DNA of 64,000 nucleotides from a virus: IMG/VR virus record IMGVR_UViG_3300043411_001118, positions 39,808 to 103,807 of that record, one strand, 5' to 3'. Within the stretch, counting starts at the first letter, position 1, and each line of letters opens with the position of its first letter. This document shows positions 1 to 64,000 of the stretch, piece after piece. The notes beneath the pieces were generated by a model that ran no database searches, had not been told where the DNA came from, and was given only the letters and a program-made list of their open reading frames with translations. Both the position numbers and the translations under genes were made by a program.

Positions 1-218
1 GCTGGAACTGGATGCCTTCGTTTCGGAACACCCATAATTTTTGGAAGATCAAATTGATAGTCTGGATTATATTGTACGCCCAAAATTGCTTTCAATTCGG
101 GAACCAAATTACAATAATATTTTAATGCATCGACTCGATCTTCCTCTGGATGAGCAAGAATTTTTTCGACCATTTCGGCCATTGTATATTTGAAATCGTG
201 AACTGGTTTTACGAACAC
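1..218 (-). CDS. Partial conserved hypothetical protein (3' end outside window)
   Basis: An open frame enters from the left edge. It starts at a GTG (216-218) directly after the TAA of the RNase H gene. An AGGAGAT ribosome site lies inside the end of that gene at suitable spacing, so translational coupling is likely and GTG is preferred over the ATG at 180-182. The visible 72 residues begin (M)FVKPVHDFKYTMAEMVEK and include LKYYCNLVPELKAILG, an acidic/helical start followed by a proline-rich stretch. From memory this resembles a small protein widespread in T4-like phages (DUF6433-like). No function is known and I do not assign one. Confidence 0.6.
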   Translation of the reverse strand, partial: MFVKPVHDFKYTMAEMVEKILAHPEEDRVDALKYYCNLVPELKAILGVQYNPDYQFDLPKIMGVPKRRHPVP

Positions 219-1073
219 TTAAAAATCTCCTACAGAACCAGAAAGTTGTCTCAGACCATTCGACAAAAGGAAATTATATATTTTTGAACGTCCAACCGGC
301 TTATGGTTATCGTATGTTTGAATGATCTTATCCTTCAATGCTTCTGGTGTAAAGGATAGGTCAATTAGCCACTGATTCCTTTCATAGTTTTTCTTCTTAA
401 CCTCAGTATCACAAACAGCATCAAGAGGCATTTTGATCCATTCATCAAGTTTGACTTGGTAAATGTTTTTCTGCCTCTTATCTGGATTCATGATAGCATC
501 ATCATCCGATAGAAAATTCGGAACCCCGTCTCCCTTATCACCCTCAAAAATCTTTCTCTTGAGAGCAATGATTGGGCAATCTGGTTTTAAAAACCTCTTT
601 TTTCCTGGAGAAAATTGAGACACCAAGGGATATTTTTGAAGTTGAATAAAATCTTCATCTGACGAAACGATCACAATCGGTTCAACAGTTCCAAATCTTG
701 TTGCTAATACTCCGATAATATCGTCTGCCTCTGCGCCATCAACCTCCACAAGTTTATAAGGCATGTTATCTCGTAGTTCGGATTTGATGATATCAAAGCA
801 CTTAAAAATTTCTTCCCAATCGAACCCAGATTTTTCTCTAGCAGATTTCCTCTTTCCCTTATAATGAGTGAATCGCGCCTTCCTCCAAGTATTTTTTGCA
901 TCACAGCAAATAACTAGTTCGCCGTACTCATGAAAAAATTTTCTTCGATAAAATAACAGGGTTTTGTATGCCATGTGTCTTACGAGATCCACTGATATCT
1001 CAGCATTTGGATCGGACCCAATTTGGATCATAAGACTTGAAATCATTATTTGACTGAAATCTATTAACTGCAT
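219..1073 (-). CDS. rnh: RNase H, 5'-3' FEN-family exonuclease
   Basis: T4-type RNase H removes RNA primers and flaps on the lagging strand. The protein (284 aa) shows the PIN/FEN pattern of acidic metal ligands: D5 in MQLIDFSQ, D58 in ICCDAKN, E115/D117/D118 in GAEADDI, D139/D141 in SSDEDF, and the helix-hairpin-helix segment FEGDKGDGVPNF (176-187) with D179 and D182. The frame can be extended 5 codons to a TTG at 1088, but the ATG at 1071-1073 fits the family N-terminus and sits 2 bases after the stop of the small membrane gene upstream. Length is close to T4 RNase H (about 305 aa). Assignment is secure from motifs. Confidence 0.92.
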   Translation of the reverse strand: MQLIDFSQIMISSLMIQIGSDPNAEISVDLVRHMAYKTLLFYRRKFFHEYGELVICCDAKNTWRKARFTHYKGKRKSAREKSGFDWEEIFKCFDIIKSELRDNMPYKLVEVDGAEADDIIGVLATRFGTVEPIVIVSSDEDFIQLQKYPLVSQFSPGKKRFLKPDCPIIALKRKIFEGDKGDGVPNFLSDDDAIMNPDKRQKNIYQVKLDEWIKMPLDAVCDTEVKKKNYERNQWLIDLSFTPEALKDKIIQTYDNHKPVGRSKIYNFLLSNGLRQLSGSVGDF

Positions 1074-1075
1074 GA

Positions 1076-1180
1076 TTAACCCACCCAAAAATCGTACATA
1101 AATTTTACCAATGTCATTGTCGAAAATGTTATAATAAGAATAAGGGACACATAAAAAAAGAAGTTTGCAATCTTATACAT
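1076..1180 (-). CDS. 34-aa single-pass membrane peptide
   Basis: A short frame reads MYKIANFFFYVSLILII, continues TFSTMTLVKFMYDFWVG and ends in TAA. It starts 9 bases after the TAA of the ExoI-like gene, with AAGGA overlapping that stop as ribosome site, and ends 2 bases before the RNase H ATG. This packing makes it look translated. Residues 7-27 are one hydrophobic span with a lysine on each side. No family is recognised; membrane location is the only inference. Confidence 0.55.
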   Translation of the reverse strand: MYKIANFFFYVSLILIITFSTMTLVKFMYDFWVG

Positions 1181-1189
1181 ATTTGATCC

Positions 1190-2572
1190 TTACAAAGTAA
1201 CTAGTTCCCAGTCTGGTTTACGAACATTGATTTCTGATGTGTGGAAATATAATTCCAATGCAGCCATCAATTCATAATCCTTCTCTGTTCCACCAACGCG
1301 CTCCAATTCAATATCTCCAAGAAGTGTTTCGAATGTTGGATGAAAATCGTCCTTGGTCAATTCCGACACAGATTCAACATCCCTGTTAGAAATTTTCATC
1401 TTCCCGCCATAGCGATACTTGCAATATCGATCAAAGTATTGAAGATTTTTTCCAGATAATACCGGAACATTATTAACAGCGAATCGAGAATACAAATGAT
1501 TGGCCTCAATGTTTTTTAGAGAAACTAAGTGCTGTATGTTGTTTCGATGTATCGCCTCATGTAATGCATCGATTCCCTCAAACGGAAGTTTGTAAATGTG
1601 AGCCTCTACATCACAATCAATTGGTGGCCAAAAATTTCTAGTGTTCATTTCAGAAAATTCTTCACATGCCACAGCCGCAAGCATTCCTATTTCTTCTGTT
1701 GGTGTGTATGTATCATCAACATAAAATTGAGACATGGCACGATTGAAATAGAATACTGAATTCTTCCCTTCTCCAGCTTGGTACTTGTTTAAATTAATCC
1801 AAAGTGCGTAATTTTTATCTCCACACAAATATGCAAATTGAGACACGTTAACAACATCATCTAATCTATTTGTCGATGAATCTTTCCAGACCGGAAAGAC
1901 CCTCTTAACAATTGATCCTGGTTCTTCTAAGAGTCTTGGTTCGTAAGCAACATAATTTCGAATATCTGCGCCGTAAGTTTCGGCCAAATATTTTGCAAGT
2001 TTGATTGTTAAATTAACATCGTCCCTGGACTCATGCGTTTGATCTCCGGTCATTAGACCGAATTTCGAACAAAGATTTTCCAGTTTCAATGTCGTTTTCT
2101 GATCGATGATATCAATCTTATCGAGGAATTTTTGTTCACATGTTGCGAGACGTTGCGCCATATGTAACAAGTCTTTACATTGAACCGCCTTCCCCCAATA
2201 TGGAGAAATGCCATTACGAATCATACATGTTCTTAAATATTTGATATCGAATTTATTTGAGTTATACCCAATCAATCGAACTGGTTCTCCTGAGCTATCG
2301 GCCCTCTCAGAAATTCCTCTAACAAACCTTTCAATCTTAACCATGGCTTCAACCTCTGTCATTGCATATGGATCGCTTTGATGATCCATAACATTAATGC
2401 GGTTGATTTTGATTGCCTTTGGTTTCGGAAGAACCAATCGATTTAATTTGATTGAAGATGAAAGAGTTTCGAGAACTTCCCAAGTTTCATCAACTAAAGT
2501 GAAACAAAAATTTAGAATTTGGCCAGTAGTTGCAAGATCTGTGGTTTCCAGATCGTAAAAAATTGATTTCAT
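1190..2572 (-). CDS. Exodeoxyribonuclease I-like DEDDh exonuclease
   Basis: The 460-aa protein has the DnaQ-fold DEDDh residues: D7 and E9 in FYDLETTDL, D109 in GYNSNKFDIKYL, and H180 with D184/D185 in HESRDDVNL. Total length and the long C-terminal half containing VPVLSGKNLQYF match E. coli ExoI (475 aa, a 3'-5' ssDNA exonuclease) rather than the shorter T4 DexA. A role in trimming single strands during recombination, or in host DNA degradation, is inferred. It is first in a tight run with the membrane peptide and RNase H, suggesting co-transcription. Confidence 0.8.
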   Translation of the reverse strand: MKSIFYDLETTDLATTGQILNFCFTLVDETWEVLETLSSSIKLNRLVLPKPKAIKINRINVMDHQSDPYAMTEVEAMVKIERFVRGISERADSSGEPVRLIGYNSNKFDIKYLRTCMIRNGISPYWGKAVQCKDLLHMAQRLATCEQKFLDKIDIIDQKTTLKLENLCSKFGLMTGDQTHESRDDVNLTIKLAKYLAETYGADIRNYVAYEPRLLEEPGSIVKRVFPVWKDSSTNRLDDVVNVSQFAYLCGDKNYALWINLNKYQAGEGKNSVFYFNRAMSQFYVDDTYTPTEEIGMLAAVACEEFSEMNTRNFWPPIDCDVEAHIYKLPFEGIDALHEAIHRNNIQHLVSLKNIEANHLYSRFAVNNVPVLSGKNLQYFDRYCKYRYGGKMKISNRDVESVSELTKDDFHPTFETLLGDIELERVGGTEKDYELMAALELYFHTSEINVRKPDWELVTL

Positions 2573-2589
2573 TTCTACTCCGAGAAAAT

Positions 2590-2847
2590 TTAATCAATTC
2601 TGACACAATAGTATTTGTCTGTATAGATATTGCCCCATGGCTTTAAAATTACACTAGAATCGTCCGGGGTAATCTTTTCAAACCGGACAGACGAATTTAT
2701 AAAATCGTGACCCACATAAGTCACCTTGTCTTTACAATAATCATCATGACTCATCTGGTGATATAAATGGTACTTCTCCCCGACAATCATCTTCGATTCG
2801 GTTTCTTTGTGGGCTTCAAACTCTTGTTTGGTTATTGGTTCGCTCAT
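2590..2847 (-). CDS. Hypothetical protein, 85 aa
   Basis: ATG start 3 bases after the upstream stop; the ribosome site is weak. The protein begins MSEPITKQEFEAHKETESK and has a compact beta-rich C-terminal part (DKVTYVGHDFINSSVRFEKI) ending YYCVRID. I do not recognise a family. It lies in a run of short genes between the divergent promoter region at 3.3 kb and the ExoI-like gene. Confidence 0.6.
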   Translation of the reverse strand: MSEPITKQEFEAHKETESKMIVGEKYHLYHQMSHDDYCKDKVTYVGHDFINSSVRFEKITPDDSSVILKPWGNIYTDKYYCVRID

Positions 2848-2850
2848 GAT

Positions 2851-3138
2851 TTATTTGGACCTCTTCTTAGGTTTGGGACGGTCTGCCAGATTCATTTCTT
2901 TCTCAAAGAATTTTAAAAAATCTACGTCGAGTGGTTTTTGTGGCCATCTCGAAATGTTAGAAATATAATTTGTTCCCATGCATGGAGAGATCACATCAAT
3001 TATCAAAGAGATTGGCGTATGTCTAAAATTAAGACTGAGTGTTCTAGTAATTCCGTGATTAACCGAAATTTCCACACTGTCCAGTAGATACACGTCAAAC
3101 GTTTTCTTCTTCCATTTTAATGTTCTGATTTTCCACAT
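2851..3138 (-). CDS. Hypothetical protein, 95 aa
   Basis: I place the start at the ATG at 3136-3138 (MWKIRTLKWKKKTFDV), because its ATG overlaps the TAA of the upstream gene in the arrangement TAATG and GGTGA precedes it. A longer frame from a TTG at 3228 would overlap that upstream gene almost entirely. The protein is basic with a KPKKRSK tail. No family recognised; probably translationally coupled to its neighbour. Confidence 0.6.
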   Translation of the reverse strand: MWKIRTLKWKKKTFDVYLLDSVEISVNHGITRTLSLNFRHTPISLIIDVISPCMGTNYISNISRWPQKPLDVDFLKFFEKEMNLADRPKPKKRSK

Positions 3139-3317
3139 TATGATGTCACCAAAATTAAATCCTTTTCTTCGGTGGTGTGAATCTCTTTTAATGGTAGTTT
3201 TTCGAAGTTGTCTGGAACGGAAAGCCAAACTAGCCTTTCCTTACCAGTCAGTGGATCAAAATCGTTCAACTGAAACAGCAACGTTCTTAGCTCTTGAATG
3301 GTTATTTGTTTGTCCAT
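3138..3317 (-). CDS. Small hypothetical protein, 59 aa
   Basis: The frame reads MDKQITIQELRTLLFQL, continues with DPLTGKERLVWLSVPDN and ends ILVTS before TAA. It has AAGGG 5 bases before the ATG and its stop overlaps the next start (TAATG). It is the first gene after a sigma70-like promoter on this strand. No family recognised. Confidence 0.6.
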   Translation of the reverse strand: MDKQITIQELRTLLFQLNDFDPLTGKERLVWLSVPDNFEKLPLKEIHTTEEKDLILVTS

Positions 3318-3362
3318 TATGACCCTTGATGGTTATTACTTTACCCATTTAGAATTCTCGCT

Positions 3363-3391
3363 TATCTTACCAAGTATATAATGACTGTCAA
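3363..3391 (-). promoter_or_regulatory. Candidate sigma70-type promoter for the 3317-to-left small-gene run
   Basis: On the minus strand TTGACA (3386-3391) is followed after 16 bases by TAAGAT. It precedes the first leftward gene after the divergent methylase, where a new transcription start is needed. Confidence 0.45.
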
Positions 3392-3409
3392 GAATCGATT
3401 TTATTAAAA

Positions 3410-4231
3410 ATGAAAAAATACTTAATTCCTCCATGCGCTTATCAAGGCGGCAAACAACGATTATCTAAAATCATTGTTGACGAAATTTTAAAAAATACAG
3501 ATTCAACAACCAACTTTGTCGATCTCTGTTGTGGGAGTGGTGCAATTTCTTTGGAGTTAATCAATCGAGGAACTTCTCCAAAACAAATAACAATGGTCGA
3601 TCTTTCTCCGTGGGGTTTGTTCTGGGAATCGATTGGAAACGAAACCTTCAATCTGATGACATGGAAGTTTTGTATTGATTCAATCCCAACAGATCCTAGA
3701 CTGATCAAATCTTACGTTGAACACATTCGAAATTCTAAACCAGGAGAAAATAAATTATATGAATTTTTAATTTTACAGGCATGTTCGTTTGGTTCCACAC
3801 CGGTCTATATTAAAAATGGTATTTGGAATCAATGTGGCTTCAGAAACTACTGGACCCCAACAGCTACGAGCAATAGAAAATCTCATGTGAATCCGATGAT
3901 GCCTATGCCACAAACCTTATATCAAAGAGTTGTTGATATAGTACAAACTGCTAATGGAGTTTGTGGATATTGTACAAACGTAGAAACGTTCGCCCCCGAA
4001 AAATCTTCTGTTGTTTATATTGATCCACCATATCAGAAAACTTCTGGGTATGGATATAATTTTGATTACATGACATTCATTAAAAATAATCCAACCACAA
4101 AAATTTATCTATCAGAAGGAATTTCTTTATCCGAGAATTCGATTCTTCTTTCAAATATCAGAAAGAAGGGTGGAATCAGTGGATCAAGAAAATCTTCCAA
4201 CGAAGAATGGCTTAATATTTTTGGTTCCTAA
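3410..4231 (+). CDS. D12-class DNA adenine-N6 methyltransferase (Dam-like), plus strand
   Basis: Motif X-like AYQGGKQR (10-17), the SAM-binding motif VDLCCGSGAISLEL (37-50) and the catalytic DPPYQKTSGYGY (205-216) define an alpha-class N6-adenine methylase of 273 aa. It is one of only two plus-strand genes here and converges on the transglycosylase gene, their stops overlapping by 4 bases. A TATAAT lies upstream at 3377-3382 but without a clear -35. It differs clearly from the second methylase at 21486, lacking the NRTGFNGL signature, so recognition may differ. Possible roles are protection from restriction or marking of phage DNA. Confidence 0.82.
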   Translation: MKKYLIPPCAYQGGKQRLSKIIVDEILKNTDSTTNFVDLCCGSGAISLELINRGTSPKQITMVDLSPWGLFWESIGNETFNLMTWKFCIDSIPTDPRLIKSYVEHIRNSKPGENKLYEFLILQACSFGSTPVYIKNGIWNQCGFRNYWTPTATSNRKSHVNPMMPMPQTLYQRVVDIVQTANGVCGYCTNVETFAPEKSSVVYIDPPYQKTSGYGYNFDYMTFIKNNPTTKIYLSEGISLSENSILLSNIRKKGGISGSRKSSNEEWLNIFGS

Positions 4232-4995
4232 AGATTCGTTTGTGGTAGTTTTATAGCAACCATTCCAACCGCCTCAACTAGCTTCGCATCGTCAATTAAG
4301 TGGTCAGCGAGCCGCGCCATAACCTGAGACGCATACTTTTCTGCCTGTGTTCCTGTCCCATTGTATTCACGGAAACACTCCCTCAGCCTTTTACTCTTTG
4401 GGTTAACTTCGCGCCTGTCGTAAAGACACTGTGAGATTATTTTGAGTCCACAATCCAAATTGGTGCTGGTCGATAATAGGTCTGTGTAATTTTCGATCCC
4501 ACAAAAATCCTTCCAGATGATATATGACACTTGCATTAAACCAAACGAAGAGAATTGAAGATCGTACTCGATATCATTCATCCACGCTTGCTTTGGATAT
4601 TTTTTGCTATATTGGGTTTTCCAAGATTCCTCAAACCGAATTCTTGTTGGAGCAAGGTTCGATTCCTGGTCCACGATTGCCCAGGTGATGGCCGGACTGA
4701 CCCCGTACTTCGATGAATACGTTCTAACGACTGTATCTAGGTCGGCAACGGATGGACCGTTCTCTGGTCTATACTCAATAACTTTAAAATGCTCTTTGAT
4801 TCTGTATGAATAATAGTCAACTTTATCTTGTGACCAAGTGAGAGCCTGTTCTGTATATTTTGCAACTTGAACTGAAACCAAAATGAACGCGATTAAAAAG
4901 AAAGAATACTTAAAGGTTCTTTTCCAGAATAATTTTTTTCTATTTGGAATTTCCTGCTCTTTAGTGAGCGTAATAATATTTTCAGAATTAGACAT
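4228..4995 (-). CDS. Membrane-anchored lytic transglycosylase (SLT fold)
   Basis: One transmembrane helix (about residues 28-48) follows a basic cytoplasmic tail, giving a type II topology with the enzyme in the periplasm. The catalytic domain has AITWAIVDQESN with the presumptive catalytic Glu, then SSFGLMQVS (the GLMQ motif) and REYNGTG, followed by YASQVMARL. This order is typical of soluble-lytic-transglycosylase domains that cut peptidoglycan. A strong promoter lies 45 bases upstream. It could act in DNA entry, local wall opening or lysis; the phage also has a separate lysozyme. Confidence 0.8.
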   Translation of the reverse strand: MSNSENIITLTKEQEIPNRKKLFWKRTFKYSFFLIAFILVSVQVAKYTEQALTWSQDKVDYYSYRIKEHFKVIEYRPENGPSVADLDTVVRTYSSKYGVSPAITWAIVDQESNLAPTRIRFEESWKTQYSKKYPKQAWMNDIEYDLQFSSFGLMQVSYIIWKDFCGIENYTDLLSTSTNLDCGLKIISQCLYDRREVNPKSKRLRECFREYNGTGTQAEKYASQVMARLADHLIDDAKLVEAVGMVAIKLPQTNL

Positions 4996-5039
4996 ATAAT
5001 CTCCTGTTTCTGATTAAAAAATTAAACTACAATAGAGCG

Positions 5040-5068
5040 AGAATATCAAACCGATCCAAAATTGTCAA
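5040..5068 (-). promoter_or_regulatory. Strong sigma70-type promoter for the transglycosylase gene
   Basis: TTGACA (5063-5068), exactly 17 bases, then TATTCT (5040-5045) on the minus strand. It lies between the tRNA and the transglycosylase start and would allow early expression by the unmodified host polymerase. Confidence 0.7.
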
Positions 5069-5104
5069 AACAAATTTACTTTGTTGGGAACGGTGTTTGA
5101 AAGG

Positions 5105-5177
5105 TTGCAGGGACGGGATTTGCACCCGTGTTCTACAGAGTATGAGTCTGTCGAGATACTAGCTTCTCCACCCTGCT
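5105..5177 (-). tRNA. tRNA with CAU anticodon (Met or Ile2)
   Basis: A 73-nt cloverleaf folds on the minus strand: acceptor stem with six clean pairs plus an unpaired A1-A72, D stem GAGA/TCTC, anticodon stem ACAGA/TCTGT with loop CTCATAC, variable region AGAAC, T stem ACGGG/CCCGT with loop TGCAAAT. CCA is not encoded. The anticodon CAU fits elongator or initiator Met, or Ile2 if the C is converted to lysidine. The mismatch at 1-72 is an initiator-tRNA hallmark, but the anticodon stem lacks the three G-C pairs of initiators. Identity is therefore open. Confidence 0.8.
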
Positions 5178-5183
5178 ATGAAT

Positions 5184-5510
5184 CTATTCGTTATTTATGA
5201 TTTTGAAGTCCAAGATAGTATCCAAGTTGAACGATCTCCATTCATTGGTCTTGGTTTCAAGGACCGGCAAATTTTTTGGATTCTTGGCCCTTGGCTTAGT
5301 TTCTTCCCCCAATTCTGCCTTTGTTGGTGGAAGCATTTCATTTATTAGTGTGCATTCCATCACGCGCTTCGTTCCATCAGCTTTTTGAAAAGTGACTTCG
5401 CAAATATTCTGCTTCATACATTGCTGCATGACGTGTCTGAGCGTATACAAGTATTTTTGCTCTAGAGTTAATTCGGTAACAGACGTTGGTTCCATTGTAT
5501 TTTCTGTCAT
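5184..5510 (-). CDS. Small SH3-like beta-barrel protein
   Basis: The 108-aa protein has a helical N-terminus and the pattern EVTFQKADGTKRVMECTL, then NEWRSFNLDTILDFKI. I recognise this from a small family common in T4-like and other large phages and described as SH3 beta-barrel proteins. Function is unknown. Its ATG overlaps the TGA of the gene upstream (ATGA), so they are coupled. Confidence 0.65.
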   Translation of the reverse strand: MTENTMEPTSVTELTLEQKYLYTLRHVMQQCMKQNICEVTFQKADGTKRVMECTLINEMLPPTKAELGEETKPRAKNPKNLPVLETKTNEWRSFNLDTILDFKIINNE

Positions 5511-5965
5511 AACACTTTTCCTTGATATCGATCAGTCGTATGATGATCGGTTAGTCTATTCTGTCTTTCAACAAATTTCAAATATCCCTCCGGGATGTAT
5601 TGCTTATTTGCTGCGCGATATTCATCAGAAAGTTTGTCGGTCCTTCCAGATAAAATTGTTTCATAATCGTACTTCCATTTCTCTGGAACGTCAAATACAA
5701 ATGCCCTGTAGCCAGGTTCGGGAATATACTCGATTATATAATTTGGATATTTTGTAATACGATCTACTTGTTCATAATATTGTTTATCGCCATAGCCAGT
5801 TTTAGATAGCCATAGATGCAATTTTAGAACATATTTTGGCTGATTATTATGTTGTATGGAGATGTCACAAAAATTCGGAAGATCGTTTAAAGGAATTTCG
5901 AAGAATGGAAAAAACCAGAACGCACAATTTTCTTTTCCGCTTGCAAAATCACGAACTTTTCTCAT
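5507..5965 (-). CDS. Hypothetical protein, 152 aa
   Basis: ATG start inside the last codons of the RuvC-like gene; the TGA overlaps the next ATG. Rich in aromatic residues (FWFFPFFEIP near the N-terminus) with charged helices at the C-terminus. No motif or family recognised. Coupling to the resolvase and SH3-like genes indicates one operon. Confidence 0.6.
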   Translation of the reverse strand: MRKVRDFASGKENCAFWFFPFFEIPLNDLPNFCDISIQHNNQPKYVLKLHLWLSKTGYGDKQYYEQVDRITKYPNYIIEYIPEPGYRAFVFDVPEKWKYDYETILSGRTDKLSDEYRAANKQYIPEGYLKFVERQNRLTDHHTTDRYQGKVL

Positions 5966-6569
5966 TTGGTTTTATGATATTTTGGTGGAGATACTTGCAC
6001 AAATAGTATGCATCAATTAAATCGTCCGTTGGATTAGTTTTCTTCAATCCTTCAGTTCCGAGTAGTATACCTAATTTGATGCCAGTTTGCTCCAAAAAGG
6101 ATTCATAAATTTGATCTTTTTTTGCATTCCCCTTTCCAGTAGCAAATTTTTTTAGTGTGCCAGGAGAGATTGCGGAATATTTTATTCTTGGATGATTTTT
6201 GTAAAATTTGTGTTTAAGAACTCCACCATTTTCTCCGATATGAAATCCGGCACCCCTTGATCCATAGGAGTAATCCTCTAATAAGATTACAGATTGTGGA
6301 AGGATTTTGGACATTGCCCAGGATGACAAATCATCAAATCTTTTCTCGCTGTCATTAAACAATGGAGCCAATGTTCCAATAATATTTTTTTCGTAAACTC
6401 CAGCCTTACTTTTCTGTGTGGTATAGAAATTGAATATGCAAGTCTCGTACTTGAAATCTAACCACAGAGGATGGGAACAGATCGCAGGACTTGTCATCGA
6501 CAAGTCAATTCCAACAACGTTATAATAAATATCATCAATACCAAAGTCTAAACTTCGATTCGTCTTCAA
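5949..6569 (-). CDS. RuvC-like Holliday-junction resolvase family protein
   Basis: The RNase H-fold acidic residues are visible: D22 in VVGIDLSMTSP, the Glu in VILLEDYSYGSRG, and Asp residues in PTDDLIDAYYL at the C-terminus, with the intervening ISPGTLKKFATGKGNAKKDQ that typifies RuvC-like proteins. T4 uses gp49 (endonuclease VII) for this job, and no gp49 homologue is visible in this window, so this protein may resolve replication intermediates before packaging (inference). The start is a TTG at 6567-6569 that overlaps the TGA of the zinc protein upstream; no later ATG would keep motif I. Confidence 0.72.
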   Translation of the reverse strand: MKTNRSLDFGIDDIYYNVVGIDLSMTSPAICSHPLWLDFKYETCIFNFYTTQKSKAGVYEKNIIGTLAPLFNDSEKRFDDLSSWAMSKILPQSVILLEDYSYGSRGAGFHIGENGGVLKHKFYKNHPRIKYSAISPGTLKKFATGKGNAKKDQIYESFLEQTGIKLGILLGTEGLKKTNPTDDLIDAYYLCKYLHQNIIKPNEKSS

Positions 6570-6721
6570 TCCGAATCGTCTACCTCTTTCTCAAAATCAT
6601 CGTCATCTTCCTCAGTAACAATTTCTTCTCCGCAAAACGGACAGAAACAAATTGGTTCGCGCACCTCATACAAAACCGAATATACAATATCGCAATTCGG
6701 ACACTCGATCTTAACTTTCAT
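6566..6721 (-). CDS. 51-aa zinc-ribbon protein with acidic tail
   Basis: The frame reads MKVKIECPNCDIVYSV and later PICFCPFCGEE, two CxxC knuckles about 20 residues apart, followed by a strongly acidic tail (EEDDDDFEKEVDDSD). AAGGA precedes the ATG, and the stop overlaps the start of the RuvC-like gene (TTGA). This looks like a treble-clef or rubredoxin-like zinc site; the acidic tail suggests a binding protein for basic partners. Function unknown. Confidence 0.65.
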   Translation of the reverse strand: MKVKIECPNCDIVYSVLYEVREPICFCPFCGEEIVTEEDDDDFEKEVDDSD

Positions 6722-6917
6722 TCAGCAATTTCCTTTTATCTTGTGATTGATTTTCTACTTCCCCTAGTTCTTGAAAGTCAGTAAAACTCATTGAAGTCTT
6801 ATGAACAAGGTTCATAAAATCTTTAAATTTGTTAAGTGCAGCCGCCGAATCTTTCGCGGTACAGCCCCACTGTCGGCTTGTGTTTTCGATGTTATATGTG
6901 AATTGATATTTCTTCAT
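6711..6917 (-). CDS. Hypothetical protein, 68 aa
   Basis: ATG start, MKKYQFTYNIENTSRQ, about 15 bases after the RNR stop, overlapping the zinc-ribbon gene by 11 bases. The pattern resembles small proteins with a beta hairpin followed by an amphipathic helix (AAALNKFKDFMN). No family recognised. Confidence 0.55.
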   Translation of the reverse strand: MKKYQFTYNIENTSRQWGCTAKDSAAALNKFKDFMNLVHKTSMSFTDFQELGEVENQSQDKRKLLNES

Positions 6918-6931
6918 GTTTCCTTATATAG

Positions 6932-9202
6932 CTAATTCAATGGTTGTTTATTAAAATCAACCGGACATGCCCCACCATCACACTTCACATGAGAAAAATC
7001 TAAGTCTTCCTTCTCTTCTCTAATTATTGCCCTAGAAATTTCTTCGTATTGAGCCTTAGTAATTGGTTCTTCTGGTTGATATTCATATGCGGTCATATCT
7101 GCTTGTGGCATGACCGAACAACACTTAATTTTTTTCTGATGTAAGTACAACATCCGTTTAAATTCTGCATAAGAAACTAATTCTGGACGATACTTAAGAG
7201 TATAAGAAATCTGATTTCCGTATTGTTGTTCTTGTTGAACCCCATTTTCATCTATCCCATCTATCCAATATTTTTCTCCGAGAACCAACCATTGATATTG
7301 CTCTCCTGGTGTAGCATCTCCTGCCATAACCAACCTATCCTCCATCCCCAATGACGCAATTGTTGGACAAGTCGGAAACCCGATAATAACGGTTCCTTGA
7401 TAAGTTTTTAATTCTCTTGTTGGATACCCAGATTTTTTATACGTCTCGACCAAAGAATCATCCGAACGAAACTGCACCCATCGTAAATAATAACTCATTG
7501 CGGGAAGGTGCCAGCCTTCAGTAAGACCAAAAATTTTCGATGTAGTACCGGCTGGCTTGATGGTTGTCATCGTATGTGGAATATTTCGTCCAAGAATTTT
7601 TGAATATTTTTCGGACTCATCTTTTACTGCATGGTTAAATCTATTGAGCGTTAACCAAAAATCTTTTGATTTCTTTTCATCGATTAAATCTCTAAAACCA
7701 TAACCAAAAAATTTCCATGCGAATTCGTGAATACCTGTAATACCAACTCCAATCCGATTTGTTCGATCTACTTCTTTCTTGTATAAAAAATCCATTAGAT
7801 TTGTTCTGATGAGCGCCCGTGTAGTTGCGCGAAACGCATCTTCTGCTTCATCTAACGTATCGGCATGAAATGGAACAACATCAGCTATTGTGCAATAGGC
7901 ACCAAGCATGTTTAGAGCCACTTCACCACATGGGTTAGTGATCATTACATTTTTTTTCTTCTTTGCTCTCTTTGCCAGTTTACTCATCAGTATTTGAGTA
8001 TCATCATTAAGCTGATATTTTTTACTTCCAACGTAATCGCCCCGATTCAAATCTTCCCATCCAGACAAATTTTGAGCCAACTTATCTTGATTAATAATCC
8101 CCGGTTCTCCTGTTCCATCTGCATAAGAACAGAGTGTTAATAATTCATGAACCTTTCTTGCATGAATTGCTAATTCGGATTTGTATTTCGAGTCTTTCTT
8201 TTTGAGTGATAGTAAATCCCAATATTCTTTATCGACCGTAACGCTATTATTTGAAGACCACAAAAAACTGAACAAGGACGATTGTTTTCTGAGATTAATT
8301 ATTTTTTCTAAATCCGCGCCGATAAATTCTATCGGACGCTTTATTTGAATAAAGTCTAAAATTGTTTTGTCTCTCCAATTTTTTGTGGACATCCGGGCTG
8401 CGCGTCTCGCACCACCAACCAATACACACTCCGCGAAATAATGATCAATGAACAGTGCTTGTTTCCATGCCGACAGGCCAGCGCCTTTTAATGATGCTGC
8501 CTTTTGAAAAGCGTTCATCAATGGAACGGGACCACTCGCAGGACGATTTTGCATCCCACCAATCAAAGAACCTCTGCACCTAACTTTTGAAAAATCCAAG
8601 ATCAGCATTTTATCTCGGTGAATTTTTTCGAACGCCGAATTTTCCCAAATTTCTAATGCCTTAGCCCAACCTTCTCGACTATCTGGAACCTCGAACCAAA
8701 GAATGTCCTTTCCGTTTCCGTATTTGTGTTTAGCATCCCTAGCACTTTCATGTGCTGAAAAATCGAAATCTTTGTGCGTTTCGTCTAAAACACATCTAAT
8801 CGTTGGAGCATTATCCCAATTCACAACAATAACATCATCATCATATGCACGACCCACACCCGACCCATTTAAAAGCAAATAAAATAATAAAAATGATGTT
8901 GGGGCAGTAGCACAATTGGTAAAAACCTCTCCATTTCTTAGTGGCTGATTAATATCTCCATGTTGTAAGTGTCTGCCCGATAACAGAATAGTTCCCTTAG
9001 CAATGTGTTGCTCTAAAATATTCCCCTCTTGTTCCCCACGATTCTCATCAGGATCTAATAATGAATTTCCTAATGCAACACGCTTTGCAACATCCCCCCA
9101 AGATTCCCTTTCCCCATTTTCTTTAATTCTTAATATTGTTCTTTCAGCAACAGCTTGACCCATACCAGAGTCTAATTCTCTAACAAATATTTTATTGGAC
9201 AT
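6932..9202 (-). CDS. nrdJ: Adenosylcobalamin-dependent class II ribonucleotide reductase, monomeric type
   Basis: The 756-aa protein has the RNR core: TNCATAPTS (C97), the NPCGE loop (423-427, C425) with the thiyl-radical cysteine, and C-terminal redox cysteines in CDGGACP near residue 745. Size and these segments match the monomeric B12-dependent enzyme of Lactobacillus leichmannii and aquatic phages rather than the NrdA/NrdB pair of T4. It would make deoxynucleotides (by family, from triphosphates) for phage DNA, and needs cobalamin from the host. No thioredoxin or NrdB is visible nearby. The ATG is 73 bases from the next gene, which may hold a promoter. Confidence 0.9.
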   Translation of the reverse strand: MSNKIFVRELDSGMGQAVAERTILRIKENGERESWGDVAKRVALGNSLLDPDENRGEQEGNILEQHIAKGTILLSGRHLQHGDINQPLRNGEVFTNCATAPTSFLLFYLLLNGSGVGRAYDDDVIVVNWDNAPTIRCVLDETHKDFDFSAHESARDAKHKYGNGKDILWFEVPDSREGWAKALEIWENSAFEKIHRDKMLILDFSKVRCRGSLIGGMQNRPASGPVPLMNAFQKAASLKGAGLSAWKQALFIDHYFAECVLVGGARRAARMSTKNWRDKTILDFIQIKRPIEFIGADLEKIINLRKQSSLFSFLWSSNNSVTVDKEYWDLLSLKKKDSKYKSELAIHARKVHELLTLCSYADGTGEPGIINQDKLAQNLSGWEDLNRGDYVGSKKYQLNDDTQILMSKLAKRAKKKKNVMITNPCGEVALNMLGAYCTIADVVPFHADTLDEAEDAFRATTRALIRTNLMDFLYKKEVDRTNRIGVGITGIHEFAWKFFGYGFRDLIDEKKSKDFWLTLNRFNHAVKDESEKYSKILGRNIPHTMTTIKPAGTTSKIFGLTEGWHLPAMSYYLRWVQFRSDDSLVETYKKSGYPTRELKTYQGTVIIGFPTCPTIASLGMEDRLVMAGDATPGEQYQWLVLGEKYWIDGIDENGVQQEQQYGNQISYTLKYRPELVSYAEFKRMLYLHQKKIKCCSVMPQADMTAYEYQPEEPITKAQYEEISRAIIREEKEDLDFSHVKCDGGACPVDFNKQPLN

Positions 9203-9281
9203 ATGACCTTAATAATTTTTGGATGTGTGTTTATATATCCAGAACGATTTTTAGTAAAGAAGTTTGAACGAAAACAACTAA

Positions 9282-10205
9282 TTAAATTTGAGATAATTTT
9301 CTTTGTAATTTTGCAAGACCGTGAATGCATCCCAATTTGATATCGGATTTTCTCTTTGATGGCTCTTTAGCCTCAACCGAATCCTCTTCTAGCATATTCA
9401 ATACCGAATGCCATAACAAAAAATAATCTCCACCACTGAATTTGTGGACCGCAGATTTTAATTGTTCATCTGTTAACATCTGATCTAAATTTCTTCCACA
9501 AAATTCTGTACAAACTTCATATCCATCTACAGTTACACCAAATTGATTATTTGGAATAGCATGTCGCATGTCGTGGAATTCTAAAAAATCTGCCCCCGCT
9601 GGTCCTTGAGACGGCGCACTTCCAGATGGATTTCTAATTGTTTTAATTGATGGATCGACAGAATTTATTACATCAACAACTTTTTGTGCAGCCGCCGATG
9701 TGAAATTATCTTCGAGTCCTAAAACGATTCTTAACTCTCCGACACCATGCGCCTTATGAAAATCTACAATATCCTCGATCCGATTTCTCAAATGAAAAAA
9801 TGTTTTTGGATGATCGTGAACCAATCGTTTATTATACGCACCGGGATCTAATTTATAGAGTAAATTCCTAGAATCGATCTGGTTTTTCCTGCGATCAACT
9901 TCGTTTGACAGATAGATTATTGTTGTGGAATTTTCTCCAGCAATCGAGTACCACTTCTTAATATTCTTCTTTCTTCGACCAAACGAATTCCATACAAAGG
10001 ATATAACCTTACGCCCTTCGATATGATGATAAAAAGACAAAACGACATCAGCATGTTTTGGTGAATAACCTTGAAGTCCGAGTGGAGCTAATCCTATATC
10101 CATTACATTTTTCCTAGCACTAAAATTAAAGATTGGTTCAGTAAACATCAACAATGATAGGCATATACTTGTGACCGTGTAAAATACAGATTCGTGGATG
10201 GACAT
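9282..10205 (-). CDS. Hypothetical protein, 307 aa
   Basis: No family recognised. A short hydrophobic stretch near the N-terminus (VTSICLSLLMF) could be a signal or membrane segment. The rest alternates beta strands and helices (KVISFVWNSFG, STTIIYLSNEVD, ELRIVLGLEDN) with histidine-rich VHDHPKTFFHL, suggesting a TIM-barrel-like enzyme, but I cannot name one. The ATG follows directly on a perfect 12-base inverted repeat whose loop contains AGGAGAG. Confidence 0.6.
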   Translation of the reverse strand: MSIHESVFYTVTSICLSLLMFTEPIFNFSARKNVMDIGLAPLGLQGYSPKHADVVLSFYHHIEGRKVISFVWNSFGRRKKNIKKWYSIAGENSTTIIYLSNEVDRRKNQIDSRNLLYKLDPGAYNKRLVHDHPKTFFHLRNRIEDIVDFHKAHGVGELRIVLGLEDNFTSAAAQKVVDVINSVDPSIKTIRNPSGSAPSQGPAGADFLEFHDMRHAIPNNQFGVTVDGYEVCTEFCGRNLDQMLTDEQLKSAVHKFSGGDYFLLWHSVLNMLEEDSVEAKEPSKRKSDIKLGCIHGLAKLQRKLSQI

Positions 10206-10207
10206 AT

Positions 10208-10252
10208 TTAAATTCGTTACTCTCCTAGTGATTTAGGGAATAACGAATTTAA
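10208..10252. repeat. Perfect 12-base inverted repeat before a start codon
   Basis: TTAAATTCGTTA (10208-10219) and its exact complement (10241-10252) flank a 21-base loop that holds the only ribosome-site-like sequence for the gene starting at 10205. There is no T tract, so it is not a standard terminator. Folding of the message would affect translation of that gene. Confidence 0.6.
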
Positions 10253-10253
10253 C

Positions 10254-11279
10254 CTAGCACCGCTTCCACATTTTAAACTTAGCTAACGCCAATGCCCCAG
10301 AGAATGTGTTGTCATCAATTATTTTGTGAACCTCTTGAGAGGATTTCCCAGATAAAACCATGTCATTGATATCCTTATCAACAATCGTCCTTGGCCATAC
10401 CACCACATATCCCCCAGACTTAATGACCTGTTCCTGATTTTTACAGACCTCAAAATTCCTTGGCTGATTGTCAAACACATACACCGGATCTTCTATTTTG
10501 ATTCCTGTCTCATCCTCAAAAGTTTTGAGCTTCTGTTTTAGAGAAGCATTCATTGCAGCTAGAGCATTTGGGAGAAATAAAGAATCAATTGGACCCTCAA
10601 CCACGTATGTTTTTTTGTTTGGTGTCCAAGTATCAATCCCATACAACATAGCATCGTCATCGAGTTTTGTTGTGATATAACGTAGTACATTTGGATCTGT
10701 TGAAAGTGTGCGCCCCTGGATCGCAACAACCCCACCAGACTTATTAAAAACGGGAATAACTATTCTCGACTCTACATTTCGTTCTTTGTATCTTGTGGGA
10801 AATGTCGTATTAACCAATCCCCAGAAATCGTCCGTGTAATATAATCTGTCATATTTTTCAATTGGAATTTTTCTTCCATCCAAATACTTTCGCGCCGGAT
10901 GCTCAACATCTAATTTTGAAATCAATGTTGAACCAACAAATTTTTTCTCAACATCTTTCTTAACTGGTCGAATTAATTTTTTCTGAGTCGGCCTCTGTGG
11001 ATTGACCTTATTTTTATGAAGTTCGAGGATGTACTCTCGATGTAACGATGGATCGATATCCTTCAAGAAATTATAAAACGATTTTGCAATCCCACAATTA
11101 TGACAATAGAAATATATCTCCTGATTTTTTCCAAGGAAATATCCGCGAGTTTTTCTCTTACTCTTTTTTGAATCTCCACAAAATGGACAAGAACAAACCC
11201 AGAGTCCAACATTTTTCTGTTTAAAATTTCTTAATTGATTCGAAACGAATCTTAGATATTGAACCTCAAGATAATACAT
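10254..11279 (-). CDS. 61: DNA primase (gp61-like)
   Basis: The N-terminal zinc-binding domain has CSCPFCGD and, about 25 residues on, FYCHNCG. The TOPRIM region follows: VVEGPIDSLFLPN near residue 225 and VFDNQPRN further on, with DKDINDMV supplying acidic metal ligands. This is the T4 gp61 architecture; it primes lagging strands with the gp41 helicase encoded at 22562. Length (341 aa) equals T4 gp61 closely. ATG start 5 bases after the preceding stop. Confidence 0.9.
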   Translation of the reverse strand: MYYLEVQYLRFVSNQLRNFKQKNVGLWVCSCPFCGDSKKSKRKTRGYFLGKNQEIYFYCHNCGIAKSFYNFLKDIDPSLHREYILELHKNKVNPQRPTQKKLIRPVKKDVEKKFVGSTLISKLDVEHPARKYLDGRKIPIEKYDRLYYTDDFWGLVNTTFPTRYKERNVESRIVIPVFNKSGGVVAIQGRTLSTDPNVLRYITTKLDDDAMLYGIDTWTPNKKTYVVEGPIDSLFLPNALAAMNASLKQKLKTFEDETGIKIEDPVYVFDNQPRNFEVCKNQEQVIKSGGYVVVWPRTIVDKDINDMVLSGKSSQEVHKIIDDNTFSGALALAKFKMWKRC

Positions 11280-11284
11280 TGGGG

Positions 11285-11563
11285 CTAGACCCCGCTATAC
11301 AAGCCAAGAATTTTTTTCGAGATGGCCTCTAAATTTTTTCTTGAATCCCTATAAGCTGAAATTTCTTTCTTGATTTGATCTTTACTGAATTCAAATTTGA
11401 TCCAGGTTCTTTGGCGAATTGTTGTATCGATTTGAAAAAATATTTCATCAACAGTGAATTTTTTCTCATAAACTCCATCATATAAAATTCCACCAATCAA
11501 CTGAATTAAATTATCATCATTCGGATCGATCATTTTAATTCCTCCGAACATATCATCCAACAT
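11285..11563 (-). CDS. Hypothetical protein, 92 aa
   Basis: Two starts are possible: ATG at 11563 with GGAG 7 bases upstream, or ATG at 11533 with GGAGG 7 bases upstream; both have good ribosome sites, so two forms differing by 10 residues may be made. The protein is acidic at the N-terminus (MIDPNDDNL) and helical after. No family recognised. Position between primase and lysis genes gives no clue to function. Confidence 0.6.
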   Translation of the reverse strand: MLDDMFGGIKMIDPNDDNLIQLIGGILYDGVYEKKFTVDEIFFQIDTTIRQRTWIKFEFSKDQIKKEISAYRDSRKNLEAISKKILGLYSGV

Positions 11564-11575
11564 CGTATTTCTCCG

Positions 11576-11881
11576 CTAAGGTCTATAACCTATATTATAA
11601 TACGACTTACATGCCCTAACAATAGCTGATTGTTCCTCAGAAAATCTTTTAATATCGTCCATGTTTAAAGAGAAGTTTTTATAGGACTCTGGACTCATTG
11701 ATATCCAGACCGCATCTTTTGAATCGACGAAAACCTTATATTCGACAGACCTAGCTGTGATTGGTTTTGGATCTTCGAATACAAATGGGAGTCTCGCAAC
11801 CCTAGAAACAACAATTTCAATCGGCTTAGAACACCCGACTAAGATCAGCAAAATCAGAAAAATACTTCTTGGTAGCGTCAT
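11576..11881 (-). CDS. Outer-membrane spanin lipoprotein (o-spanin, Rz1-like)
   Basis: The first 17 residues (MTLPRSIFLILLILVGC) end in a lipobox, so lipidation at C17 is expected. The mature part is small (84 aa), proline-containing (PFVFEDPKP) and has ARSVEYKVF, similar to o-spanins of tailed phages. The gene starts inside the preceding i-spanin frame, overlapping it by 56 bases, the classical nested/overlapping spanin layout. It would join the i-spanin across the periplasm to fuse inner and outer membranes at lysis. Confidence 0.68.
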   Translation of the reverse strand: MTLPRSIFLILLILVGCSKPIEIVVSRVARLPFVFEDPKPITARSVEYKVFVDSKDAVWISMSPESYKNFSLNMDDIKRFSEEQSAIVRACKSYYNIGYRP

Positions 11882-12203
11882 TAATCCTCTTTTCGACTAG
11901 CCCTGGTTTCGCCTTTAAAAGTCTAGAAAACCCATCATTCTTTCTATTCAAACTTCGTTTTAACCTTTCGTGACGAACCTCCGAACTTCTAACAATACTT
12001 AGCCTATCCGATAGGAACTTCTGCAACATCTCATGATCTAATTTTTGATTGGTTATAGCCTCAGATGTGAGCCTCATTAACTCAGTTTTGATGGTACTAG
12101 CTTCGGACAAGGCTAGGATTGCCGCCCGTTGTGTGGCCATATACGACCCCAGGAAGGTCATAACAAGTAGTAAGACAGGATAGATTATAAAACTATACTT
12201 CAT
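11826..12203 (-). CDS. Inner-membrane spanin (i-spanin, Rz-like)
   Basis: One N-terminal transmembrane helix (YSFIIYPVLLLVMTFLGSYM, 3-22) is followed by a long charged helical region likely to form a coiled coil, then a KPGLVEKRINDATKKYF motif seen in Rz/LysB-type proteins. With the overlapping lipoprotein gene this makes a two-component spanin. Its start overlaps the gene upstream by 11 bases. Family assignment rests on topology and overlap, not on strong sequence identity. Confidence 0.65.
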   Translation of the reverse strand: MKYSFIIYPVLLLVMTFLGSYMATQRAAILALSEASTIKTELMRLTSEAITNQKLDHEMLQKFLSDRLSIVRSSEVRHERLKRSLNRKNDGFSRLLKAKPGLVEKRINDATKKYFSDFADLSRVF

Positions 12204-12435
12204 CTTTGGATGGATCTATAAGTCCTTGAATATACTCAAGAAGTACAGAAGAATTGCTCATCTCTCCCCAGGACGATTTCTCGCCTCCGATCTTCACACA
12301 CTCCCTATTACAAAAATCTTGAGCGTTTTTTAAAATGAAGTTGGCGCAGGATGTGTATGCCTCGATCAAATTTGGATCGAGCTTCTGAACAGATTCATAC
12401 GAAAATTTCCTAGCTTCTAGACCAACTGCACTCAT
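12193..12435 (-). CDS. Hypothetical protein, 80 aa
   Basis: ATG start overlapping the deformylase stop (ATGA). Three cysteines (CANFILKNAQDFCNREC) sit in predicted helices. No family recognised. Tight coupling with deformylase and spanins indicates a shared transcript. Confidence 0.55.
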   Translation of the reverse strand: MSAVGLEARKFSYESVQKLDPNLIEAYTSCANFILKNAQDFCNRECVKIGGEKSSWGEMSNSSVLLEYIQGLIDPSKDEV

Positions 12436-13130
12436 GGATTCACCAATTGATATCTAACATTTTTTACTTTTCTTGGAATGAGATATTGTGGACCAGTCTT
12501 TTTAAACCATCTTCGAAAAATATCTTTCTTAAGATTGCTCAACCGATCAATGAATAACGTTCCAATCAAATGATCCATTTCGTGCTGAACACAACACGCC
12601 GCCTTTCCGGTGAAGGTTTCTGTTTTTTCTTCACCTGTTCTAGTCTGATATTTTAACGTCACACTATCAAATCTGTTTACCTTTTCAGACCACCCATGAA
12701 ATGACAAACATCCCTCAATGGAAATGATCTCTCCGCTTGTATCAACAAATGATGGATTGATAAATTCTCTTGCGTCTGTGAAATTATCTGAAACATCCAT
12801 CACAAACATGCTCATGTTAAGTCCGACCTGAACCGCCGCAACGCCATAGCCGCCGTATGCATACATTGTGTTTTTCATTCGGTCTAGGCGAATTGCAACA
12901 TCTTCATCAAAGATTGTTACTTTATTTGCAATCGTCCTGAGTGGACCCACTCCCAATTGAGAATTTAACTCCTTACTTGTCAGAGTCAAAATCTTATATA
13001 ACTCAACAACGTCTCTTTCATCTGTTGTTAATTTTGGAGTCTCTATTGGAGTCTCTATTGGAGTCTCTATTGGAGTCTCTATTGGAGTCTCTATTGGAGT
13101 CTCTATTGGAGTCACGGCATTTTCTTGCAT
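12432..13130 (-). CDS. def: Peptide deformylase with repeat-built N-terminal linker
   Basis: All three deformylase motifs are present: GYGVAAVQ (94-101), EGCLS (139-143) with the metal Cys, and HEMDH (183-187). It removes formyl groups from nascent proteins and may favour phage protein synthesis, as proposed for aquatic phage deformylases. The enzyme core begins near residue 34. Before it lies PIET repeated six times, encoded by a perfect 12-base tandem repeat, which ordinary deformylases lack. The C-terminus is extended and basic. Confidence 0.9.
   Translation of the reverse strand: MQENAVTPIETPIETPIETPIETPIETPIETPKLTTDERDVVELYKILTLTSKELNSQLGVGPLRTIANKVTIFDEDVAIRLDRMKNTMYAYGGYGVAAVQVGLNMSMFVMDVSDNFTDAREFINPSFVDTSGEIISIEGCLSFHGWSEKVNRFDSVTLKYQTRTGEEKTETFTGKAACCVQHEMDHLIGTLFIDRLSNLKKDIFRRWFKKTGPQYLIPRKVKNVRYQLVNP
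13036..13107 (-). repeat. Six perfect copies of a 12-base tandem repeat
   Basis: The unit GGAGTCTCTATT (plus strand) occurs six times without a mismatch, plus a partial seventh copy. It encodes PIET repeats in the deformylase N-terminus. Being a multiple of three, copy-number change by slippage would keep the frame. Confidence 0.95.
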
Positions 13131-13370
13131 TTAATTTTCCTGTAAATCTAAATCTCTAATTTCCTGAATACCATATCGTTTTGTTCCAAGATAGTACCCA
13201 CTCGAATCTCTTTCTAATTTCGATACTTGTTTGGTATCAAAATAAATTACTGCTAAATCATTTTGGATATTCGTTTTGTATGTTACTCCGATAGTTCTTA
13301 AATATTTTTCGATATCTTCCAAATCGTCGATTTGTTCTTTTACAAGAATTCGTCCGAGTCCCACTATCAT
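13131..13370 (-). CDS. Hypothetical protein, 79 aa
   Basis: ATG start overlapping the stop of the next gene upstream (ATGA), stop immediately before the deformylase start. MIVGLGRILVKEQIDDLED, with alternating strands and helices. No family recognised. Confidence 0.58.
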   Translation of the reverse strand: MIVGLGRILVKEQIDDLEDIEKYLRTIGVTYKTNIQNDLAVIYFDTKQVSKLERDSSGYYLGTKRYGIQEIRDLDLQEN

Positions 13371-13579
13371 TTGATAACCGTTTTAATCATCCGAATAAAG
13401 GCATCCAGTTCTTCTGGATCGAATGCCCACCTTTCAGTTTTCAAAACTATATAGTCACCTTGACCCGCATTATATTTTTCGATTTCAATAAATTGATCAT
13501 CTTCGTTTGGACCGCAAGAATCGGATGGTTGAGAATATGTGGATTTTACCAGAATTGGATCGGGATTAATGTTTGCCAT
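13367..13579 (-). CDS. Hypothetical protein, 70 aa
   Basis: Acidic protein starting MANINPDPILVKST and ending in an amphipathic helix (ELDAFIRMIKTVIK). ATG start follows a 53-base gap containing an inverted repeat (CAGATTT-ATA-AAATCTG, about 13592-13608) and a TTTACA-16-TATTTT promoter-like pair, so this may be the first gene of the deformylase-spanin run. Function unknown. Confidence 0.55.
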   Translation of the reverse strand: MANINPDPILVKSTYSQPSDSCGPNEDDQFIEIEKYNAGQGDYIVLKTERWAFDPEELDAFIRMIKTVIK

Positions 13580-13632
13580 TCAAATAAAATAGCAGATTTA
13601 TAAAATCTGTAAAGAACTACTGTTAGGTGTCC

Positions 13633-14568
13633 CTACCACTTAGTTCCAAAAGACAACACCCCATATGTGTGTGTGTTTGCCTTTTGTTCAACATAATCCT
13701 TAGTTCTAATATTGTAGTCGAATCGAATGATGTAGTTGTGATACTCAACATGAATACCCATATTCATTGAATTAACAACGGGTTCTGAATCAACAGTATG
13801 AATATTATCCTGAAACAAACTCCCATCATAATGGAGATTTCTAACAACCGCACGAGCCGACAAATCAAGAGAAGTATAACAAATAAAATCATCCAATTTC
13901 TGAGCATTGTCCATACCCGGAACATTGTATCCGAGTCTCCATCCATGAACGAATTCGAAATCTGTATGGACCGTTCCTGCCCTATAATTTGTTGCTCCGA
14001 CAGAAACAAAATCCCAATCACGAAAATTAGAACGATGGTTTTCCCACATCCTAGAATAGTTAATGTTCAATGTTGGTTCATCTGCAATCTGATTGTCCCA
14101 TCCATTTGGTGGTGCGCCCTTTCCCAGATCGTTATGAATAAATTTTTGAAGTCCCTCCGCGCCCGAATACTTTCCGACAACACCCAATGCAATTTCTGTA
14201 CTGATTCTTCGTTCACTATTTGCATTGATTCTCTTGGCTCTAAATTCTAAGAGTCCAGAATATGGAACATCATCTTCAATGACATTCGGATTTCGAATGT
14301 CATCTGGTGTGTACATGTTCTGTTCCACCGTGAATAATATTCTGGAAAGTTTCTTTGGATCTTGATCATCTACAACCAAAGAAGGAATCGTTTCTGCAAA
14401 ATTTTTAATCGTCTCCGAAGCCTTTTCAGCTTCAATGTTAGTCTGAAACCTAATCTGGGACGTAAAATTTTCATCTGTATTTCCGATGATGTCGTTTGAG
14501 AGATTGAACGAATGTCTTCCGGTGCAACTTGATAGGATTAGTATACAGAGAATTAAGATTTTTTTCAC
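13633..14568 (-). CDS. lpxR: LpxR-family lipid A 3'-O-deacylase-like outer-membrane protein
   Basis: The 311-aa protein carries the LpxR (DUF2219) landmarks in order: NDIIGNTDENFTSQIR (25-40), VEQNMYTPDDI (81-91), DDVPYSGLL (99-107), KFIHNDLG (142-149, candidate catalytic H145), GWDNQIADEP, and a C-terminal run of strands ending YGVLSFGTKW with a terminal aromatic residue as in beta-barrels. LpxR enzymes remove the 3'-acyloxyacyl group of lipid A. The signal peptide ends LSSC, so it may also be lipidated. The start is GTG with AAGGA 8 bases upstream. Such a gene is unusual in a phage; alteration of the infected cell's surface is inferred. Confidence 0.85.
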   Translation of the reverse strand: MKKILILCILILSSCTGRHSFNLSNDIIGNTDENFTSQIRFQTNIEAEKASETIKNFAETIPSLVVDDQDPKKLSRILFTVEQNMYTPDDIRNPNVIEDDVPYSGLLEFRAKRINANSERRISTEIALGVVGKYSGAEGLQKFIHNDLGKGAPPNGWDNQIADEPTLNINYSRMWENHRSNFRDWDFVSVGATNYRAGTVHTDFEFVHGWRLGYNVPGMDNAQKLDDFICYTSLDLSARAVVRNLHYDGSLFQDNIHTVDSEPVVNSMNMGIHVEYHNYIIRFDYNIRTKDYVEQKANTHTYGVLSFGTKW

Positions 14569-14579
14569 GAACCGATTCC

Positions 14580-15011
14580 TTAGTTATAAGCAAACTCCAT
14601 TCCGTATTCGTGTAATAGTGGTTCCAATACCGATTTCAGATGTGGATTGAAACAGTATATAGGTATGTTAAACTTCAGCGCCCAACGGATTTCTGTGGCC
14701 ATTTGAAATGTAATTTCATCTCCGGCCAACCACAACTCATCAAAAAATCCTTTCTCAAAATATACATAATTCATTTCAACAGCTTTTTGAAGTTCTCCTG
14801 CATGTGCTTCATCAACTAAACGGTATGACATGTAGTATGGGGTTATTGGATTAACGAACGGATAATTTTTTATAATGTGGTGAACGAGATTTTCGATTTT
14901 GATCAAGTTGCCGTCTAGGTTATCTCCGATAGTTGGATGAGAAATGTAGGCAACGAACCGGGACGATTTGACTTGATCGTAGAGATAACTTTTATTCTTA
15001 GCTTTACTCAT
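14580..15011 (-). CDS. DUF4406/nucleoside deoxyribosyltransferase-like protein
   Basis: ATG at 15009-15011 is preferred over an upstream TTG at 15029. The protein has the Rossmann-like pattern VAYISHPTIGD, NYPFVNPITPYYMS, a central FFDELWLAGDE and EIRWALKFNIPIYCFNP, typical of phage DUF4406-type proteins related to nucleoside 2-deoxyribosyltransferases. A nucleotide-related role is only an inference. It sits just upstream of the LpxR-like gene and probably shares its transcript. Confidence 0.6.
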   Translation of the reverse strand: MSKAKNKSYLYDQVKSSRFVAYISHPTIGDNLDGNLIKIENLVHHIIKNYPFVNPITPYYMSYRLVDEAHAGELQKAVEMNYVYFEKGFFDELWLAGDEITFQMATEIRWALKFNIPIYCFNPHLKSVLEPLLHEYGMEFAYN

Positions 15012-15097
15012 GTTGTTAACCGTATGCAACCTTACTTATTCAGACAACACTAGTTTATCAGAGATCTACTATTTGTCTAGTTTGGCTACTTCCAAAT

Positions 15098-15667
15098 CTA
15101 TTTATTTGGTTTTGGGCGGCGTGTGAGTTTTAAGAAATCGTCAAATGTCTTCTTTTTGTATTTTTCTTGTGCAGATTTTGAAACGGCTGGATCATCTCCA
15201 TCATGACCCGTTCCGGCAATGGCTCCGGTCCCGACTGCATTAGCCGCTGCATCCTCAGTGAATGACTTGATCCATTCCTCAAATTCTTTTCTTCTTTCCT
15301 GAACCATTTCAAACCAATCCGTAACAGACTCAACTAATAGATCTGGATCTCGATCATAGTCTTTATTATTCTGTTCTTTTAATAGGAACAATGCAGCCGC
15401 GAAGGACGCGATTCTGGTTTTTCCGAATGGAAGTTTTTCTAAGATTCTTTTTAAATTGAATACCAATCTATCAAATAGTGTGTATGCATTTTTTTCTTCT
15501 GGAGTTTTTAAATCTTTCCCTTTCTTTAAAACCTTCCCATCCTTATCGATAATTCCCAATTCGAATGCTTTAGTTTTTTCAAATGGTGTGGTCAGACGCT
15601 TCAGTGTTGAATACAACATCAACAAATCAATCGCAACATTTTCTGTTAGAAAACATTTTGTTTTCAT
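15098..15667 (-). CDS. Conserved phage protein of unknown function, 189 aa
   Basis: Helical protein with YTLFDRLVFNLKRILEKL and KTRIASFAAALFLLKEQ, then a flexible Gly/Ala stretch (AVGTGAIAGTGHDGDD) and a basic C-terminus. The layout resembles a protein conserved among aquatic T4-like phages and may be virion-associated, but I cannot name it. Its ATG overlaps the TGA of the gene upstream. Confidence 0.6.
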   Translation of the reverse strand: MKTKCFLTENVAIDLLMLYSTLKRLTTPFEKTKAFELGIIDKDGKVLKKGKDLKTPEEKNAYTLFDRLVFNLKRILEKLPFGKTRIASFAAALFLLKEQNNKDYDRDPDLLVESVTDWFEMVQERRKEFEEWIKSFTEDAAANAVGTGAIAGTGHDGDDPAVSKSAQEKYKKKTFDDFLKLTRRPKPNK

Positions 15668-16068
15668 GTCTTTCCTAAAGTCTCTGCTACTTTTAAATCA
15701 ACCGATATATCCTTTGATACAATATTTTCACCATTAATTAGTGGAATTGTATCTGGCATCAGAGAAAGATAAATCAAAAACGTCTTGAGTGTTGAATAGT
15801 GTTTCTTATCTATTCGAAAAAACAAAATCCTCGTTGCAGCCTCGACCCCAAAAATATTGTATAGCACAATAATATGATTTAAAATCAATCTACAGTGTTT
15901 CTCTGTAATGATCTTTCTCTGACGGTATTTAGAAAATAACCGTTTGATATACTTGATCGTCTTTAGATCTTCTTGAAAATCTTCAATGGATAAGCACTGA
16001 GGATTTTGATAATGCCTCATGCAATATTGAGTAAAATTTTCTTCTAAGAGTGGTTCGCAAAATAGCAT
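15664..16068 (-). CDS. Conserved phage protein of unknown function, 134 aa
   Basis: I use the ATG at 16066-16068; a TTG three codons earlier is also possible. The middle shows LILNHIIVLYNIFGVEAATRILFFRIDKKHYSTLK, a pattern I have seen in small proteins of many T4-like phages. Function unknown; coupled to the next gene by an ATGA overlap. Confidence 0.6.
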   Translation of the reverse strand: MLFCEPLLEENFTQYCMRHYQNPQCLSIEDFQEDLKTIKYIKRLFSKYRQRKIITEKHCRLILNHIIVLYNIFGVEAATRILFFRIDKKHYSTLKTFLIYLSLMPDTIPLINGENIVSKDISVDLKVAETLGKT

Positions 16069-16104
16069 ATTACCCAAGTATATAGGGCCATTATGCTATT
16101 TCAT

Positions 16105-17343
16105 TTATGCGATTACTCTTGTTCCTGCTGCTGCTCCAACCGGGGCTGAAATGGTTTTTGTTGCTGCTGTTGCCGCTGTACCACCAGCAAATGTAGCTGC
16201 ACCAAACGATCCATTCGTTAATGTCTCTGTTGATGCAAGAGAGTTTCCACCAGTTCCAGCCGTCTTCGCCGAGAAAACTGCATCCAGTGAATTTTGATCA
16301 GCATCAAGTGCTGACACCGCCGCATGAATCGTCATTGACGTTGCGTAATTTGTTCCAGCTACTCCAGTCAAGTTAACAGCCGCAATCAAATTCGCTAACG
16401 ACTCAGCCGCACTCGATCCAATTTTTACGTTTCCATCAACATCAGTAAGTGTTGTTTGGAATGTATATGTTCTTGAACCAAGAACAACTGTCTCTGTATT
16501 GAGTGGTTGTCCAGTCAGTGTAAGAGTAGCAACCGCCGCAACTGCTCTGTTGCTTTCGACAATTGTTCCACCGAGAGTTTGTGCGCCAATAGAGAGTGTT
16601 CCACTATTAGTAACACCACCAGTGAATGTCGCTCCGGGAAACGATCCATTCGTTAATGTCTCTGTTGATGCAAGAGAGTTTCCACCAGTTCCAGCCGTGA
16701 GTGCTGTGAAAACTGCTGTGTCTCCAACGCCCATAGCCGCGCTTACTGTAGCATGTGCAGTAGTAGCCGCCGCATATCCTGTTCCAGAACCAGCGCCAAG
16801 CATAACAGCCGCAACTAAATTTACTAAAGATGCGTTTGCACTAGCTCCAATAAAAACGTTTCCGTCCACATTTGTTAATACAGTTTGGAACGTGTAAGTT
16901 CTTGCACCGATTGTGACGGTTTCTGTGTCTAGTGGTTGACCGACTAGTGTGAGTGTTCTCGATGCTGCAACCGACGATGGTACTAGTTGGTTTGTTGAAT
17001 TGTCGCTTTGCTTATTATAAACAACTTCCGACACACCAGACTGAGCCGCCGCATAAAGTGTGATGTCTCCACCACCTTGAGTCGATGAAACAACAATGGT
17101 CGAACCAGCCGTAACATCAACTGGTTGACTAAATCGAGTTTTAACCGATAATGCCGCGCCCTGAGTTAAAGATGCTGCAACGAAATATACCTCAGCCGCC
17201 GCACTTGCTCCAGCTTTGCTCGATCCTCTTGGAATGGCAACGTAAACTTCACCAGTCGTAACACCCTCCCATCCACGATGAGTTAATACGCAATCTTCGC
17301 TTGTCACCCATGAAGGTGCAGATGTTAAGGACCAACGTGCCAT
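16105..17343 (-). CDS. Virion protein with two near-identical repeat domains
   Basis: Ala/Gly/Thr-rich 412-aa protein. A domain of about 145 residues occurs twice: it starts TLTLVGQPLDTETV, continues RTYTFQT and ends AGTGGNSLASTETLTNG. Such domains are frequent in phage decoration and tail appendage proteins. The N-terminal 110 residues (RWSLTSAPSWVTSEDCVL) differ and may anchor the protein. A late-type promoter lies 38 bases upstream, supporting a virion role. The repeats include a perfect 60-base DNA repeat. Confidence 0.65.
   Translation of the reverse strand: MARWSLTSAPSWVTSEDCVLTHRGWEGVTTGEVYVAIPRGSSKAGASAAAEVYFVAASLTQGAALSVKTRFSQPVDVTAGSTIVVSSTQGGGDITLYAAAQSGVSEVVYNKQSDNSTNQLVPSSVAASRTLTLVGQPLDTETVTIGARTYTFQTVLTNVDGNVFIGASANASLVNLVAAVMLGAGSGTGYAAATTAHATVSAAMGVGDTAVFTALTAGTGGNSLASTETLTNGSFPGATFTGGVTNSGTLSIGAQTLGGTIVESNRAVAAVATLTLTGQPLNTETVVLGSRTYTFQTTLTDVDGNVKIGSSAAESLANLIAAVNLTGVAGTNYATSMTIHAAVSALDADQNSLDAVFSAKTAGTGGNSLASTETLTNGSFGAATFAGGTAATAATKTISAPVGAAAGTRVIA
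16204..16263. repeat. 60-base direct repeat, copy 1
   Basis: Identical over 60 bases to 16639-16698 (period 435 bases, 145 codons), inside the duplicated domain of the virion protein. Perfect identity suggests recent duplication or gene conversion. Confidence 0.95.
16639..16698. repeat. 60-base direct repeat, copy 2
   Basis: Second copy of the repeat at 16204-16263; in-frame recombination between the two would delete or add exactly one domain. Confidence 0.95.
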
Positions 17344-17380
17344 TCGATTTCTCCTAGAATTGAAATATCTTTCTAAGTGG

Positions 17381-17388
17381 TTATTTAG
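17381..17388 (-). promoter_or_regulatory. Late-type promoter CTAAATAA before the repeat-built virion protein
   Basis: CTAAATAA on the minus strand 38 bases before the ATG, the same word found before gp23, gp22 and gp18; a variant of the T4 late -10 TATAAATA read by gp55. Confidence 0.55.
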
Positions 17389-17400
17389 CAGATTGAGGAA

Positions 17401-18159
17401 TTATTGAATGGAGCTAATTAGCTTTCTGGCACTAACAATTTCAAAAAAGGTTCTACCTATGATAGAATTCAACTTATCCAGTCTGAACAGGGTATCTCCC
17501 CAGATTGGTCTATAATGTAGACAGTTCTCCGATGGAACAGCTAACAATTGACCTGTCGTTCTCATCGTCCCTCGACCATCTCCCATCCGTAAGGGAGAAT
17601 CGTCCTGGTCCAATTGCATCAATACGTCCATCAATTCGATTGGAGTCTTACTCATCGACATCGATATTTCTGGAATTTTTATATCATCTCGATTAGAAAT
17701 GACTGTTGACGATGACCTTGATAACTCTTTAACAGCCGATGAATATACACCATCTATATTACTGCCATCTAACACAAATGCTTTCTCGGAATTCATCACC
17801 AAAACATTTCCTGTGATCTCTTGTTCCTTTAAAATCTCAATTGACTCTTCTGGAGTTGATGCATATAAAGCTTTTCTGACTCTCAGACCCTCCGGTGAAT
17901 TGTATTTTCTTTCTTCTCGATTCGCCCGTCTAATATCGGATATCTCATTTTCGATATCGATTCTTGGACAAACCAAAACAACTAAACCGTGTTCGTTTAA
18001 TCCTTCGGAGAATCGACTGACCTCATCCCAAAGGAACAAACGTTCGATATCATTTCGAAAACTCTTTCTGATTCTGATCCTTGGCTTATAATTACAGTCT
18101 CGATTCTTCGCCGCGACAAATCCAACACCATTAAAATATTTGCAAACTATAGTTGACAT
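17401..18159 (-). CDS. Ntn-hydrolase-like protein (acyltransferase/C45-like)
   Basis: Begins MSTIVCKYFNGVGFVAAKNRDCNY and continues with WDEVSRFSEGLNEHGLVVL, GNVLVMNSEKAFVLDG and TVISNRDD. This order resembles the N-terminal-nucleophile fold of C45/TANGO2-like proteins that occur in some aquatic T4-like phages. If so C6 may be the nucleophile after trimming. Substrate unknown. It shares one base with the neighbouring HExxH gene (TAATG-type overlap), so it belongs to that operon. Confidence 0.5.
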   Translation of the reverse strand: MSTIVCKYFNGVGFVAAKNRDCNYKPRIRIRKSFRNDIERLFLWDEVSRFSEGLNEHGLVVLVCPRIDIENEISDIRRANREERKYNSPEGLRVRKALYASTPEESIEILKEQEITGNVLVMNSEKAFVLDGSNIDGVYSSAVKELSRSSSTVISNRDDIKIPEISMSMSKTPIELMDVLMQLDQDDSPLRMGDGRGTMRTTGQLLAVPSENCLHYRPIWGDTLFRLDKLNSIIGRTFFEIVSARKLISSIQ

Positions 18160-18935
18160 TATCCAAACCTTTTCTGATAAGCATTAAAAAGCGAGAACTG
18201 TTTTTTCACCATAGATGCCCAAGATTTTGCTCGATTTTGGAGTGAGTGATCTCCCTCGATGAAAGTTGCGTAATATGCATTAATCAAATATGAAACGACA
18301 TCTGCTGAGTATGTGTCATCGGGAAGATTGTATTTTTTAATCGCCGCCTGTGATACATCCCAATATGCATTTATCCGCTTATCAATGTCATCAGGAAGAA
18401 TGAGTCGCGGAACATCATCCACCAAATAATCGATAAACCCATAAAATTTAGTAACTGGAACACCACTAAATTTCAGAACTATCCCCTGTACCCACGGCTG
18501 AAATTCTATGTCTTGAAAAATATATTTAGCACCATCCAACCCACGTCCACCTGTCTCATAATTAAGAGTTTTCCAAGGCGTTAGTTTTTGTCTGGAGTGT
18601 ATGAATTCGTGGATAAATGTTGATAGTAGGGTTTGTGCAGTTCTGGGCTTATTCCATATCGAATCGTGAACCGTAGGAACTCCCAAATAAATTTCATCTG
18701 GTGTCCTGAATTCTCCGTTAATTGATCCCGATATACGAAACACAACCTCCATTTGCGGCCCAAATTGTTTCGTTTCGTTTGAAAGTTGATCGGCCATTGA
18801 TACCAGATCAACATTACCCTTCGCCCCCATGTCACGAATATTTTTTGAAATAATTTCTTTGGACGATTGATAGAGTTTGTAAAACTTATCAATGAACGAT
18901 TCATTCAGAAACGATTTAAAGGAACGCCCTGACAT
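18159..18935 (-). CDS. HExxH metallopeptidase-like protein with capsid-targeting-like N-terminus (paralogue A)
   Basis: The central TFIHEFIHSRQ gives a zincin HExxH with a candidate third ligand in the conserved YIFQDIEFQPWVQG (Glu). The N-terminus, MSGRSFKSFLNE then SF, resembles the T4 internal-protein targeting peptide MKTYQEFIAE, with LNE fitting the gp21 cleavage rule (L/I)xE. It is a diverged tandem copy of the next gene, sharing the HEFIHSRQ, FQPWxQG and final RFG segments. A packaged, injected protease is inferred, not shown. Confidence 0.6.
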   Translation of the reverse strand: MSGRSFKSFLNESFIDKFYKLYQSSKEIISKNIRDMGAKGNVDLVSMADQLSNETKQFGPQMEVVFRISGSINGEFRTPDEIYLGVPTVHDSIWNKPRTAQTLLSTFIHEFIHSRQKLTPWKTLNYETGGRGLDGAKYIFQDIEFQPWVQGIVLKFSGVPVTKFYGFIDYLVDDVPRLILPDDIDKRINAYWDVSQAAIKKYNLPDDTYSADVVSYLINAYYATFIEGDHSLQNRAKSWASMVKKQFSLFNAYQKRFG

Positions 18936-19729
18936 TATCCAAACCTTCTTCGATATATCTGAAACAATTTAAATTCTTTTTTAATAACCTTGATCCAAGA
19001 CGTTGCTCGACTTTTTAACTCATCATTACCAATTTGGAATGTCGTATTATATACATCTATTAAATTCGAAACTGCGTTTGTTGTTGATGGATCTTTAGGA
19101 ATATTAAATTTTTGTAAGATTTTTGAAGTAGCGACAACAATTTCAAATTGTCGTTGACTATCTGGACCCAAAAAAGAAAATTTCATTTCTGGAACTTCGG
19201 TTATTAGTGAATCGACAAACGCATTAAAATTTCCTTCGGGAACATCTATAAATCTTAAAATGGTTCCCTGTATCCACGGTTGAAATTCCAAATCTTGGAA
19301 CATATATTTGGCTTGTTTTAGTGAAGATCTGCCACGTTGAATATAGGATGATTTAAAATATTCCGCTGAAATTTCTTGCCGAGAATGAATGAACTCATGA
19401 ATTATGGTCGAAATCAATTTGGTTATTATATGTTCTTTTCTCCAAACAGGATCAACAAACATCGGAACATATAAATTTATTTTTTTATCGTCTGAAAAGT
19501 ATACTCCGGAGATTGAGATGTTATTTTTTCTATTTTGTATAAACTCAATTTCAATCTTATCTCCAAACCTAGAAAATTCCAAAGAAATTTTCCTCTCAAT
19601 TTTAGGAATGGCATCAGAAATTTTGTTGTTTGCTACTAGCTCATCATTCAAAATTTTTGTGATATTCTGGTAAACAGTATAGAACTTGTCCACGAACGAT
19701 TCATTTAGGAATGTCTTGAATGTTCGCAC
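18935..19729 (-). CDS. HExxH metallopeptidase-like protein with capsid-targeting-like N-terminus (paralogue B)
   Basis: Begins MRTFKTFLNE then SFVDKFYTVYQ, closely parallel to paralogue A, and contains TIIHEFIHSRQ, then AKYMFQDLEFQPWIQG and a C-terminal YRRRFG. Both proteins are about 260 aa and were clearly made by tandem duplication followed by divergence. The first ten residues match the T4 capsid-targeting pattern (basic, aromatic, ending LNE). Stop and next start overlap by one base, so both copies are translated from one message. Confidence 0.62.
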   Translation of the reverse strand: MRTFKTFLNESFVDKFYTVYQNITKILNDELVANNKISDAIPKIERKISLEFSRFGDKIEIEFIQNRKNNISISGVYFSDDKKINLYVPMFVDPVWRKEHIITKLISTIIHEFIHSRQEISAEYFKSSYIQRGRSSLKQAKYMFQDLEFQPWIQGTILRFIDVPEGNFNAFVDSLITEVPEMKFSFLGPDSQRQFEIVVATSKILQKFNIPKDPSTTNAVSNLIDVYNTTFQIGNDELKSRATSWIKVIKKEFKLFQIYRRRFG

Positions 19730-19737
19730 TGGACCAC

Positions 19738-20955
19738 TTATTTAAAATCTAATTTTTCGAACGCCTCATCGATTGACTCTTTTTTTAAGTCATCGGATTT
19801 TTTCTGAACATCTTTCTCTCGACGATCCGCTTCACGCTCTTGTTGTTTTTTCTTGAAGTCTTTCTCTCGCGCCTTTTCTAAATCGTAGGCTTGCTTATCC
19901 TTAATTCGATCAAGATCGTCTGTTTGTTTTTCTTTTGTTTTCTGAGCCTCTGTCTTATCGAGATCTGAACCTTCCTCTTGGATGTCTACAATATACTGAG
20001 TTGCTAAAAACTTAGTAGCACCCACTCGATCTCCATTAAACAAAACTTTTGGTGCTAATAGTGGTTGGTGCATATTTCCGGATTTAGTAATGATATACCG
20101 ACCATTTTCTTTACGAACAAAAATAGTTCCATTGACCGTATCTGCAACAGCAATTTCTTCATCACGATCAAGTATTTTAATATCTTCTTTTGCCGTTCTC
20201 AATCGAAGACCATCTATTTCTGATGGTGACAGACTGCCAGACTCGTACATAGATTTTTTGTTTTTAGGATCGTCTGGATCTGATCCATAAATTTTATCTG
20301 GATCTAGTTTGTATTTCTTTATTTCTTTATCAATACCAGCTTTAATTTGTTTTGCTAATGTTACGTTTCCGTGTTTTCTGGTTATTTTATAGTCAGAAAC
20401 CCAATGAGCTAAACCCTTTAATACACCATCAGGAACCGACTCATAAAGATTTCCTTCAATATAATTCTTTGCTAAGAAGCTTTTAGCCCCGCCCCTATCG
20501 CCATGAAACACCACTTGTTTTGGTTTATCTTTTGATTGAGTCGTAATGCGATACTGTCCATTAAAAATACTGATGCCCAGTGGTCCAATTTCCGTATCAA
20601 AAACCTGTGCATGTGGAGATTTGTTACGATTCTTTTGAAACTGGTTATCTGCAACTTGAAGATCTCGTTCGGCCTGATCTTGTCGGAGTTTTTCTGAAGA
20701 CTCTGTTATGGTGTCTTTCCCCTTGATCATATCAGTCAATTCTTTTTTGATTTTCTTAGCAACTTCCCCGCGCCATGAGGATGCATTGGAAAGAAATCCC
20801 GCAAGAATAGATGATGCACTGTCCATAATATACTTGTCTGACATCGAGTGAAGATCATACATAGCCTCAAGATATGGCTTAGCTGCAAAATTTACTGGCT
20901 TCCAGTTGGCTTTGATCTCATATGCGATTGTTGAAATTGGACGATTTTTTGCCAC
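19738..20955 (-). CDS. Conserved phage protein with an internal domain duplication and charged tail
   Basis: The N-terminus (NRPISTIAYEIKANWKPVNF, then FLSNASSWRGEVAKKIKKEL) resembles a conserved protein of T4-like aquatic phages. Two internal copies of a beta domain follow: GQYRITTQS and later FHGDRGGAKSFLAKNYI, versus GRYIITKSG and later FNGDRVGATKFLATQYI. The last 80 residues are a highly charged helix (KKKQQEREADRREKD). Possibly virion-associated; no function assigned. Confidence 0.6.
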   Translation of the reverse strand: MAKNRPISTIAYEIKANWKPVNFAAKPYLEAMYDLHSMSDKYIMDSASSILAGFLSNASSWRGEVAKKIKKELTDMIKGKDTITESSEKLRQDQAERDLQVADNQFQKNRNKSPHAQVFDTEIGPLGISIFNGQYRITTQSKDKPKQVVFHGDRGGAKSFLAKNYIEGNLYESVPDGVLKGLAHWVSDYKITRKHGNVTLAKQIKAGIDKEIKKYKLDPDKIYGSDPDDPKNKKSMYESGSLSPSEIDGLRLRTAKEDIKILDRDEEIAVADTVNGTIFVRKENGRYIITKSGNMHQPLLAPKVLFNGDRVGATKFLATQYIVDIQEEGSDLDKTEAQKTKEKQTDDLDRIKDKQAYDLEKAREKDFKKKQQEREADRREKDVQKKSDDLKKESIDEAFEKLDFK

Positions 20956-21207
20956 TTAATTGATCTCCTGCTGTGCTTTGATAATTGAACTAAGGAGTGT
21001 TGCTAAGACACCCTTTTTAAGAACCGTTTCGATATCCTTAAACTCATCTTTGGAAGCCAATTTTTCTAGCTCTCTAAGAGTTTCTACAATCTCTTTTTTA
21101 GCTCGACTCATAGAGACTGTTCCATATCCACTAACATGAATTTGTGGATCGATATCTTCACAAAGATTTTTTAAAGTTTTCACTGAATCTCTTCCCAGTC
21201 TTCCCAT
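20956..21207 (-). CDS. Hypothetical protein, 83 aa
   Basis: Helical protein (IVETLRELEKLASKDEF). The ATG at 21207 lies 28 bases inside the upstream gene; a GTG 7 codons later is an alternative start that would nearly remove the overlap. No family recognised. Confidence 0.5.
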   Translation of the reverse strand: MGRLGRDSVKTLKNLCEDIDPQIHVSGYGTVSMSRAKKEIVETLRELEKLASKDEFKDIETVLKKGVLATLLSSIIKAQQEIN

Positions 21208-21422
21208 TTCAACAGATCAATTTCTGCTGTCATGGTAAACTCTATATTCTTAAACCCTATTTCCTCAAGATCCTTTCTCAAGTCCTTAAGTATTTGGTTA
21301 TACTTCCGTTCTCGAATACTGAGTTTTCGGTCTAACTTATTTATTTCTTTTGACTTTAGAAGCTTTCGGCGATGACTTTTAGCCTTCTCAGTGTTTAACC
21401 TACGATATGGCTTTGGTCTCAT
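21180..21422 (-). CDS. Hypothetical basic protein, 80 aa
   Basis: Very basic N-terminal half (MRPKPYRRLNTEKAKSHRRK) followed by an acidic end (DLLKWEDWEEIQ). ATG start after a 63-base gap that separates it from the Dam gene. No family recognised; nucleic-acid binding is possible from charge alone. Confidence 0.5.
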   Translation of the reverse strand: MRPKPYRRLNTEKAKSHRRKLLKSKEINKLDRKLSIRERKYNQILKDLRKDLEEIGFKNIEFTMTAEIDLLKWEDWEEIQ

Positions 21423-21485
21423 AACGGTATTTAATACAGAACAACCACATTTTACTGTATAGGAAACTATACACTTTCAGGAAAA

Positions 21486-22340
21486 TTAATAGTTCCTAAT
21501 GAGTAATTCTGATACCTTGGAACTGTTTGTTGGAGCGCCCATGGCCTGAGTAGAAGAAATTTTTTCGATATTAAATTTCTTATATAACGTATGAACCTCT
21601 TCAACATCAGATTGAGATAGTAACCATTTGGAACCTACTCGATCCAATCTTGTTAATAGCGCGGCCAATATTTTGTGTTCATCTGGACCAAACGAATCTT
21701 TGGTGTAAGATGTAAAGGATTCCTTGATGACTGGATAGTATGGTGGATCTATATAAACGAAATCTGATTTCCTCGTTACGCTTTCGCGCACTACTTCTTT
21801 GTAGTCCCGCAAATTAACATCAGCATTTTGAAGTGCATCAGATGCAGCCAGCATTTTATCTTTGCAAACAAAATCAACATCGACTTTTTTATTCCAAGGT
21901 GTGTTATAAAATCCTGAAGAATTGACTCTCCATAGACCATTAAATCCAGTCCGGTTAAGTGCTGCAAATCTAGCAGCGCGTTTTTCTGAGGATAATTTTT
22001 TATAACTATCTTCCCTGTCTAATTGTTGTAAAATTTTAAATGTCGCTTCTGGATTTTCATTATAAATTTTTTGATTATTTTCTAATTCTTCGATCAACTC
22101 TTCCGGATTATTTTTTAAGACTCGAAAAAAATTAATCAACTCTGGATTAGTGTCACTGATAATAGACGATAACTTGGTTTGTGTATCAGATTGTTTACTT
22201 TGAATGGCAAAGAACACACTGGCCCCACCACAAAATGGCTCGAAGTACCTCTCAAATTTTTCTGGTAATCGAGACATTATCTGAGGAAGTAGTTTTCTCT
22301 TTCCACCAACCCATTTAATTGGAGAAATAATGTTTTTCAT
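21486..22340 (-). CDS. dam: DNA adenine methylase (Dam family)
   Basis: Motif X IKWVGGKRKLLP (8-19), motif I FEPFCGGASVFF (33-44), the Dam signature NRTGFNGLWRVN (129-140) and catalytic DPPYYP (198-203) mark an adenine-N6 methylase of the Dam/D12 class, which typically targets GATC. Length 284 aa is usual. Its ATG overlaps the stop of the gene upstream. Together with the plus-strand methylase at 3410 this phage carries two distinct adenine methylases. Confidence 0.9.
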   Translation of the reverse strand: MKNIISPIKWVGGKRKLLPQIMSRLPEKFERYFEPFCGGASVFFAIQSKQSDTQTKLSSIISDTNPELINFFRVLKNNPEELIEELENNQKIYNENPEATFKILQQLDREDSYKKLSSEKRAARFAALNRTGFNGLWRVNSSGFYNTPWNKKVDVDFVCKDKMLAASDALQNADVNLRDYKEVVRESVTRKSDFVYIDPPYYPVIKESFTSYTKDSFGPDEHKILAALLTRLDRVGSKWLLSQSDVEEVHTLYKKFNIEKISSTQAMGAPTNSSKVSELLIRNY

Positions 22341-22552
22341 TGATCACCCTCATCTACTGAATCATCCATTTCAGATAATTTTTCCATGATAAATTCCATC
22401 GTATACTGCATTCCCAATTTAAAAATATCTCCAACTAAATTATTTTTAGACGGTTCATCACCAAGCGCATTTCCTATCAGCAAATCTTTTTTATTGGATA
22501 ATTCATCCATCAATGACCAGATGGCTAATGTGCTAATGTTTTTATATTTCAC
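22337..22552 (-). CDS. Hypothetical protein, 71 aa
   Basis: Helical, with a hydrophobic middle (LVGDIFKLGMQYTMEFIMEKL) and acidic tail (DDSVDEGDQ). ATG 9 bases after the helicase stop; TGA overlaps the Dam start. No family recognised. Confidence 0.55.
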   Translation of the reverse strand: MKYKNISTLAIWSLMDELSNKKDLLIGNALGDEPSKNNLVGDIFKLGMQYTMEFIMEKLSEMDDSVDEGDQ

Positions 22553-22561
22553 AATTCCTCC

Positions 22562-23974
22562 CTAAAAAAATGGATCATCCTCTACTGTTTCTCTAACCTC
22601 TGCTCTGAGCCTCGTACCAGATTTTGTTTTGTCAAATGATGGTGTGTCATCCTTTTCTTTCTCTTTATTTTCTGGTTGATCTACATCATACAACGTCATT
22701 CGAGATCGGTCTACTCCAAGAGCAAATCTACGAACAGCCGAAACATCATTGTCCCGGAGCTTCATCACCTTAATGATATATTGGCCCATTGTTTCTAATT
22801 CTTCGGTTGTGATAATTCCGAACATTGTGTCTGTTACTTGAGGAAGTCCAAAGGACTCCGACACATCATCCAAATCCAAGTCTGGAGCATTCAATCCTCC
22901 ACGATTTGTTTGTGTTGCTGTAAAAACCGCTGTGTTTGTCTCGGAAGCCAGACCACGAATTTCACTTGCGATTGTTCGAACCGTCGAATACAGATCAGAG
23001 TTTTTTCCTAATTGCTCAATACTTCTCATTTCATTTAAGTAATCGATGACTATGATATCTGGAACAAATTTCTTTTTTAAAGCTAGCTCTGATACCAAAT
23101 GTTTAATGTGAAAAGCACTGATAGATTTTGCTGGATAGTCTTTAATAATCAAGCGTCCAGGAACGCGCCTTCTAACATCATTCATCTTTGAAATATATTC
23201 GGTGTGGTGCATGTTCTTAATTGTGTTTACTGGAACCGCGAACAAGTTAGCATCGATTCTTGATCGAACTTTATGTTCTGACATTTCAACCGAAACGTAG
23301 AGAACATTTTTTCCGTATGACACATATGAACTAGCGAAGTGACACAAAAATAATGACTTCCCTTTGTTTGGTGGTGCCATAAAAACATTCAGTGTTTTCC
23401 TGGTGAATCCTCCATCGGTGATTCGATTAAACATTTCCAAATTACATGCAAGCACATCTTCTTTATTTTGATAATTCAAATATGCTTGTTCGGATTCCTC
23501 GAAGTAATCGTGTCCAATTGATGGATCGAATGTTAGGGATAGTGCCTCCCGAAATAGTTCTGGAATCTTTCCCCTAGACAAATTCTTATTCTCTGATTCA
23601 CTCGCAATCTCTGCTGCCTGTAGTGTTGCATGTAAAAATGATTGATCTCGACACCATTTTTCTGCTCTATCGAGCATCCATTTAGGATCAATTTTTTTAG
23701 GATGTTCTAGAAATGGTACGTACTGCTTAATTTTTGCATAGTCATCCTCAGTCAATTCGGAACTTTCTGAGAAATTAATTAACACCATTTCGAGTGTTGG
23801 TGTTCCCTTATATTTTTGAATGAGTTTTGAGATGCATGTAAAAATTAATTTGTCTTGTCGTTCTTGAAAAAAATCTTCTTTTATGAATGGATACGCCGTG
23901 GAAATGAAACTGTCACTATGAAGTAACTGGTTTAAAATTAATATTTCAATTCGATCATCCGACATCGGAAACAT
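22562..23974 (-). CDS. 41: Replicative DNA helicase (gp41, DnaB/RecA fold)
   Basis: Hexameric 5'-3' fork helicase that pairs with primase gp61. Walker A APPNKGKS, then VLYVSVEMSEHKVRSRIDAN, Walker B IIVIDYLNEM and the glutamine motif TATQTNRGG align with T4 gp41 (470 versus 475 aa). The start is at ATG 23974, overlapping the upstream gene by 20 bases; an ATG three codons later is also possible. Directly downstream of uvsX and one small gene, so replication and recombination functions are co-expressed. Confidence 0.92.
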   Translation of the reverse strand: MFPMSDDRIEILILNQLLHSDSFISTAYPFIKEDFFQERQDKLIFTCISKLIQKYKGTPTLEMVLINFSESSELTEDDYAKIKQYVPFLEHPKKIDPKWMLDRAEKWCRDQSFLHATLQAAEIASESENKNLSRGKIPELFREALSLTFDPSIGHDYFEESEQAYLNYQNKEDVLACNLEMFNRITDGGFTRKTLNVFMAPPNKGKSLFLCHFASSYVSYGKNVLYVSVEMSEHKVRSRIDANLFAVPVNTIKNMHHTEYISKMNDVRRRVPGRLIIKDYPAKSISAFHIKHLVSELALKKKFVPDIIVIDYLNEMRSIEQLGKNSDLYSTVRTIASEIRGLASETNTAVFTATQTNRGGLNAPDLDLDDVSESFGLPQVTDTMFGIITTEELETMGQYIIKVMKLRDNDVSAVRRFALGVDRSRMTLYDVDQPENKEKEKDDTPSFDKTKSGTRLRAEVRETVEDDPFF

Positions 23975-24266
23975 CTATCATATTTAAAGTTTGGTGTTTA
24001 AGAATATCCAACACAACAGAATAAACTTGTTTTCGAATACTCAAAAGATCTAACTGCTTTGGGTTTTCAACAACTGTCATAGTAAAAGAAATTTCGAGTT
24101 CGTTTGTTAGACTTGCTCCGACATGAACGCCGTCTACATTTACTATGGTCCCGCGAAATCGTAAAGACGTTAATTGAATATAACTTTTGAACGGATTATC
24201 ACCAGCAACAAATTTATATCCAATAAGCCATTTACGAAACCATCGAAATATTCTTCGCTTTAGCAT
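23955..24266 (-). CDS. Hypothetical protein, 103 aa
   Basis: Basic aromatic N-terminus (MLKRRIFRWFRKWLIGYK), then a beta-rich core. It overlaps the end of uvsX by 35 bases and the start of gp41 by 20 bases, an unusually tight packing. The pattern of strands (RFRGTIVNVDGVHVGASL) suggests a small beta-barrel; no family recognised. Confidence 0.5.
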   Translation of the reverse strand: MLKRRIFRWFRKWLIGYKFVAGDNPFKSYIQLTSLRFRGTIVNVDGVHVGASLTNELEISFTMTVVENPKQLDLLSIRKQVYSVVLDILKHQTLNMIDVSDVG

Positions 24267-25341
24267 TTTTTCGTGGTTCCTTTTTGATTTCTGTTTCTTC
24301 TACATGAGTTTCTGTCGGAGTCTTACTTCCATAAGTAAAAATTTTCTGGGCTGCGACATCGACCGCCTTTAGAATTTCTTCAGTAAAGTATTTCGCCGGA
24401 TTTTCTTCGATTTCTGATCTAGATGCGGATACACCGTTTGGCATCACAATAGACCGTCCATCGACAGTAAATGCTCCACCCTCTAGAGCGATATCCAAGA
24501 GTCCAGAATATTTTTCTAAGCCATTTAAAAACGTCATCGAGAGATCAACTTCTTTCCCCTCGACCGCCTTTCGACCCTTGATTAATTGGCATCGGATAAT
24601 GTTTCCAATCTGTTTTTTCTCTTCGTCCCTAGCTTTACTCTTTGATAAGTAAACAATTGAACTAGCGGAATATTTGAGCGCATTTCCACCCGACATATCG
24701 CGTTTAGGACCATACATTTCCATAGTTGCATGGGTATGGTTAGTCACGATCATCGTCACACCAAGTCTCCCGGTGGTCATAGTCAATGTTCTAAAGGCAC
24801 CCTTGATTAACTTGGCCTTTCGACCCATATCCCCTTTCAGTTCTCCCCCGACAGAATTTTTGATCTCATCGTTTGTGGCTAATTGTCCAAGGGAGTCTAG
24901 AACCATTAAAAGTGGTGGTCTATTTTCTTCTTCGACCTTCCCATACTCTTCTAAAAATTGCATTGTGCTAATATGAAATTCCTCAACCGTTCCAACCGAT
25001 GTCATTGAAATTCTAGTTAGATCGGTACATCTTGGTCTTAAAATATCCTCATCGATTGCATGTTCTGAATCATAGTATGCAACAATTCCCTCTGGATGCA
25101 TTTGCAAGAAATTTTCACATATGCCTAAAGTGATATAGCTCTTTCCGCAAGCCTCTGCCCCCGCAATCCCCGCAATTTTTCCACCAGGAATTCCGCGAAA
25201 AATCGACCCAGATACTAGGGCATTAAATGCGTAACATCCACTATCAATGTAGTAAGAAATATTTCCTTGCAATCCTTCAGACGCAATTGTTGTATATTCA
25301 TCATCCAGTTTTTTAAGTATTTTCTTTAGTACCGCTGACAT
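24232..25341 (-). CDS. uvsX: UvsX recombinase (RecA family)
   Basis: Strand-exchange protein. Walker A GAEACGKS near residue 60, the YYDSEHAID segment, Walker B LLMVLDSLGQLAT and the DNA-binding region SVGGELKGDMGRKA are those of T4 UvsX (391 aa; here 369). Works with UvsY (46461) and UvsW (44991). The acidic/basic C-terminal tail (ETEIKKEPRKNAKAK) may bind partners. ATG start 9 bases after the polymerase C-half stop. Confidence 0.93.
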   Translation of the reverse strand: MSAVLKKILKKLDDEYTTIASEGLQGNISYYIDSGCYAFNALVSGSIFRGIPGGKIAGIAGAEACGKSYITLGICENFLQMHPEGIVAYYDSEHAIDEDILRPRCTDLTRISMTSVGTVEEFHISTMQFLEEYGKVEEENRPPLLMVLDSLGQLATNDEIKNSVGGELKGDMGRKAKLIKGAFRTLTMTTGRLGVTMIVTNHTHATMEMYGPKRDMSGGNALKYSASSIVYLSKSKARDEEKKQIGNIIRCQLIKGRKAVEGKEVDLSMTFLNGLEKYSGLLDIALEGGAFTVDGRSIVMPNGVSASRSEIEENPAKYFTEEILKAVDVAAQKIFTYGSKTPTETHVEETEIKKEPRKNAKAKNISMVS

Positions 25342-25350
25342 GTTTCTCCT

Positions 25351-26481
25351 TTAATCGTATGAAATAAATTCGCTTAGTGTTCTAGTTCTCTCAACCTTCC
25401 AGCCGATAGAATCCAAAATCGTTTTTGTTGGTTTCAAGAATCCTCGTTCAAATAGTCTATCCCGATCTATGTAATCCTGTAAAAGAAACTCAGGTGGAAG
25501 CATTTCATTGTATGCAACGACAGCCTCAAATATTGGGTTTGGTTTTTTAAGGAAAACATACTTTCCCTTTGTTCCATCTACAATCGGTGGATACTTTAAT
25601 TCTACGCCCCTTTCCCTTAACTTTGCGTTGTAAATCAATGCAGCTTTAACCTGAACAGGAGACCCCTTAATAAAAATCTTATTTGGATCTGAATACTTTT
25701 TAAGGTTATTCATTCCGCATGGGATGGCGATATCGTCCAAGGACATTTTGGCAAAATCGTCCTTAAATGATTGAATGTAATCCATGACAGTTTCTTCATC
25801 TGTCTGCAATATAAGCTTGGTCAATTCTTTCAATTTCGGTCTGCATCCAACTGCTGTTGATGATCTAACGGAGTCAAGTCCAACAATCTTAATCTTTGGT
25901 TCTTTATACCGAACACCCTCAGAGTCATAGACACTCAATGCGTATCGTTTCTTTCTAGTCCAGAATCCTCGACTGGCCAAAATTTCTCGCTTCATAGAAA
26001 TTTTATTGGCATACACATTCATATATTCAGCTAGTCGATCAAAACAAGCATTGATGCATGGCTGCAATTGGTTCTTTGTGAACTGATCTAAAAATTCTAT
26101 TCGATCTTCTACCAGGGACGATTCGCAAGCCCCATCAACAACACTCTGCAAATTGATGTATGTAGAATCGGTGTCCATTCCGATTACATAATCTTTATCT
26201 TTGGTTTTGAGATATGAATTTAAATATTCATTGATATATTTCTCGACCCAACGAATGATGAATTGACCAGATACCGTGATTGCTTCTGCTAAACGTACAT
26301 CATAAAATCTAAAATATGAATTTCCACAAGCACCATACGCAGAATTCAACTGAGTTTTTTTGGTGTTCTGAATGATATTATATTTTACAATTTTATTTTT
26401 CGTCTCGTTATATAACGATTTCAACTCATCGTCTGTGAGATTGGACAATTCTTTCATATAAGAATTATATTCTAACTTCAA
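25351..26481 (-). CDS. 43B: DNA polymerase gp43, C-terminal half (palm and thumb)
   Basis: Family B polymerase motif B KKTQLNSAYGACGN and motif C GMDTDST (catalytic Asp) are here, with the thumb and the C-terminal clamp-binding end LSEFISYD. T4 gp43 has these in one chain with the N-terminal half. Reading frame begins only 30 bases after the TAG of the intervening zinc-protein gene, in the same frame; a TTG at 26479-26481 is the first start-like codon but has no ribosome site, so reinitiation or amber readthrough should be considered. Homology starts within the fingers domain. Confidence 0.9.
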   Translation of the reverse strand: MKLEYNSYMKELSNLTDDELKSLYNETKNKIVKYNIIQNTKKTQLNSAYGACGNSYFRFYDVRLAEAITVSGQFIIRWVEKYINEYLNSYLKTKDKDYVIGMDTDSTYINLQSVVDGACESSLVEDRIEFLDQFTKNQLQPCINACFDRLAEYMNVYANKISMKREILASRGFWTRKKRYALSVYDSEGVRYKEPKIKIVGLDSVRSSTAVGCRPKLKELTKLILQTDEETVMDYIQSFKDDFAKMSLDDIAIPCGMNNLKKYSDPNKIFIKGSPVQVKAALIYNAKLRERGVELKYPPIVDGTKGKYVFLKKPNPIFEAVVAYNEMLPPEFLLQDYIDRDRLFERGFLKPTKTILDSIGWKVERTRTLSEFISYD

Positions 26482-26508
26482 TTTTTCGTATAGGATACGC
26501 GCAATAGC

Positions 26509-26781
26509 CTAAGAATTCTGTATTCTTGGATCGACTCCAAGAGATTTTGCCCAAGGAACTAGTTTATCGTGAAAACATTTTGGACACATATCATAACTGA
26601 TAAATCTATATTTTTCTGAGTTTGGATCTTTGAAATCGAAGTTTGAAGAATTAATTTCGATGCTCTCGCTCGATGTTGCTTCATCACCACGAAGAATGAT
26701 CTCATTACAAAAATCGCAAGTGGTTTTCTCTAATTCTTCTATCTTATGTTCTGGTACTACAACGGTCCTATAATGATGCAT
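26509..26781 (-). CDS. Small zinc-binding protein inserted between the polymerase halves
   Basis: The 90-aa protein has TTCDFCNEII and, about 45 residues later, DMCPKCFHDKLVPW, two CxxC pairs forming a likely zinc site. The ATG has a good ribosome site (AAAGGAGATATAA) within the last codons of the N-terminal polymerase gene. There is no nuclease motif (no GIY-YIG, LAGLIDADG or HNH). The TAG stop is in frame with the C-terminal polymerase gene. It may be a passenger or may replace part of the fingers at the junction. Confidence 0.7.
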   Translation of the reverse strand: MHHYRTVVVPEHKIEELEKTTCDFCNEIILRGDEATSSESIEINSSNFDFKDPNSEKYRFISYDMCPKCFHDKLVPWAKSLGVDPRIQNS

Positions 26782-28276
26782 TTATATCTCCTTTATTGGT
26801 TTGAATATCTATTCCACGGCGTTTCATTTCAGCACGAATTTTCTCTAGATCCTTTTCTGCCGAGATCATAATTTTCTTCGCTGTATCGCGATCCTCATAC
26901 ATTTTCATGAGGATTTTTGGAAGAAATCCCTGAACATCATTTCTAAATGTGTATCCACTTGCCGCCAAACTAACACCCCGTTCTTTGATAAGATCAAGAT
27001 GCGAATTATCGACGAGTAAATCAGCTACACTCGTTTCTAATTTTTCTGGTAGAATTGTCTCTGGCGAAATATTCCACTGAGCAATGATGTGAGGATACAG
27101 AGATTTTAAATCGAATGACGCAATGTAATCGTACATTCCAGGAATCGGATCTTTAACATAAGCCCCCTGATAATTCTTACCACCATCGTTATCGACCTTT
27201 GGTGGAAGTACCAATTTCTCTCGTTTGAAAATATTAAAAATAATGCTCTCCCACATTTTAACTTGAGAAAACACATCGATGAAATTGACCTTCGCATCAT
27301 ATGCAAGTCCAATGGCCATCGTTATGATCTGGAGCTTATCTTCTAGCGCCCGAACGAGAACAACGTCTCGCAAGTTGTACTGCAAAAATTTGTTATAGTC
27401 TTCCTTATACATCTTGTGAAGCGATCCATGTTCGGAGTAGTCCAACTTCTTGAGTCCAGTTTCAACCGATGAAATATAATCCAGGGTATAACTAGCTTGG
27501 TTTGGATTTCTTGAGAACTTTTTATAAAGATCAAAATAATCGAGAACCGCGACACCCATCGGTTCTTCGACATCAAACTCTCTTTCATTCCTGGAAAACT
27601 TCCGATGAGATGAAAGTTTCCATGGAGACAATAGCTTCGCTCCATCCTCACCAGATAGTCGATTAATTCGATTTACAATATAGGGAATGTCGAATGATGA
27701 AATATACCAGCCAGTAACAATGTCTGGAATTATTTTATTCCAGAGTGTTAGAAATTTTTCGATCAATTTAACTTCATCGGCGCAATAAATGTACTCAACC
27801 CCGCCCTGATCTCCTGGATCAAATGTTGGACTCAAACCGAACACATAATAGACACCATTCACGCCCATCGTAATTGCATTAATTTTTTCTTGAGCAACTT
27901 CTGGTAGTGGAAATCCGTTTTCTGATTCGCACTCAATATCTAAGTACGCCGTAACAATTTTTGTGTGATCAAAATCTATTGTTTCGTCAAACGTATCAAC
28001 AATATATTGGGATAAGAATCGATCATTTCCGTAGATGGTAATTCCCTCTACGTCTCGATATTTTTTTAGAAAATTTCTTGCTGACTTGATATCATCGAAA
28101 TGGTGACGCTCAACAGATTCTCCCTGATATGTTTTATATTCAGAAGATTTTTTTGACTTCGTGAATAGTGAAGGTTGAAATCCTTTGACCGGAGCTATGA
28201 CGCGCTTACCGTTTTCAATTCCGCGATAAAGAATATCGTTGCCCCAAACTGACACATTCGTATAAAACGGATTCAT
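26768..28276 (-). CDS. 43A: DNA polymerase gp43, N-terminal half (exonuclease and palm start)
   Basis: Contains the proofreading exonuclease motifs AYLDIECES (ExoI), YISSFDIPYIVNRI (ExoII) and YNLRDVVLV (ExoIII), then polymerase motif A SFDLKSLYPHIIAQW, ending in the fingers at RAEMKRRGIDIQTNKG. Motifs B and C are in the separate downstream gene, so the two chains must assemble. Split gene 43 is known from some Aeromonas T4-like phages. Length 502 aa plus 376 aa equals roughly T4 gp43 (898 aa), so little or nothing is lost. Confidence 0.92.
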   Translation of the reverse strand: MNPFYTNVSVWGNDILYRGIENGKRVIAPVKGFQPSLFTKSKKSSEYKTYQGESVERHHFDDIKSARNFLKKYRDVEGITIYGNDRFLSQYIVDTFDETIDFDHTKIVTAYLDIECESENGFPLPEVAQEKINAITMGVNGVYYVFGLSPTFDPGDQGGVEYIYCADEVKLIEKFLTLWNKIIPDIVTGWYISSFDIPYIVNRINRLSGEDGAKLLSPWKLSSHRKFSRNEREFDVEEPMGVAVLDYFDLYKKFSRNPNQASYTLDYISSVETGLKKLDYSEHGSLHKMYKEDYNKFLQYNLRDVVLVRALEDKLQIITMAIGLAYDAKVNFIDVFSQVKMWESIIFNIFKREKLVLPPKVDNDGGKNYQGAYVKDPIPGMYDYIASFDLKSLYPHIIAQWNISPETILPEKLETSVADLLVDNSHLDLIKERGVSLAASGYTFRNDVQGFLPKILMKMYEDRDTAKKIMISAEKDLEKIRAEMKRRGIDIQTNKGDINASL

Positions 28277-28283
28277 TAAACAA

Positions 28284-28574
28284 TTAACCCTTGATCAAAG
28301 TTGGAATTGCTATGTTACTTACAAATTGAGTATATGAATTTTGTAATTTGTCCATAACCTTATCAATGACATATGATACCGCGCTACGGGGAATGTGTAT
28401 AGTTTTAGCGTCCGATAACATTTCCACGATGTTAGACATCGTTGGTTGAATTTTGTCATGAGTTTGAATTAGATGAAGATTGACCGGTTTTTCAATCGTA
28501 TAACCTTCATCAGAAGATATCAATTTTCCAATGACCATAGGATTTCCGATCAAAACCAAGATAACGATTTCCAT
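28284..28574 (-). CDS. Conserved small phage protein, possible Lsm-like fold
   Basis: Begins MEIVILVLIGNPMVIGKLIS and continues with EKPVNLHLIQ, the short beta strands of an Sm-like barrel, then helical KVMDKLQNSY. Similar small proteins are frequent near gene 43 in T4-like aquatic phages. A ribosome site AAGAGG precedes the ATG, which lies just beyond a terminator, so it may need its own promoter or readthrough. Confidence 0.5.
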   Translation of the reverse strand: MEIVILVLIGNPMVIGKLISSDEGYTIEKPVNLHLIQTHDKIQPTMSNIVEMLSDAKTIHIPRSAVSYVIDKVMDKLQNSYTQFVSNIAIPTLIKG

Positions 28575-28587
28575 TTAAAACCTCTTA

Positions 28588-28617
28588 AATAAAAAAGGAC
28601 CGGCTTGTGGCCGGTCC
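28588..28617 (-). terminator. Rho-independent terminator after the lysozyme gene
   Basis: On the minus strand GGACCGGC-CACAA-GCCGGTCC followed by TTTTTT. Perfect 8-bp GC-rich stem. Confidence 0.85.
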
Positions 28618-28647
28618 TTCATGGAGTACACAATTAGAACTTTTAAG

Positions 28648-29379
28648 CTATTCCACGCCCCTAAGTTCTTTATCTTGTTTATGCCGGATTCCAAATTCTG
28701 TCAAGAACCATGACAGTGCGCCAAGTGCCAACACAGCCGATTGACCCAGTGGACCGTCCGGATATAACTCAATGACGGCCTGTAGAATGGCCGTAGCGAA
28801 GAGTCCGAGCCTACCAAGCAGAACCTTTTTTCCATCAATAAATTTGAACAGACCAGCCAAAAGGGGAATCCTTTCAAACATTGTTCTGACAACAACATCG
28901 TTAACCACCTGATTTGTTTTGATGACTAATTTTTTTGCTTCCTTAACCACAACACTCTCCGTAAACAAATTAATTTCAAAATTTCTTCTATTGATCAGAC
29001 CCTTATTTATATGATTTTTAACATAGATCCATCTTCTCATTTGTGCTGGAACTTCATCAAACTTTAAACAATTTATTTTCTTAAGAAGTGTGGACTGTCG
29101 AAAAGCATTAATTCCGACATTAAAAACAAAAGAAACAAGAGCATCAAACTGGTTTTGATTTAATTTTGCAACTACATGTTGATTAATACAATCTTCTGAT
29201 TCGCGCACATCCCGAATTAAAAATTCTTCGGCTTTTTCTTCGGTAATTTCCATGTCCGGAACAACATTTTTTGTTGTGCCATATCCAATCGTCCAGACCC
29301 CACCCTCATCCGGGTAAGATTTTAGTCTTAGATCCTCAAGAGATTTTAAAAACAATAATCCGCTGGCACTTAATTTCAT
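28648..29379 (-). CDS. Lysozyme (GH24, T4 e-like) with C-terminal membrane extension
   Basis: Residues 1-140 are a muramidase of the T4 lysozyme/P1 Lyz family: LEDLRLKSYPDEGGVWTIGYGTT gives catalytic Glu, Asp and Thr, followed by LNQNQFDALVSFVFNVG and RRWIYV. After residue 150 there is an additional domain with two hydrophobic segments (LLGRLGLFATAILQAVIEL and GQSAVLALGALSWFLTEFG) before a charged end. T4 lysozyme has no such tail. The tail could tether the enzyme to the inner membrane or act like a holin. A good terminator follows. Confidence 0.85.
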   Translation of the reverse strand: MKLSASGLLFLKSLEDLRLKSYPDEGGVWTIGYGTTKNVVPDMEITEEKAEEFLIRDVRESEDCINQHVVAKLNQNQFDALVSFVFNVGINAFRQSTLLKKINCLKFDEVPAQMRRWIYVKNHINKGLINRRNFEINLFTESVVVKEAKKLVIKTNQVVNDVVVRTMFERIPLLAGLFKFIDGKKVLLGRLGLFATAILQAVIELYPDGPLGQSAVLALGALSWFLTEFGIRHKQDKELRGVE

Positions 29380-29387
29380 CCATTTAT

Positions 29388-30038
29388 TTAGGTGTCAACA
29401 TTAATCAAACAAATTTCTGTATCCATAAAAAATGGTTTGTTGTTTGGTCGATATTGAGAATCACAAATTGAAGCATTGATAAATGTAGTACCAGTTTCTT
29501 GATCTAACTTACAGCCGTATGCTTCGTGAATATGTCCGAACACATGAAATTTTGGTTTGACAACCTTAACACAATCCCACAAATCCGGACACCCAACTAC
29601 ATCTCCATCATCTGTTTTATCTAACATTCCGAATGGTGGACAGTGTGTAACTAAGATATCTAATCCAGATGGAACCATAGCCCACTTCTCTACCAATTTT
29701 TCTGAAGAAAGGTTGAATGCCCAATCACAAAAAATTGGTTGATATGGGGAACCGTAGATTCTAACTCCATCGATAACAACCTCTTCATCCTCTAGGTAAG
29801 TAACATTGAATAACATTTCCTTGGCTAACTTCTTATTTGTGTCACACAACCAATCGTGATTTCCAGCAACAAAAAGTTTGTGCTTATGAGGAAGTTTACC
29901 AATCCAAAAATTGAACTCAGAGATTTCGGAAACCGTACCACCCATGGTAGCATCTCCGGAATGAATTAATATATCTCCATCAGGAACAACCAACTTGTTA
30001 GTTCTTGAATGTGTGTCCGAAATAAAAACGATCCTCAT
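29388..30038 (-). CDS. Calcineurin-like metallophosphoesterase
   Basis: Metal-binding motifs in order: FISDTHSR (D-x-H), IHSGDAT (GD), VAGNHDWL (GNHD), VTHCPPFG (H) and VFGHIHEAYG (GHxH). Length 216 aa fits the YfcE-like/short metallophosphoesterase group. Substrate unknown; possibilities include nucleotides, RNA ends or phosphoproteins. Start overlaps the stop of the lipoprotein gene upstream (ATGA). Confidence 0.85.
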   Translation of the reverse strand: MRIVFISDTHSRTNKLVVPDGDILIHSGDATMGGTVSEISEFNFWIGKLPHKHKLFVAGNHDWLCDTNKKLAKEMLFNVTYLEDEEVVIDGVRIYGSPYQPIFCDWAFNLSSEKLVEKWAMVPSGLDILVTHCPPFGMLDKTDDGDVVGCPDLWDCVKVVKPKFHVFGHIHEAYGCKLDQETGTTFINASICDSQYRPNNKPFFMDTEICLINVDT

Positions 30039-31291
30039 CGATAAGTTCCTTGTCTACGAATAGAATTAAATCTGAGACACGCGCCCCCACCCAATTCAAC
30101 AAATCCCCACTCCCCGTCCAACTTCTCATAAAGTTCTGAAGGATGTTCTCCTGAGCAATTTCCCATATACCATCGATGAGTATTTGGAAGTTCTGAAAAT
30201 GTTCCGTAGTAACAAAACTCCGCAACTGGTTTTCCAAATCGATCAATTACAGTTAAACGATCTCCAACTTTTCCAGATTTCTGAATAATCAATAATTGCT
30301 TATTTCCTCTAGAGTCACCTTCATTTGGTTGACCATTACAATATGCCTCAGCATCTGTTTTATTAATTTCCTTTCCTGGCATGATGTCCCGAACAGTTTT
30401 GCATCGTTTTGGTGCCTCTGGTTTAAATTCTTCTGGTAACATAACCAAATAAGCTTGCTCAAATTGTTCGGATGTTGGTTTATTAGTTCTCTCTAGTGGC
30501 ATAGTGAACCCATCCTCGCCATTACAACGAAGGTTCAATTCATTCCACCAGCCGTAGGTCTGATGCTCACCAGATATACGATGTTGAAACGCCTTACATC
30601 CTAATTTATTTTCTTGCTTCTTAGGACAATCTGATCGCATGTTATCACCATCAAACATGCTGGCACCATCCCCAGAAACAGAAAATGCCCGAACCTTCGT
30701 TCCGTGTAATTCTTTTTTCATTCCCGCTGGTGTAACCCCACTCATCGGAGAATTGATAATTTGACAAGACGGACAACCGCGCTTCGCGGCTTTTTTCATT
30801 TCGGTTACAAGATTATAATCTTTGACATCGTGTTCGAGTGCTGGAGATATCCACCACTCAACATGCGGATTCAGCAAAACCAAACGATCATTAACTTCTT
30901 TTGCCCTCTGTTCAATTGCTGCTAAATCTGTTGGCTTTGGAACTCCCGGTGGACAAACATTATTTCTCCAACAAGTAGCGTCAATCAAATCAATCTGAAC
31001 TAATTCGAGACCACCCAGATCAATTCTTTTTTGAACACAAGGAATCGGATCTCCGAATGTAGCTAGCAAGGTTGACATTGCTGGAAGTTTTGGAGCCTTC
31101 AAAAATCGTGGACAATATTTTGCTACAGCGAGAACATCATACCCCTGTTTCGTTTTCTTGCCGTTTGTTTCGACCAAATCTAATTCAGATAAATTTTGGC
31201 TTCGAGCAACAGATTGAACTTGTATGTCATTGTTAGTCGCCGAACAAGAACACAAGATAGAGACTAAGATCAGGCCAATTATTTTTTTCAT
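30035..31291 (-). CDS. Secreted lipoprotein, Cys-rich, function unknown
   Basis: Signal peptide MKKIIGLILVSILCSC ends in a lipobox (lipidation at C16 or near). The mature part has over ten cysteines (PSCQI, NNVCPPG, RCKTVRD, GNCSGEH), suggesting disulphides in the periplasm or cell surface. Segments such as HVEWWISPALEHDV and FSVSGDGASMFDGDN resemble a barrel-type hydrolase with acidic and His residues, but no family is certain. With the LpxR-like protein and the o-spanin it is one of several envelope-directed lipoproteins encoded here. Confidence 0.62.
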   Translation of the reverse strand: MKKIIGLILVSILCSCSATNNDIQVQSVARSQNLSELDLVETNGKKTKQGYDVLAVAKYCPRFLKAPKLPAMSTLLATFGDPIPCVQKRIDLGGLELVQIDLIDATCWRNNVCPPGVPKPTDLAAIEQRAKEVNDRLVLLNPHVEWWISPALEHDVKDYNLVTEMKKAAKRGCPSCQIINSPMSGVTPAGMKKELHGTKVRAFSVSGDGASMFDGDNMRSDCPKKQENKLGCKAFQHRISGEHQTYGWWNELNLRCNGEDGFTMPLERTNKPTSEQFEQAYLVMLPEEFKPEAPKRCKTVRDIMPGKEINKTDAEAYCNGQPNEGDSRGNKQLLIIQKSGKVGDRLTVIDRFGKPVAEFCYYGTFSELPNTHRWYMGNCSGEHPSELYEKLDGEWGFVELGGGACLRFNSIRRQGTYR

Positions 31292-31300
31292 TTCTTTCCT

Positions 31301-31840
31301 TTAAAAATCTTCGTGAAGTAATTCGTGAATAGTATCCATCGGATCTGCATGATAATGGTGTAAAGAATTCCACAGTCTCGGAAACAATATTGCATCCCCG
31401 CCGTGTTCTTTAAATTGATTTACGTTGTGATCGTAATCATCAAGTAAAATTTTGTTAGGACATGCCATCAAATATTTGTTTGGTCCAATCATGTACCGTC
31501 TAAATTTTGGATGGATGTGTTTTTTCATCCACAAAACTTTCTGAGATGCCGACTGTTCACTCCTAGATGGAGATGTCGCAATATACCAATTATTTTTAAA
31601 TCGGGTTTCGGCAATCTCAAGAATTTGTTTTGCCCATGGATATGGTTCTAAATCGACCCAAAAATTTGGGAATGCGTTGACCCGATCCCAAATTTCATCT
31701 TCAGACATCCCAAACACTTTGGTAATATCGTAGACTCCGAGTGGATAGTCGATACTATCCAAGGGACGATTCAATACTTTGCAAAGACCGCCCACAAAAT
31801 CTACGAGAACCCCATCCATGTCGATTAATAGTTTTTTCAT
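31301..31840 (-). CDS. 5'(3')-deoxyribonucleotidase (HAD family)
   Basis: HAD motif I LLIDMDGVLVDF with nucleophile and acid/base Asp, motif II IATSPSR, motif IV ILLDDYDHNVN, spacing as in NT5C/dNT-type 5'-nucleotidases (about 180 aa). I chose the ATG at 31838-31840 because it overlaps the upstream TGA (ATGA); an earlier ATG at 31861 is possible. Dephosphorylates deoxynucleoside monophosphates; in a phage it may adjust nucleotide pools. Confidence 0.78.
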   Translation of the reverse strand: MKKLLIDMDGVLVDFVGGLCKVLNRPLDSIDYPLGVYDITKVFGMSEDEIWDRVNAFPNFWVDLEPYPWAKQILEIAETRFKNNWYIATSPSRSEQSASQKVLWMKKHIHPKFRRYMIGPNKYLMACPNKILLDDYDHNVNQFKEHGGDAILFPRLWNSLHHYHADPMDTIHELLHEDF

Positions 31841-32307
31841 ATCTTGATAAAGCACATCCATTTAGTCTTGCCAGTTTTGCCACTAGTATGCCCAAACAAC
31901 GGAGTTTTAGAAAAACAATCCAGAACCTCGTTTAACTTGATTTCGCAAACGCTCCATTTAAAGATCAGCGTTCCGTTAGGTTTTAATACTCGCCAGCACT
32001 CGTCAAATCCTTGTCGTAGATCCTGTCGCCAAGTTTCCTGGTTCAGTGTTCCATATTTTTTATCCATTAAACCTTCCACACCCTCTTTCATGTGCGGCGG
32101 GTCAAAAAGGATGAGCGAGAAACTGTCGTCATCGAACGGCATTTTTCTAAAGTCAACTAACTGATCTGGCTCTACCAGATGGTTTGGTTGTTCTTTGATA
32201 TGCCCTTTCCGCGCCTTTCTATTGTCAATATACAGGACATTCGGATGTTTTTTATTGAACCAACAATACCGCCCTCCACAGCAAGCATCTAAAATTATCT
32301 TGCTCAT
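31837..32307 (-). CDS. Class I SAM-dependent methyltransferase
   Basis: Motif I ILDACCGGRY, an acidic end to strand 2 (YIDNRKARK) and LILFDPPHMKEG with a DPPH catalytic-type motif, then FDECWRVLKPNGTLIFKW typical of class I methyltransferases. The DPPH motif suggests an amino-group target in DNA or RNA (N4/N6). 156 aa, compact, no target-recognition domain, so it may act with a partner. Distinct from the two Dam-like enzymes. Confidence 0.72.
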   Translation of the reverse strand: MSKIILDACCGGRYCWFNKKHPNVLYIDNRKARKGHIKEQPNHLVEPDQLVDFRKMPFDDDSFSLILFDPPHMKEGVEGLMDKKYGTLNQETWRQDLRQGFDECWRVLKPNGTLIFKWSVCEIKLNEVLDCFSKTPLFGHTSGKTGKTKWMCFIKI

Positions 32308-32325
32308 AACTCCCTTTTACAAAGT

Positions 32326-32709
32326 CTAAAATGGTATGTCGTTATCTTTAACATCTGGCTTCTTTTCTTCGTTCACTACCTGATCACCATTGTAATTTCC
32401 CTCTGCACCACCAGCGCGGAATGCCTCGATTGCAAATTCTTTAGTAACTGGAGCCTGAGTACATAGTACATCATGAACCGCCTTCCATTTATGAAATCGC
32501 GCTAGATCATCTGGCCAATCAACATTAAATGCAACCAAATTTAAATTTCCATACATCAACTTTGGTTTTACAGATGGATTCTCACTAACTTTCCATGCCC
32601 ACAAAGATCTATAATCTGCATCTGATAGTGCAACCACCAAATCAATATCAGAATCTTCTCTAGGATAGCCGTATACTCTAGATCCTGTGATATAAGATTT
32701 CATTTCCAT
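32326..32709 (-). CDS. MNT-type nucleotidyltransferase with SSB-like C-terminal tip
   Basis: The first 40 residues have the pol-beta nucleotidyltransferase motif ITGSRVYGYPREDSDIDLVV (GS, DxD). After the domain (ending near residue 95) comes a flexible linker and the last residues DVKDNDIPF, nearly identical to the DDDIPF tip by which bacterial SSB recruits partners. Reaction and substrate are unknown; adenylylation or nucleotide transfer is typical of the family. It lies between dUTPase and methyltransferase genes. Confidence 0.65.
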   Translation of the reverse strand: MEMKSYITGSRVYGYPREDSDIDLVVALSDADYRSLWAWKVSENPSVKPKLMYGNLNLVAFNVDWPDDLARFHKWKAVHDVLCTQAPVTKEFAIEAFRAGGAEGNYNGDQVVNEEKKPDVKDNDIPF

Positions 32710-32711
32710 AA

Positions 32712-33455
32712 TTATTTCCCAGTTGATCCAAATCCTCCGATTCGGATTGTTTTTACTTTAGGTTCTTTTCTCATAATTCTTGTTGTGCATTGGATATAGG
32801 TATTGATTTCTCCCTGGACGATTCGATCACCATTTTTGATAGTGATTGGAGTCCTGGATAAATTGATGATCGGTGCCATGACTTCATCGACATAATCCTC
32901 ATCGACAACCCCCTCCCCATTCACTAGGGACACACCCTCTTTCAAGGACAATCCAGAACGAGGATGCAACCGAACCATATGCTTCTTTGGGATGTCTAAT
33001 TTGAATCCAAGTGGAACAAGCACCCTCTCATTTGGCTGAACCACAATACCATCAGCTTTTAAAGTGATATCATGAACCTTGTTTAGCGCGTCAAAAAATT
33101 TTACAACCATTCCATTCTCTAGGTTCGCGTAGCAATCGAAACACGCCGATCCAGGAGTCATGTACTCAGGAAGTTTAGCAGTATCCCGCACCAGAAAAAT
33201 TCCAAGGGATGGCGGTTCAACATATGTTGTTGGTTTTTTATTGTTGGTCTTTTTAACTGTCGTTGGTGTGTGGTTTTTTATAACCTCCACGATTTTTTCG
33301 ACTTCACCACAGCCGTTATCTTCTTGTGTATATTCACAAACCAACAACCCAGAAGGAGATTTATCATCCACGGCCTCTGGTAAAATTTCCTGAACATCCT
33401 GATCTGGTTTAATGCTAGTTATTTTATCTGATAAAATTAAAACATCTTCTGTCAT
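32712..33455 (-). CDS. dut: dUTP diphosphatase (dUTPase) with N-terminal extension
   Basis: Motifs: PGSACFDCYA (I), HPRSGLSLKEGV (II), GVVDEDYVDEV (III), NGDRIVQGEI (IV) and RIGGFGSTGK (V, the P-loop-like end). This trimeric enzyme removes dUTP and supplies dUMP. About 85 residues precede motif I, an extension unlike the compact host enzyme. Start ATG 33453-33455 has AAGGAAG 5 bases upstream and overlaps the regA stop (ATGA); an ATG 16 codons earlier lacks a ribosome site. Confidence 0.9.
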   Translation of the reverse strand: MTEDVLILSDKITSIKPDQDVQEILPEAVDDKSPSGLLVCEYTQEDNGCGEVEKIVEVIKNHTPTTVKKTNNKKPTTYVEPPSLGIFLVRDTAKLPEYMTPGSACFDCYANLENGMVVKFFDALNKVHDITLKADGIVVQPNERVLVPLGFKLDIPKKHMVRLHPRSGLSLKEGVSLVNGEGVVDEDYVDEVMAPIINLSRTPITIKNGDRIVQGEINTYIQCTTRIMRKEPKVKTIRIGGFGSTGK

Positions 33456-33856
33456 TTTTCTTCCTTTTTTAAACCAAGCTGATATTTTGGTGAGAGTGTC
33501 CATATATTTTTTTCACCATGAGGAATAACTTTAACCTTTGCATCTGAATTTTCGACTTTGGTTCGATCTATAATTTTGATCCAACCCCATTGCTCCAACA
33601 ACAATGCAATTTTATTTCTACGCGCAACATCCTCTGGAGATAGTGTTGTTTCCTTTCCATCGAGCGCATACAATTCTTTAAAATGAACAATGTAATATTT
33701 TGTTCTTTTATTTTTCGATAATATATGGCAACTCTGAAAGAGTGTCTTTGACTTATGTGAAGGAATTCCCATTCTCGTTAGTGTCTCTCTAACAATATTA
33801 AATGAGTCTTCCTTGACCAATTCTACTTCCAGTAAGGAATCTACAACCTCTGTCAT
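33452..33856 (-). CDS. regA: RegA translational repressor
   Basis: NIVRETLTRMGIPSHKSKTLFQSCHILSK then YYIVHFKELYALDG and LLLEQWGWIKII align along their length with T4 RegA (122 aa). RegA binds the start region of many early phage messages, including its own and the clamp and loader genes, and blocks translation. I prefer the ATG at 33854-33856, one base after the gp62 stop with GAGAT upstream, which gives a T4-like N-terminus; the frame is open 15 codons further to 33901. Gene order 45-44-62-regA is exactly that of T4. Confidence 0.92.
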   Translation of the reverse strand: MTEVVDSLLEVELVKEDSFNIVRETLTRMGIPSHKSKTLFQSCHILSKNKRTKYYIVHFKELYALDGKETTLSPEDVARRNKIALLLEQWGWIKIIDRTKVENSDAKVKVIPHGEKNIWTLSPKYQLGLKKEEK

Positions 33857-33857
33857 T

Positions 33858-34238
33858 TCAATCTCTAATATTATTTTCTTGTCGATATAATAAATATTCA
33901 TCGACCAGTGGTTCTGGAAGAATCTTCAATGCATCATTTAGCTTCTTTGTACTATACCCAAAATATTTTTTCAGTAAAGTATGCCTTTCGTTCTTCTCTA
34001 TTTTCTTAAATTTTAAAAACCTGCGACCCCTACGAATCGAAGACATTAAAAAATCGTGATGCATCTGTTTGCTGATTCCATGCAACAGATTCATTTCATG
34101 AGCGATAATGACCGTATCTATTGAATTTGAGAGCATCCTATTGATGACAAATGGAACATACTCTTTTTTGTTCTCATCTCTGAGTAGTCCTTTTTTGTGG
34201 TTAGTAACGTCATTTAAAAAATCAAACAACTTGGTCAT
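33858..34238 (-). CDS. 62: Clamp-loader small subunit (gp62)
   Basis: 126-aa helical protein beginning MTKLFDFLNDVTNHKK with YVPFVINRMLSNSIDTVI and FLMSSIRRGRRFLKFKK, as in T4 gp62 (187 aa, here shorter). One copy joins four gp44 subunits to load the gp45 clamp. Start overlaps the gp44 stop (ATGA), giving fixed stoichiometry by coupling. Confidence 0.88.
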   Translation of the reverse strand: MTKLFDFLNDVTNHKKGLLRDENKKEYVPFVINRMLSNSIDTVIIAHEMNLLHGISKQMHHDFLMSSIRRGRRFLKFKKIEKNERHTLLKKYFGYSTKKLNDALKILPEPLVDEYLLYRQENNIRD

Positions 34239-35179
34239 TTGAGTAATGCCTTTCCTTTGATCTCAACCAAACAGGCAAGGACATGAATGTACTTGTCTGC
34301 TGCCATGTGGTGATGCATTTGAAATTTACCAAGAATTTTAATCAGTGATTGAAGTGCTAAATCATCTGCCACATATTTTTTTAGTGTCGAATACATCGTG
34401 GAATAAATTGTTTCGGCATCTTCAGTATAATTTCCCAACACCCAATCTTCTAATTCAGTATGGCCCTTACTTTTTACAACCTCGTAGATCTCTTCTTTTT
34501 TCTTAACAACCAAAATTCCTTCATCGATCAATCCATGGGCTTTAGAGTAGACCTCTAAATCCATGATCATCCCGCGCAAATCTGGAAATTTTCTTGCAAC
34601 GAATGCAGCCACAGCCTTTGGTGTGTATGTAATTTTTTCATTATCTAGAATGGCAACAATTCGTTTTAATGATTGTTCCGCAACAACTTGCTTTTCTTGT
34701 TGTGACAAGCCAAATTTTATTTCATGAAATCTAGAGTGTAGAGCATCGATTATTCGTGATGGATGATTCACAGTAAAGATAAATCGAACGTTTTCTGAAT
34801 ATTGTTCACTGAAAGATCTGAGCGCCGGTTGCGTACTAGATTGATTCAAATGATCAGCTTCATCAATCAATACAATTTTTTGGCCTCCGAGCAAACTTTT
34901 TGTTGTTGAAAAATCTTTTATTTTTGTTCGGAATACATCAATTCCTGATTCATCGGAACCATTGATAAAAATATATGTAGCATTTAATTCATTGATTATG
35001 GCTAGTGCCAGTGAAGTTTTTCCGGTTCCGGGACTTCCAGATAAAATCAGATTAGGAATCGATCCGTCTTTTAAAAATGATTTCGCTTCTTTAAGGATTC
35101 TTTCTGGGAGTACACAACCAGAAACTTTAGTGGGTCTGTATTTTTCTACCCACAGATTTTGTATGATATTTTCCATCAT
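34235..35179 (-). CDS. 44: Clamp-loader ATPase (gp44)
   Basis: AAA+ protein: ENIIQNLWVEKYRPTK at the N-terminus, Walker A GSPGTGKTS, Walker B IVLIDEADHL, and the SRC-type HSRFHEIKFG. 314 aa, like T4 gp44 (319). Opens and loads the sliding clamp with gp62. GAGGG precedes the ATG pair; the N-terminus is overlapped by the small gene upstream. Confidence 0.93.
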   Translation of the reverse strand: MMENIIQNLWVEKYRPTKVSGCVLPERILKEAKSFLKDGSIPNLILSGSPGTGKTSLALAIINELNATYIFINGSDESGIDVFRTKIKDFSTTKSLLGGQKIVLIDEADHLNQSSTQPALRSFSEQYSENVRFIFTVNHPSRIIDALHSRFHEIKFGLSQQEKQVVAEQSLKRIVAILDNEKITYTPKAVAAFVARKFPDLRGMIMDLEVYSKAHGLIDEGILVVKKKEEIYEVVKSKGHTELEDWVLGNYTEDAETIYSTMYSTLKKYVADDLALQSLIKILGKFQMHHHMAADKYIHVLACLVEIKGKALLK

Positions 35180-35339
35180 TGACCCTCTTCAAATATTTCT
35201 CTGCAATCTTCTCGCAACGTGCAGCACGAGCCTGTAACCGTCTGCAATTTGCGCCGTGTGCTTGACAAGATTCTTGATGTAGATGAGATGCCAATTGAAT
35301 GAATTTCAATGCTCGAATTTCTATCTGAAGTCGATCCAT
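35127..35339 (-). CDS. Small hypothetical protein overlapping the gp44 start
   Basis: MDRLQIEIRALKFIQLASHL, then Cys/His/Arg-rich CQAHGANCRRLQARAARC and KIAEKYLKRVNDG. It fills the space between gp45 and gp44 and overlaps gp44 by 53 bases. The first 50 residues look like a genuine helical protein; the overlapped tail may be incidental. No ribosome site is evident. Another frame over the same bases (35176-35391) looks less protein-like. Confidence 0.4.
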   Translation of the reverse strand: MDRLQIEIRALKFIQLASHLHQESCQAHGANCRRLQARAARCEKIAEKYLKRVNDGKYHTKSVGRKIQTH

Positions 35340-35347
35340 AGATCGAT

Positions 35348-36028
35348 TTATTTATTTTTCTTTGCATGTGATGGTAGTAAAGTTGATGCAATCCAGTATG
35401 TTACCTTGCATGTTGTGTTTCTAAAAATGATTCGATCATCCAACACCGTTAGCTCATAGTCTCCATCAAGTAAGTCCAAATACTGAATTGAAATGTAAAC
35501 TTGAAACGGCTTGTTTGATTTTACAGAAGTCTTTTTTGTGAATTGATGTTTGTGTGACTCACTTCTTTGATGTATCACCACTTCGACATTATTTTCTTTG
35601 TCTGTTCTGATACAGAGATCATCCAATTTCAAAGACGCAGAAACCTTAGAAATTCTTTTTAGTTCGTCTTTGGTCAGTGTAATTTTTGAAAACGCGCCAT
35701 CCTCTGGAATCTTACCCCGTTTCTTAACAACCCTCAGTGTTATTGGATCTGCCGTTCGATACATTACCTCTTCTTCTAAAGAGGAAATATGAACAAAATC
35801 CTTTTCAATTTTAATTTCTGCATCTTTAATTAATTTTAAAACGCCAAGAAATGATGTAAGATCATACAAATAAAATTCATCATCAAATGCATCTTCGAGT
35901 GTCGCCTCAGCAATTACATGGTGTTCCGGGGAAGCACAAAGAATTGTGTTCCCTTTCGGGATATAGATTTCTTGATTTATGTGAGAAAAATTTTCGAGGA
36001 TGTCAAAGGACGATTCAGAAAGTTTCAT
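35348..36028 (-). CDS. 45: Sliding clamp (gp45)
   Basis: 226 aa, the size of T4 gp45 (228), with KLSESSFDILENFSHINQEIY and the clamp-like alternation of strands and helices to DDRIIFRNTTCKVTYWIAS. Trimeric processivity ring for gp43; also the activator of gp55-dependent late transcription. First gene of the 45-44-62-regA block; a 9-bp hairpin lies 22 bases upstream of the ATG. Confidence 0.93.
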   Translation of the reverse strand: MKLSESSFDILENFSHINQEIYIPKGNTILCASPEHHVIAEATLEDAFDDEFYLYDLTSFLGVLKLIKDAEIKIEKDFVHISSLEEEVMYRTADPITLRVVKKRGKIPEDGAFSKITLTKDELKRISKVSASLKLDDLCIRTDKENNVEVVIHQRSESHKHQFTKKTSVKSNKPFQVYISIQYLDLLDGDYELTVLDDRIIFRNTTCKVTYWIASTLLPSHAKKNK

Positions 36029-36049
36029 GGTTTAATTTTTGAATTAAGT

Positions 36050-36077
36050 GGCTGGAGACCATTATCGATCTCCAGCC
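36050..36077. other. Perfect 9-bp hairpin upstream of the clamp gene
   Basis: GGCTGGAGA (36050-36058) pairs with TCTCCAGCC (36069-36077), loop 10. No T tract on the minus-strand side, so a classical terminator is doubtful; it may be an RNA-processing or stability element in the leader of gp45. Confidence 0.55.
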
Positions 36078-36119
36078 TAGCAGGAACACAGTAGTTTAAC
36101 GGACAAAAAACCAAATCAA

Positions 36120-36359
36120 CTAAGCATTTAGAGAGTAATGATTAACTCGTTCACCTCTTCGCGGCCCAGTCTTGAAAACCTTGGTTGACAGCTTGATCGG
36201 TAGACGCTTAGTTTTGCGTAGTTCAGATACACGAGATGACAGGCTTTGGATGCCATATTTTTCACGAGCCTCTTCGGTCGTTAGAGTCTTGCCCTTTCGT
36301 AGCATAGTCTCGATCAATTCATTTTGCGTTTTAGCGCGTTTTGTAGTGTTAGTAGCCAT
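36120..36359 (-). CDS. Small winged-helix DNA-binding protein
   Basis: 79 aa, very basic: LTTEEAREKYGIQSLSSRVSELR has the shape of a winged helix-turn-helix, with a recognition helix and KLSTKVFKTGPRRGERVNHY as wing. Such proteins are common in large phages and are thought to be regulators. It has a likely promoter 35 bases upstream (36394-36421) and sits before the clamp-loader block, so a control role there is possible. Confidence 0.6.
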   Translation of the reverse strand: MATNTTKRAKTQNELIETMLRKGKTLTTEEAREKYGIQSLSSRVSELRKTKRLPIKLSTKVFKTGPRRGERVNHYSLNA

Positions 36360-36393
36360 TTAAATTCTCCTAAGTTTTAAGAAGTAAAAATTC

Positions 36394-36421
36394 ATTCTAC
36401 ATCAAATCAGAAATCCGTAAA
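36394..36421 (-). promoter_or_regulatory. Candidate sigma70-type promoter before the winged-helix gene
   Basis: TTTACG, 16 bases, TAGAAT on the minus strand, 35 bases before the ATG. Confidence 0.4.
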
Positions 36422-36429
36422 GTGTAAAT

Positions 36430-36594
36430 TTACCATCTTACATTTGGTTTTGGAGCAACGCCAAGAAAAATCAAAATTACAATCAATACAAACGGAATTA
36501 AAATCGGACTAATGACCCAAAACCAACTCCATGCAATGATTCCACCAAGTTTTAGCCCAATAAACAACACAGTTAATGCACCAACAAAGTTCAT
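36430..36594 (-). CDS. 54-aa two-pass membrane protein
   Basis: Reads MNFVGALTVLFIGLKLGG, then IIAWSWFWVISPILIPF and VLIVILIFLGVAPKPNVRW before TAA. AGGAGAA lies 5 bases before the ATG. The pattern (GLKLxGIIAWSW) is that of a tiny phage membrane protein family found in many unrelated phages, often labelled transmembrane Fragile-X-F protein. Function unknown. Confidence 0.72.
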   Translation of the reverse strand: MNFVGALTVLFIGLKLGGIIAWSWFWVISPILIPFVLIVILIFLGVAPKPNVRW

Positions 36595-36611
36595 CCTATT
36601 CTCCTTTAAAG

Positions 36612-38738
36612 TTAATCAAACACCGAAAAATTGCCATCCTTCCTAAATTTTAGAGTCCTTTCAAACCTCTCCGCAATGCTATTTTTATGGGAGATTACCA
36701 CGATATTGCTATCCGTAAAGACCTCCGTATCCAAGAGCTTCAACACGTTCTCTGTTGTCTCGACATCCAAGTACGAGTCGAAGATCTCATCCATAACAAG
36801 TAGGTTTGTGTTAAGAGAATTCTTTAACTTAGCAATCGCCCTCCAAGTGAATAACAATGCCAAATTGATCCGCTGCCTCTCCCCCTCAGAAAAGTTTGCA
36901 TAAGAAAATGTATCCCGCCCCCTCGACAGAATCGACTCTTTAAACTCTTCATCGATAGTGAATGTCACATAGAAATCCATCGAAGTTAGGTACTGGTTGA
37001 TGTAGTGATTGATGATCGGAAGGTACTGTCTCATGATGTTGACTTTCACACCACTATCTTTCAGCATCTCCGCAATGATTTGATAGTTATTTTTATTCTG
37101 GTATTCCTCCGATAAAACCTCTTTACATTTTTCACTTTCTGATTTGAGTCTAGAGATTTCTAGTTCAGTTTCAGTCGTTTTTGGTTTTGGGATTTTTAGT
37201 TTTTGTAAGCTGACATTATGAGTTTCTAACAATCTATCCAATCCAAGGATTTCGGTTTCAGCCCCTTTAATTGACAAGGATGTTTTATTCACCACATCCA
37301 TTGCATCCTGAATTTTTCCATGAACCTCCGCATATGAATCCTTTTGTGAATTCAAAGCAGAAATTTGTTTTTGAATTTCGGCCTTATTAACCTCATATGA
37401 TTTTTCGATTACAACGGCCTTCGATCCTATGTCAGAAATTACAATAGCTGACTCTGCATTTATTTTCTCTAAGGTTTTTGTCAGTGCATCCTTTTCTGCC
37501 TCAGCCAGTTTAAGATGAGATGCAGTTAATTCATCAATTTTACTAGTGGCCGAAGATTTTATGTTTGATATTTCAGAATCAATCTCAGTACATCTCAACT
37601 CAAACTTTGTAATTTCATCGAGTTTAAACTGAGCATCAATTGTTTGTTGACACGATGGGCAAAGATCATTTGCCTTGTAGAACGAGATTTTCTTCTCTAA
37701 CCCAGATTTCTCTGATAGAAGAATCGTTACTTGTCCAGTACACCCACTTTCTAAGGTGAATATTTCCCGATCTGTTGAAGTCTTATGATCTTTAACTCTT
37801 GTAATGGACTCAGAATTGAGTGTTCGAATGGTCTCTTCCATTCCCTTCAGGTGTGTTTGCAATTGAGACTTCAGCCCATTGATTTCACTTTCCTTAGCCG
37901 AACTCAGTTTTCGTTCAGCATCCAAGCAATCATTAATCTTCTGAATGATCTCAGCTTCCCCGACCAACCCCAATTTAATCTCTGCTAGCTTCTCCCTATT
38001 AGCTAAAAGCTGCTGATTCAGTCCCTCCCCATATTTTTGTATAATAACTTTCTCTTCTTGGACAGCCGCAATAGCTAGCTCTAATTTAGTGATTTGAGAT
38101 TGATTATCTTCTTTAAGCGTTTGAAGATGTCGTTCATTCAGGACGATTTTTTCTGTAATGACATTTCCCTCATGAACCTTTTCTAAGATTTTGGCCTCAG
38201 TATTTTTTAATCTTTCCTTTAGGATGATCGTCATGTACGAGAACACCTCGATCCCCAAAAGTTCTTCAATAATTTTTCTACGATCCCCCGCCGGAAGCTG
38301 CATGAACGGAGTAAAATTGGCAGCGCCCAAGAGAACAATCTGAATGAAGGATTTGAAATTGCACTTCAGAATTTGATCTTCTAAGTATGCTTGATAGTCC
38401 AAGGATTTTGCATCCTGGTTCAATAGCTCCCCATCCTTCATAATCTCAAACACATTGGGCTTGATTCCGCGCCGAATCAAATATTCTCTAGTACCAATCG
38501 AGAATTCGATTTCAACTAAACATTCTTTTGAATTAATAGAATTGATGACTTGGTTTTTGTTAACATCTCGAAATGGACGATTGTATAATCCAAACGAAAT
38601 CGCATCGAGTAATGTAGATTTTCCACTACCAGATTCGCCAATTAGGATACTTGTTTTGTGCTTATCCAGGACGATTTCTGTGAAATTATTTCCAGTTGAA
38701 AGGAAATTTTTGTATCTAATCGTTTTGAATTTTATCAT
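36612..38738 (-). CDS. 46: Recombination nuclease ATPase subunit (gp46, SbcC/Rad50-like)
   Basis: N-terminal Walker A GESGSGKST (residues 33-41), long coiled coils on either side of the zinc hook NDLCPSCQQTID (CPSC), and C-terminal signature FSEGERQRINLALL with Walker B LLVMDEIFD and the H-loop VVISHK. 708 aa versus 560 in T4, the excess being in the coiled coil. With gp47 it resects DNA ends to feed UvsX. In T4 genes 47 and 46 are nearly adjacent; here several genes separate them. Confidence 0.93.
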   Translation of the reverse strand: MIKFKTIRYKNFLSTGNNFTEIVLDKHKTSILIGESGSGKSTLLDAISFGLYNRPFRDVNKNQVINSINSKECLVEIEFSIGTREYLIRRGIKPNVFEIMKDGELLNQDAKSLDYQAYLEDQILKCNFKSFIQIVLLGAANFTPFMQLPAGDRRKIIEELLGIEVFSYMTIILKERLKNTEAKILEKVHEGNVITEKIVLNERHLQTLKEDNQSQITKLELAIAAVQEEKVIIQKYGEGLNQQLLANREKLAEIKLGLVGEAEIIQKINDCLDAERKLSSAKESEINGLKSQLQTHLKGMEETIRTLNSESITRVKDHKTSTDREIFTLESGCTGQVTILLSEKSGLEKKISFYKANDLCPSCQQTIDAQFKLDEITKFELRCTEIDSEISNIKSSATSKIDELTASHLKLAEAEKDALTKTLEKINAESAIVISDIGSKAVVIEKSYEVNKAEIQKQISALNSQKDSYAEVHGKIQDAMDVVNKTSLSIKGAETEILGLDRLLETHNVSLQKLKIPKPKTTETELEISRLKSESEKCKEVLSEEYQNKNNYQIIAEMLKDSGVKVNIMRQYLPIINHYINQYLTSMDFYVTFTIDEEFKESILSRGRDTFSYANFSEGERQRINLALLFTWRAIAKLKNSLNTNLLVMDEIFDSYLDVETTENVLKLLDTEVFTDSNIVVISHKNSIAERFERTLKFRKDGNFSVFD

Positions 38739-39291
38739 TTTCTTCCCCGCCGTCTATCACAAAATCTTGTTTATTATCCATGATCATTTTGATTTCGTCA
38801 AAGTGGATAGGCTGTGATTTCACATCGACCCCGACATCATACATTTTTCCATGCGATACACTGAGCCTCCCGTGGCAATGCCCATGAATATGCCAAGCAC
38901 CATAGAACTTTTTATTCCACGACATAATTGGATAGTGACACAAGGCAATGCTCGTTTCTCCAATATTGATATTAGCTATATCTTTCATCCACTGAATCTT
39001 CGATTTCTTAACTGTCTCCGGAAATTTCTTAAGAACAGTTTCTAAAGACCTATCGTGATTTCCTCGAATCAGATATTTGACCCCACGAAGTCTAGACAAA
39101 TATTCCTTGGTTTTATTCGGATTAGCCAAACAGAAGTCTCCAAGAAAATAGACTCGATCATTGTCCTGAATCATAGAATTCCAGTTATCACAAATCCATG
39201 CATCATGTTCTGCTAGTTCGGTATACCCGCGCAATCTGGCAACATACGAATGATGAAGATGTGTATCTCCCCAGAACCAAATGTTACTCAT
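38716..39291 (-). CDS. Calcineurin-like metallophosphoesterase
   Basis: FWGDTHLHH, YFLGDFCLA, IRGNHDRS, LCHYPIMSW and HIHGHCHGR form the full metal set. It belongs to the short bacterial/phage phosphoesterase family (about 190 aa), different from the one at 29388. It overlaps the gp46 start by 23 bases, so both are co-translated. Substrate unknown. Confidence 0.82.
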   Translation of the reverse strand: MSNIWFWGDTHLHHSYVARLRGYTELAEHDAWICDNWNSMIQDNDRVYFLGDFCLANPNKTKEYLSRLRGVKYLIRGNHDRSLETVLKKFPETVKKSKIQWMKDIANINIGETSIALCHYPIMSWNKKFYGAWHIHGHCHGRLSVSHGKMYDVGVDVKSQPIHFDEIKMIMDNKQDFVIDGGEENDKIQND

Positions 39292-39607
39292 TCAACAACG
39301 AAATTATTTTGAATAAAACGGCTTCAGCAACCTCTATACTACCAGTAATGTACATAATTATGTCGCCCCTAGAATAGAGACTACATGAGCCACTATAATA
39401 ATCTGTTACTTTCAAATGCAAAAACACATCATTCTTTCGTAAAAATGCGTTTGTTGTGTAATTGTCGGATTTCAAAATAATATACTCACCAACCCTGGAA
39501 ACTCTATTCAAAGCCTTTTCTATTTGAACTTCTATCGGAATCACAATTTCTGGTTCGTCAACCTCTTCAATTTTCTCGATGACAACTTTTTTCTTAAATG
39601 GCCACAT
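39284..39607 (-). CDS. Hypothetical protein, 107 aa
   Basis: MWPFKKKVVIEKIEEVDEPE suggests a membrane-adjacent or secreted-adjacent basic start, then a beta-rich domain with a Tyr/Ser-rich loop (TDYYSGSCSLYSRGD). No family recognised. Overlaps the phosphoesterase start by 8 bases. Confidence 0.52.
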   Translation of the reverse strand: MWPFKKKVVIEKIEEVDEPEIVIPIEVQIEKALNRVSRVGEYIILKSDNYTTNAFLRKNDVFLHLKVTDYYSGSCSLYSRGDIIMYITGSIEVAEAVLFKIISLLNE

Positions 39608-39609
39608 AA

Positions 39610-39864
39610 CTATCCTATCTTATCTGGTTCTGATTCATCTTCATCGGGATCTCTGCGCCTATCGAAGTAAAAATCGATTGCAGCCAATTTTATTTTGTTA
39701 ATATCTTCCCCCGCCTCAAACATCTCGTAACAACTTTCCACTAAGTCAACGATGTCCCGAAGAGACAACAATTCTGGTTTCGAAACCGGAACCAACGAAT
39801 TTGATTCGATCACAACCGGTTTTGATGGATCTTCGAAATCGACCCAGATCATTCTGCCACTCAT
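39610..39864 (-). CDS. Hypothetical acidic protein, 84 aa
   Basis: MSGRMIWVDFEDPSKPV, then helical DIVDLVESCYEMFEAG and an acidic tail DPDEDESEPDKIG. Ribosome site GGAG 6 bases before the ATG, inside the end of the small membrane gene. No family recognised. Confidence 0.55.
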   Translation of the reverse strand: MSGRMIWVDFEDPSKPVVIESNSLVPVSKPELLSLRDIVDLVESCYEMFEAGEDINKIKLAAIDFYFDRRRDPDEDESEPDKIG

Positions 39865-39865
39865 A

Positions 39866-40018
39866 TCACTCCTTTCTAAAATGTAAAAACAATAAAACCA
39901 CCAAAAATATTATTGGACTCATTGCCAGCGGGAATATCGTCCAAAATAAACTAAAATCGAATACTCCACATAACTGAAGTATCAATAATATCACGGTAGA
40001 TATTAGCAACCAAATCAT
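39866..40018 (-). CDS. 50-aa two-pass membrane protein
   Basis: Reads MIWLLISTVILLILQLCG, then VFDFSLFWTIFPLAMSP and IIFLVVLLFLHFRKE before TGA. The ATG overlaps the ligase TGA (ATGA), and its own end contains the ribosome site of the next gene. Two hydrophobic spans around an aspartate. It shares the style of the peptide at 36430 but little sequence. Confidence 0.68.
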   Translation of the reverse strand: MIWLLISTVILLILQLCGVFDFSLFWTIFPLAMSPIIFLVVLLFLHFRKE

Positions 40019-40899
40019 ATATCAAGAACGCTCCTAAATCCCTTGAACACAGGGAATCTCGGAACATCCTCTTTTTGTCCGAATGGTTGAAATTTATACG
40101 TTAAATGTTGACCCATATATTTGTCTTGGTTTTCCCAAATCTGCTTTCGGTTTTTATCGTCGAACCCAGATCCGACCCCAAACTCCACACCAGTTTTTAT
40201 GTCCCGAACAAGAATCGTCCCTAGTGTACCCGCACCAACCAAGCCTTCTTTTTTAGAAGATCGTTTAGACAAACCTAGTTCACTTGTTACCTTTTCGTTG
40301 GTATTGTGCATCTTTTCTTCATAGCCAATAACAACAGCTTCAGCATCTTCAAACTGTTTAATCTTCAGAAGAATACCCTCGTTTAGTGTTGAACGACCAC
40401 ACTTATACTTCCCCTCTGGATTACGAATCATTACACCCTCATATCCCTTAGTGAGACATTCAGCCTCATATTCGAGTAACTGATCAACAGTACGAATTAT
40501 GACTGGCACCAAGGCAGTAACAATTTGGGATGGATGATCGATTGACCAAACCTTTAGATCTTTTACTCGGTCTACATAAGGACGATTGAGATCCCCAAGA
40601 ACTAAATCAAATGCATGATAATGAAACACTGGCTCTCCATCAAAGGACATAACCTTCGATTGAACAGCATTAAATGGTTCTCCTGGAATCATAATCTCGC
40701 CATCAATACCATCTGGAAGAATTTTTTCGAGCATCGTTCGAATATGTACGTTTGGAATTTCTTTGAATGTTCGAGTCTTAGTCTTTCCTCCCAATTTAAG
40801 GCAACGGATTCCATCCAATTTTGGAGTGGCCAAAACCGGATATTTGACTTGAGTTAAATCTTTAGCAGCAACAGCGAGAAGTGGTCTGGTGATTAACAT
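40015..40899 (-). CDS. ATP-dependent DNA ligase
   Basis: Nucleotidyltransferase motif I TPKLDGIRC with Lys27 as AMP acceptor, TRTFKEIPN (Ia), DGEIMI (III), HAFDLVLGD, EGVMIRNP (IV) and LLKIKQF (V), then an OB domain. 294 aa, a minimal ligase nearer in size to T7 ligase (359) than T4 gp30 (487). Seals Okazaki fragments after RNase H. AAGG precedes the ATG. Confidence 0.9.
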   Translation of the reverse strand: MLITRPLLAVAAKDLTQVKYPVLATPKLDGIRCLKLGGKTKTRTFKEIPNVHIRTMLEKILPDGIDGEIMIPGEPFNAVQSKVMSFDGEPVFHYHAFDLVLGDLNRPYVDRVKDLKVWSIDHPSQIVTALVPVIIRTVDQLLEYEAECLTKGYEGVMIRNPEGKYKCGRSTLNEGILLKIKQFEDAEAVVIGYEEKMHNTNEKVTSELGLSKRSSKKEGLVGAGTLGTILVRDIKTGVEFGVGSGFDDKNRKQIWENQDKYMGQHLTYKFQPFGQKEDVPRFPVFKGFRSVLDI

Positions 40900-41322
40900 T
40901 TATGCAACCTTTTTAAATAGAGTTTTTTCCATCATCTTTACTTCAACAGCATCAATAATTTCGCAGATTTTTGTAAGTTTCTGAAAGCTCAAACTAGAAT
41001 TTAAATATTCAGAAAAATCTTTTCTATCATCAACAAATGCCGTTAATTGATTCCAGGTAATATCAACATGGCTTTGAAAAGTTAGCAACTTATATTGACA
41101 GAAATCATCAAGAAATTTGAATTCGGCTTCTTGAGAAAATATGCCAATGTCCCTGGTAGAAACCACATAAGTTCGATCTTTTATTTCTCGATATAAGTCA
41201 TTTTGTTCAAACCAATAAATAGATATTGGCTTCTTTTTATTATCTAATGCAACCAGTTTTAATAGTGGATATCTTCTCATCTGAGTAAGCGCAAACCAAA
41301 TAAATTCAGACGAATCTTTCAT
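40900..41322 (-). CDS. Hypothetical protein, 140 aa
   Basis: Start at ATG 41320-41322; a TTG two codons earlier is possible. The protein has MRRYPLLKLVALDNKKKPI, a pattern of strands with aromatic residues (SIYWFEQNDLYREI), and a helical end. Ends immediately before the ligase start. No family recognised. Confidence 0.55.
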   Translation of the reverse strand: MKDSSEFIWFALTQMRRYPLLKLVALDNKKKPISIYWFEQNDLYREIKDRTYVVSTRDIGIFSQEAEFKFLDDFCQYKLLTFQSHVDITWNQLTAFVDDRKDFSEYLNSSLSFQKLTKICEIIDAVEVKMMEKTLFKKVA

Positions 41323-41341
41323 AATCAAACCATTGCTAAAA

Positions 41342-42391
41342 TTAAGAACCCGATCTCATTTGTTCAATTGCCCCGATGTAGAGATCGTGAAAAATTTCTT
41401 TTATTTCTGTCTTCTTTTCAATTCCAGCATTATCAACATAATCATAGATAATTTGCAATGTATCTTTTGCATCGATTGGCGCTTCTGGATCATTTCCAGA
41501 ATTAATTTCATCTAAAAATGATTCTACAACCGCGATAGAAATTGGATTTGATTGATTAATTCCAATCATAAATTTTTCGAACCTTGCTGCATCATTTTTT
41601 TCAATCACAGCAACCTTAACAAACTTATCCACAACCCTAGTAGTATCAAATTCAAGAGAATCGGTATAATCGACCCGCATAAAAATTGATTCGGGATTCT
41701 CGACAAACTCTAGTTCTCCGGTATTCAAATCAAAAATATTGAAGCCGCGAAGATCCCCATAGTCTCCCCAATCCATCGGATATGGGGAACCCAAATAAAC
41801 AATTTTACCGTTAGTTGATCGGCAATGAAAGTGTCCGGTCAATACCCTCTTAAACCTATCGAAGATTTTTGGATCTAGACCATGCTGAGATTCAATACCA
41901 GAATTCATCTTGAATCCCTGAACCTCAAGATGACCCATGACAAATTTAGCATTAGTGCTTTGGATTAAATCCATCGATTGCTTTTGATTCTCTGGAGAAA
42001 TCCAGGGAAGGAACAACACATCATTTTCTGGGAAGTTCATCACCACCGGATCGATGTGAATCTCGGCCCATGTGTAACCATAAAGCAACTCGTAAAGTGA
42101 ATTAATTTTGTTAGTGTTTTTGTAATAACAATCGTGATTCCCGACCAAGATCTGAAACTTATAATTTTTGAGCCTGTCAAAAACCCTTCCGCGCCAAGAA
42201 TTCAATACATCAAAATCGATGTATTCGCGCCGGTCAAACAAATCTCCCAAATGGATGATGTGCTTGATGCCCCGCTTTTCGATCTCAGGGAAAAATGTAT
42301 TTTCCATGAACCTTAAAAAGTATTCATTCAAATTTCGATCAAACGCTTTTTTCCCGATATGTGTATCTGTTATAATTGCTACTTTACTCAT
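41342..42391 (-). CDS. 47: Recombination nuclease subunit (gp47, SbcD/Mre11-like)
   Basis: Phosphoesterase motifs IITDTHIG, IHLGDLFDRR, LVGNHDCYY, MGHLEVQG and LTGHFHCRS show the Mre11-type nuclease. 349 aa, like T4 gp47 (339). Partner of gp46. The start overlaps the small zinc gene upstream by 8 bases. Confidence 0.93.
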   Translation of the reverse strand: MSKVAIITDTHIGKKAFDRNLNEYFLRFMENTFFPEIEKRGIKHIIHLGDLFDRREYIDFDVLNSWRGRVFDRLKNYKFQILVGNHDCYYKNTNKINSLYELLYGYTWAEIHIDPVVMNFPENDVLFLPWISPENQKQSMDLIQSTNAKFVMGHLEVQGFKMNSGIESQHGLDPKIFDRFKRVLTGHFHCRSTNGKIVYLGSPYPMDWGDYGDLRGFNIFDLNTGELEFVENPESIFMRVDYTDSLEFDTTRVVDKFVKVAVIEKNDAARFEKFMIGINQSNPISIAVVESFLDEINSGNDPEAPIDAKDTLQIIYDYVDNAGIEKKTEIKEIFHDLYIGAIEQMRSGS

Positions 42392-42599
42392 CGTCTCCCC
42401 ACCAAGGATATTTTGTCGGTTTTTCTTTGCCTAATCTTTCTTCAATTCGAACAGCTTGCTCATCTAATTTTTCTAACCATTCGTTCGAACGAGTCGTAAT
42501 ACAATCACCTTGGAACTCTTCAATCCAAGATTCTTCATCACAGTTCGAGCAAATGCCCTTGGATACTCTACATCCACAATCTTCACAAGTTTTACTCAT
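42384..42599 (-). CDS. Small zinc-ribbon protein, 71 aa
   Basis: TCEDCGCRVSKGICSNCDEE gives CxxCxC and CxxC, a classical zinc ribbon, followed by a helical segment EWLEKLDEQAVRIEERLG and the end WWGDDE. Located between gp55 and gp47. Possibly a nucleic-acid or RNA polymerase binding factor; function unknown. Confidence 0.6.
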   Translation of the reverse strand: MSKTCEDCGCRVSKGICSNCDEESWIEEFQGDCITTRSNEWLEKLDEQAVRIEERLGKEKPTKYPWWGDDE

Positions 42600-42613
42600 G
42601 ACAAAATCCGAAA

Positions 42614-43123
42614 TTATTTTTTGTTGCGCTCTTTCTCTTGTGCGCGTTTCTTCTTGCGCTCTTTCTTTTCACGATATTCATCAATGAACTCAAGCATCGA
42701 CTGGTGATAGTCCGGACTAATTGATGTTGAACCAGGAATTTGCAATTCGATTGCGTCAACTGTTTCGCTATAGGCCATACATTTTGCATAATGAAGATTT
42801 TCTTCCTGTTCGATCTTCCTTAGAAAAGCATACCAAATGATTTGCGTAAAGTATGAAAATGGATTTTTCGATTTTCGTGGGTTAAATTTCCGAACCGCCT
42901 TCAAGCAATTCTCAATCGCATCCCCGACCATTTCTTCGCGGTAGGTGTAGTTTGCAAAGTTCGGTCTCCGAGAGACCCCATCTGCAATTTTCATAAAGCA
43001 TTCCCCGATAAACTCAGGAACCCTGAGTGGTTCAGCTTTATTTTTATTCTTTTTAAATTCTTTTCTGTACTCTAAAATTGCCTTCAAAAATGCCACATTA
43101 TCAACGTAGTGTTGATTATCCAA
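42614..43123 (-). CDS. 55: Late-transcription sigma factor (gp55)
   Basis: 169 aa. HYVDNVAFLKAILEYRKEFK, EEMVGDAIENCLKAVRKF, NPFSYFTQIIWYAFLRKIEQEE match T4 gp55 (185 aa), a minimal sigma2-like factor that directs RNA polymerase to TATAAATA promoters with gp45 and gp33. The start is a TTG (43121-43123) with AAGAGA upstream; an ATG cluster 42 bases earlier opens a 4-codon leader (MMLF). An early promoter lies at 43197. No gp33 gene is evident in the window. Confidence 0.88.
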   Translation of the reverse strand: MDNQHYVDNVAFLKAILEYRKEFKKNKNKAEPLRVPEFIGECFMKIADGVSRRPNFANYTYREEMVGDAIENCLKAVRKFNPRKSKNPFSYFTQIIWYAFLRKIEQEENLHYAKCMAYSETVDAIELQIPGSTSISPDYHQSMLEFIDEYREKKERKKKRAQEKERNKK

Positions 43124-43196
43124 TCAGATTCTCTTAACCTAAAATAACATCATTATATCCTCCAAAACAGGCAATAAAAATTAACACAATTAATAT

Positions 43197-43225
43197 ATGA
43201 TTACACAAGGAACAAAAATTGTCAA
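43197..43225 (-). promoter_or_regulatory. Sigma70-type promoter driving gp55
   Basis: TTGACA (43220-43225), 17 bases, AATCAT (43197-43202). Belongs to the TTGACA-17/18-xATCAT group seen at 49390 and 51031. Confidence 0.6.
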
Positions 43226-43227
43226 TA

Positions 43228-43806
43228 TTATACCAAACGGTTCAAACTACTGGTAGGAGATTTAAGAACCTTCTTATATTCTGCAAGAAAGTCTTCCTCT
43301 GAGAGAATTTTAAATGTTGGATTGATTAGAGAGATTAATTTGTATAGAGATTTAGGACCGCCCACTATAACCAGCTTAGAACAGCGAATCTCCTGATCCT
43401 CGCACACGTCCATACAAAACCTTCGCTTTTGGTAGTATTGGGCTGTGGACTCTTCTACAAGGCATTTTAAAATGCTGGATCTATCCCTCGCGTTCAAAGA
43501 ACTAATCGTTTTCATTAGCTGAGTGTAGGATTCTTTATTTTTAAATTCGTGTTGGAGATTTATGGGATGATACTCCAGGACGATGGAGTGTTCTGGTAGG
43601 AAAAAGTCGCAAAGCTTCTTATTTCCTATACTTCTCTGAAACGTTACTCCGGATATTAGCTTAAGGTTAAGATACTTCATGAGCATGTACGCACATGTAG
43701 CCTCTGACTTAGATTCAAATTTAATTTTATTACTGAATGAAATAGTTCTGAGATCAGAAGAGAAAAATTGATCTGGAAACCGGTCTGAAATAACTAATTC
43801 TTTCAT
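43228..43806 (-). CDS. Hypothetical protein, possible PD-(D/E)xK-like nuclease
   Basis: 192 aa. A helix with E (KSEATCAYMLMKYLNLKL), then strands QRSIGNKKLCDFFLPEHSIVLEYHP, recall the E...D...ExK arrangement of restriction-endonuclease folds (here D in CDFFLP, E in VLEYH; the last Lys is replaced). The C-terminal half is helical with four Cys. The gene lies alone between the hairpin-rich gene-free region and the gp55 promoter. Nuclease function is a guess from fold pattern. Confidence 0.45.
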   Translation of the reverse strand: MKELVISDRFPDQFFSSDLRTISFSNKIKFESKSEATCAYMLMKYLNLKLISGVTFQRSIGNKKLCDFFLPEHSIVLEYHPINLQHEFKNKESYTQLMKTISSLNARDRSSILKCLVEESTAQYYQKRRFCMDVCEDQEIRCSKLVIVGGPKSLYKLISLINPTFKILSEEDFLAEYKKVLKSPTSSLNRLV

Positions 43807-44438
43807 TCCTCTATTTACTAATTCAGAACTTTAGATCGATAAAAATTTTTCCTATTTGGATCAATCTCGTCGTACCGACCTGATGGATCAAAAACCATCA
43901 AAATTTTTTTCTTATATTGATCAATTTGGTCGGAACGACCGATCTTGATCCTTTCTTTGTTTTCTGAACATCTGTTCTTCCAATCACTCTTTCATTCTTA
44001 GAGTGTAAACTCAACTTCCTGTTGAGTGCGAATCGTTTACGATTCGCTTGTTATGTTTTCTAATGTAATTCTAAGATCTAAGATCTTTGTCGTACCGACA
44101 AATTTTAACATTCCTTTTAACTGTAGATTAACTAGATCCTTTTTTGTCGTTCCGACCACACTCAACATTCTCTTCATAATTTCCAAATCAATTATTTCAA
44201 ACTCGTTACACTCGTTTGACTGACTCGCTTTGCTCGTCAGACTTCATTTCTTAGTTTACTAATGAACAGAAGAAAAATTTTCAATTGATTATTTTTAACA
44301 TTTGTTCAACAATAATGAACATAAGATCAAAATGAACATAATGAATTATTTCTTTTTCTTGGTTTTTAAGGGATGAGGATTCTTAAGGAGAAGGGATTTC
44401 GTCAATCCTGTCAAGTGTGATTTTTTAGAACACCATTT
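43807..44438. other. 632-base gene-free region rich in short hairpins
   Basis: No frame here looks protein-like. It holds four copies of GTCG-N3-CGAC (43869, 43929, 44089, 44146), of which the third extends to a 7-bp stem TTTGTCG/CGACAAA and the second is nested inside GATCAA/TTGATC. Three tandem hairpins follow one another at 43985-44005 (CACTCT/AGAGTG), 44009-44027 (ACTCAAC/GTTGAGT) and 44028-44047 (GCGAATCG/CGATTCGC). Another, CTGAC/GTCAG, lies near 44220. Three AATGAACA repeats lie at 44261, 44313 and 44331. It could be an origin, a set of structured RNAs, or a recombination region. Confidence 0.7.
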
Positions 44439-44972
44439 TTAATTAATCACTTTTCTTTCTAATTTTGTAAGGAGATCAATCAGTTGTTCGCTATTTTTAT
44501 CACTTAACTGATCATTAATATTTATTTTTTCTGACCCAGGTTTTTCTTCGTTTTTTTCAGTTTTTGAAAAATCGGCGACATGATTTTTTGATGAATTTGG
44601 ATCTTCATTTTTAGAAAATTCTTCGGATTCTTCCCACATCAACTCTCTTTTTGAGAGGGAAAATAGTCTTTCCGAGTATGCGGAAAGTACGCTTTCATCT
44701 GGTTTTGTTACCAACATGATCAAGTTTTTTGGTAGGTATGCTGGAGTTTCTTTCGAAAATGGAAGCCAATCTGTCAGGTATAATCGATAATTAATTCCAG
44801 TATCGAACGTTGGAGAAACTACAAGTTTTGATGGATTATTGAGAAAAACTACATCGGTCCAGGATTGTTCGTCATCTTCCATGACCTTTCCATCAACACA
44901 TTCAGAGATTAAAAATTCTCCGTTAGTCAAACACAAAATTAATATCGAGATGTCTTTATCTTTGTGAAGCAC
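44439..44972 (-). CDS. Conserved phage protein, possible Lsm-like domain
   Basis: GTG start. The N-terminal 100 residues (ILILCLTNGEFLISECVDG then VVFLNNPSKLVVSP, INYRLYLTDWLPFS, NLIMLVTKPDESV) form the strand pattern of a small barrel protein conserved in aquatic T4-like phages; the C-terminal 75 residues are charged, low-complexity and probably unstructured. Function unknown. Last gene before the gene-free region, downstream of uvsW. Confidence 0.55.
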   Translation of the reverse strand: MLHKDKDISILILCLTNGEFLISECVDGKVMEDDEQSWTDVVFLNNPSKLVVSPTFDTGINYRLYLTDWLPFSKETPAYLPKNLIMLVTKPDESVLSAYSERLFSLSKRELMWEESEEFSKNEDPNSSKNHVADFSKTEKNEEKPGSEKININDQLSDKNSEQLIDLLTKLERKVIN

Positions 44973-44990
44973 ACTGATATTTATGTGTTC

Positions 44991-46460
44991 TCAGAAGCTC
45001 ATTTGATGAAATTTGTAGGGATATCCCTTTTTGTCATATACTGCACATCGGTTTTGGAACTGAGAAATCATATAATTTTTCTTGGATTTTGTACCAAAGT
45101 CGTCCACGATATCATCTACACGAACTTCACTGGTTGCAGATCCTTTCCTCATGATTCTTCCTATGATCTGAATTACCCTTTCCTCAGCCTTACATGGTGA
45201 AGCCATGATCAAATAATACAAATTCTTGATATTCTCCCCTTCAGTAAAAACTCCATATGAGGCAATTAAAATCGAGTCCTTTTCGATTTCCAATCTTTCT
45301 TTGATCTCTTCGCGCCTGTCCATCGATATCGATCCATCGATGTAATAAACTTTTCGATTCTCTCCTGCGCGAATCTGTATCAATCGATAAAGTTCTTGAC
45401 CATGATCAATTTCATTGAAGATGACCAGACTGTTCATGGACTTCGAACAAGCGATTTCAGAAATCAGATCATTTCTTTTTGGAAGGTTTGTGATGTACTC
45501 CATTTGACCGCGATACTGTTTTGGAACATGCCTTCGATCAATCGGCCCATACTTTAGAATGATGGCATTGATTTTAACGCTCGAAATGATCTGTCTCTGC
45601 ATCAGGTCTTGAGAAGAGACTATGGTTTGGATTGGTCCAAAAATTCCACCCAATACGAGATTGTTAGCTGTGGTGTCTTTCAGACTCCCCGAAACCCCAA
45701 TTCGAAATTTTGCGTTTACTAGGTTGTCTGATATCTTGGTTAAGCACTTTGCTTTATATCGATGCGCCTCATCTCCCAAGTAAACTAGAAATTGAGTGAA
45801 CCAAGGTTTTGGTAATTCGTGAATAGATTGGTATGTAGAAATTACTATTCGCTTGGTGATTTCCTTGGATTCACCTCCAGTGATCATTTGACATTGTTCT
45901 GTTGCATTGAATGATGGATCGTTTTTTGCATATCCACCAAACTCTTTATACAATTGTCGCACTAGATTGATTCGATGTACTGTTAGAATTATTTTTTCAT
46001 CCTTGAGATATCTGATCAAAGCATATAACAACAGACTCTTTCCGCTTGATGTCGGAAGTTCCATGGTTGCTCTACGATCATTTAACGCAATGACGGTTGC
46101 ATCAATTTGAAAATCGTGTGGTTCGAAGTCTAGTTTGAATGACTTATACAGTTCTACAATTTCATCCCTAGTAACAAGCGGTTCAGGAACAAAATTATCC
46201 CCGGCCTGAACTAAGATTTTTATGTTCCGATCCTCACAGAATTTTTTAAACTGTGGATATAACCCCCGGTATAATTTTGGAACCATGGGGTTGAACAGCC
46301 GGATTTTTCCATCCCAATTACCATCGATGAAGTCAGGCATCCTTTGGTAGTTTTCGGGATAGAACGAGAAGTGGTCCTGTAAACTATAGGCAATATCTAT
46401 TTCGCACTGGATGCGAAAATGCACCTCGTTTAGAATGCGGATCATTACATAGTCAGACAT
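44991..46460 (-). CDS. uvsW: RNA-DNA/recombination helicase (UvsW)
   Basis: SF2 helicase: Q-region FEPHDFQIDATVIAL, Walker A LPTSSGKSLLL, motif II GDEAHRYKAK, motif III GVSGSLKD, motif VI VIQIIGRIMRKG. N-terminal domain IPDFIDGNWDGKIRLF-like segment (PDFIDGNWDGKIRLF) as in T4 UvsW (503 aa; here 489). Unwinds R-loops and branched DNA and switches origin to recombination-dependent replication. Translationally adjacent to uvsY (TAAATG). Confidence 0.93.
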   Translation of the reverse strand: MSDYVMIRILNEVHFRIQCEIDIAYSLQDHFSFYPENYQRMPDFIDGNWDGKIRLFNPMVPKLYRGLYPQFKKFCEDRNIKILVQAGDNFVPEPLVTRDEIVELYKSFKLDFEPHDFQIDATVIALNDRRATMELPTSSGKSLLLYALIRYLKDEKIILTVHRINLVRQLYKEFGGYAKNDPSFNATEQCQMITGGESKEITKRIVISTYQSIHELPKPWFTQFLVYLGDEAHRYKAKCLTKISDNLVNAKFRIGVSGSLKDTTANNLVLGGIFGPIQTIVSSQDLMQRQIISSVKINAIILKYGPIDRRHVPKQYRGQMEYITNLPKRNDLISEIACSKSMNSLVIFNEIDHGQELYRLIQIRAGENRKVYYIDGSISMDRREEIKERLEIEKDSILIASYGVFTEGENIKNLYYLIMASPCKAEERVIQIIGRIMRKGSATSEVRVDDIVDDFGTKSKKNYMISQFQNRCAVYDKKGYPYKFHQMSF

Positions 46461-46904
46461 TTATGATCCGTTTGTGAATCGTTCCCAATCAATCATGTTC
46501 TTAATCTGATATCCACGATTTTTCAGATTGAAGAATATGTTGTCTTCGATATATTTGATTTTTAAAGTCTGATCTTCCCTGCGCTTTAGCGCCTCGATGA
46601 TAACCGAATCTGAATCGATATACATGGGGAGACTTTGTTTACTGATTATTTTTTGGAATTTTGGCCAACCTAAACTAGTTAATTCAGCCAAAGATAAATC
46701 GCCCATATAATATTCTACTTTAGTCCGGTAGAGTATTTTATAGTCATGTTCGATGCGAGTCAGTTCTCGCTTTTCGATGATATACAGTTTGAAATATTTG
46801 TCGAAAACAATTGGAATTTTTCCGGCTTCGCTGGTCAGTAAATGCGGATCAATTTTCTTATCTTCATTCCATAATGTAAAAATTTCTTCGAATGATAAAC
46901 TCAT
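46461..46904 (-). CDS. uvsY: Recombination mediator UvsY
   Basis: 147 aa. ELTRIEHDYKILYRTKVEYYMGDLS aligns with T4 UvsY's MLRIEAQKKVALKARLDYYSG, and the C-terminal FFNLKNRGYQIKNMIDWERF with its IKSRGFAIKHIQDMRAFE. Loads UvsX on gp32-coated single strands. Start overlaps the HExxH gene stop (ATGA). Confidence 0.85.
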   Translation of the reverse strand: MSLSFEEIFTLWNEDKKIDPHLLTSEAGKIPIVFDKYFKLYIIEKRELTRIEHDYKILYRTKVEYYMGDLSLAELTSLGWPKFQKIISKQSLPMYIDSDSVIIEALKRREDQTLKIKYIEDNIFFNLKNRGYQIKNMIDWERFTNGS

Positions 46905-47254
46905 AGCTGTCTGGCTCTTTCGGTTTTGATTATTTTGTTAATCCAGGTTCCCAATTTTGGATTATCAATTAGAACCGACACCAATCCATTTGTCAAACGT
47001 TCGACAGTTAATTCTTCTTCTTTAGCTTTCATTTTCACATCCCAGACTCGGAATACTGCATGAAAAATTTCATGTAAAATTGTATTGAGAAGTTCGATTG
47101 AGACTAGGCTTTCGTCGTAAACTATTTCGTAATTATTGTGGGAAAATTCCCCTTGGATTTTTCTTTTTTCGGCAGAGACTTTTGAGATTGGAGTCAGTTT
47201 ATATTTTGCATATCCCACTTTGAGACGCTTAATATTTCCTGCTCGTTTTCTCAT
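46901..47254 (-). CDS. Small HExxH metallopeptidase-like protein
   Basis: 117 aa; NTILHEIFHAVFRVWD gives a zincin motif, with a candidate further ligand in EELTVERLTNG. Many phages carry a similar minimal HExxH protein, function unknown. The N-terminus is strongly basic (MRKRAGNIKRLK). Coupled to both neighbours by ATGA overlaps. Confidence 0.62.
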   Translation of the reverse strand: MRKRAGNIKRLKVGYAKYKLTPISKVSAEKRKIQGEFSHNNYEIVYDESLVSIELLNTILHEIFHAVFRVWDVKMKAKEEELTVERLTNGLVSVLIDNPKLGTWINKIIKTERARQL

Positions 47255-47748
47255 GTAGATTCTCTCCAGCTATAACGTAAGTATTTAAATGATACAGTAG
47301 AAATCGGGAACGGTAAATCTGACACGTCATTCTGAAGTTCTACACTAGTGATCGATGTCGGGAATAATGATTTATAATCGACGATGATATTAGAACGGCG
47401 TTTGTTTGATAGGATGGTCAGGGTTGCGTCCGAGAAAACCGTATTAGCGTCTTTTCTCAATTTATACTGGTTGTTATCTTCCCCGAACCCGTTCTCCCAA
47501 ATCCAGTCCCGAATTTTAAACCAGTTGACCAGATCCTCATCTACCTTAAAAGTGACAACCAAATCGTCCTGAGTAGGGCTATCCCCGGTCTCCGGAATCG
47601 GTACATTCTGGTTTGGAATCATTACTGGATTGATCGATACACCAGGCAAATTAACCCGCTGAACGAAGTACGGAAGCTCAGGCAGAATAGCAATTGATAG
47701 GGTATAGGCTGCACCCTGGAGATAGTTTAAATTGGCTGGAACACTCAT
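47251..47748 (-). CDS. Tail-tube-fold virion protein
   Basis: 165 aa. YFVQRVNLPGVSI, NQNVPIPETGDSPTQDDLVVTFKVDEDLVNWFKIRDWI and FSDATLTIL are typical of the tail-tube-like proteins of T4-like aquatic phages (tube initiator or terminator, or a baseplate hub piece). Distinct from the main tube protein gp19 at 59504. No ribosome site is evident at the ATG. Confidence 0.65.
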   Translation of the reverse strand: MSVPANLNYLQGAAYTLSIAILPELPYFVQRVNLPGVSINPVMIPNQNVPIPETGDSPTQDDLVVTFKVDEDLVNWFKIRDWIWENGFGEDNNQYKLRKDANTVFSDATLTILSNKRRSNIIVDYKSLFPTSITSVELQNDVSDLPFPISTVSFKYLRYSWREST

Positions 47749-47767
47749 CAGCCATATTTAGAGTTAA

Positions 47768-47950
47768 CTAGCTCGATAGGTTTCTAAGATAAGTTACTAT
47801 TTCGTGTGCTGTCATTTGACCAATTAGAACACCATTTGGATCAAACAATAGTCTTTGTCCCACGATTTTTGGCTTGGTCGAATAACCAAGTTTTATCAAT
47901 ATCTCTTTTAGAGTCATGTCCGAGTCCAACATTTCATTAATATTTTCCAT
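47768..47950 (-). CDS. Hypothetical protein, 60 aa
   Basis: MENINEMLDSDMTLKEILIK, then beta RLLFDPNGVLIGQMTAHEIV. Start overlaps the stop of the gene upstream (TAATG), which argues it is real. No family recognised. Confidence 0.52.
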   Translation of the reverse strand: MENINEMLDSDMTLKEILIKLGYSTKPKIVGQRLLFDPNGVLIGQMTAHEIVTYLRNLSS

Positions 47951-49047
47951 TATACACTAGCCTCCAATTGTTGGTTTTGAACTATAACTTCAGAAATCTT
48001 CGGTCGGGTTCCAAAGTAAATTCCAGTCTCTTTACCTTTAACGGTTATCTTCCCGGAAATCTTGTCTCCGACATTCAAATCCCATGCTTCTTTGATTGTC
48101 GTATTGAACCAAATCTTCCCATACTTTTCGTCGAGGATTGTTACCGCCCTTGTGTTGCCCCATTGTCCCTCGTTTGTGACCGCCTTCAAAACAGTCCCAG
48201 TGAAATCGATTTTTGTTTTTGGCTCAACTTCGATTCGAACAAAGGATTTGATTTTATAGTGTCTATCAACTTCTGCTAGAGCGATTGCTGTTACAATCAG
48301 TGTTGTATCCTTAGTTCTGAATCGTCCTAGTGCAATCTGACAATTATGCCAGAAGTTCGACCATTCAGCTTTTGACTTTTCTTCGACAAATTGTTCGGTT
48401 CGAGTCAAAATTTCGTCGTTTGTTTCTGACTTGTCCAAGGACGATTGAATCTCTTTTATATTCTCATCAGGACCACACATAAGATTTCTGACTATCTCGA
48501 TTGTTGGTTGTTGAAATGTTTCGAATGATTTTTTCCCAGAAACATATCCGTATTTTCTGACCACCCCAAGAGTGATTCTTGCTATGTCAGTGTTTCTAAG
48601 TTGGCCACTGTCGCCGCCGTATTCGTAATCTTCCTCGTTTATTTGTTCTTCGAAATTTTTAAACAAGTTCAGAAGTTTTTTGACTCGTGTTTCGCAGTTC
48701 AAGTTTTTCGCGCACGTTCCACCGACCTGAATTTGTTCTTTAGTTTCTCCTAATTCAAGAACGAAAATTTTAACACGATTATGTTTGACTCCGCATTTTT
48801 GGCAGAGTGTATAATCTACTGTCTCTAAAGATTCTTTAGTCCACCCAAATTTTGTGGTGAAGGAATTTGCCATCCCATCCTTTTCGGCCACAGCCAAAAT
48901 ACTTGGAAGATTTTCTGGTTGTTTGGCAACCACCGTGATCCACGCGACATTTCCGGTTTCATTACTGACCGTCAAAACTAATTCATTTTTCTCGGCCAAG
49001 ATTTTCGCGGCCTCTAAAGAATCTCTGTAAATTTGATACTGTTTCAT
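47950..49047 (-). CDS. Zinc-knuckle/OB-fold protein, 365 aa
   Basis: ATG at 49045-49047 with GGAGGG 3 bases before; a longer frame to 49098 overlaps the promoter and is rejected. CQKCGVKHNRVKIFVLEL then QVGGTCAKNL is a treble-clef-like zinc site found in plasmid and phage proteins of unknown role; the C-terminal 100 residues (IDFTGTVLKAVTNEGQWG, then DLNVGDKISGKITVKGKE) look like an OB domain. It probably binds nucleic acid. Early promoter at 49069. Confidence 0.55.
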   Translation of the reverse strand: MKQYQIYRDSLEAAKILAEKNELVLTVSNETGNVAWITVVAKQPENLPSILAVAEKDGMANSFTTKFGWTKESLETVDYTLCQKCGVKHNRVKIFVLELGETKEQIQVGGTCAKNLNCETRVKKLLNLFKNFEEQINEEDYEYGGDSGQLRNTDIARITLGVVRKYGYVSGKKSFETFQQPTIEIVRNLMCGPDENIKEIQSSLDKSETNDEILTRTEQFVEEKSKAEWSNFWHNCQIALGRFRTKDTTLIVTAIALAEVDRHYKIKSFVRIEVEPKTKIDFTGTVLKAVTNEGQWGNTRAVTILDEKYGKIWFNTTIKEAWDLNVGDKISGKITVKGKETGIYFGTRPKISEVIVQNQQLEASV

Positions 49048-49068
49048 ATTCCCTCCATCAACAAATAT

Positions 49069-49098
49069 AAGATAACATAAATTAACAAAACTTGTCAA
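49069..49098 (-). promoter_or_regulatory. Early promoter for the zinc/OB-fold gene
   Basis: TTGACA (49093-49098), 18 bases, TATCTT (49069-49074) on the minus strand, 22 bases before the ATG. Confidence 0.65.
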
Positions 49099-49101
49099 AT
49101 A

Positions 49102-49365
49102 TTATTTTTGACAATATAGCTCCAATTCAAGCTTTTCATATTCAGCCCCAGAAGCGTAGACATCCCTCTGAATGGATACCAGATAGGCTTTTAATGCTGG
49201 ACTAATGAGAATAGAACCTTGGTTTATTTTAACAGCAACGTATCTAACGTAGCTGTTGTAGGTACAGATTACATCCGATACCTTAATTTTTTGTTCCGGA
49301 TATTTTCTTTTGGTGAGAAGGAATACCAGCCGTTCATATCGTTTTCGCGTCAATAATCTTTTCAT
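49102..49365 (-). CDS. Hypothetical protein, 87 aa
   Basis: ATG at 49363-49365 with GGAGGG 3 bases before. Basic start MKRLLTRKRYERLVFLLTKRK then a beta-rich middle. The frame extends upstream to 49419 but only through the promoter. One of several small genes with private early promoters. No family recognised. Confidence 0.6.
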   Translation of the reverse strand: MKRLLTRKRYERLVFLLTKRKYPEQKIKVSDVICTYNSYVRYVAVKINQGSILISPALKAYLVSIQRDVYASGAEYEKLELELYCQK

Positions 49366-49389
49366 ATGCCCTCCGTTGGTTACATACAT

Positions 49390-49419
49390 ATGATGACATA
49401 AATCATCCAAACGTGTCAA
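49390..49419 (-). promoter_or_regulatory. Early promoter of the TTGACA-18-CATCAT type
   Basis: TTGACA (49414-49419), 18 bases, CATCAT (49390-49395). The bases after TTGACA (CGTTTGGATGATTTATG) resemble those of the promoter at 51031 (CATTTGGAAAGATTGTG), showing a common descent or a shared regulator site. Confidence 0.6.
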
Positions 49420-49426
49420 CTAAATT

Positions 49427-49454
49427 GTAAGAAAAACGCACCGAATTTCTTACA
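49427..49454. other. 8-bp inverted repeat upstream of the 49390 promoter
   Basis: GTAAGAAA and TTTCTTAC flank an 11-12 base loop in the 115-base gap after the 49535 gene. No good T tract; it may be an operator or transcript-end hairpin. The same gap carries three TCTATTCA octamers (49459, 49471, 49514). Confidence 0.5.
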
Positions 49455-49534
49455 CGGATCTATTCAGGACTCTATTCAAAATTGACTTAAGCAAACGATG
49501 TTCTTAAAGAATATCTATTCACTTAGTAATTCAA

Positions 49535-49762
49535 TTAATGAATTAATCCGTTTGTTATATTATCCATCTCGGCGCGAATCTGATCTAGTTTGATTGCTTT
49601 CACAATTCCGAACTCTACCATTTCTGCGAGCGTAGCTCCAGAGTTTTTCATCTCAGTAAAAATTTCGTCGTATAACGCATCAGCCGTTTTTTGATCTAAG
49701 TTCATTAGTGCGATCATTAATGCGGTTGATAGTTCAGATTCTCTTTGACTTACTTTTCTCAT
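49535..49762 (-). CDS. Hypothetical protein, 75 aa
   Basis: Helical protein MRKVSQRESELSTALMIALM with a C-terminal helix IVKAIKLDQIRAEMDNI. AAAAGGA precedes the ATG, directly after a terminator, so it either relies on readthrough or a promoter overlapping the terminator. No family recognised. Confidence 0.52.
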   Translation of the reverse strand: MRKVSQRESELSTALMIALMNLDQKTADALYDEIFTEMKNSGATLAEMVEFGIVKAIKLDQIRAEMDNITNGLIH

Positions 49763-49776
49763 GACATCCTTTTCAT

Positions 49777-49807
49777 AAAAGGACCGGGAGAATTTCTCCC
49801 CCGGCCC
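49777..49807 (-). terminator. Terminator after the 27-aa peptide gene
   Basis: On the minus strand GGGCC-GG-GGGAGAA pairs with TTCTCCC-GGTCC, followed by TTTT. Confidence 0.65.
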
Positions 49808-49812
49808 ATATT

Positions 49813-49896
49813 TTATACTACATGTAATTGTGAGGCTAGATATAAAATCCCCACAAAGCTAGTTCCGTAAAGAACAAATTTAATTATCTCGTTCAT
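49813..49896 (-). CDS. 27-aa membrane peptide
   Basis: Reads MNEIIKFVLYGTSFVGILYL then ASQLHVV and TAA. GAGGTGAAG provides a strong ribosome site and the ATG directly follows the TAA of the lipoprotein gene. One hydrophobic span. The tight fit between lipoprotein and terminator argues for translation. Confidence 0.5.
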   Translation of the reverse strand: MNEIIKFVLYGTSFVGILYLASQLHVV

Positions 49897-50196
49897 TTAC
49901 TTCACCTCAGTTTCACTAGGCTTTCCAAAAAGTCCATCAAGCACACCAGTTCGGCGCGTGATCTCAACTTCTTGTTGCTTTCTGGAAATCCAGTAAGCAG
50001 TATCCTTATCAGCAGTAGCCTTACCATTGGTGATAAGTCCATTTGCTGCATCTCCGAATGCTCTAATCCCGGCAGCGTCACCTGCTAACATGACGTGGCC
50101 CTCTCCAAATGGTGATGGCGTATACGCAACACCACAAGCAGACAGGATACACGCGAGAATTCCCGCGAATAATGTAATTAACAATGTTTGAACCAT
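49897..50196 (-). CDS. Small lipoprotein, 99 aa
   Basis: Start at ATG 50194-50196 with AAAGG upstream; the frame extends to 50232 only through a terminator. MVQTLLITLFAGILACILSAC ends in a lipobox. The mature part is short and hydrophilic (GEGHVMLAGDAAGIRAFGD, WISRKQQEVEITRR). It may modify the envelope during infection. No family recognised. Confidence 0.58.
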   Translation of the reverse strand: MVQTLLITLFAGILACILSACGVAYTPSPFGEGHVMLAGDAAGIRAFGDAANGLITNGKATADKDTAYWISRKQQEVEITRRTGVLDGLFGKPSETEVK

Positions 50197-50208
50197 AATT
50201 AACCTTTC

Positions 50209-50230
50209 AAAAAACCGGGCATAATTGCCC
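50209..50230 (-). terminator. Terminator, second of a tandem pair
   Basis: Minus strand GGGCA-ATTA-TGCCC, GG, then TTTTTT. Confidence 0.7.
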
Positions 50231-50233
50231 ATT

Positions 50234-50255
50234 TAAAACGGAGCCTAATTGCTCC
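50234..50255 (-). terminator. Terminator, first of a tandem pair
   Basis: Minus strand GGAGC-AATTAG-GCTCC-G then TTTT. A third hairpin lies just upstream (CTTGCC 50255-50260 with GGCAAG 50283-50288, containing one GGACGATT word). Confidence 0.6.
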
Positions 50256-50333
50256 TTGCCCAAATCGTCCCTGGACAATCTCGGCAAGCTCAACCATCCC
50301 ACATATTAACTATCGACACATCTCCAAAAAACT

Positions 50334-50552
50334 TTAGATCTTTCCCATCAAATCCATGATAACTACTTCTCTAAGATCCATGTGAAAAGCCAGTTCCCGA
50401 ATCTCGTGTAATTTAACAAACTCCCTCATCAATCGTTGAGTCGTTTCTAAATCCTTGAAGGTGAATCGATTCGATTTATCTTGCTTGACCGCTTGCTCGA
50501 TGTGCAGCGCCAATGAAATCAAATCAACTTTATCGCTTGTAGTTCTATACAT
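50334..50552 (-). CDS. Hypothetical protein, 72 aa
   Basis: ATG at 50550-50552 with GGAGAG 5 bases before, two bases after the upstream stop. MYRTTSDKVDLISLALHIEQ, fully helical. An earlier in-frame ATG at 50576 would overlap the previous gene. No family recognised. Confidence 0.55.
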   Translation of the reverse strand: MYRTTSDKVDLISLALHIEQAVKQDKSNRFTFKDLETTQRLMREFVKLHEIRELAFHMDLREVVIMDLMGKI

Positions 50553-50554
50553 TT

Positions 50555-50758
50555 TTACTCTCCAAATCCTATACATTCAACAATTGCCGGTTCCAATTGC
50601 AATGCCCTTGTCAGCATTTCGAATATCTCTTTTTGATCGCTAGAAGTGACTATCTCGGTTTGAACTCCAAAATCTTCACTAAGAAAACTTAGTTCGTAAA
50701 AAAATTCTTCACGAACGTCATCATAAATTTTCTCTAAAACTATTTTTTCGTATGACAT
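50555..50758 (-). CDS. Hypothetical protein, 67 aa
   Basis: Acidic helical protein MSYEKIVLEKIYDDVREEFF with a C-terminal half TSSDQKEIFEMLTRALQ. Starts 2 bases after the previous stop. No family recognised. Confidence 0.55.
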   Translation of the reverse strand: MSYEKIVLEKIYDDVREEFFYELSFLSEDFGVQTEIVTSSDQKEIFEMLTRALQLEPAIVECIGFGE

Positions 50759-50760
50759 AA

Positions 50761-51000
50761 TTATTCCTCAAAAGTGTGTTTGGATTTATTGAGAATGTAG
50801 TCTTGGCATTGTGTAATATTCTCTGAAGGAAGACCGAAGTTTCCCAATATTTGACTTGTTCTCTTTAGTTCTGAGACTGAACGAGTTACTGACGTTGGTT
50901 CGTTTAAGAAATATTTTCGTTGTGCTAAGATAAATAGTTTTACGACCGGTTTGAATCGACTGGTCATATCCAGGGAACTAATTAATTTTCCAATCGTCAT
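50761..51000 (-). CDS. Hypothetical protein, 79 aa
   Basis: ATG 50998-51000 with AGGAGA 6 bases before. MTIGKLISSLDMTSRFKPVV then VTRSVSELKRTSQIL. First gene after the promoter at 51031. No family recognised. Confidence 0.58.
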   Translation of the reverse strand: MTIGKLISSLDMTSRFKPVVKLFILAQRKYFLNEPTSVTRSVSELKRTSQILGNFGLPSENITQCQDYILNKSKHTFEE

Positions 51001-51030
51001 GATGTATCTCCTATCAATCTTTACTTCTAT

Positions 51031-51060
51031 ATGATGCCACAATCTTTCCAAATGTGTCAA
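51031..51060 (-). promoter_or_regulatory. Early promoter of the TTGACA-18-CATCAT type
   Basis: TTGACA (51055-51060), 18 bases, CATCAT (51031-51036). It is back to back with the Hsp20 promoter on the other strand, only 9 bases separating the two -35 boxes. Confidence 0.6.
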
Positions 51061-51069
51061 CTATTTTCA

Positions 51070-51098
51070 TTGAAATTATTGGAAACAGTGTTTATAAT
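51070..51098 (+). promoter_or_regulatory. Sigma70-type promoter of hsp20
   Basis: TTGAAA (51070-51075), exactly 17 bases, TATAAT (51093-51098), 35 bases before the hsp20 ATG. Confidence 0.75.
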
Positions 51099-51133
51099 AG
51101 TAAGTGCCTAATTTTTAAGGGAGATAACTAAAG

Positions 51134-51544
51134 ATGAATATTAGAACAATATTTGGAAATGATTATAAAGACTTACTCAATGGGTTTGGACCTACTGTAT
51201 TTGACTGGAAAGAACCAGCCGAAAAACCGTATCCAATCGAGGCATATGAGTCGGAGACTGGTTATATTTTGAGGATCGATGTTCCGGGTACACTTAGAGA
51301 AAACATCGATATAGAGGCTAATAGAGATAGTCTCAAAGTGTCATTTAAACGGAGTAGAGACACCCCAATGGAATTCAAGTCGATTTCGTTTGAAACCAAG
51401 AATGTGACGGCTATTGACCGGACTGTATATTTTAAACCAAAAATCGACCCCGATACGGTTGAGGCAAAATTGGTTGATGGTGTTCTTGAAATATCAGTTA
51501 AGAAAATTGTTTCGGAATCAAAAAAGAAAATTCTGATTTCCTGA
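51134..51544 (+). CDS. hsp20: Small heat-shock protein (Hsp20/alpha-crystallin), plus strand
   Basis: 136 aa with the alpha-crystallin fold: ETGYILRIDVPG, IEANRDSLKVSF and the C-terminal VEAKLVDGVLEISVKK (the G-x-L signature) followed by an IxI-like end KILIS. An ATP-independent holdase that keeps unfolded proteins soluble. Hsp20 is a frequent accessory gene in aquatic T4-like phages. It has its own promoter and terminator and is transcribed opposite to everything around it. Ribosome site GGGAG is 10 bases from the ATG. Confidence 0.92.
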   Translation: MNIRTIFGNDYKDLLNGFGPTVFDWKEPAEKPYPIEAYESETGYILRIDVPGTLRENIDIEANRDSLKVSFKRSRDTPMEFKSISFETKNVTAIDRTVYFKPKIDPDTVEAKLVDGVLEISVKKIVSESKKKILIS

Positions 51545-51574
51545 TAAATAGTAAAGCTAATGGAAATTTTTAAT

Positions 51575-51612
51575 CCCTTGCACGTCCTCCAATGTGCAGG
51601 GGATTTTTATTT
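51575..51612 (+). terminator. Terminator of hsp20
   Basis: CCCTTGCAC (51575-51583) pairs with GTGCAGGGG (51594-51602, one G-T), followed by ATTTTTATTT. Confidence 0.75.
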
Positions 51613-51642
51613 GTGTTTGATGATCAGATAGCACAAATAGAA

Positions 51643-51664
51643 ACGGGACGATTTCTCGTCCCGT
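51643..51664 (-). terminator. Terminator of gene 23
   Basis: ACGGGACGA / TCGTCCCGT, a perfect 9-bp stem with loop TTTC, followed on the minus strand by TTTCTATTT. It lies 27 bases after the gp23 stop. Confidence 0.7.
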
Positions 51665-51690
51665 TCATTAACCAATTAAGTCATTTCGAA

Positions 51691-53007
51691 TTACATCAAA
51701 TTCTTGATGTCGATAATTCTCATGTACTTGTTAGTGTTATATGTCAGTGCGCCGTCGATTGTCGATGTAGCAAACGGATTTGATACAACAGCATATCGAG
51801 TCCGGAATCCCATTTTTGGTTGGAAGCTCGACGGATCAATTGCACGAGACAATTCAAGTGGCACGTACGGACAAAAATATATGCCAGCATCCATTTCGTT
51901 GTTCCCTTTGTACACGATACATGCATAGTTCAATGCAGCACTTGGTACATAAGGATCAACGAACACTTTAAATCTCTTGTTGAGTGTACCAACAAAAGTA
52001 TTTTGGGTGTCGCCATCATGTGACAAACTATCTTCTAGTTTGCTGTCATCCAAGAGACCAGCAATCGACAGAGCCGATGCAACATCCGAAGAACAGAGGA
52101 TGTTGTTTCCACGTCCACGTCGAGTATCTTTAGCAATGTGGTTCGCTTCTCTTTCAAGCTGAAACATCAAGCCTTTGATTTTTTCTTCCATCCATCGACC
52201 GTTTGAGTCAGCGTCTAGATCGAATTCACCGGCAACCGCTGTATTGTGTTGAGCACCTTTTTTAGCGTTGTTGTAAATACGTCGAATAAACTCTCTGTTC
52301 ATTTCGGTATTGATTTCAGTTGACAGGATATTCATCAATTCTGATTCAGCATCAAGACCATGAACGTTCTTCAAGTCTTGCTGAATTTCCATTGTCCACT
52401 CGGCTTTTAGTGCGCGAGTTTTTGCTGTCGCAGTAACTTTGTCGATGGAAATCGCCATTTCAGCCATTGTTCCACCGCCAGAGGTTCCGAGTGCTTCACC
52501 GTCAGCAGTATCCATTGCTGTTCCGGGTTTGTAATCGTTCGCTCCAGTTTGACCAGCAGGAGTAGTTCCAGCTTGTGTTCCTGTTCCGGAAAATACTGTA
52601 TTAGCTTCGTCATACAGAGCCTCTGTTCCACCCTGAGTCGAATATTTTGCACGTAGCGCGAACACCAGGCCCGTAGGACCGGACATTGGTTGGTTCCCCA
52701 TGAGGTCAGTGCTCAGGAGGTTCGGCATTGCACGTCGAACAAGTGAAATGAGGATTGGATCATAACCCTTCAGGTTTGTGTTCGTAGGAAACGCACCAGA
52801 TTGGTTAGCATGAGCCGCTTCACCCAACATATCTCCACCAGAGATTTTGTTGAAGTTGTGTTGGCTTTCTAGCATTTGAGCAACAATAGCTTTGCGCTCA
52901 AAACTCTTGATGGCAGGTAATCCTTCCATCTCCAAAAGTGGCTTCCACTTTTGAACCAATCGCTCTTTCTTAGAATTGATTTGCTGTATTTCTTGTTCAA
53001 TTAACAT
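51691..53007 (-). CDS. 23: Major capsid protein (gp23)
   Basis: 438 aa, HK97-type fold as in T4 gp23. Landmarks: NFNKISGGDMLGEAAHANQSG, RRAMPNLLSTDLMGNQPMSGP, TGLVFALRAKYS, and RRGRGNNILCSSDVASALS, FKVFVDPYVPS, and ELSRAIDPSSFQPKMGFRTRY. The scissile site for gp21 is predicted after E63 (LGE, then AA), next to T4's E65. Late promoter CTAAATAA 39 bases upstream; terminator downstream. Its C-terminus is complete. Confidence 0.96.
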   Translation of the reverse strand: MLIEQEIQQINSKKERLVQKWKPLLEMEGLPAIKSFERKAIVAQMLESQHNFNKISGGDMLGEAAHANQSGAFPTNTNLKGYDPILISLVRRAMPNLLSTDLMGNQPMSGPTGLVFALRAKYSTQGGTEALYDEANTVFSGTGTQAGTTPAGQTGANDYKPGTAMDTADGEALGTSGGGTMAEMAISIDKVTATAKTRALKAEWTMEIQQDLKNVHGLDAESELMNILSTEINTEMNREFIRRIYNNAKKGAQHNTAVAGEFDLDADSNGRWMEEKIKGLMFQLEREANHIAKDTRRGRGNNILCSSDVASALSIAGLLDDSKLEDSLSHDGDTQNTFVGTLNKRFKVFVDPYVPSAALNYACIVYKGNNEMDAGIYFCPYVPLELSRAIDPSSFQPKMGFRTRYAVVSNPFATSTIDGALTYNTNKYMRIIDIKNLM

Positions 53008-53045
53008 TTTTTTCTCCGGTTCCTAAAATCTATATTTCGTAATGT

Positions 53046-53053
53046 TTATTTAG
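53046..53053 (-). promoter_or_regulatory. Late promoter of gene 23
   Basis: CTAAATAA on the minus strand, 39 bases before the ATG. Confidence 0.65.
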
Positions 53054-53070
53054 ACTTTCAAAAATTTCAT

Positions 53071-54606
53071 TTATCGAACTGTACCTTTAATGACTTTTGC
53101 CAATGCTGAAACTTCTGAATCGACAGCCGCTTCTTCTTTAATAAGCGAGCCGTTACCCAATGCAGTTTCTAGCAATTGCTTGCCCTTAGAGGTTTTCTTC
53201 GAACTGTATACTTCCTTGAGTTGGTTAATATTTTTAACAAACTCTTCTTTTGTTTTTGTCGAAACTTGTTCCATCAATGGTCGAAGTTTTGACTGTTCAG
53301 AAAGTGGAAGATCCTTAATGGATTTTTCGATCAATGAACGTTTCTGTTCTTTGATGATGCGAAGTTTGAGTTTTTTATTTTCTTTTGTTAAAGAAATTTG
53401 ATTCTCAAGTTCTTCGTTCAATTTTTTCTTCAGTTGCTTAGTTTCAGCAATTTTTTGTTCTGCTAAATCTAATTTGTTATCTGGAAGATTAATATTGTGA
53501 TTCGAAAATACTACTTGAAGATCGCGCACAACACCTTCAGCAAGTTCAGAAACTAGTCCCGCTTGAAGCGCAACTCTGTTTTCTTTAGCCCACTGAGTGG
53601 TAACGTGATCGAGGTATCGATCTAGAGCTTCGGTGAGCGTACCCATCTGACCCTTGATCGCTTCGTTCAATTTCTTCTTGAAGACTTTGTTCAGTTTTGA
53701 ACAATGACTCTTAAGAGTAGTTTCATAAATCAGACTTGCTTTTTTCTTGAAGTCAGATTCAGAAAGAGAATTTTTGCCCTTAACAATAACGGCAATATCT
53801 TCCTGGATACTCTTTGGGAGTTCGACTTCTAGTTCTTTTTCATCATCTTCAGACAATTTTTCTTCGTCTTCGTCGCCTTCAGCTTCAACGACTTTCTTTT
53901 CTTCCTCGTCATCACCTTCAGCTTCAACTACTTTCTTTTCTTCCTCATCGTCACCTTCGGCTTCGGAGACTTTCTCTTTGTCTTCCTCGTCTTTTTTAGC
54001 AAAAGGATTTTCGCCCTCATCGACTTTCTTTTCTTCCTCATCTTCGGCTTCCGCGAATGGCTTATTTTTATCGCCATCATCTCCAGCCTTATCAGAAATT
54101 TCATCGTCAGAAATTAGATCTTTTTTATCGCCGTCAACTTCGACTTCATCTTCTTCGGTTGAGATCGACCAATCGATAAGTTTTTCTAATTCTTCATCGT
54201 CATCTTCGCCTTCGGAGACTTTCTCTTCATCGTCTTTTTTAGCGAATGGGTTTCCGGCTTCATCGACTTTCTTTTCTTCCTTGTCATCACCTTCAGCTTC
54301 GACAACTTTCTCTTTGTCCTCTTCGTCTGAATCAGCTTCGGCTAGTTTTTCTTCGTCTTCGTCGCCCTCAGCTTCGACAACTTTCTTTTCTTCCTCATCG
54401 TCGCCTTCAGCTTCAGCAACAGGTGCTTTACCAACGGCGGCAGCAGCTTTTTCGCTAGCTGGATCATTTTCGATAGTAGTGGCATCTTTACCGATACCAG
54501 CACTGTATTTTCCTTGGGCCGCAAGTTCGGCTTCATTAAGCTCCTTTAACAGCGAGGCTGTTTTAGTTAGTGTCGATTTGCTCAGTGCCGGTCTTAGATT
54601 AGCCAT
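53071..54606 (-). CDS. 22: Prohead scaffold core protein (gp22) with a long acidic repeat insert
   Basis: The C-terminal 230 residues (SIQEDIAVIVKGKNSLSESDF onwards, with LDRYLDHVTTQWAKENRVAL) match the T4 gp22 scaffold, a helical coiled coil later cut up by gp21. N-terminal to it about 215 residues are made of repeats of EAEGDDEEEKKVV and related words (also NPFAKKDEEDK twice), giving 511 aa instead of about 270. The insert is extremely acidic. The reverse strand is open over this whole stretch (53747-54802, Ser-rich) as a codon artefact. Confidence 0.85.
   Translation of the reverse strand: MANLRPALSKSTLTKTASLLKELNEAELAAQGKYSAGIGKDATTIENDPASEKAAAAVGKAPVAEAEGDDEEEKKVVEAEGDEDEEKLAEADSDEEDKEKVVEAEGDDKEEKKVDEAGNPFAKKDDEEKVSEGEDDDEELEKLIDWSISTEEDEVEVDGDKKDLISDDEISDKAGDDGDKNKPFAEAEDEEEKKVDEGENPFAKKDEEDKEKVSEAEGDDEEEKKVVEAEGDDEEEKKVVEAEGDEDEEKLSEDDEKELEVELPKSIQEDIAVIVKGKNSLSESDFKKKASLIYETTLKSHCSKLNKVFKKKLNEAIKGQMGTLTEALDRYLDHVTTQWAKENRVALQAGLVSELAEGVVRDLQVVFSNHNINLPDNKLDLAEQKIAETKQLKKKLNEELENQISLTKENKKLKLRIIKEQKRSLIEKSIKDLPLSEQSKLRPLMEQVSTKTKEEFVKNINQLKEVYSSKKTSKGKQLLETALGNGSLIKEEAAVDSEVSALAKVIKGTVR
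53850..54440 (-). repeat. Imperfect coding repeats, acidic region of gp22
   Basis: Repeated 30-40 base units rich in CTTCTTCG/CATCGTC (plus strand) encode the EAEGDDEEEKKVVEAEG words. Repeats are degenerate but several neighbouring copies are nearly identical, so copy-number change is expected. Confidence 0.8.
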
Positions 54607-54631
54607 TTACGTTTCTCCAGAAAAACTAAAT

Positions 54632-54639
54632 TTATTTAG
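54632..54639 (-). promoter_or_regulatory. Late promoter of gene 22
   Basis: CTAAATAA on the minus strand, 26 bases before the ATG. Confidence 0.6.
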
Positions 54640-54662
54640 TGTTGTTATTACTTTGAAGTATC

Positions 54663-55340
54663 TTAAAATTTCCCCATTCGATGTTTTCCCATTAAAATAT
54701 CAGCGAAAATCTTCAAATAGGTTGCGTTCTTTTTTTCCTCGTTCATCGTCAAAGATGCGGCATTTATGGTCTTTTTTAGCTTCTTTGCTTCTGTTTCTGT
54801 GAGGATGCCGTTTTCAAAAAGGTATTCTTTACATTCGAGAATTCCATTAACAAATGCTTCTGGTGCAGATGGATCAGAAACGATGTCAATTGTTGATAAC
54901 CACAAATCTTCCTGGACGATATCGACTCCATTTTCATTTGCTCGAAGTGATCCCAATGCCCTGGATGAAACACCAATCTGTACATTGTCTTTCAGAAGTG
55001 CTTTGACAATATTTCCTACAGGAGTATCTAAAATTTTTGCTTTACCAATGTAATTCGCGCCCTCTTTGTGGAGAGAAACAATCTTGTGTGACGCTCGTTC
55101 GTAATTAATTCGTGGGCTGTCTGGATGATTTAATTCTCCGACCGCTAAGTTAGTTAGAATTTTTTCTTGGACGAATTGTTGAACGGCTTTATCCATGATT
55201 TTTTCTGGATAAATTCTTCCGTTTCGATTTTGAACATCGGCCTGAAGGAAAATTCCCTCGATGTAATAACTGACTTCTCCACCTTCGTTTGCTTCAACGA
55301 GTGGTTTAACAGAATCAATACGTTCAACAATCAGTTTCAC
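54663..55340 (-). CDS. 21: Prohead protease (gp21)
   Basis: 225 aa like T4 gp21 (212). VGELNHPDSPRINYERASH carries the catalytic His and QIGVSSRALGSL the catalytic Ser (T4 S140 region), as in the U9/herpes-type prohead proteases. It cleaves gp23, gp22 and internal proteins at (L/I)xE sites during head maturation. Located directly between its substrates' genes and the portal block. Confidence 0.92.
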   Translation of the reverse strand: MKLIVERIDSVKPLVEANEGGEVSYYIEGIFLQADVQNRNGRIYPEKIMDKAVQQFVQEKILTNLAVGELNHPDSPRINYERASHKIVSLHKEGANYIGKAKILDTPVGNIVKALLKDNVQIGVSSRALGSLRANENGVDIVQEDLWLSTIDIVSDPSAPEAFVNGILECKEYLFENGILTETEAKKLKKTINAASLTMNEEKKNATYLKIFADILMGKHRMGKF

Positions 55341-55754
55341 TTATAGATCTCCCGATGGCCAAGTAAATCCGACTCGCTTAAGATTCAAAATAATTGTATA
55401 TCCGCTAGCTGCCGTGAAATTTCTCGTTGACAGAAGAATGTCGCCTGTTGGAGTGACCGAATTATCCGGAATTGGTGCGGCCATTTCTTCATCTAATCGG
55501 AGCATCCCATCACCACTTAACACAACGGCGGTTGCATCGGTTGCACCGTCAAACGTCAATACAACAGAACCACCAGTAATGTTGTATGCAATTTTATTGA
55601 TATTAAATTTTGCGCCAGCTTGGTGTCCTGTGAATGTTGAAGCATCAACTTTCAAGACGCTAGCTTCACCAGTTCCATCCGAAACGTTGGTTAGTTTCAA
55701 GACGACCGTACTTGGATTTTGTTTCAAGACCTGTGTGGTTACGACATCAGCCAT
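55341..55754 (-). CDS. Conserved virion structural protein
   Basis: 137 aa beginning MADVVTTQVLKQNPSTVVLK then LTNVSDGTGEASVLKVDAS and ending NLKRVGFTW. This protein is typical of aquatic T4-like phages at this position, between the core proteins and gp21. All-beta, so possibly a head decoration or neck protein. Stop and the gp21 start are adjacent. Confidence 0.65.
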   Translation of the reverse strand: MADVVTTQVLKQNPSTVVLKLTNVSDGTGEASVLKVDASTFTGHQAGAKFNINKIAYNITGGSVVLTFDGATDATAVVLSGDGMLRLDEEMAAPIPDNSVTPTGDILLSTRNFTAASGYTIILNLKRVGFTWPSGDL

Positions 55755-55755
55755 T

Positions 55756-56157
55756 TTAGTTTTTCACCGAGCTAAAAGCGAATTCCAACATTTTTAAAAA
55801 TCCACCTTTACCAGATGAAACTTTCTCAACAAAAACTCCACGATTTTTTTCACTCTTGAAGGCTTCATAGACTTGAACCAGCGCACCCGCACTGATCGAA
55901 TCTACGTCCATTGAAGAACCGTCCTTGAATTTTACCTGAGATGTTTTGTGAGTCTCTGAAATACTCTTAAGATCTGAAATGACATCTTCAGTTAGACTTG
56001 GTTTACCAAAAAGATTTTGAGCAACATTTCTTTTAAGTTCAGAAATTCTTAGTGCAATCTTATCTCGGAGAACTGAATGAACAGCTTCTCGAACACCACT
56101 GGCATCTTTTTTTCTTGCACAGTTAACAATATTTTCTAATTTCGACTGATTCTTCAT
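55756..56157 (-). CDS. Prohead core protein (gp68-like)
   Basis: 133 aa. DASGVREAVHSVLRDKIALRISELKRNVAQNLFGK is the conserved core-protein motif of T4-like phages; the rest includes a DNA/actin-like basic loop (KFKDGSSMDVDSIS). Follows the small gp67-like gene. Assembly-core role inferred from position and motif. Confidence 0.65.
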   Translation of the reverse strand: MKNQSKLENIVNCARKKDASGVREAVHSVLRDKIALRISELKRNVAQNLFGKPSLTEDVISDLKSISETHKTSQVKFKDGSSMDVDSISAGALVQVYEAFKSEKNRGVFVEKVSSGKGGFLKMLEFAFSSVKN

Positions 56158-56158
56158 C

Positions 56159-56305
56159 TTACTTCTCTCTTGATTTTGGTTTTTCGGTCACAGGCTTTTC
56201 GATCACAGGTTTAACTGCTTCTTTCTTGACTTCCTTTTGCGGAACTTCTTTTGGTTGCTCAGAACCAACATAAGGCGTTCCAGAATATCCACCACGTCTT
56301 TCCAT
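56159..56305 (-). CDS. Small prohead core protein (gp67-like), 48 aa
   Basis: Reads MERRGGYSGTPYVGSEQ, then PKEVPQKEVKKEAVKPVIEK and PVTEKPKSREK before TAA. Pro/Lys/Glu-rich and highly charged, in the place of T4 gene 67 (PIP) between portal and gp68. AGAGGA precedes the ATG, and the stop lies one base from the next start. The family match is by position and composition only. Confidence 0.6.
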   Translation of the reverse strand: MERRGGYSGTPYVGSEQPKEVPQKEVKKEAVKPVIEKPVTEKPKSREK

Positions 56306-56324
56306 ACGATTTCCTCTTTGTTAT

Positions 56325-59300
56325 TTATTGTTTATCATCGTCAAGGTCTTCATCGATCACATCTAAAAACTCGAAGTCTCTATCAGAAACGGAAATCTCC
56401 TTTTCGTCGGATTCTTCCGACTCATCAGAATCGTCCTGGAAATCTTCATCCGATTCCTTCGATTCTGGACCACTTTCAACAGTCTCTTGATCACCAGCAA
56501 ACCCAAGTTCTTTTGGTGAATCGTCCTGATCCAATTGTTCAGTATTTTGATCTCCACCAATTTCTTCTAATTCTTCCTCAGTCAATTTGAAAAAATTCTT
56601 CTTAACGAATTCTTTTGAAATGTATCCTTCGGTGATAGGATTTTCGACACCAGCTTCTTTGGCTAAGGTAAGTCTTTCTCGCCAAATCTCAGCCTCTTTT
56701 AATTCTGAAAAATACGAGTCGGTTGCCCACTCATAAACAATTTTCGATTCATTCTCTTCCCAATCTTCCTCACTAACGATATTTTTTAATATGGATTGAA
56801 TTCGTAGTGGTTGATTAAAAAATTGTGTTGCGAATGAATTTCTTAGTTGATTGATGAAGCGCGAAAATTTTAATTCCTCTCTAGTAATTTCTGATGCTCG
56901 ACCAATTGAGAATCCATTTTCTGGATCGAGTCTCATTGTCGGAACGTTTAATGAGTTGTAGAATTTTTTCTTGAAGTAGTTTACGTCTTCTATTTCTCCG
57001 AGATTTGAATTGTTTGTGAATACTCCTACATCTAGAGCGAAGTTATGAAATGAGTGATATTGCTCATCAACATCTATCGTTAATGTTCCTACTTCGATTT
57101 TTTGTGGTAGAAATTCAATGCTCACAATTTTGTGATTATATAATTCTACTTCTTTTCTAAATTGTTTCCATCCAGAGTAACCAAATTTCTTCACAAGTTT
57201 GTAAAGGTGGGTGTGTTTAAATTGGTCGTTATTCCAATTTGCACAATGAGTATCTTTGTTGATATCAATGAAGTGTTGTAAAATGATTTTGTTTTGATTT
57301 AATTCTGTTGTGACATCATGAATCGTTGTGTGGTGTGTGGTTTTTCCAGAACAAATTTTAACGACAGCATCTAAAATGGTTTTGTCTAGAACGATGCGCT
57401 GATGTTCAAAAACCAAGTCTTTAAATTTCTTATCAGAAAATCTAGTTTTGCCTCGGATCGAATGTGCGGCACAAAGTTCTTTGTATTTTTCAGTACCCTT
57501 AAACTTACTCCATCCATTTCGTATTGATTTAGAAAATTCTTTGCGAAATTTTGGATCTGTCTTTAAGAGATCCTGGGTACGTGCATTTCCTAGTTTTCCA
57601 CTTTTCTTACATTTGATACGATGTTGTTCTAAATCGTTTCCGGTTAGATTTTGATAGTGTTTCTTAATTCCTTTTTGCATTTTTTGGCGAATACTCTTTC
57701 GTTCTTTTGTAGAAAGAGAAGCCCACCAAGACGAGGATCGTTTAGAAAGTTCCTTAGTATATTGCTCCCACATAACAGGATCGGATTTCATTTTTTCGAA
57801 TGCCAATCGAGCTAATTCTGTGGCTTGTTCTTGTTGTTCTTTAGTCTTAAATCCTAAAGATCCATGATACAACATATGATCTGTTGTGTTCATCCATCGA
57901 AGATTTTCTGGGCTATTATTAAATCGATTAAAATCTAAGTGGTGAACAACATGCTTAGATAATTTACTCGTCTCTGGATCGAAAACCATTTCATAAATTT
58001 CACCTTTTGTGCGGAAATATTCGGCAACCATTCGATGTGTAGAAACCCATTTTTTGTTATGGTTTTGATAGATCCATTCGTAATTATTTTTACTTGAACG
58101 AATTGGTGCATGTTTGGTATTGTGGGCAATTAAGCTTTCACCAACCAAAAGATCCTTTGCCTCAACACTTCCCTTTCCGATAATTGGAAATTTGTGATCG
58201 GGAGTACAGATAATTTCTTTACCATTGTCGAGTGTGAGTTTAAGAACGTTGGCACTCTTATGAGTCACACCAGCCCAACTAATTTTTCCAGGGACGATCT
58301 CACCTGTTTCTGGGTTAGTGCTATACGACCAATTTAATTTTCCTTGTTTATACTCATCAGCTAGATCTCGAATTGTTAACGTTCGTCCATCAAGCAGAGG
58401 AACTTTCGTATCCATAGCAAGACAACCACCAGGGAGAGTGTCGATTTCCGTTGCGGTACTTCCACCCTTTCGCGGAATCCAAAAATCTTCTGTCATGGCC
58501 TGAATTCTTCGTTGTGAATTGACACCACCATCAGATGAATCGTAAGAAATTTTATTTTTGAACTTAGTCATCATTTCGCGCATGTGTGATTCGACATGGA
58601 TATTTTGCATATCTCCAATATCGATATAAAACACACGTCTTTCCGGCGCTCTTGAGAGTCGATAGATAACAACCGAATCTTCCATCTCTCGGAGTTTAGT
58701 CCAAGGTCGGTATGCTTTATCTAAGTGAGAAATAATTTTCTGTGCGCGAACATCTAACTTTCCTGAGTGAACATAGATGATCGAATTGACATCCAGGATG
58801 GTTCCCGATGTGGACATTGTGTTAGTTGAAGATGGTGTATTCAGTAGTCCAACAGGATTGAAAACGAAATATTCTCTTTCGGTTTTATATACAGATACTC
58901 CAGTGCTAGAAACGTCTTTTGAAACTTCTCTAATTTTTGCAATTTGTCTTGGATCAATGAATCGAATTTCTTGAATTCCTTCTTTGATGTTGTCTTGGTT
59001 TACGACAATATGAAAATAACTTTTTCCGTCGATGTAGTTTGTTCTGAACAGTAGGTGCGCGTCTCGATTGTAATTTACTAGTCCACAAATATATTCAAAT
59101 TCTTCAGTAAGAATTTTTTTAACATCGTCACTAAAATTTGTTTTGTCTAAATTTATTGAGGTTGGACCCTCGTTATCTTCATGGACGATTGCATCGTTAA
59201 CGACTTCAGAAATGGCCCGATCACAATCGGCATCCATTGACATCATTCGATATCGAGAAATTAATTCTGCCTCTGTTCCGTAAATTCCAGACTCTAGAAG

Positions 59301-59453
59301 TGGAAGAAAGCTAGTGATCAATCCACCGGAACTGATTCCAGCATCGATGGTGACAGCACCATCGTTAGACATCTGTGGAACAACAGAAACTGCTTTTTTC
59401 TCTTTTACTTTGAGAGAGAATGCATTTCGGATGAACCCGAAAAAATCAGCCAT
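56325..59453 (-). CDS. 20: Portal vertex protein (gp20) interrupted by an intein
   Basis: 1042 aa precursor. N-extein residues 1-343: RYRMMSMDADCDRAISEVVNDAI, YNRDAHLLFRTNYIDG and WTKLREMEDSVVIYRLSRAPERRVFYIDIG are T4 portal segments. The portal resumes at S816 (SNLGEIEDVNYFKKKFYNSL), and the C-terminus is an acidic, Ser-rich tail (QDDSDESEESDEKE). After splicing the 570-aa portal joins TLPGG to SNLGEIEDV. The dodecameric portal nucleates the prohead and passes DNA. Late promoter TATAAATA 35 bases upstream. Confidence 0.95.
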   Translation of the reverse strand: MADFFGFIRNAFSLKVKEKKAVSVVPQMSNDGAVTIDAGISSGGLITSFLPLLESGIYGTEAELISRYRMMSMDADCDRAISEVVNDAIVHEDNEGPTSINLDKTNFSDDVKKILTEEFEYICGLVNYNRDAHLLFRTNYIDGKSYFHIVVNQDNIKEGIQEIRFIDPRQIAKIREVSKDVSSTGVSVYKTEREYFVFNPVGLLNTPSSTNTMSTSGTILDVNSIIYVHSGKLDVRAQKIISHLDKAYRPWTKLREMEDSVVIYRLSRAPERRVFYIDIGDMQNIHVESHMREMMTKFKNKISYDSSDGGVNSQRRIQAMTEDFWIPRKGGSTATEIDTLPGGCLAMDTKVPLLDGRTLTIRDLADEYKQGKLNWSYSTNPETGEIVPGKISWAGVTHKSANVLKLTLDNGKEIICTPDHKFPIIGKGSVEAKDLLVGESLIAHNTKHAPIRSSKNNYEWIYQNHNKKWVSTHRMVAEYFRTKGEIYEMVFDPETSKLSKHVVHHLDFNRFNNSPENLRWMNTTDHMLYHGSLGFKTKEQQEQATELARLAFEKMKSDPVMWEQYTKELSKRSSSWWASLSTKERKSIRQKMQKGIKKHYQNLTGNDLEQHRIKCKKSGKLGNARTQDLLKTDPKFRKEFSKSIRNGWSKFKGTEKYKELCAAHSIRGKTRFSDKKFKDLVFEHQRIVLDKTILDAVVKICSGKTTHHTTIHDVTTELNQNKIILQHFIDINKDTHCANWNNDQFKHTHLYKLVKKFGYSGWKQFRKEVELYNHKIVSIEFLPQKIEVGTLTIDVDEQYHSFHNFALDVGVFTNNSNLGEIEDVNYFKKKFYNSLNVPTMRLDPENGFSIGRASEITREELKFSRFINQLRNSFATQFFNQPLRIQSILKNIVSEEDWEENESKIVYEWATDSYFSELKEAEIWRERLTLAKEAGVENPITEGYISKEFVKKNFFKLTEEELEEIGGDQNTEQLDQDDSPKELGFAGDQETVESGPESKESDEDFQDDSDESEESDEKEISVSDRDFEFLDVIDEDLDDDKQ
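57009..58424 (-). mobile_element. HNH-endonuclease intein inside gp20
   Basis: Residues 344-815 (472 aa) of the gp20 precursor. The intein begins CLAMDTKVPLLDGRTL (C344, N-block A), block B is LTLDNGKEIICTPDHKFPI (TPDH), and the end is QYHSFHNFALDVGVFTNN followed by S (blocks F/G; terminal Asn, +1 Ser). An HNH nuclease lies at 501-530 (VVHHLDFNRFNNSPENLRWM, then HMLYH), with further helical DNA-binding modules to residue 770. Insertion falls in the conserved TLPGGxNLGEIEDV motif. All splicing residues are intact, so it should be active. Confidence 0.92.
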
Positions 59454-59487
59454 TTAAAATACCCTAGAACCACGGAATTGTTCTGTG

Positions 59488-59495
59488 TATTTATA
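59488..59495 (-). promoter_or_regulatory. Late promoter of gene 20
   Basis: Exact T4 late element TATAAATA on the minus strand, 35 bases before the ATG. Confidence 0.75.
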
Positions 59496-59503
59496 GTCTT
59501 TGA

Positions 59504-60070
59504 TTACAAAGTTATTGAAACGGCTTTAGCAGCAATTTCATTCAAACCAATTGGTCTGTGGTAATCAAATCTGAATTCACAGGTAAATTGTTCAACTTGA
59601 TCAACCGATTGCCAACTAACTTCGATAGGAGATAAGTTCTTTGGCCAAATGCCAGTTAATTCATAACCCTTGATTGGATTTCCACTCTTCGAATACTGAA
59701 TCACCATTCCGATACTCTTATAAGAGTTACCAGAAATTCCAGCACCATCAGTTCGAATGTTAGCAACACGATCATTAATTGCATTGTTCCAACGCTCAAG
59801 AGCATTACGAACAGCAAAATCTTCATCGTTCAGAATTGTGACAGTCCACGATTCGTATGTTCGGTCTCCAGCTTCGAAAATTTGACGACCGAAATAATAA
59901 ACAGGAATTTCTCCTAAAACTGCGCCGGGAAGGTTTGCAGACATTCCCTTGAATTTTAGTTGATAGTCTCCAGACGAATCAATTGGGTTAGTGAGGATGA
60001 TATCAAACTGAGTTGGTCTTGCTCCACCACCAGTTAGCATCCCGCGCATTAAATCGACATTATGAGACAT
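59504..60070 (-). CDS. 19: Tail tube protein (gp19)
   Basis: 188 aa beginning MSHNVDLMRGMLTGGGARP then FDIILTNPIDSSGDYQLKFKGMSANLPG. T4 gp19 is 163 aa with the same start style (inner tube of the contractile tail, hexameric discs). ESWTVTILNDEDFAVRNALERWNNAI and FTCEFRFDYHRPIG are diagnostic. Directly downstream of the sheath gene, as in T4. Confidence 0.93.
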   Translation of the reverse strand: MSHNVDLMRGMLTGGGARPTQFDIILTNPIDSSGDYQLKFKGMSANLPGAVLGEIPVYYFGRQIFEAGDRTYESWTVTILNDEDFAVRNALERWNNAINDRVANIRTDGAGISGNSYKSIGMVIQYSKSGNPIKGYELTGIWPKNLSPIEVSWQSVDQVEQFTCEFRFDYHRPIGLNEIAAKAVSITL

Positions 60071-60100
60071 ATTGGTTCTCCAGGGTTAAATCTTCTCTAG

Positions 60101-60108
60101 TATTTATA
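60101..60108 (-). promoter_or_regulatory. Late promoter of gene 19
   Basis: Exact TATAAATA on the minus strand, 31 bases before the ATG. Confidence 0.75.
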
Positions 60109-60128
60109 TTGAAAATCGTTCTCATTTA

Positions 60129-62018
60129 TTAAAATTGTCCAACCACTTCTGAGAATGAAACGCCCGAACCAACCGCTACGAAGTTCAATCGAATGAAGTT
60201 AATCGAACGACTTGGCTTCAAGTAAATGTCGCCAACGAATTCGTTTCGATCAATGACATCGGATGTGTTGTTGGTGTTATCGCAAACAACATAGAAGTCA
60301 TATAATCCACGCTGAGACTTGACATCTCTCAAGTATGGTTCAACCATGTGTCTGAATTGCGAACGAGTGAAATCATCGTTCAATTCGAACAACATATTGT
60401 GAGCCGCACGAGCAATTGCTTTCTCAAGGATGATAAACAATCTTCGAACATTGATTCGATCAAACGCGCTTGGTTTGCCAAGCATCGTCTTATCACCAAA
60501 TAAAATTGTTCCCTGTCCAGGAAGAACCACAACAGGGTTAATGTCTGCTTGGTAGAGATCTTCTTGTTCAGCTTTAGTTGCTTGGTACGCCAACTTAATA
60601 CAATTCTTGATTCCACCGCGCTCAATTCCCGCTGGAGAAAACCAAGGTTGTCTGTTCATATCAGTCTGAACAATACATCCCGCAACACATGGGTTACATG
60701 GAACCCATCGGTATGTGTCGTTGTATCGGTCTAAACAATAAAACCAGTTAGAATCAATGATCGAATAAGAACTAGACGATACAGAGTTTCTAAAAGATTT
60801 TGCATCCGTTACTTCAGCACCGGCATTGTTTACAACATCTGCTTGCTCTGGAGATAGACAAACGACAAGATCTTTTCTGACTTCGGCGATATCATCAATC
60901 AATGCGATTGCGACTGTAGCAGAAGCAACCCCACCAATTAGAATGGACACATCTACAGAATCGTCCAGGAACAATTCATATCCTTCGATTTTATCTGCAT
61001 CATCTACTGTACTGTTCGATTCAACACCACCAGTCAATTTACTGACTACGGGAATGTTAACCGCTGTTAGAGTTGTTCCGTTAGTGGTCGAACCCCAGTT
61101 TGTTCCAGCAGAATCATGATCCATCCACCAAACATATTCAGAAAGTCTGTTTAGAACTTCCGAATAAAAATTAGATGTTCCATCATCATTCTTTGCACTT
61201 CCACAAAGAGAGAGGAAAGGATATTTTTCGAGAATCTGTCCTTGAACACCAGTCCAAAGTCCACCTTCGTCCGAGACAACTACGTGACACTCATCCGATA
61301 CCATCGAACGAGCAGCCGCATAATCAGATGTTCCTGGAGCAGCAGAAAACTGTTCCGAGAATTCCCATAATGCTGTGCAAGTTGCTCCAGCCAAGTCAAC
61401 AGCAAATGCAGATTTTAGTGTTGCTGTAGTTGCTCCACCAATCGCCGACACCAAACGTCTGTTTCCAGATGCATCAATGAGGTAATCACCAACAGTTAAT
61501 GCCGTGTTAAATGCGGTTCCGATTCCAGTAACAGCCGTTCCAGTAGTCGAAACGGTTCCAGCCAATGCTCTAGAGTTAAATGCTGTAGCAGTAGAACAGA
61601 TCGAAACCTTTAAAGAATTTCCTAGCGTTCCGGCATATTTTCCCGCCCAATTTCCAACCGCACCCTGACCAGCCGCATAACTATTGGTGTAGTGTTCTTC
61701 GTTTCGAATCAAAAGACCCGCGCCGTTTGCAGTCGAGTTTTTTGCATTTGCAGCATCGACAACGCGAACTAGTCGAAGTTTGTTTGAGTAAGAAAGAAAG
61801 TTAGCAGCGTTTAAAAATGATACACCACTATCATTGTCTGGTTTACCGAATTTTTTTACTAAAGTTTTTTCACTGTCGATAGTGACAACTTCTAGAACTG
61901 GCCCCCATTTGAATGCACCAACATATCCAGCCGCACTGACACTGATAGTAGGAATTCTATTTGTTAAATCGATTTCGGAGACTTGAACTCCTGGCCTTAA
62001 TTGAAAACTTGAACCCAT
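60129..62018 (-). CDS. 18: Contractile tail sheath protein (gp18)
   Basis: 629 aa (T4: 659). RPGVQVSEIDLTNRIPTISVS at the N-terminus, GAFKWGPVLEVVTI, and the C-terminal sheath signature VNVRRLFIILEKAIARAAHNMLFELND, then YDFYVVCDNTNNTSDVID and EFVGDIYLKPSRSINFI. The N- and C-terminal arms make the interconnecting mesh of the sheath. The central domain (residues about 140-340, Ala/Gly/Thr-rich) is variable. Confidence 0.95.
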   Translation of the reverse strand: MGSSFQLRPGVQVSEIDLTNRIPTISVSAAGYVGAFKWGPVLEVVTIDSEKTLVKKFGKPDNDSGVSFLNAANFLSYSNKLRLVRVVDAANAKNSTANGAGLLIRNEEHYTNSYAAGQGAVGNWAGKYAGTLGNSLKVSICSTATAFNSRALAGTVSTTGTAVTGIGTAFNTALTVGDYLIDASGNRRLVSAIGGATTATLKSAFAVDLAGATCTALWEFSEQFSAAPGTSDYAAARSMVSDECHVVVSDEGGLWTGVQGQILEKYPFLSLCGSAKNDDGTSNFYSEVLNRLSEYVWWMDHDSAGTNWGSTTNGTTLTAVNIPVVSKLTGGVESNSTVDDADKIEGYELFLDDSVDVSILIGGVASATVAIALIDDIAEVRKDLVVCLSPEQADVVNNAGAEVTDAKSFRNSVSSSSYSIIDSNWFYCLDRYNDTYRWVPCNPCVAGCIVQTDMNRQPWFSPAGIERGGIKNCIKLAYQATKAEQEDLYQADINPVVVLPGQGTILFGDKTMLGKPSAFDRINVRRLFIILEKAIARAAHNMLFELNDDFTRSQFRHMVEPYLRDVKSQRGLYDFYVVCDNTNNTSDVIDRNEFVGDIYLKPSRSINFIRLNFVAVGSGVSFSEVVGQF

Positions 62019-62056
62019 TTGTATTTCTCCAAAGGAAAATTCACTTGTTGCTTGAT

Positions 62057-62064
62057 TTATTTAG
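62057..62064 (-). promoter_or_regulatory. Late promoter of gene 18
   Basis: CTAAATAA on the minus strand, 39 bases before the ATG. Confidence 0.6.
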
Positions 62065-62088
62065 GTTTGGGATGATTTGACTTAATTT

Positions 62089-63777
62089 TTAATCAGACTG
62101 AGGATTTACCGGAAACCAAACACACCCATCTGCAACATATGGTTGAGCTTGGTTTGATACCGATCCATCAACATACTCAGAGGAAACTGCAATACATGGG
62201 GTTGCATTCTCTGTTTGTTGCCTTTTATTCTCTCCTACCAGAGAGGATTGAATATTAGTTCCAGAAATTTCTTTGAAATATTTTTGAGTCGAGAACCAAG
62301 AAAAAAGGACCAGACCCATAACCAAATCGTCCGTGGCACCTTTCTGGGCAGCATACCCCTTACCCCGTCTGACAAAGGAAGTTATCTCAGAATATGTGTC
62401 AAAATCCTGGACTATTAAATTATTTTTTTCGACCAGGGTTTGGAAATTTTTACATCCAATTAATTTGACTTGTGTGGTTGTCCTGACCCCAAGTTTTATT
62501 TTAGTTGCAGCATTTCGACCAAATCCTTCGGTGACTTCTTGGCCTTTGGATTGTTTTGTTCCGGTCTTTAGAATATATTCGTACTGTAAATCGTCCGAGA
62601 GAATGTCTGCTACTTGTTTACCAATTGAATTCATTTCGATTAGCACCCATGCATTATTATATCTCCTTGCAACACTTTCGATCACCGTAGGATATTCAAT
62701 TGTCGATATGTTATTGTTTCTATATGTGGCAACTTGTTTGTATGGAATTTGTGTAATGTCAACTACTGAAAGAGCAGAAAAATCTTCTCCAACACCCTCT
62801 CCACTATCAGCCGTTACGACATAGATCGATTTCTCTTTTGGAATTTCATATATTCTTAAATTACCACCATCCTCTAAAGAGATTGGTGTAATGTGAATGA
62901 GTTTTTTAATAACGTGAGACGGTATTAAAGTATTTTTCGCGCCCAAAAATTCGCACTCAAATTCTTGCGCGAACATTTCAGCGGTCATTTTACTAAGCTG
63001 AATTTCTTTCCATTGCTCATCTCGATCTGGATGTTGTGACCAGTGCGCTTCAAATGGAATAAATGCGACACTCTTTCCTGGCAAACTTTTTTTCTTAATT
63101 GCCTCATCCCAAATTTTATAAAACATTTCCATTCCGTTTGTTGTGGAAATAATTATAACCTTGGATGTTGTACCAGATGCAGTTGTTGGAAAAACTGATT
63201 GAAAGAAATCGTGTTGAATTGCTCGATCAACGTGAGCAAATTCATCTAACAGGATACAGTTGTAAGATCCGGATCGTCCAGCATTTCCACTCGTAGAGTC
63301 GGCAATAACAGATGATCCGTTTTCTAATTCAATTCTACTTTTGTTCCATTCGACAATACCCTGTTGTAACCAAAATGGTAAATTTTCATAGGCTCTTGTT
63401 AACCGTCTCAAAACTCCCCGCGCCGAACTTGCTTTGTTCGCTAATACAGCAACGGAATATGCCGGATTAAAAATAATCATCCATAGAAGATAGGAAACAA
63501 CTGTTGTTGATTTTCCCATCTGTCTAGGAATTTTTGCTACGACAAATCGATTGTCATTAATGATCCTGATTAGATCTTCTTGAAACTCATAGAGATCAAA
63601 ATTGATCAAACCACGATCAAGAGAAATTATTTTTACATATTTTTTTATGAAGTAGATCGGGTCTTCCGCGCACTTCATCAATTCGCGGATCTGTTCTTCC
63701 GTAAAATCGATCTTTACTCCAGCGTTCTTTAAACGCTTATTATTTTTGTAGTAAAGTGGGGATGCCCTTGAGAACAT
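62089..63777 (-). CDS. 17: Large terminase, DNA-packaging motor and nuclease (gp17)
   Basis: 562 aa. Walker A IPRQMGKST (83-91), Walker B CILLDEFAHVD, coupling motif IIISTTNG, and the C-terminal RNase H-fold nuclease with VVTADSGEGVGEDFS, WVLIEMNSIG and a late Asp in GATDDLVMGLVLFSW. ATPase drives headful packaging through gp20. It overlaps the small terminase gene by 38 bases, as genes 16/17 do in T4. Confidence 0.96.
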   Translation of the reverse strand: MFSRASPLYYKNNKRLKNAGVKIDFTEEQIRELMKCAEDPIYFIKKYVKIISLDRGLINFDLYEFQEDLIRIINDNRFVVAKIPRQMGKSTTVVSYLLWMIIFNPAYSVAVLANKASSARGVLRRLTRAYENLPFWLQQGIVEWNKSRIELENGSSVIADSTSGNAGRSGSYNCILLDEFAHVDRAIQHDFFQSVFPTTASGTTSKVIIISTTNGMEMFYKIWDEAIKKKSLPGKSVAFIPFEAHWSQHPDRDEQWKEIQLSKMTAEMFAQEFECEFLGAKNTLIPSHVIKKLIHITPISLEDGGNLRIYEIPKEKSIYVVTADSGEGVGEDFSALSVVDITQIPYKQVATYRNNNISTIEYPTVIESVARRYNNAWVLIEMNSIGKQVADILSDDLQYEYILKTGTKQSKGQEVTEGFGRNAATKIKLGVRTTTQVKLIGCKNFQTLVEKNNLIVQDFDTYSEITSFVRRGKGYAAQKGATDDLVMGLVLFSWFSTQKYFKEISGTNIQSSLVGENKRQQTENATPCIAVSSEYVDGSVSNQAQPYVADGCVWFPVNPQSD

Positions 63778-64000
63778 TTATTAACTCGGCTGTTGTTGAG
63801 GCTACAATGACATTGTTCTGAGTGTTATTTACCACCGGAACAGGATTTCCTTCAGACTTGACGGGTAAGGTGCTTCCTTCAGTTTTGTTATTCTTAGCTC
63901 GCATTTCCTTTATTTTTTCGGTTTTTTCTTGGATGGTCAGAAGCTTTTCAGCCGATTCTGCCATCGATTTAATAAGTTTTCCTATCGAGTCATAGGCCAT
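63740..64000 (-). CDS. 16: Small terminase (gp16), possibly continuing beyond the window
   Basis: Visible 86 residues: MAYDSIGKLIKSMAESAEKL, coiled-coil IQEKTEKIKEMRAKNNKT, and an end NNTQNNVIVASTTAELINVL similar to T4 gp16's [20 protein letters not shown]. The ATG at 64000 is the window edge, so the real N-terminus may lie further right (T4 gp16 has 164 aa). It regulates gp17 and picks packaging sites. Confidence 0.82.
   Translation of the reverse strand: MAYDSIGKLIKSMAESAEKLLTIQEKTEKIKEMRAKNNKTEGSTLPVKSEGNPVPVVNNTQNNVIVASTTAELINVLKGIPTLLQK

Follow-up and report, generated by a model that had tools for sequence, protein, structure and literature searches.

Why would a phage repeat one short, asymmetric word, in both orientations, throughout its genes, and what might read it? 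The question is raised by a 64,000-nt window, the whole stretch of DNA analyzed here, which covers bases 39,808–103,807 of the 103,807-bp virus record IMGVR_UViG_3300043411_001118. The contig, which is incomplete and for which gene calls are simple ORF picks, is an uncultured T4-like (Kyanoviridae-like) phage. Its translations include a T4-type set of terminase large subunit, tail sheath, portal, capsid, UvsX, gp41 helicase and gp61 primase, together with a split DNA polymerase, clamp, clamp loader, gp46/gp47 and UvsW-like proteins. Pfam matches confirm UvsY, RegA, clamp-loader A and gp59, and PHROGs matches confirm clamp and ligase. The phage is distant from any named relative: by terminase the nearest are cyanophages (48%), and by sheath it is Ochrobactrum phage OC (46%).

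Counts and placement of the word

The first-pass annotation of this DNA had described GGACGAT (ATCGTCC on the other strand) as strongly over-represented, and the excess is real and stronger than claimed. The window holds 45 copies (21 on the plus strand, 24 on the minus strand), 35 of which read GGACGATT, compared with order-3 Markov expectations of 8.4 for GGACGAT and 2.7 for GGACGATT. The earlier count of at least 35 copies was therefore true but incomplete. All 35 listed positions are genuine, with 1345 to be read as 1346, and the ten omitted lie at 7185, 8541, 11654, 17564, 20939, 29288, 31764, 39936, 40580 and 63273. Its expectation of about five 7-mers was slightly low against the Markov value, and the excess stands.

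On the plus strand, GGACGATT occupies 8276–8283, 8541–8548, 12271–12278, 14961–14968, 18861–18868, 20939–20946, 26116–26123, 31764–31771, 32816–32823, 36008–36015, 38141–38148, 38575–38582, 38669–38676, 40580–40587, 48439–48446, 51646–51653 and 59183–59190. On the minus strand, it is found at 1345–1352, 2658–2665, 6020–6027, 10383–10390, 10826–10833, 12930–12937, 17598–17605, 25755–25762, 29287–29294, 40213–40220, 47562–47569, 48320–48327, 50263–50270, 56429–56436, 56519–56526, 60959–60966, 62325–62332 (coding for part of TDDLV in the terminase) and 62589–62596. The remaining copies of GGACGAT are followed by another base: A at 7185–7191 (plus), 11654–11660 (minus), 25732–25738 (minus), 39936–39942 (minus) and 54914–54920 (plus); G at 2018–2024 (minus), 17564–17570 (minus) and 43578–43584 (plus); and C at 58292–58298 (plus), within an intein-like insert of the portal gene, and 63273–63279 (minus).

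Across the whole contig, GGACGAT occurs 76 times against 13.8 expected, and GGACGATT occurs 60 times (25 plus, 35 minus) against 4.3 expected (order-3 Markov), an enrichment of about 14-fold. This corresponds to 0.58 copies per kb, about one every 1.7 kb, or 578 per Mb; a reversed control word occurs once. The first-pass annotation had proposed ranking k-mers against a third-order Markov model, and by that count the word comes first among over-represented 6-, 7- and 8-mers of the contig. It had also considered that background might give about 30 copies by chance, or that the rest of the genome might lack the enrichment; the Markov model gives 4.3 and codon shuffling at most 13, and the excess is present in both contig halves. 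The contig shows no shortage of words one base away from the core, and there is thus no sign of conversion from one neighboring word.

The copies are spread with little regard to position. Spacing of GGACGATT is near random (CV 0.88 versus 0.98 ± 0.12 for uniform placement), the orientations are intermixed along the contig, and polarity is unremarkable. KOPS and other polar segregation words are likewise over-represented 8-bp genomic words, but they are strongly strand-polarized, whereas the phage word is mixed throughout. Co-orientation with replication, a trait of Chi in bacterial chromosomes, was not seen among the contig copies, and it is not necessarily required in phages. Nor did the contig copies show a preference for gene starts or ends: within 50 bp of a gene start the figure is 17% versus 16%, which is no excess. 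In the absence of an upstream excess, a promoter or transcription-factor site was rejected.

Coding constraint and the extended site

To separate the word from the proteins encoded around it, synonymous codons were shuffled within each gene. Genes contain 54 copies of GGACGATT, compared with 6.1 ± 2.4 after shuffling (maximum 13 in 200 shuffles), and GGACGATT is the top 8-mer of this genome by this measure. Each of the six reading registers (sense and antisense, three phases each) is enriched 7–20 fold over the codon shuffle, the encoded peptides being DD, TI and GR in sense and SS, NRP and IV in antisense. The earlier remark that both orientations are used and that codon phase varies is thereby borne out. 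We then considered every in-gene place at which the protein allows the word by synonymous choice. GGACGATT is carried at 50 of these 120 permitted places (42%), whereas 200 random words of equal GC averaged 2.7% (maximum 10.5%) and 60 permutations of the word's own letters averaged 3.3%, with GATGGATC highest at 27%.

The word is thus strongly supported as a DNA-level, orientation-neutral signal rather than a product of codon bias or an RNA motif; these two sources, and promoters as well, are excluded or disfavored. An origin in codon or dipeptide bias, in repeats among paralogs or in an artifact of assembly would find some room in a cluster of 15 of the 60 copies within contig positions 1–10,000, part of which falls in small paralogous genes that contain direct repeats. 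Such repeats account for part of that cluster and not for the remaining copies. Copies sit in intact, unrelated genes, and both contig halves show the excess. With the excess lost on synonymous shuffling, all six registers enriched and the permitted places filled far beyond control words, codon or dipeptide bias is ruled out, and we regard this whole group of explanations as refuted and exceedingly improbable.

The site extends beyond its core. Flanking bases stretch it to about 16 bp, T.G..CMR-GGACGATT-B, with columns off background at −8 (T, p = 1e-6), −6 (G, p = 2e-5), −4 and −3 (C), −2 (A/C), −1 (A/G), +7 (T) and +8 (not A); no further clearly biased column was found within about 25 bp of the core. 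A flank consensus near TCCARGGACGATT, proposed earlier, is correct and reaches further than was seen, to the T at −8 and the G at −6. The core is present at 1/15, 3/28, 8/28, 14/23, 17/18 and 5/5 of the permitted places that match the flanks at one, two, three, four, five or six of six positions, respectively, a gradient that is inflated because these sites also contributed to defining the flank pattern. Even so, a good flank almost never lacks its core (22 of 23 places with five or six matches). Such a rise with flank match is the behavior that would be expected of one extended binding site.

Distribution among viruses and bacteria

Relatives were sought in viral contigs with terminase, capsid, lipoprotein, UvsX and ribonucleotide reductase (RNR) queries. 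Only distant relatives were recovered (terminase about 45–70% identity, RNR at most 71%), and none is enriched. The 20 records with related terminases hold 0–2 copies of the word each, 50 phages sharing the RNR gene show no comparable enrichment, and the codon-shuffle test on nine T4-like relatives returned no comparable word. All other fetched loci pooled (2.7 Mb) contain 82 copies against 57 expected. A 17-bp pattern (14 specified bases) scanned against viral contigs matched 85 stretches, once in each; 19 full records taken from these matches contain 1–5 copies each, without enrichment. The first-pass annotation had predicted conserved density in relatives; this part of its interpretation failed, while its proposal of a DNA-level signal held in the six-register and synonymous-permission tests. 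A conserved T4-like phage signal is rejected on the same terminase-related records, and the enrichment is lineage-specific. Since relatives with similar terminases lack the word, its reader would not be the shared T4 recombination machinery in itself. When the octamer was sought in the literature, the matches listed were all unrelated, and the word is absent from the main text of a Chi-motif survey of Proteobacteria.

The word was also counted in bacterial genomes, as the first-pass annotation had suggested for candidate hosts. The partly overlapping sets comprised 48 mixed genomes, 291 from the phylum of a Bacteriovoracaceae bin, 399 from the phylum of Cognaticolwellia, 118 from the Saprospiraceae phylum and 98 from the Oscillatoria phylum. 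Among these roughly 900 genomes (Bdellovibrionota, Pseudomonadota, Bacteroidota, Cyanobacteriota and mixed phyla), no comparable enrichment was found. Bacterial maxima were about 105 per Mb for the 8-mer and about 7 per Mb for the 11-mer CMRGGACGATT, densities that rest on rounded genome sizes; the phage reaches 578 and 270 per Mb, the latter from 28 copies. The 11-mer scans would more easily miss a host word whose flanks differ, and the best 11-mer scorers were unremarkable when recounted by 8-mer. The phage protease gene gave no match as a single query; as an alignment query it matched many phyla, several Bdellovibrionota among them, which is only a hint of a host.

Candidate readings of the word

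The excess is real, acts at the DNA level, spans six registers, extends into the flanks, nearly saturates the synonymous options and is lineage-specific, a pattern that points to a genome-wide recognition signal. Given this saturation, together with the lack of comparable enrichment in relatives or bacteria, strong selection or drive acts on the word, as a DNA-level site, in this lineage. We infer that it is read by a sequence-specific protein and that carrying it brings a selective benefit that grows with site number or coverage, or else that a biased-transfer process spreads the sites.

Our first choice, held tentatively, is a Chi-like self signal. The word would form the core of a non-palindromic site of approximately 16 bp that a sequence-specific DNA-binding protein recognizes, and would be kept or spread in the phage lineage near the density that its proteins allow, with the number and coverage of sites mattering rather than their position relative to genes. 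By analogy, our guess at a Chi-type action is that a moving enzyme, either an AddAB/RecBCD-type nuclease of the host or an end-processing enzyme of the phage, recognizes the word on phage DNA and there stops degrading and begins to spare or recombine it. A genome dense in the word in both orientations would then survive or recombine better.

Chi itself (GCTGGTGG of E. coli RecBCD, and the related AddAB words) is likewise a short, asymmetric, DNA-level word that occurs genome-wide, within genes and also in phages, and the phage word shares with it an over-representation beyond composition and codon usage. Chi is over-represented 2.3-fold in E. coli and more so in lambdoid phages lacking recombinases (median 4.76), which indicates that such words can come under selection in phages (PMC3784561). 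We place the Chi-like reading first because this is an established case of phages gaining from a genome-wide asymmetric word. The contig's T4-type recombination set (UvsX-, gp46- and gp47-like translations, and UvsY and gp59 by Pfam) also supports it. Our confidence stays low because the excess, at about 14-fold and 0.58 per kb, is well above any Chi figure in PMC3784561, and the sampled genomes and scanned proteins revealed neither a host with the word nor its reader. Unlike Chi, the word has soft flanks reaching at least 8 bp upstream, and no sampled bacterium is enriched in it. Also against a Chi-like role, terminase relatives do not carry the word, and a phage that encodes recombination functions itself may have no need of host Chi. 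Moreover, no RecBCD/AddAB-type enzyme was recognized among the approximately 40 proteins of the incomplete contig scanned for families, a number small enough that the protein reading the word may have been missed. It is also possible, if doubtful, that the word is a phage-specific mark of genome identity: a self-made label, written up to the synonymous limit and read by a phage-encoded or defense-related enzyme. Such a label could let the enzyme tell phage DNA from other DNA and might have originated in the phage or in an arms race with one host.

After the Chi-like reading, we rank a phage genome-binding protein, the word of an unsampled host, methylation self-marking and a decoy, in that order. 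A phage-encoded structural DNA-binding protein (a genome organizer, a packaging or concatemer mark, or a partition or replication-site protein) could load at the word genome-wide. Orientation neutrality, near-random spacing, genome-wide coverage, restriction to one lineage and an extended site of a length typical of protein binding all agree with this idea. We nevertheless consider it rather doubtful, as no candidate binding protein emerged among the proteins scanned, saturation to the coding limit exceeds what a loading site needs, and T4-type packaging is headful and needs no dense site. Somewhat unlikely, too, is that the word belongs to an unsampled host, as its Chi or DNA-uptake word, and entered the phage by selection or long residence. 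The uptake sequences (USS/DUS) of Pasteurellaceae (Haemophilus) and Neisseriaceae (Neisseria) have an 8–10 bp core with soft flanks, occur about once per kb in both orientations and lie mostly in coding DNA. The phage word resembles them in density (0.58 per kb), strand use and soft flanks (−8 to +8), and its enrichment is nearer the values for DNA-uptake words than the Chi figures. Uptake sequences are, however, a property of competent bacterial chromosomes, whereas the enrichment here is found only in a lytic-type phage. That lambdoid phages select for host Chi favors a host word (PMC3784561); the bacterial maxima, far below the phage densities, speak against it.

Under methylation self-marking, the word would be the target of a phage methyltransferase, and the modification would protect phage DNA or label it as self, so that more sites are favored. 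The contig does encode two D12-class adenine methyltransferases (3410–4231, plus strand, divergent; 21486–22340, minus strand), with nothing linking them to the word. D12 enzymes usually recognize short palindromes such as GATC, and restriction-linked sites are normally avoided rather than enriched, making this explanation improbable. Finally, hundreds of word copies per infected cell could act as a decoy that titrates a host DNA-binding defense or regulatory protein. A sponge would be served by selection that pushes the number of sites to the coding limit without positional preference, but it would not require such even coverage of the genome; we know of no such host protein here and give the decoy only a slim chance.

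Most known examples of words repeated across a genome, Chi and uptake sequences among them, come from cells. If a phage fills almost all places that have permissive codons and matching flanks with a single word, this would reveal strong selection or drive acting on phage DNA as a substrate. Naming the reader would open a new phage–host interface, whether in nuclease control, self-recognition or genome organization.

Over-represented words and tandem arrays

A second word, TGATCGAA/TTCGATCA, is over-represented in the coding DNA of the contig, more weakly than the main word: 22 copies were observed, versus 4.7 expected when synonymous codons were shuffled within each gene. At the left edge of the contig lies a perfect tandem repeat comprising 11.4 copies of the 12-bp unit TACCAACGGAGC (contig 15-151, the same as L009:15-151 in our stretch numbering), which is immediately preceded by a GGACGATT site. 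Another 12-bp tandem array, with approximately 5 copies of the unit TATTGGAGTCTC, occupies window positions 13038-13110 and is unrelated in sequence to the TACCAACGGAGC array.

Apparent insert, split polymerase and free-standing endonuclease-like ORF

The portal gene (window 56325-59453; 1042 aa product) appears to contain an intein-like insert, CLAMDTKVPLLDG ... FHNFALDVGVFTNN. DNA polymerase is split over two ORFs (window 25351-26481 and 26768-28276), separated by a 90-aa ORF (window 26509-26781). On stretch L010, a free-standing homing-endonuclease-like ORF (1485-1910; PHROG 5046) looks LAGLIDADG-like by eye.

Methyltransferase, heat-shock, and protease genes

Two D12-type methyltransferase genes are present, one divergent and on the strand opposite to almost all its neighbours (window 3410-4231), the other canonical (window 21486-22340). 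An HSP20-like small-heat-shock gene (window 51134-51544, opposite strand) adjoins the capsid gene. The phage also carries an S8 (subtilisin-like) protease gene (L010:8027-9484), the closest bacterial relatives of which include several Bdellovibrionota, a weak hint as to the host.

Follow-up and report, generated by a model that had tools for sequence, protein, structure and literature searches.

The internal proteins IPI, IPII and IPIII of phage T4 begin with a 10-residue leader that carries an aromatic residue at position 4, F7, a hydrophobic residue at position 8 and E10. In IPIII, targeting is mainly set by residues 4 and 7 and processing by residues 8 and 10, and Asp at position 10 stops processing while leaving targeting intact (PMC9026906). 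T4 internal proteins specifically inhibit GmrSD restriction enzymes (PMC12373910), and T4 also packages an enzyme, the ADP-ribosyltransferase Alt, in its head and injects it (PMC9026906). Early injection has also been proposed for the zincins of polyvalent proteins, in which an HExxH helix and a Glu helix come after a three-stranded sheet (Iyer et al. 2017, PMC5512222).

Here, we describe two adjoining genes of a T4-like phage that encode HExxH proteins beginning with leaders of the T4 type. Our best single reading, held with slightly more belief than doubt, is that the two proteins are leader-packaged, gp21-processed and injected zincin-like metallopeptidases acting on the host. This reading builds on the sequence, the paralogy of the proteins, the leader match and its enrichment, and the presence of gp21, while packaging is argued by analogy.

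The gene pair and its leaders

The window, i.e. the whole 64 kb stretch of DNA analysed out of a 103.8 kb viral record, comes from a T4-like phage whose gp23 has at most 54% identity to any listed phage record, with the best matches in Methylophilales, Stenotrophomonas and Pelagibacter phages and in cyanophages. A TAATG stop/start overlap joins the two ORFs, an AGAAGG-like ribosome site is present, and the pair is followed, via the same kind of overlap, by a gene that weakly matches C45 autoproteolytic acyltransferases/hydrolases (Table 1). The late promoter TATAAATA was not found directly upstream of the pair. Elsewhere in the window, we noted an LpxR-like outer membrane protein (13633-14568; PF09982, E 3e-57), a surprise in a phage, whose start resembles that of a lipoprotein, and a peptide deformylase (12432-13130; E 2.1e-39) with an N-terminal PIETPIET repeat.

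In a pairwise comparison the two proteins are paralogues (38% identity, E 6e-59), with different codons at about half of the residues common to both. Identity falls to 17% in residues 24-60 and reaches 50% around HExxH and 62% around the Glu block; in the leader region (residues 4-23) it is 75%, versus 40% overall. Because 10 of the 15 residues shared in this region use different codons, we conclude that the leader has been kept at the protein level and not via recent gene conversion. Protein 1 begins with MSGRSFKSFLNESF (core motif SFKSFLNE) and protein 2 with (V/M)RTFKTFLNESF (core motif TFKTFLNE), the former having the same T4 motif moved two residues later; in the AlphaFold2 model of protein 1, leader residues 1-12 have a pLDDT below 50. 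Because the genes are paralogues, the two leader peptides are not independent evidence. The preliminary description had called attention to tandem paralogues at 18159-19729 with the LNE-ending peptides SFKSFLNE and TFKTFLNE, to HEFIHSRQ in each protein and to a gp21 gene in the same phage, and all of these are present. Searches of phage records, viral contigs and genome contigs, and of 22 leader-bearing records, gave no homologue of the pair; conservation of its catalytic residues is therefore established only between the two paralogues.

Table 1 Coordinates of the pair and of the other genes discussed; positions are those of the window, and those prefixed L001 lie in the same record outside the window
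Feature	Position	Strand	Basis and details
Zincin-like protein 1	18159..18935	(-)	258 aa, ATG start; ORF and paralogue of adjoining gene
Zincin-like protein 2	18935..19729	(-)	264 aa, GTG start; ORF
Protein 1 leader MSGRSFKSFLNE	18900..18935	(-)	Sequence; predicted gp21 cut after E12
Protein 2 leader (V/M)RTFKTFLNE	19700..19729	(-)	Exact T4 register: aromatic 4, F7, L8, E10
HEFIH (H109-H113) of protein 1	18597..18611	(-)	Sequence; within predicted helix 97-115
HEFIH (H111-H115) of protein 2	19385..19399	(-)	Sequence
E144 of protein 1, candidate third zinc ligand (FQDIEFQPW)	18504..18506	(-)	Alignment
E148 of protein 2, candidate third zinc ligand	19286..19288	(-)	Alignment
Gene next to pair	17401-18159		Weak C45 autoproteolytic acyltransferase/hydrolase match, E 2.6e-4
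gp23 major capsid protein	51691..53007	(-)	Similarity to gp23 of T4-like phages
gp21 prohead protease, presumed leader peptidase	54663..55340	(-)	Peptidase_S77 E 1.1e-40; PHROG 207 E 1.7e-66
J-domain protein	L001:5272-6291		E 4.7e-8; leader MKKYSTFLLEA
RelA/SpoT-domain protein	L001:11608-12642		E 7.5e-11; leader MKFSQFLTEL
ORFs opened by TTGACA element	49102-49419, 50761-51060; L001:11064-11462, 15245-15580, 18108-18467		Probable repeated promoter

The HExxH domain

HExxH alone is common, with 7 main ORFs of the record containing it. In the pair, HEFIHSRQ is identical at 8/8 positions, most shared residues of the HExxH stretch being encoded by different codons, and both proteins have the Glu block FQDxEFQPW. 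E144 is invariant in one alignment of seven proteins that included other phage HExxH proteins and is placed differently in another. An AlphaFold2 model of protein 1 generated from two sequences (mean pLDDT 73) has, in order, two helices, three strands, the HExxH helix and further helices, with E144 just before helix 147-155; this predicted order plausibly resembles the zincin core described previously (PMC5512222). NF045830, the NCBIfam HExxH metalloprotease model, matched protein 2 with E 4.5e-4 and 19.5 bits versus a cut-off of 175. The pair had no Pfam match, no convincing PDB sequence match, no significant match in fold libraries and no match to a known zincin family at curated cut-off, and no second domain was found in the 258 and 264 aa proteins by Pfam/PHROG searches. 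Among the 50 best fold matches of protein 1, 13 look like HExxH metallopeptidases by name; because their E-values are about 1 to 6, we gave them no weight. The preliminary description had read both proteins as metalloproteases. HExxH, the candidate third Glu, the predicted element order and the sub-threshold NCBIfam match fit this, while the family and fold searches gave no significant match; judged from sequence and model, a metalloprotease is plausible, and this call is weaker than that for packaging.

We also considered that the leader is genuine while the HExxH domain is a binding fold rather than a working protease, blocking a host factor through contact as T4 IPI-III do. The specific inhibition of GmrSD enzymes by T4 internal proteins (PMC12373910) and the family and fold searches of the pair would fit such a fold, yet we find it unlikely in view of an HEFIHSRQ that is fully identical at 38% overall identity, the retained FQDxEFQPW block and the different codons behind most shared residues of the HExxH stretch.

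Another phage HExxH family, reached via one of the leader matches (L129), occurs in Vibrio and Microcystis phages as well as in uncultured ones. In an alignment of 11 of its proteins (22-54% identity to the first), L8-x-E10 of the leader, HExxH and Glu219 are invariant in 11/11 members while the remaining leader residues vary (e.g. MRLQQYLTE, MIPVKTYLRE and MITFNEHLVE). The structural model of this family (pLDDT 83, pTM 0.83) had no PDB match. A first profile comparison with the pair gave P 1.9e-4 over 86 columns; with 11 sequences only 22 columns matched (P 0.0035) and, because the match shrinks in this way, we do not claim common descent. At the sequence level, the combination of leader and HExxH recurs, common descent or not. 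Among cultured phages, Vibrio phage PVA8 carries leader-bearing HExxH proteins. The HExxH gene of Microcystis phage Mel-JY01 is flanked by genes for a pair of related proteins (L203:2883-3533 and 4663-5325) that start in LxE fashion and, by eye, resemble ADP-ribosyltransferases.

The leader on other proteins

In gp23 of this phage, a putative gp21 site inferred from the sequence lies after E63, between MLGE and AAHAN, close to the T4 cut position. The genes for gp20-gp23 occupy 51691-59453, placing the pair outside the head gene cluster. This position bears on the possibility that the pair is packaged via its leader but works inside the head, trimming core, scaffold, internal proteins or itself during maturation. 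Zincins may process polypeptides within the head according to the polyvalent-protein work (PMC5512222), and maturation has been suggested as the role of a zincin in group 1 jumbo phages (PMC7824862); however, gp21 already fills the maturation role, the pair lies outside the head gene cluster and, unlike core maturation factors, it gave no homologue in searches of other T4-like phages, making a function in the head decidedly unlikely.

The record has 176 main ORFs, of which 4 carry the strict motif [FYW]xx[FYW][LI]xE near the N-terminus versus 0.16 expected (P 2.4e-5), a count that takes in both paralogues in addition to a J-domain and a RelA/SpoT protein. A looser motif was observed 9 times versus 0.38 expected, in a set that takes in a few unconvincing ORFs. 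At the sequence level, the leader resemblance exceeds chance. Four other proteins of the record begin with a similar leader, i.e. the J-domain protein, which has matches in 197 phage records, the RelA/SpoT-domain protein, which with its leader MKFSQFLTE is a candidate packaged alarmone-type enzyme, and two further proteins starting with MKSFKEILNEA and MKTYKQILKES. A different repeated N-terminus, MTxLDxLWHHI on several ORFs, was rejected as promoter-like DNA starting with TTGACA and misread as coding; the conserved DNA TTGACA...TGGCATCATATA opens several ORFs and is probably a repeated early promoter.

The preliminary description had proposed searching other T4-like genomes for proteins starting with the same peptide. 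A degenerate DNA pattern for MK[ST]FKxFLxE beginning at ATG, scanned against viral contigs, matched at least 120 viral-contig stretches, mostly at gene starts (109 of 112 ORFs of at least 60 aa among the matches listed). The cargo is diverse and includes nucleotidyltransferase-, kinase-, J-domain- and ART-like as well as HExxH proteins, the non-HExxH types being judged by eye. A version with Asp in place of Glu had 68 matches in the whole collection; because the Glu total is a lower bound, the two totals do not give a measured ratio. Of note, 39 of 54 gene-start matches of the Asp version have Glu one residue earlier, at position 9. Of the 22 long leader-holding records tested, 13 gave a gp21 match, among them 9 of the 10 that reach at least 140 kb; several of these ten are apparently near-identical phages, and the count has no background rate beside it. 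The SRB7757 homologues of the J-domain and RelA/SpoT proteins keep similar leaders (MKSFKEYISEA and MIEFKQYVLMEN), and a Vibrio phage 32 homologue of one or the other starts with MKSTKQFLMEI; a similar leader was not clear on the Pantoea phage Phynn homologue or the phiM12 RelA/SpoT protein. Because no clear leader proteins were seen in HTVC008M or in the surveyed part of S-PM2, the leader system is not universal.

We then compared the leader with two published virion proteomes, scanning the whole 174.9 kb of S-CREM2 and roughly 200 kb of S-SCSM1 for leaders in T4 register. S-CREM2 has four, on the SAM hydrolase/lyase gp6, the kinase gp14, gp136 of unknown function and the cytidylyltransferase gp154, and all four are in the published virion list (PMC10665884), with a probability of such agreement by chance of P 3.5e-4, or 3.8e-3 among proteins of at least 120 aa. 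The only such leader in S-SCSM1 is that of NMNAT (MKSFLQFLKEA), also a virion protein (PMC9602691), giving 5/5 leader ORFs listed as virion proteins for both cyanophages together. The motif was derived from T4 and this phage beforehand while the exact regular expression was adjusted during the analysis, and an earlier looser expression also matched three S-CREM2 proteins undetected in virions. The authors of the virion work caution that abundant proteins may carry over in CsCl preparations. The S-CREM2 virion protein gp12, called Cas9-like, has RFASFMAEAA further inside the protein, and gp13 starts with MKDLHSFLTEQ. The accessible sections of the two virion papers contained no mention of the leader that we could find.

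The preliminary description had interpreted the N-termini as capsid-targeting; the T4 register, the unrelated cargo, gp21 and the virion proteomes of two other phages all speak for this, each indirectly, and by analogy packaging of the pair via a T4-type leader is likely. That the leader likeness is a coincidence or simply the shared start of two ordinary intracellular proteins draws on their paralogy, by which they count once, but is very improbable given that the motif is enriched on unrelated proteins of the same genome, recurs at gene starts in other phages and agrees with two virion proteomes.

Proposed function and relation to known systems

In our preferred reading of the pair as injected metallopeptidases, cleavage, injection, zinc binding, proteolysis and a host target are the steps that we infer. 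The N-terminal leader of 10-12 residues would dock both proteins in the core of the prohead and would then be cleaved off after LNE by gp21; the mature proteins would remain inside the head and reach the host together with the DNA. The mature part would be a zincin-like metallopeptidase (HExxH and downstream Glu), whose most likely substrate would be a host protein, e.g. a defence factor, cut within the first few minutes after infection.

More generally, we consider it somewhat more likely than not that phages of the T4 superfamily, including those of hosts far removed from E. coli, rely on a single short leader to load a large and varied set of injected enzymes, which in this phage would include the paired zincins and the RelA/SpoT and J-domain proteins. 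If so, injected effectors could be read straight from genome sequence. A leader that predicts packaging would allow injected proteins to be listed for phages without genetics and would explain why virions of cyanophages contain kinases and NMNAT. Candidate early effectors, e.g. proteases, RelA/SpoT and J-domain proteins, could then be tested directly.

Compared with known systems, the pair shares the leader layout of T4 IPI, IPII and IPIII, and in T4 and this phage alike gp21 is encoded in the same genome and the IP-type genes are accessory and variable. The two proteins, known here from sequence, are larger than IPI-III and have an HExxH domain, and their mature part, unlike the T4 internal proteins, has no sequence match to any named family. 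As proposed, the pair would resemble Alt in being head-packaged, injected enzymes; Alt has another fold, chemistry and leader sequence. The polyvalent-protein zincins have an arrangement of strands, HExxH helix and Glu helix that the predicted order in the pair may resemble, but they are multidomain while the pair proteins have a single domain and a short leader. The virion enzymes of S-CREM2 and S-SCSM1, like the pair, have the same leader ahead of unrelated enzymes; these leader proteins were found in virions by mass spectrometry, whereas the pair is known from its genes, and their cargo is a SAM lyase, a kinase, a cytidylyltransferase and NMNAT versus the HExxH domain of the pair. As proposed, the pair would belong to the T4-style internal proteins, with a protease-like cargo behind the leader.
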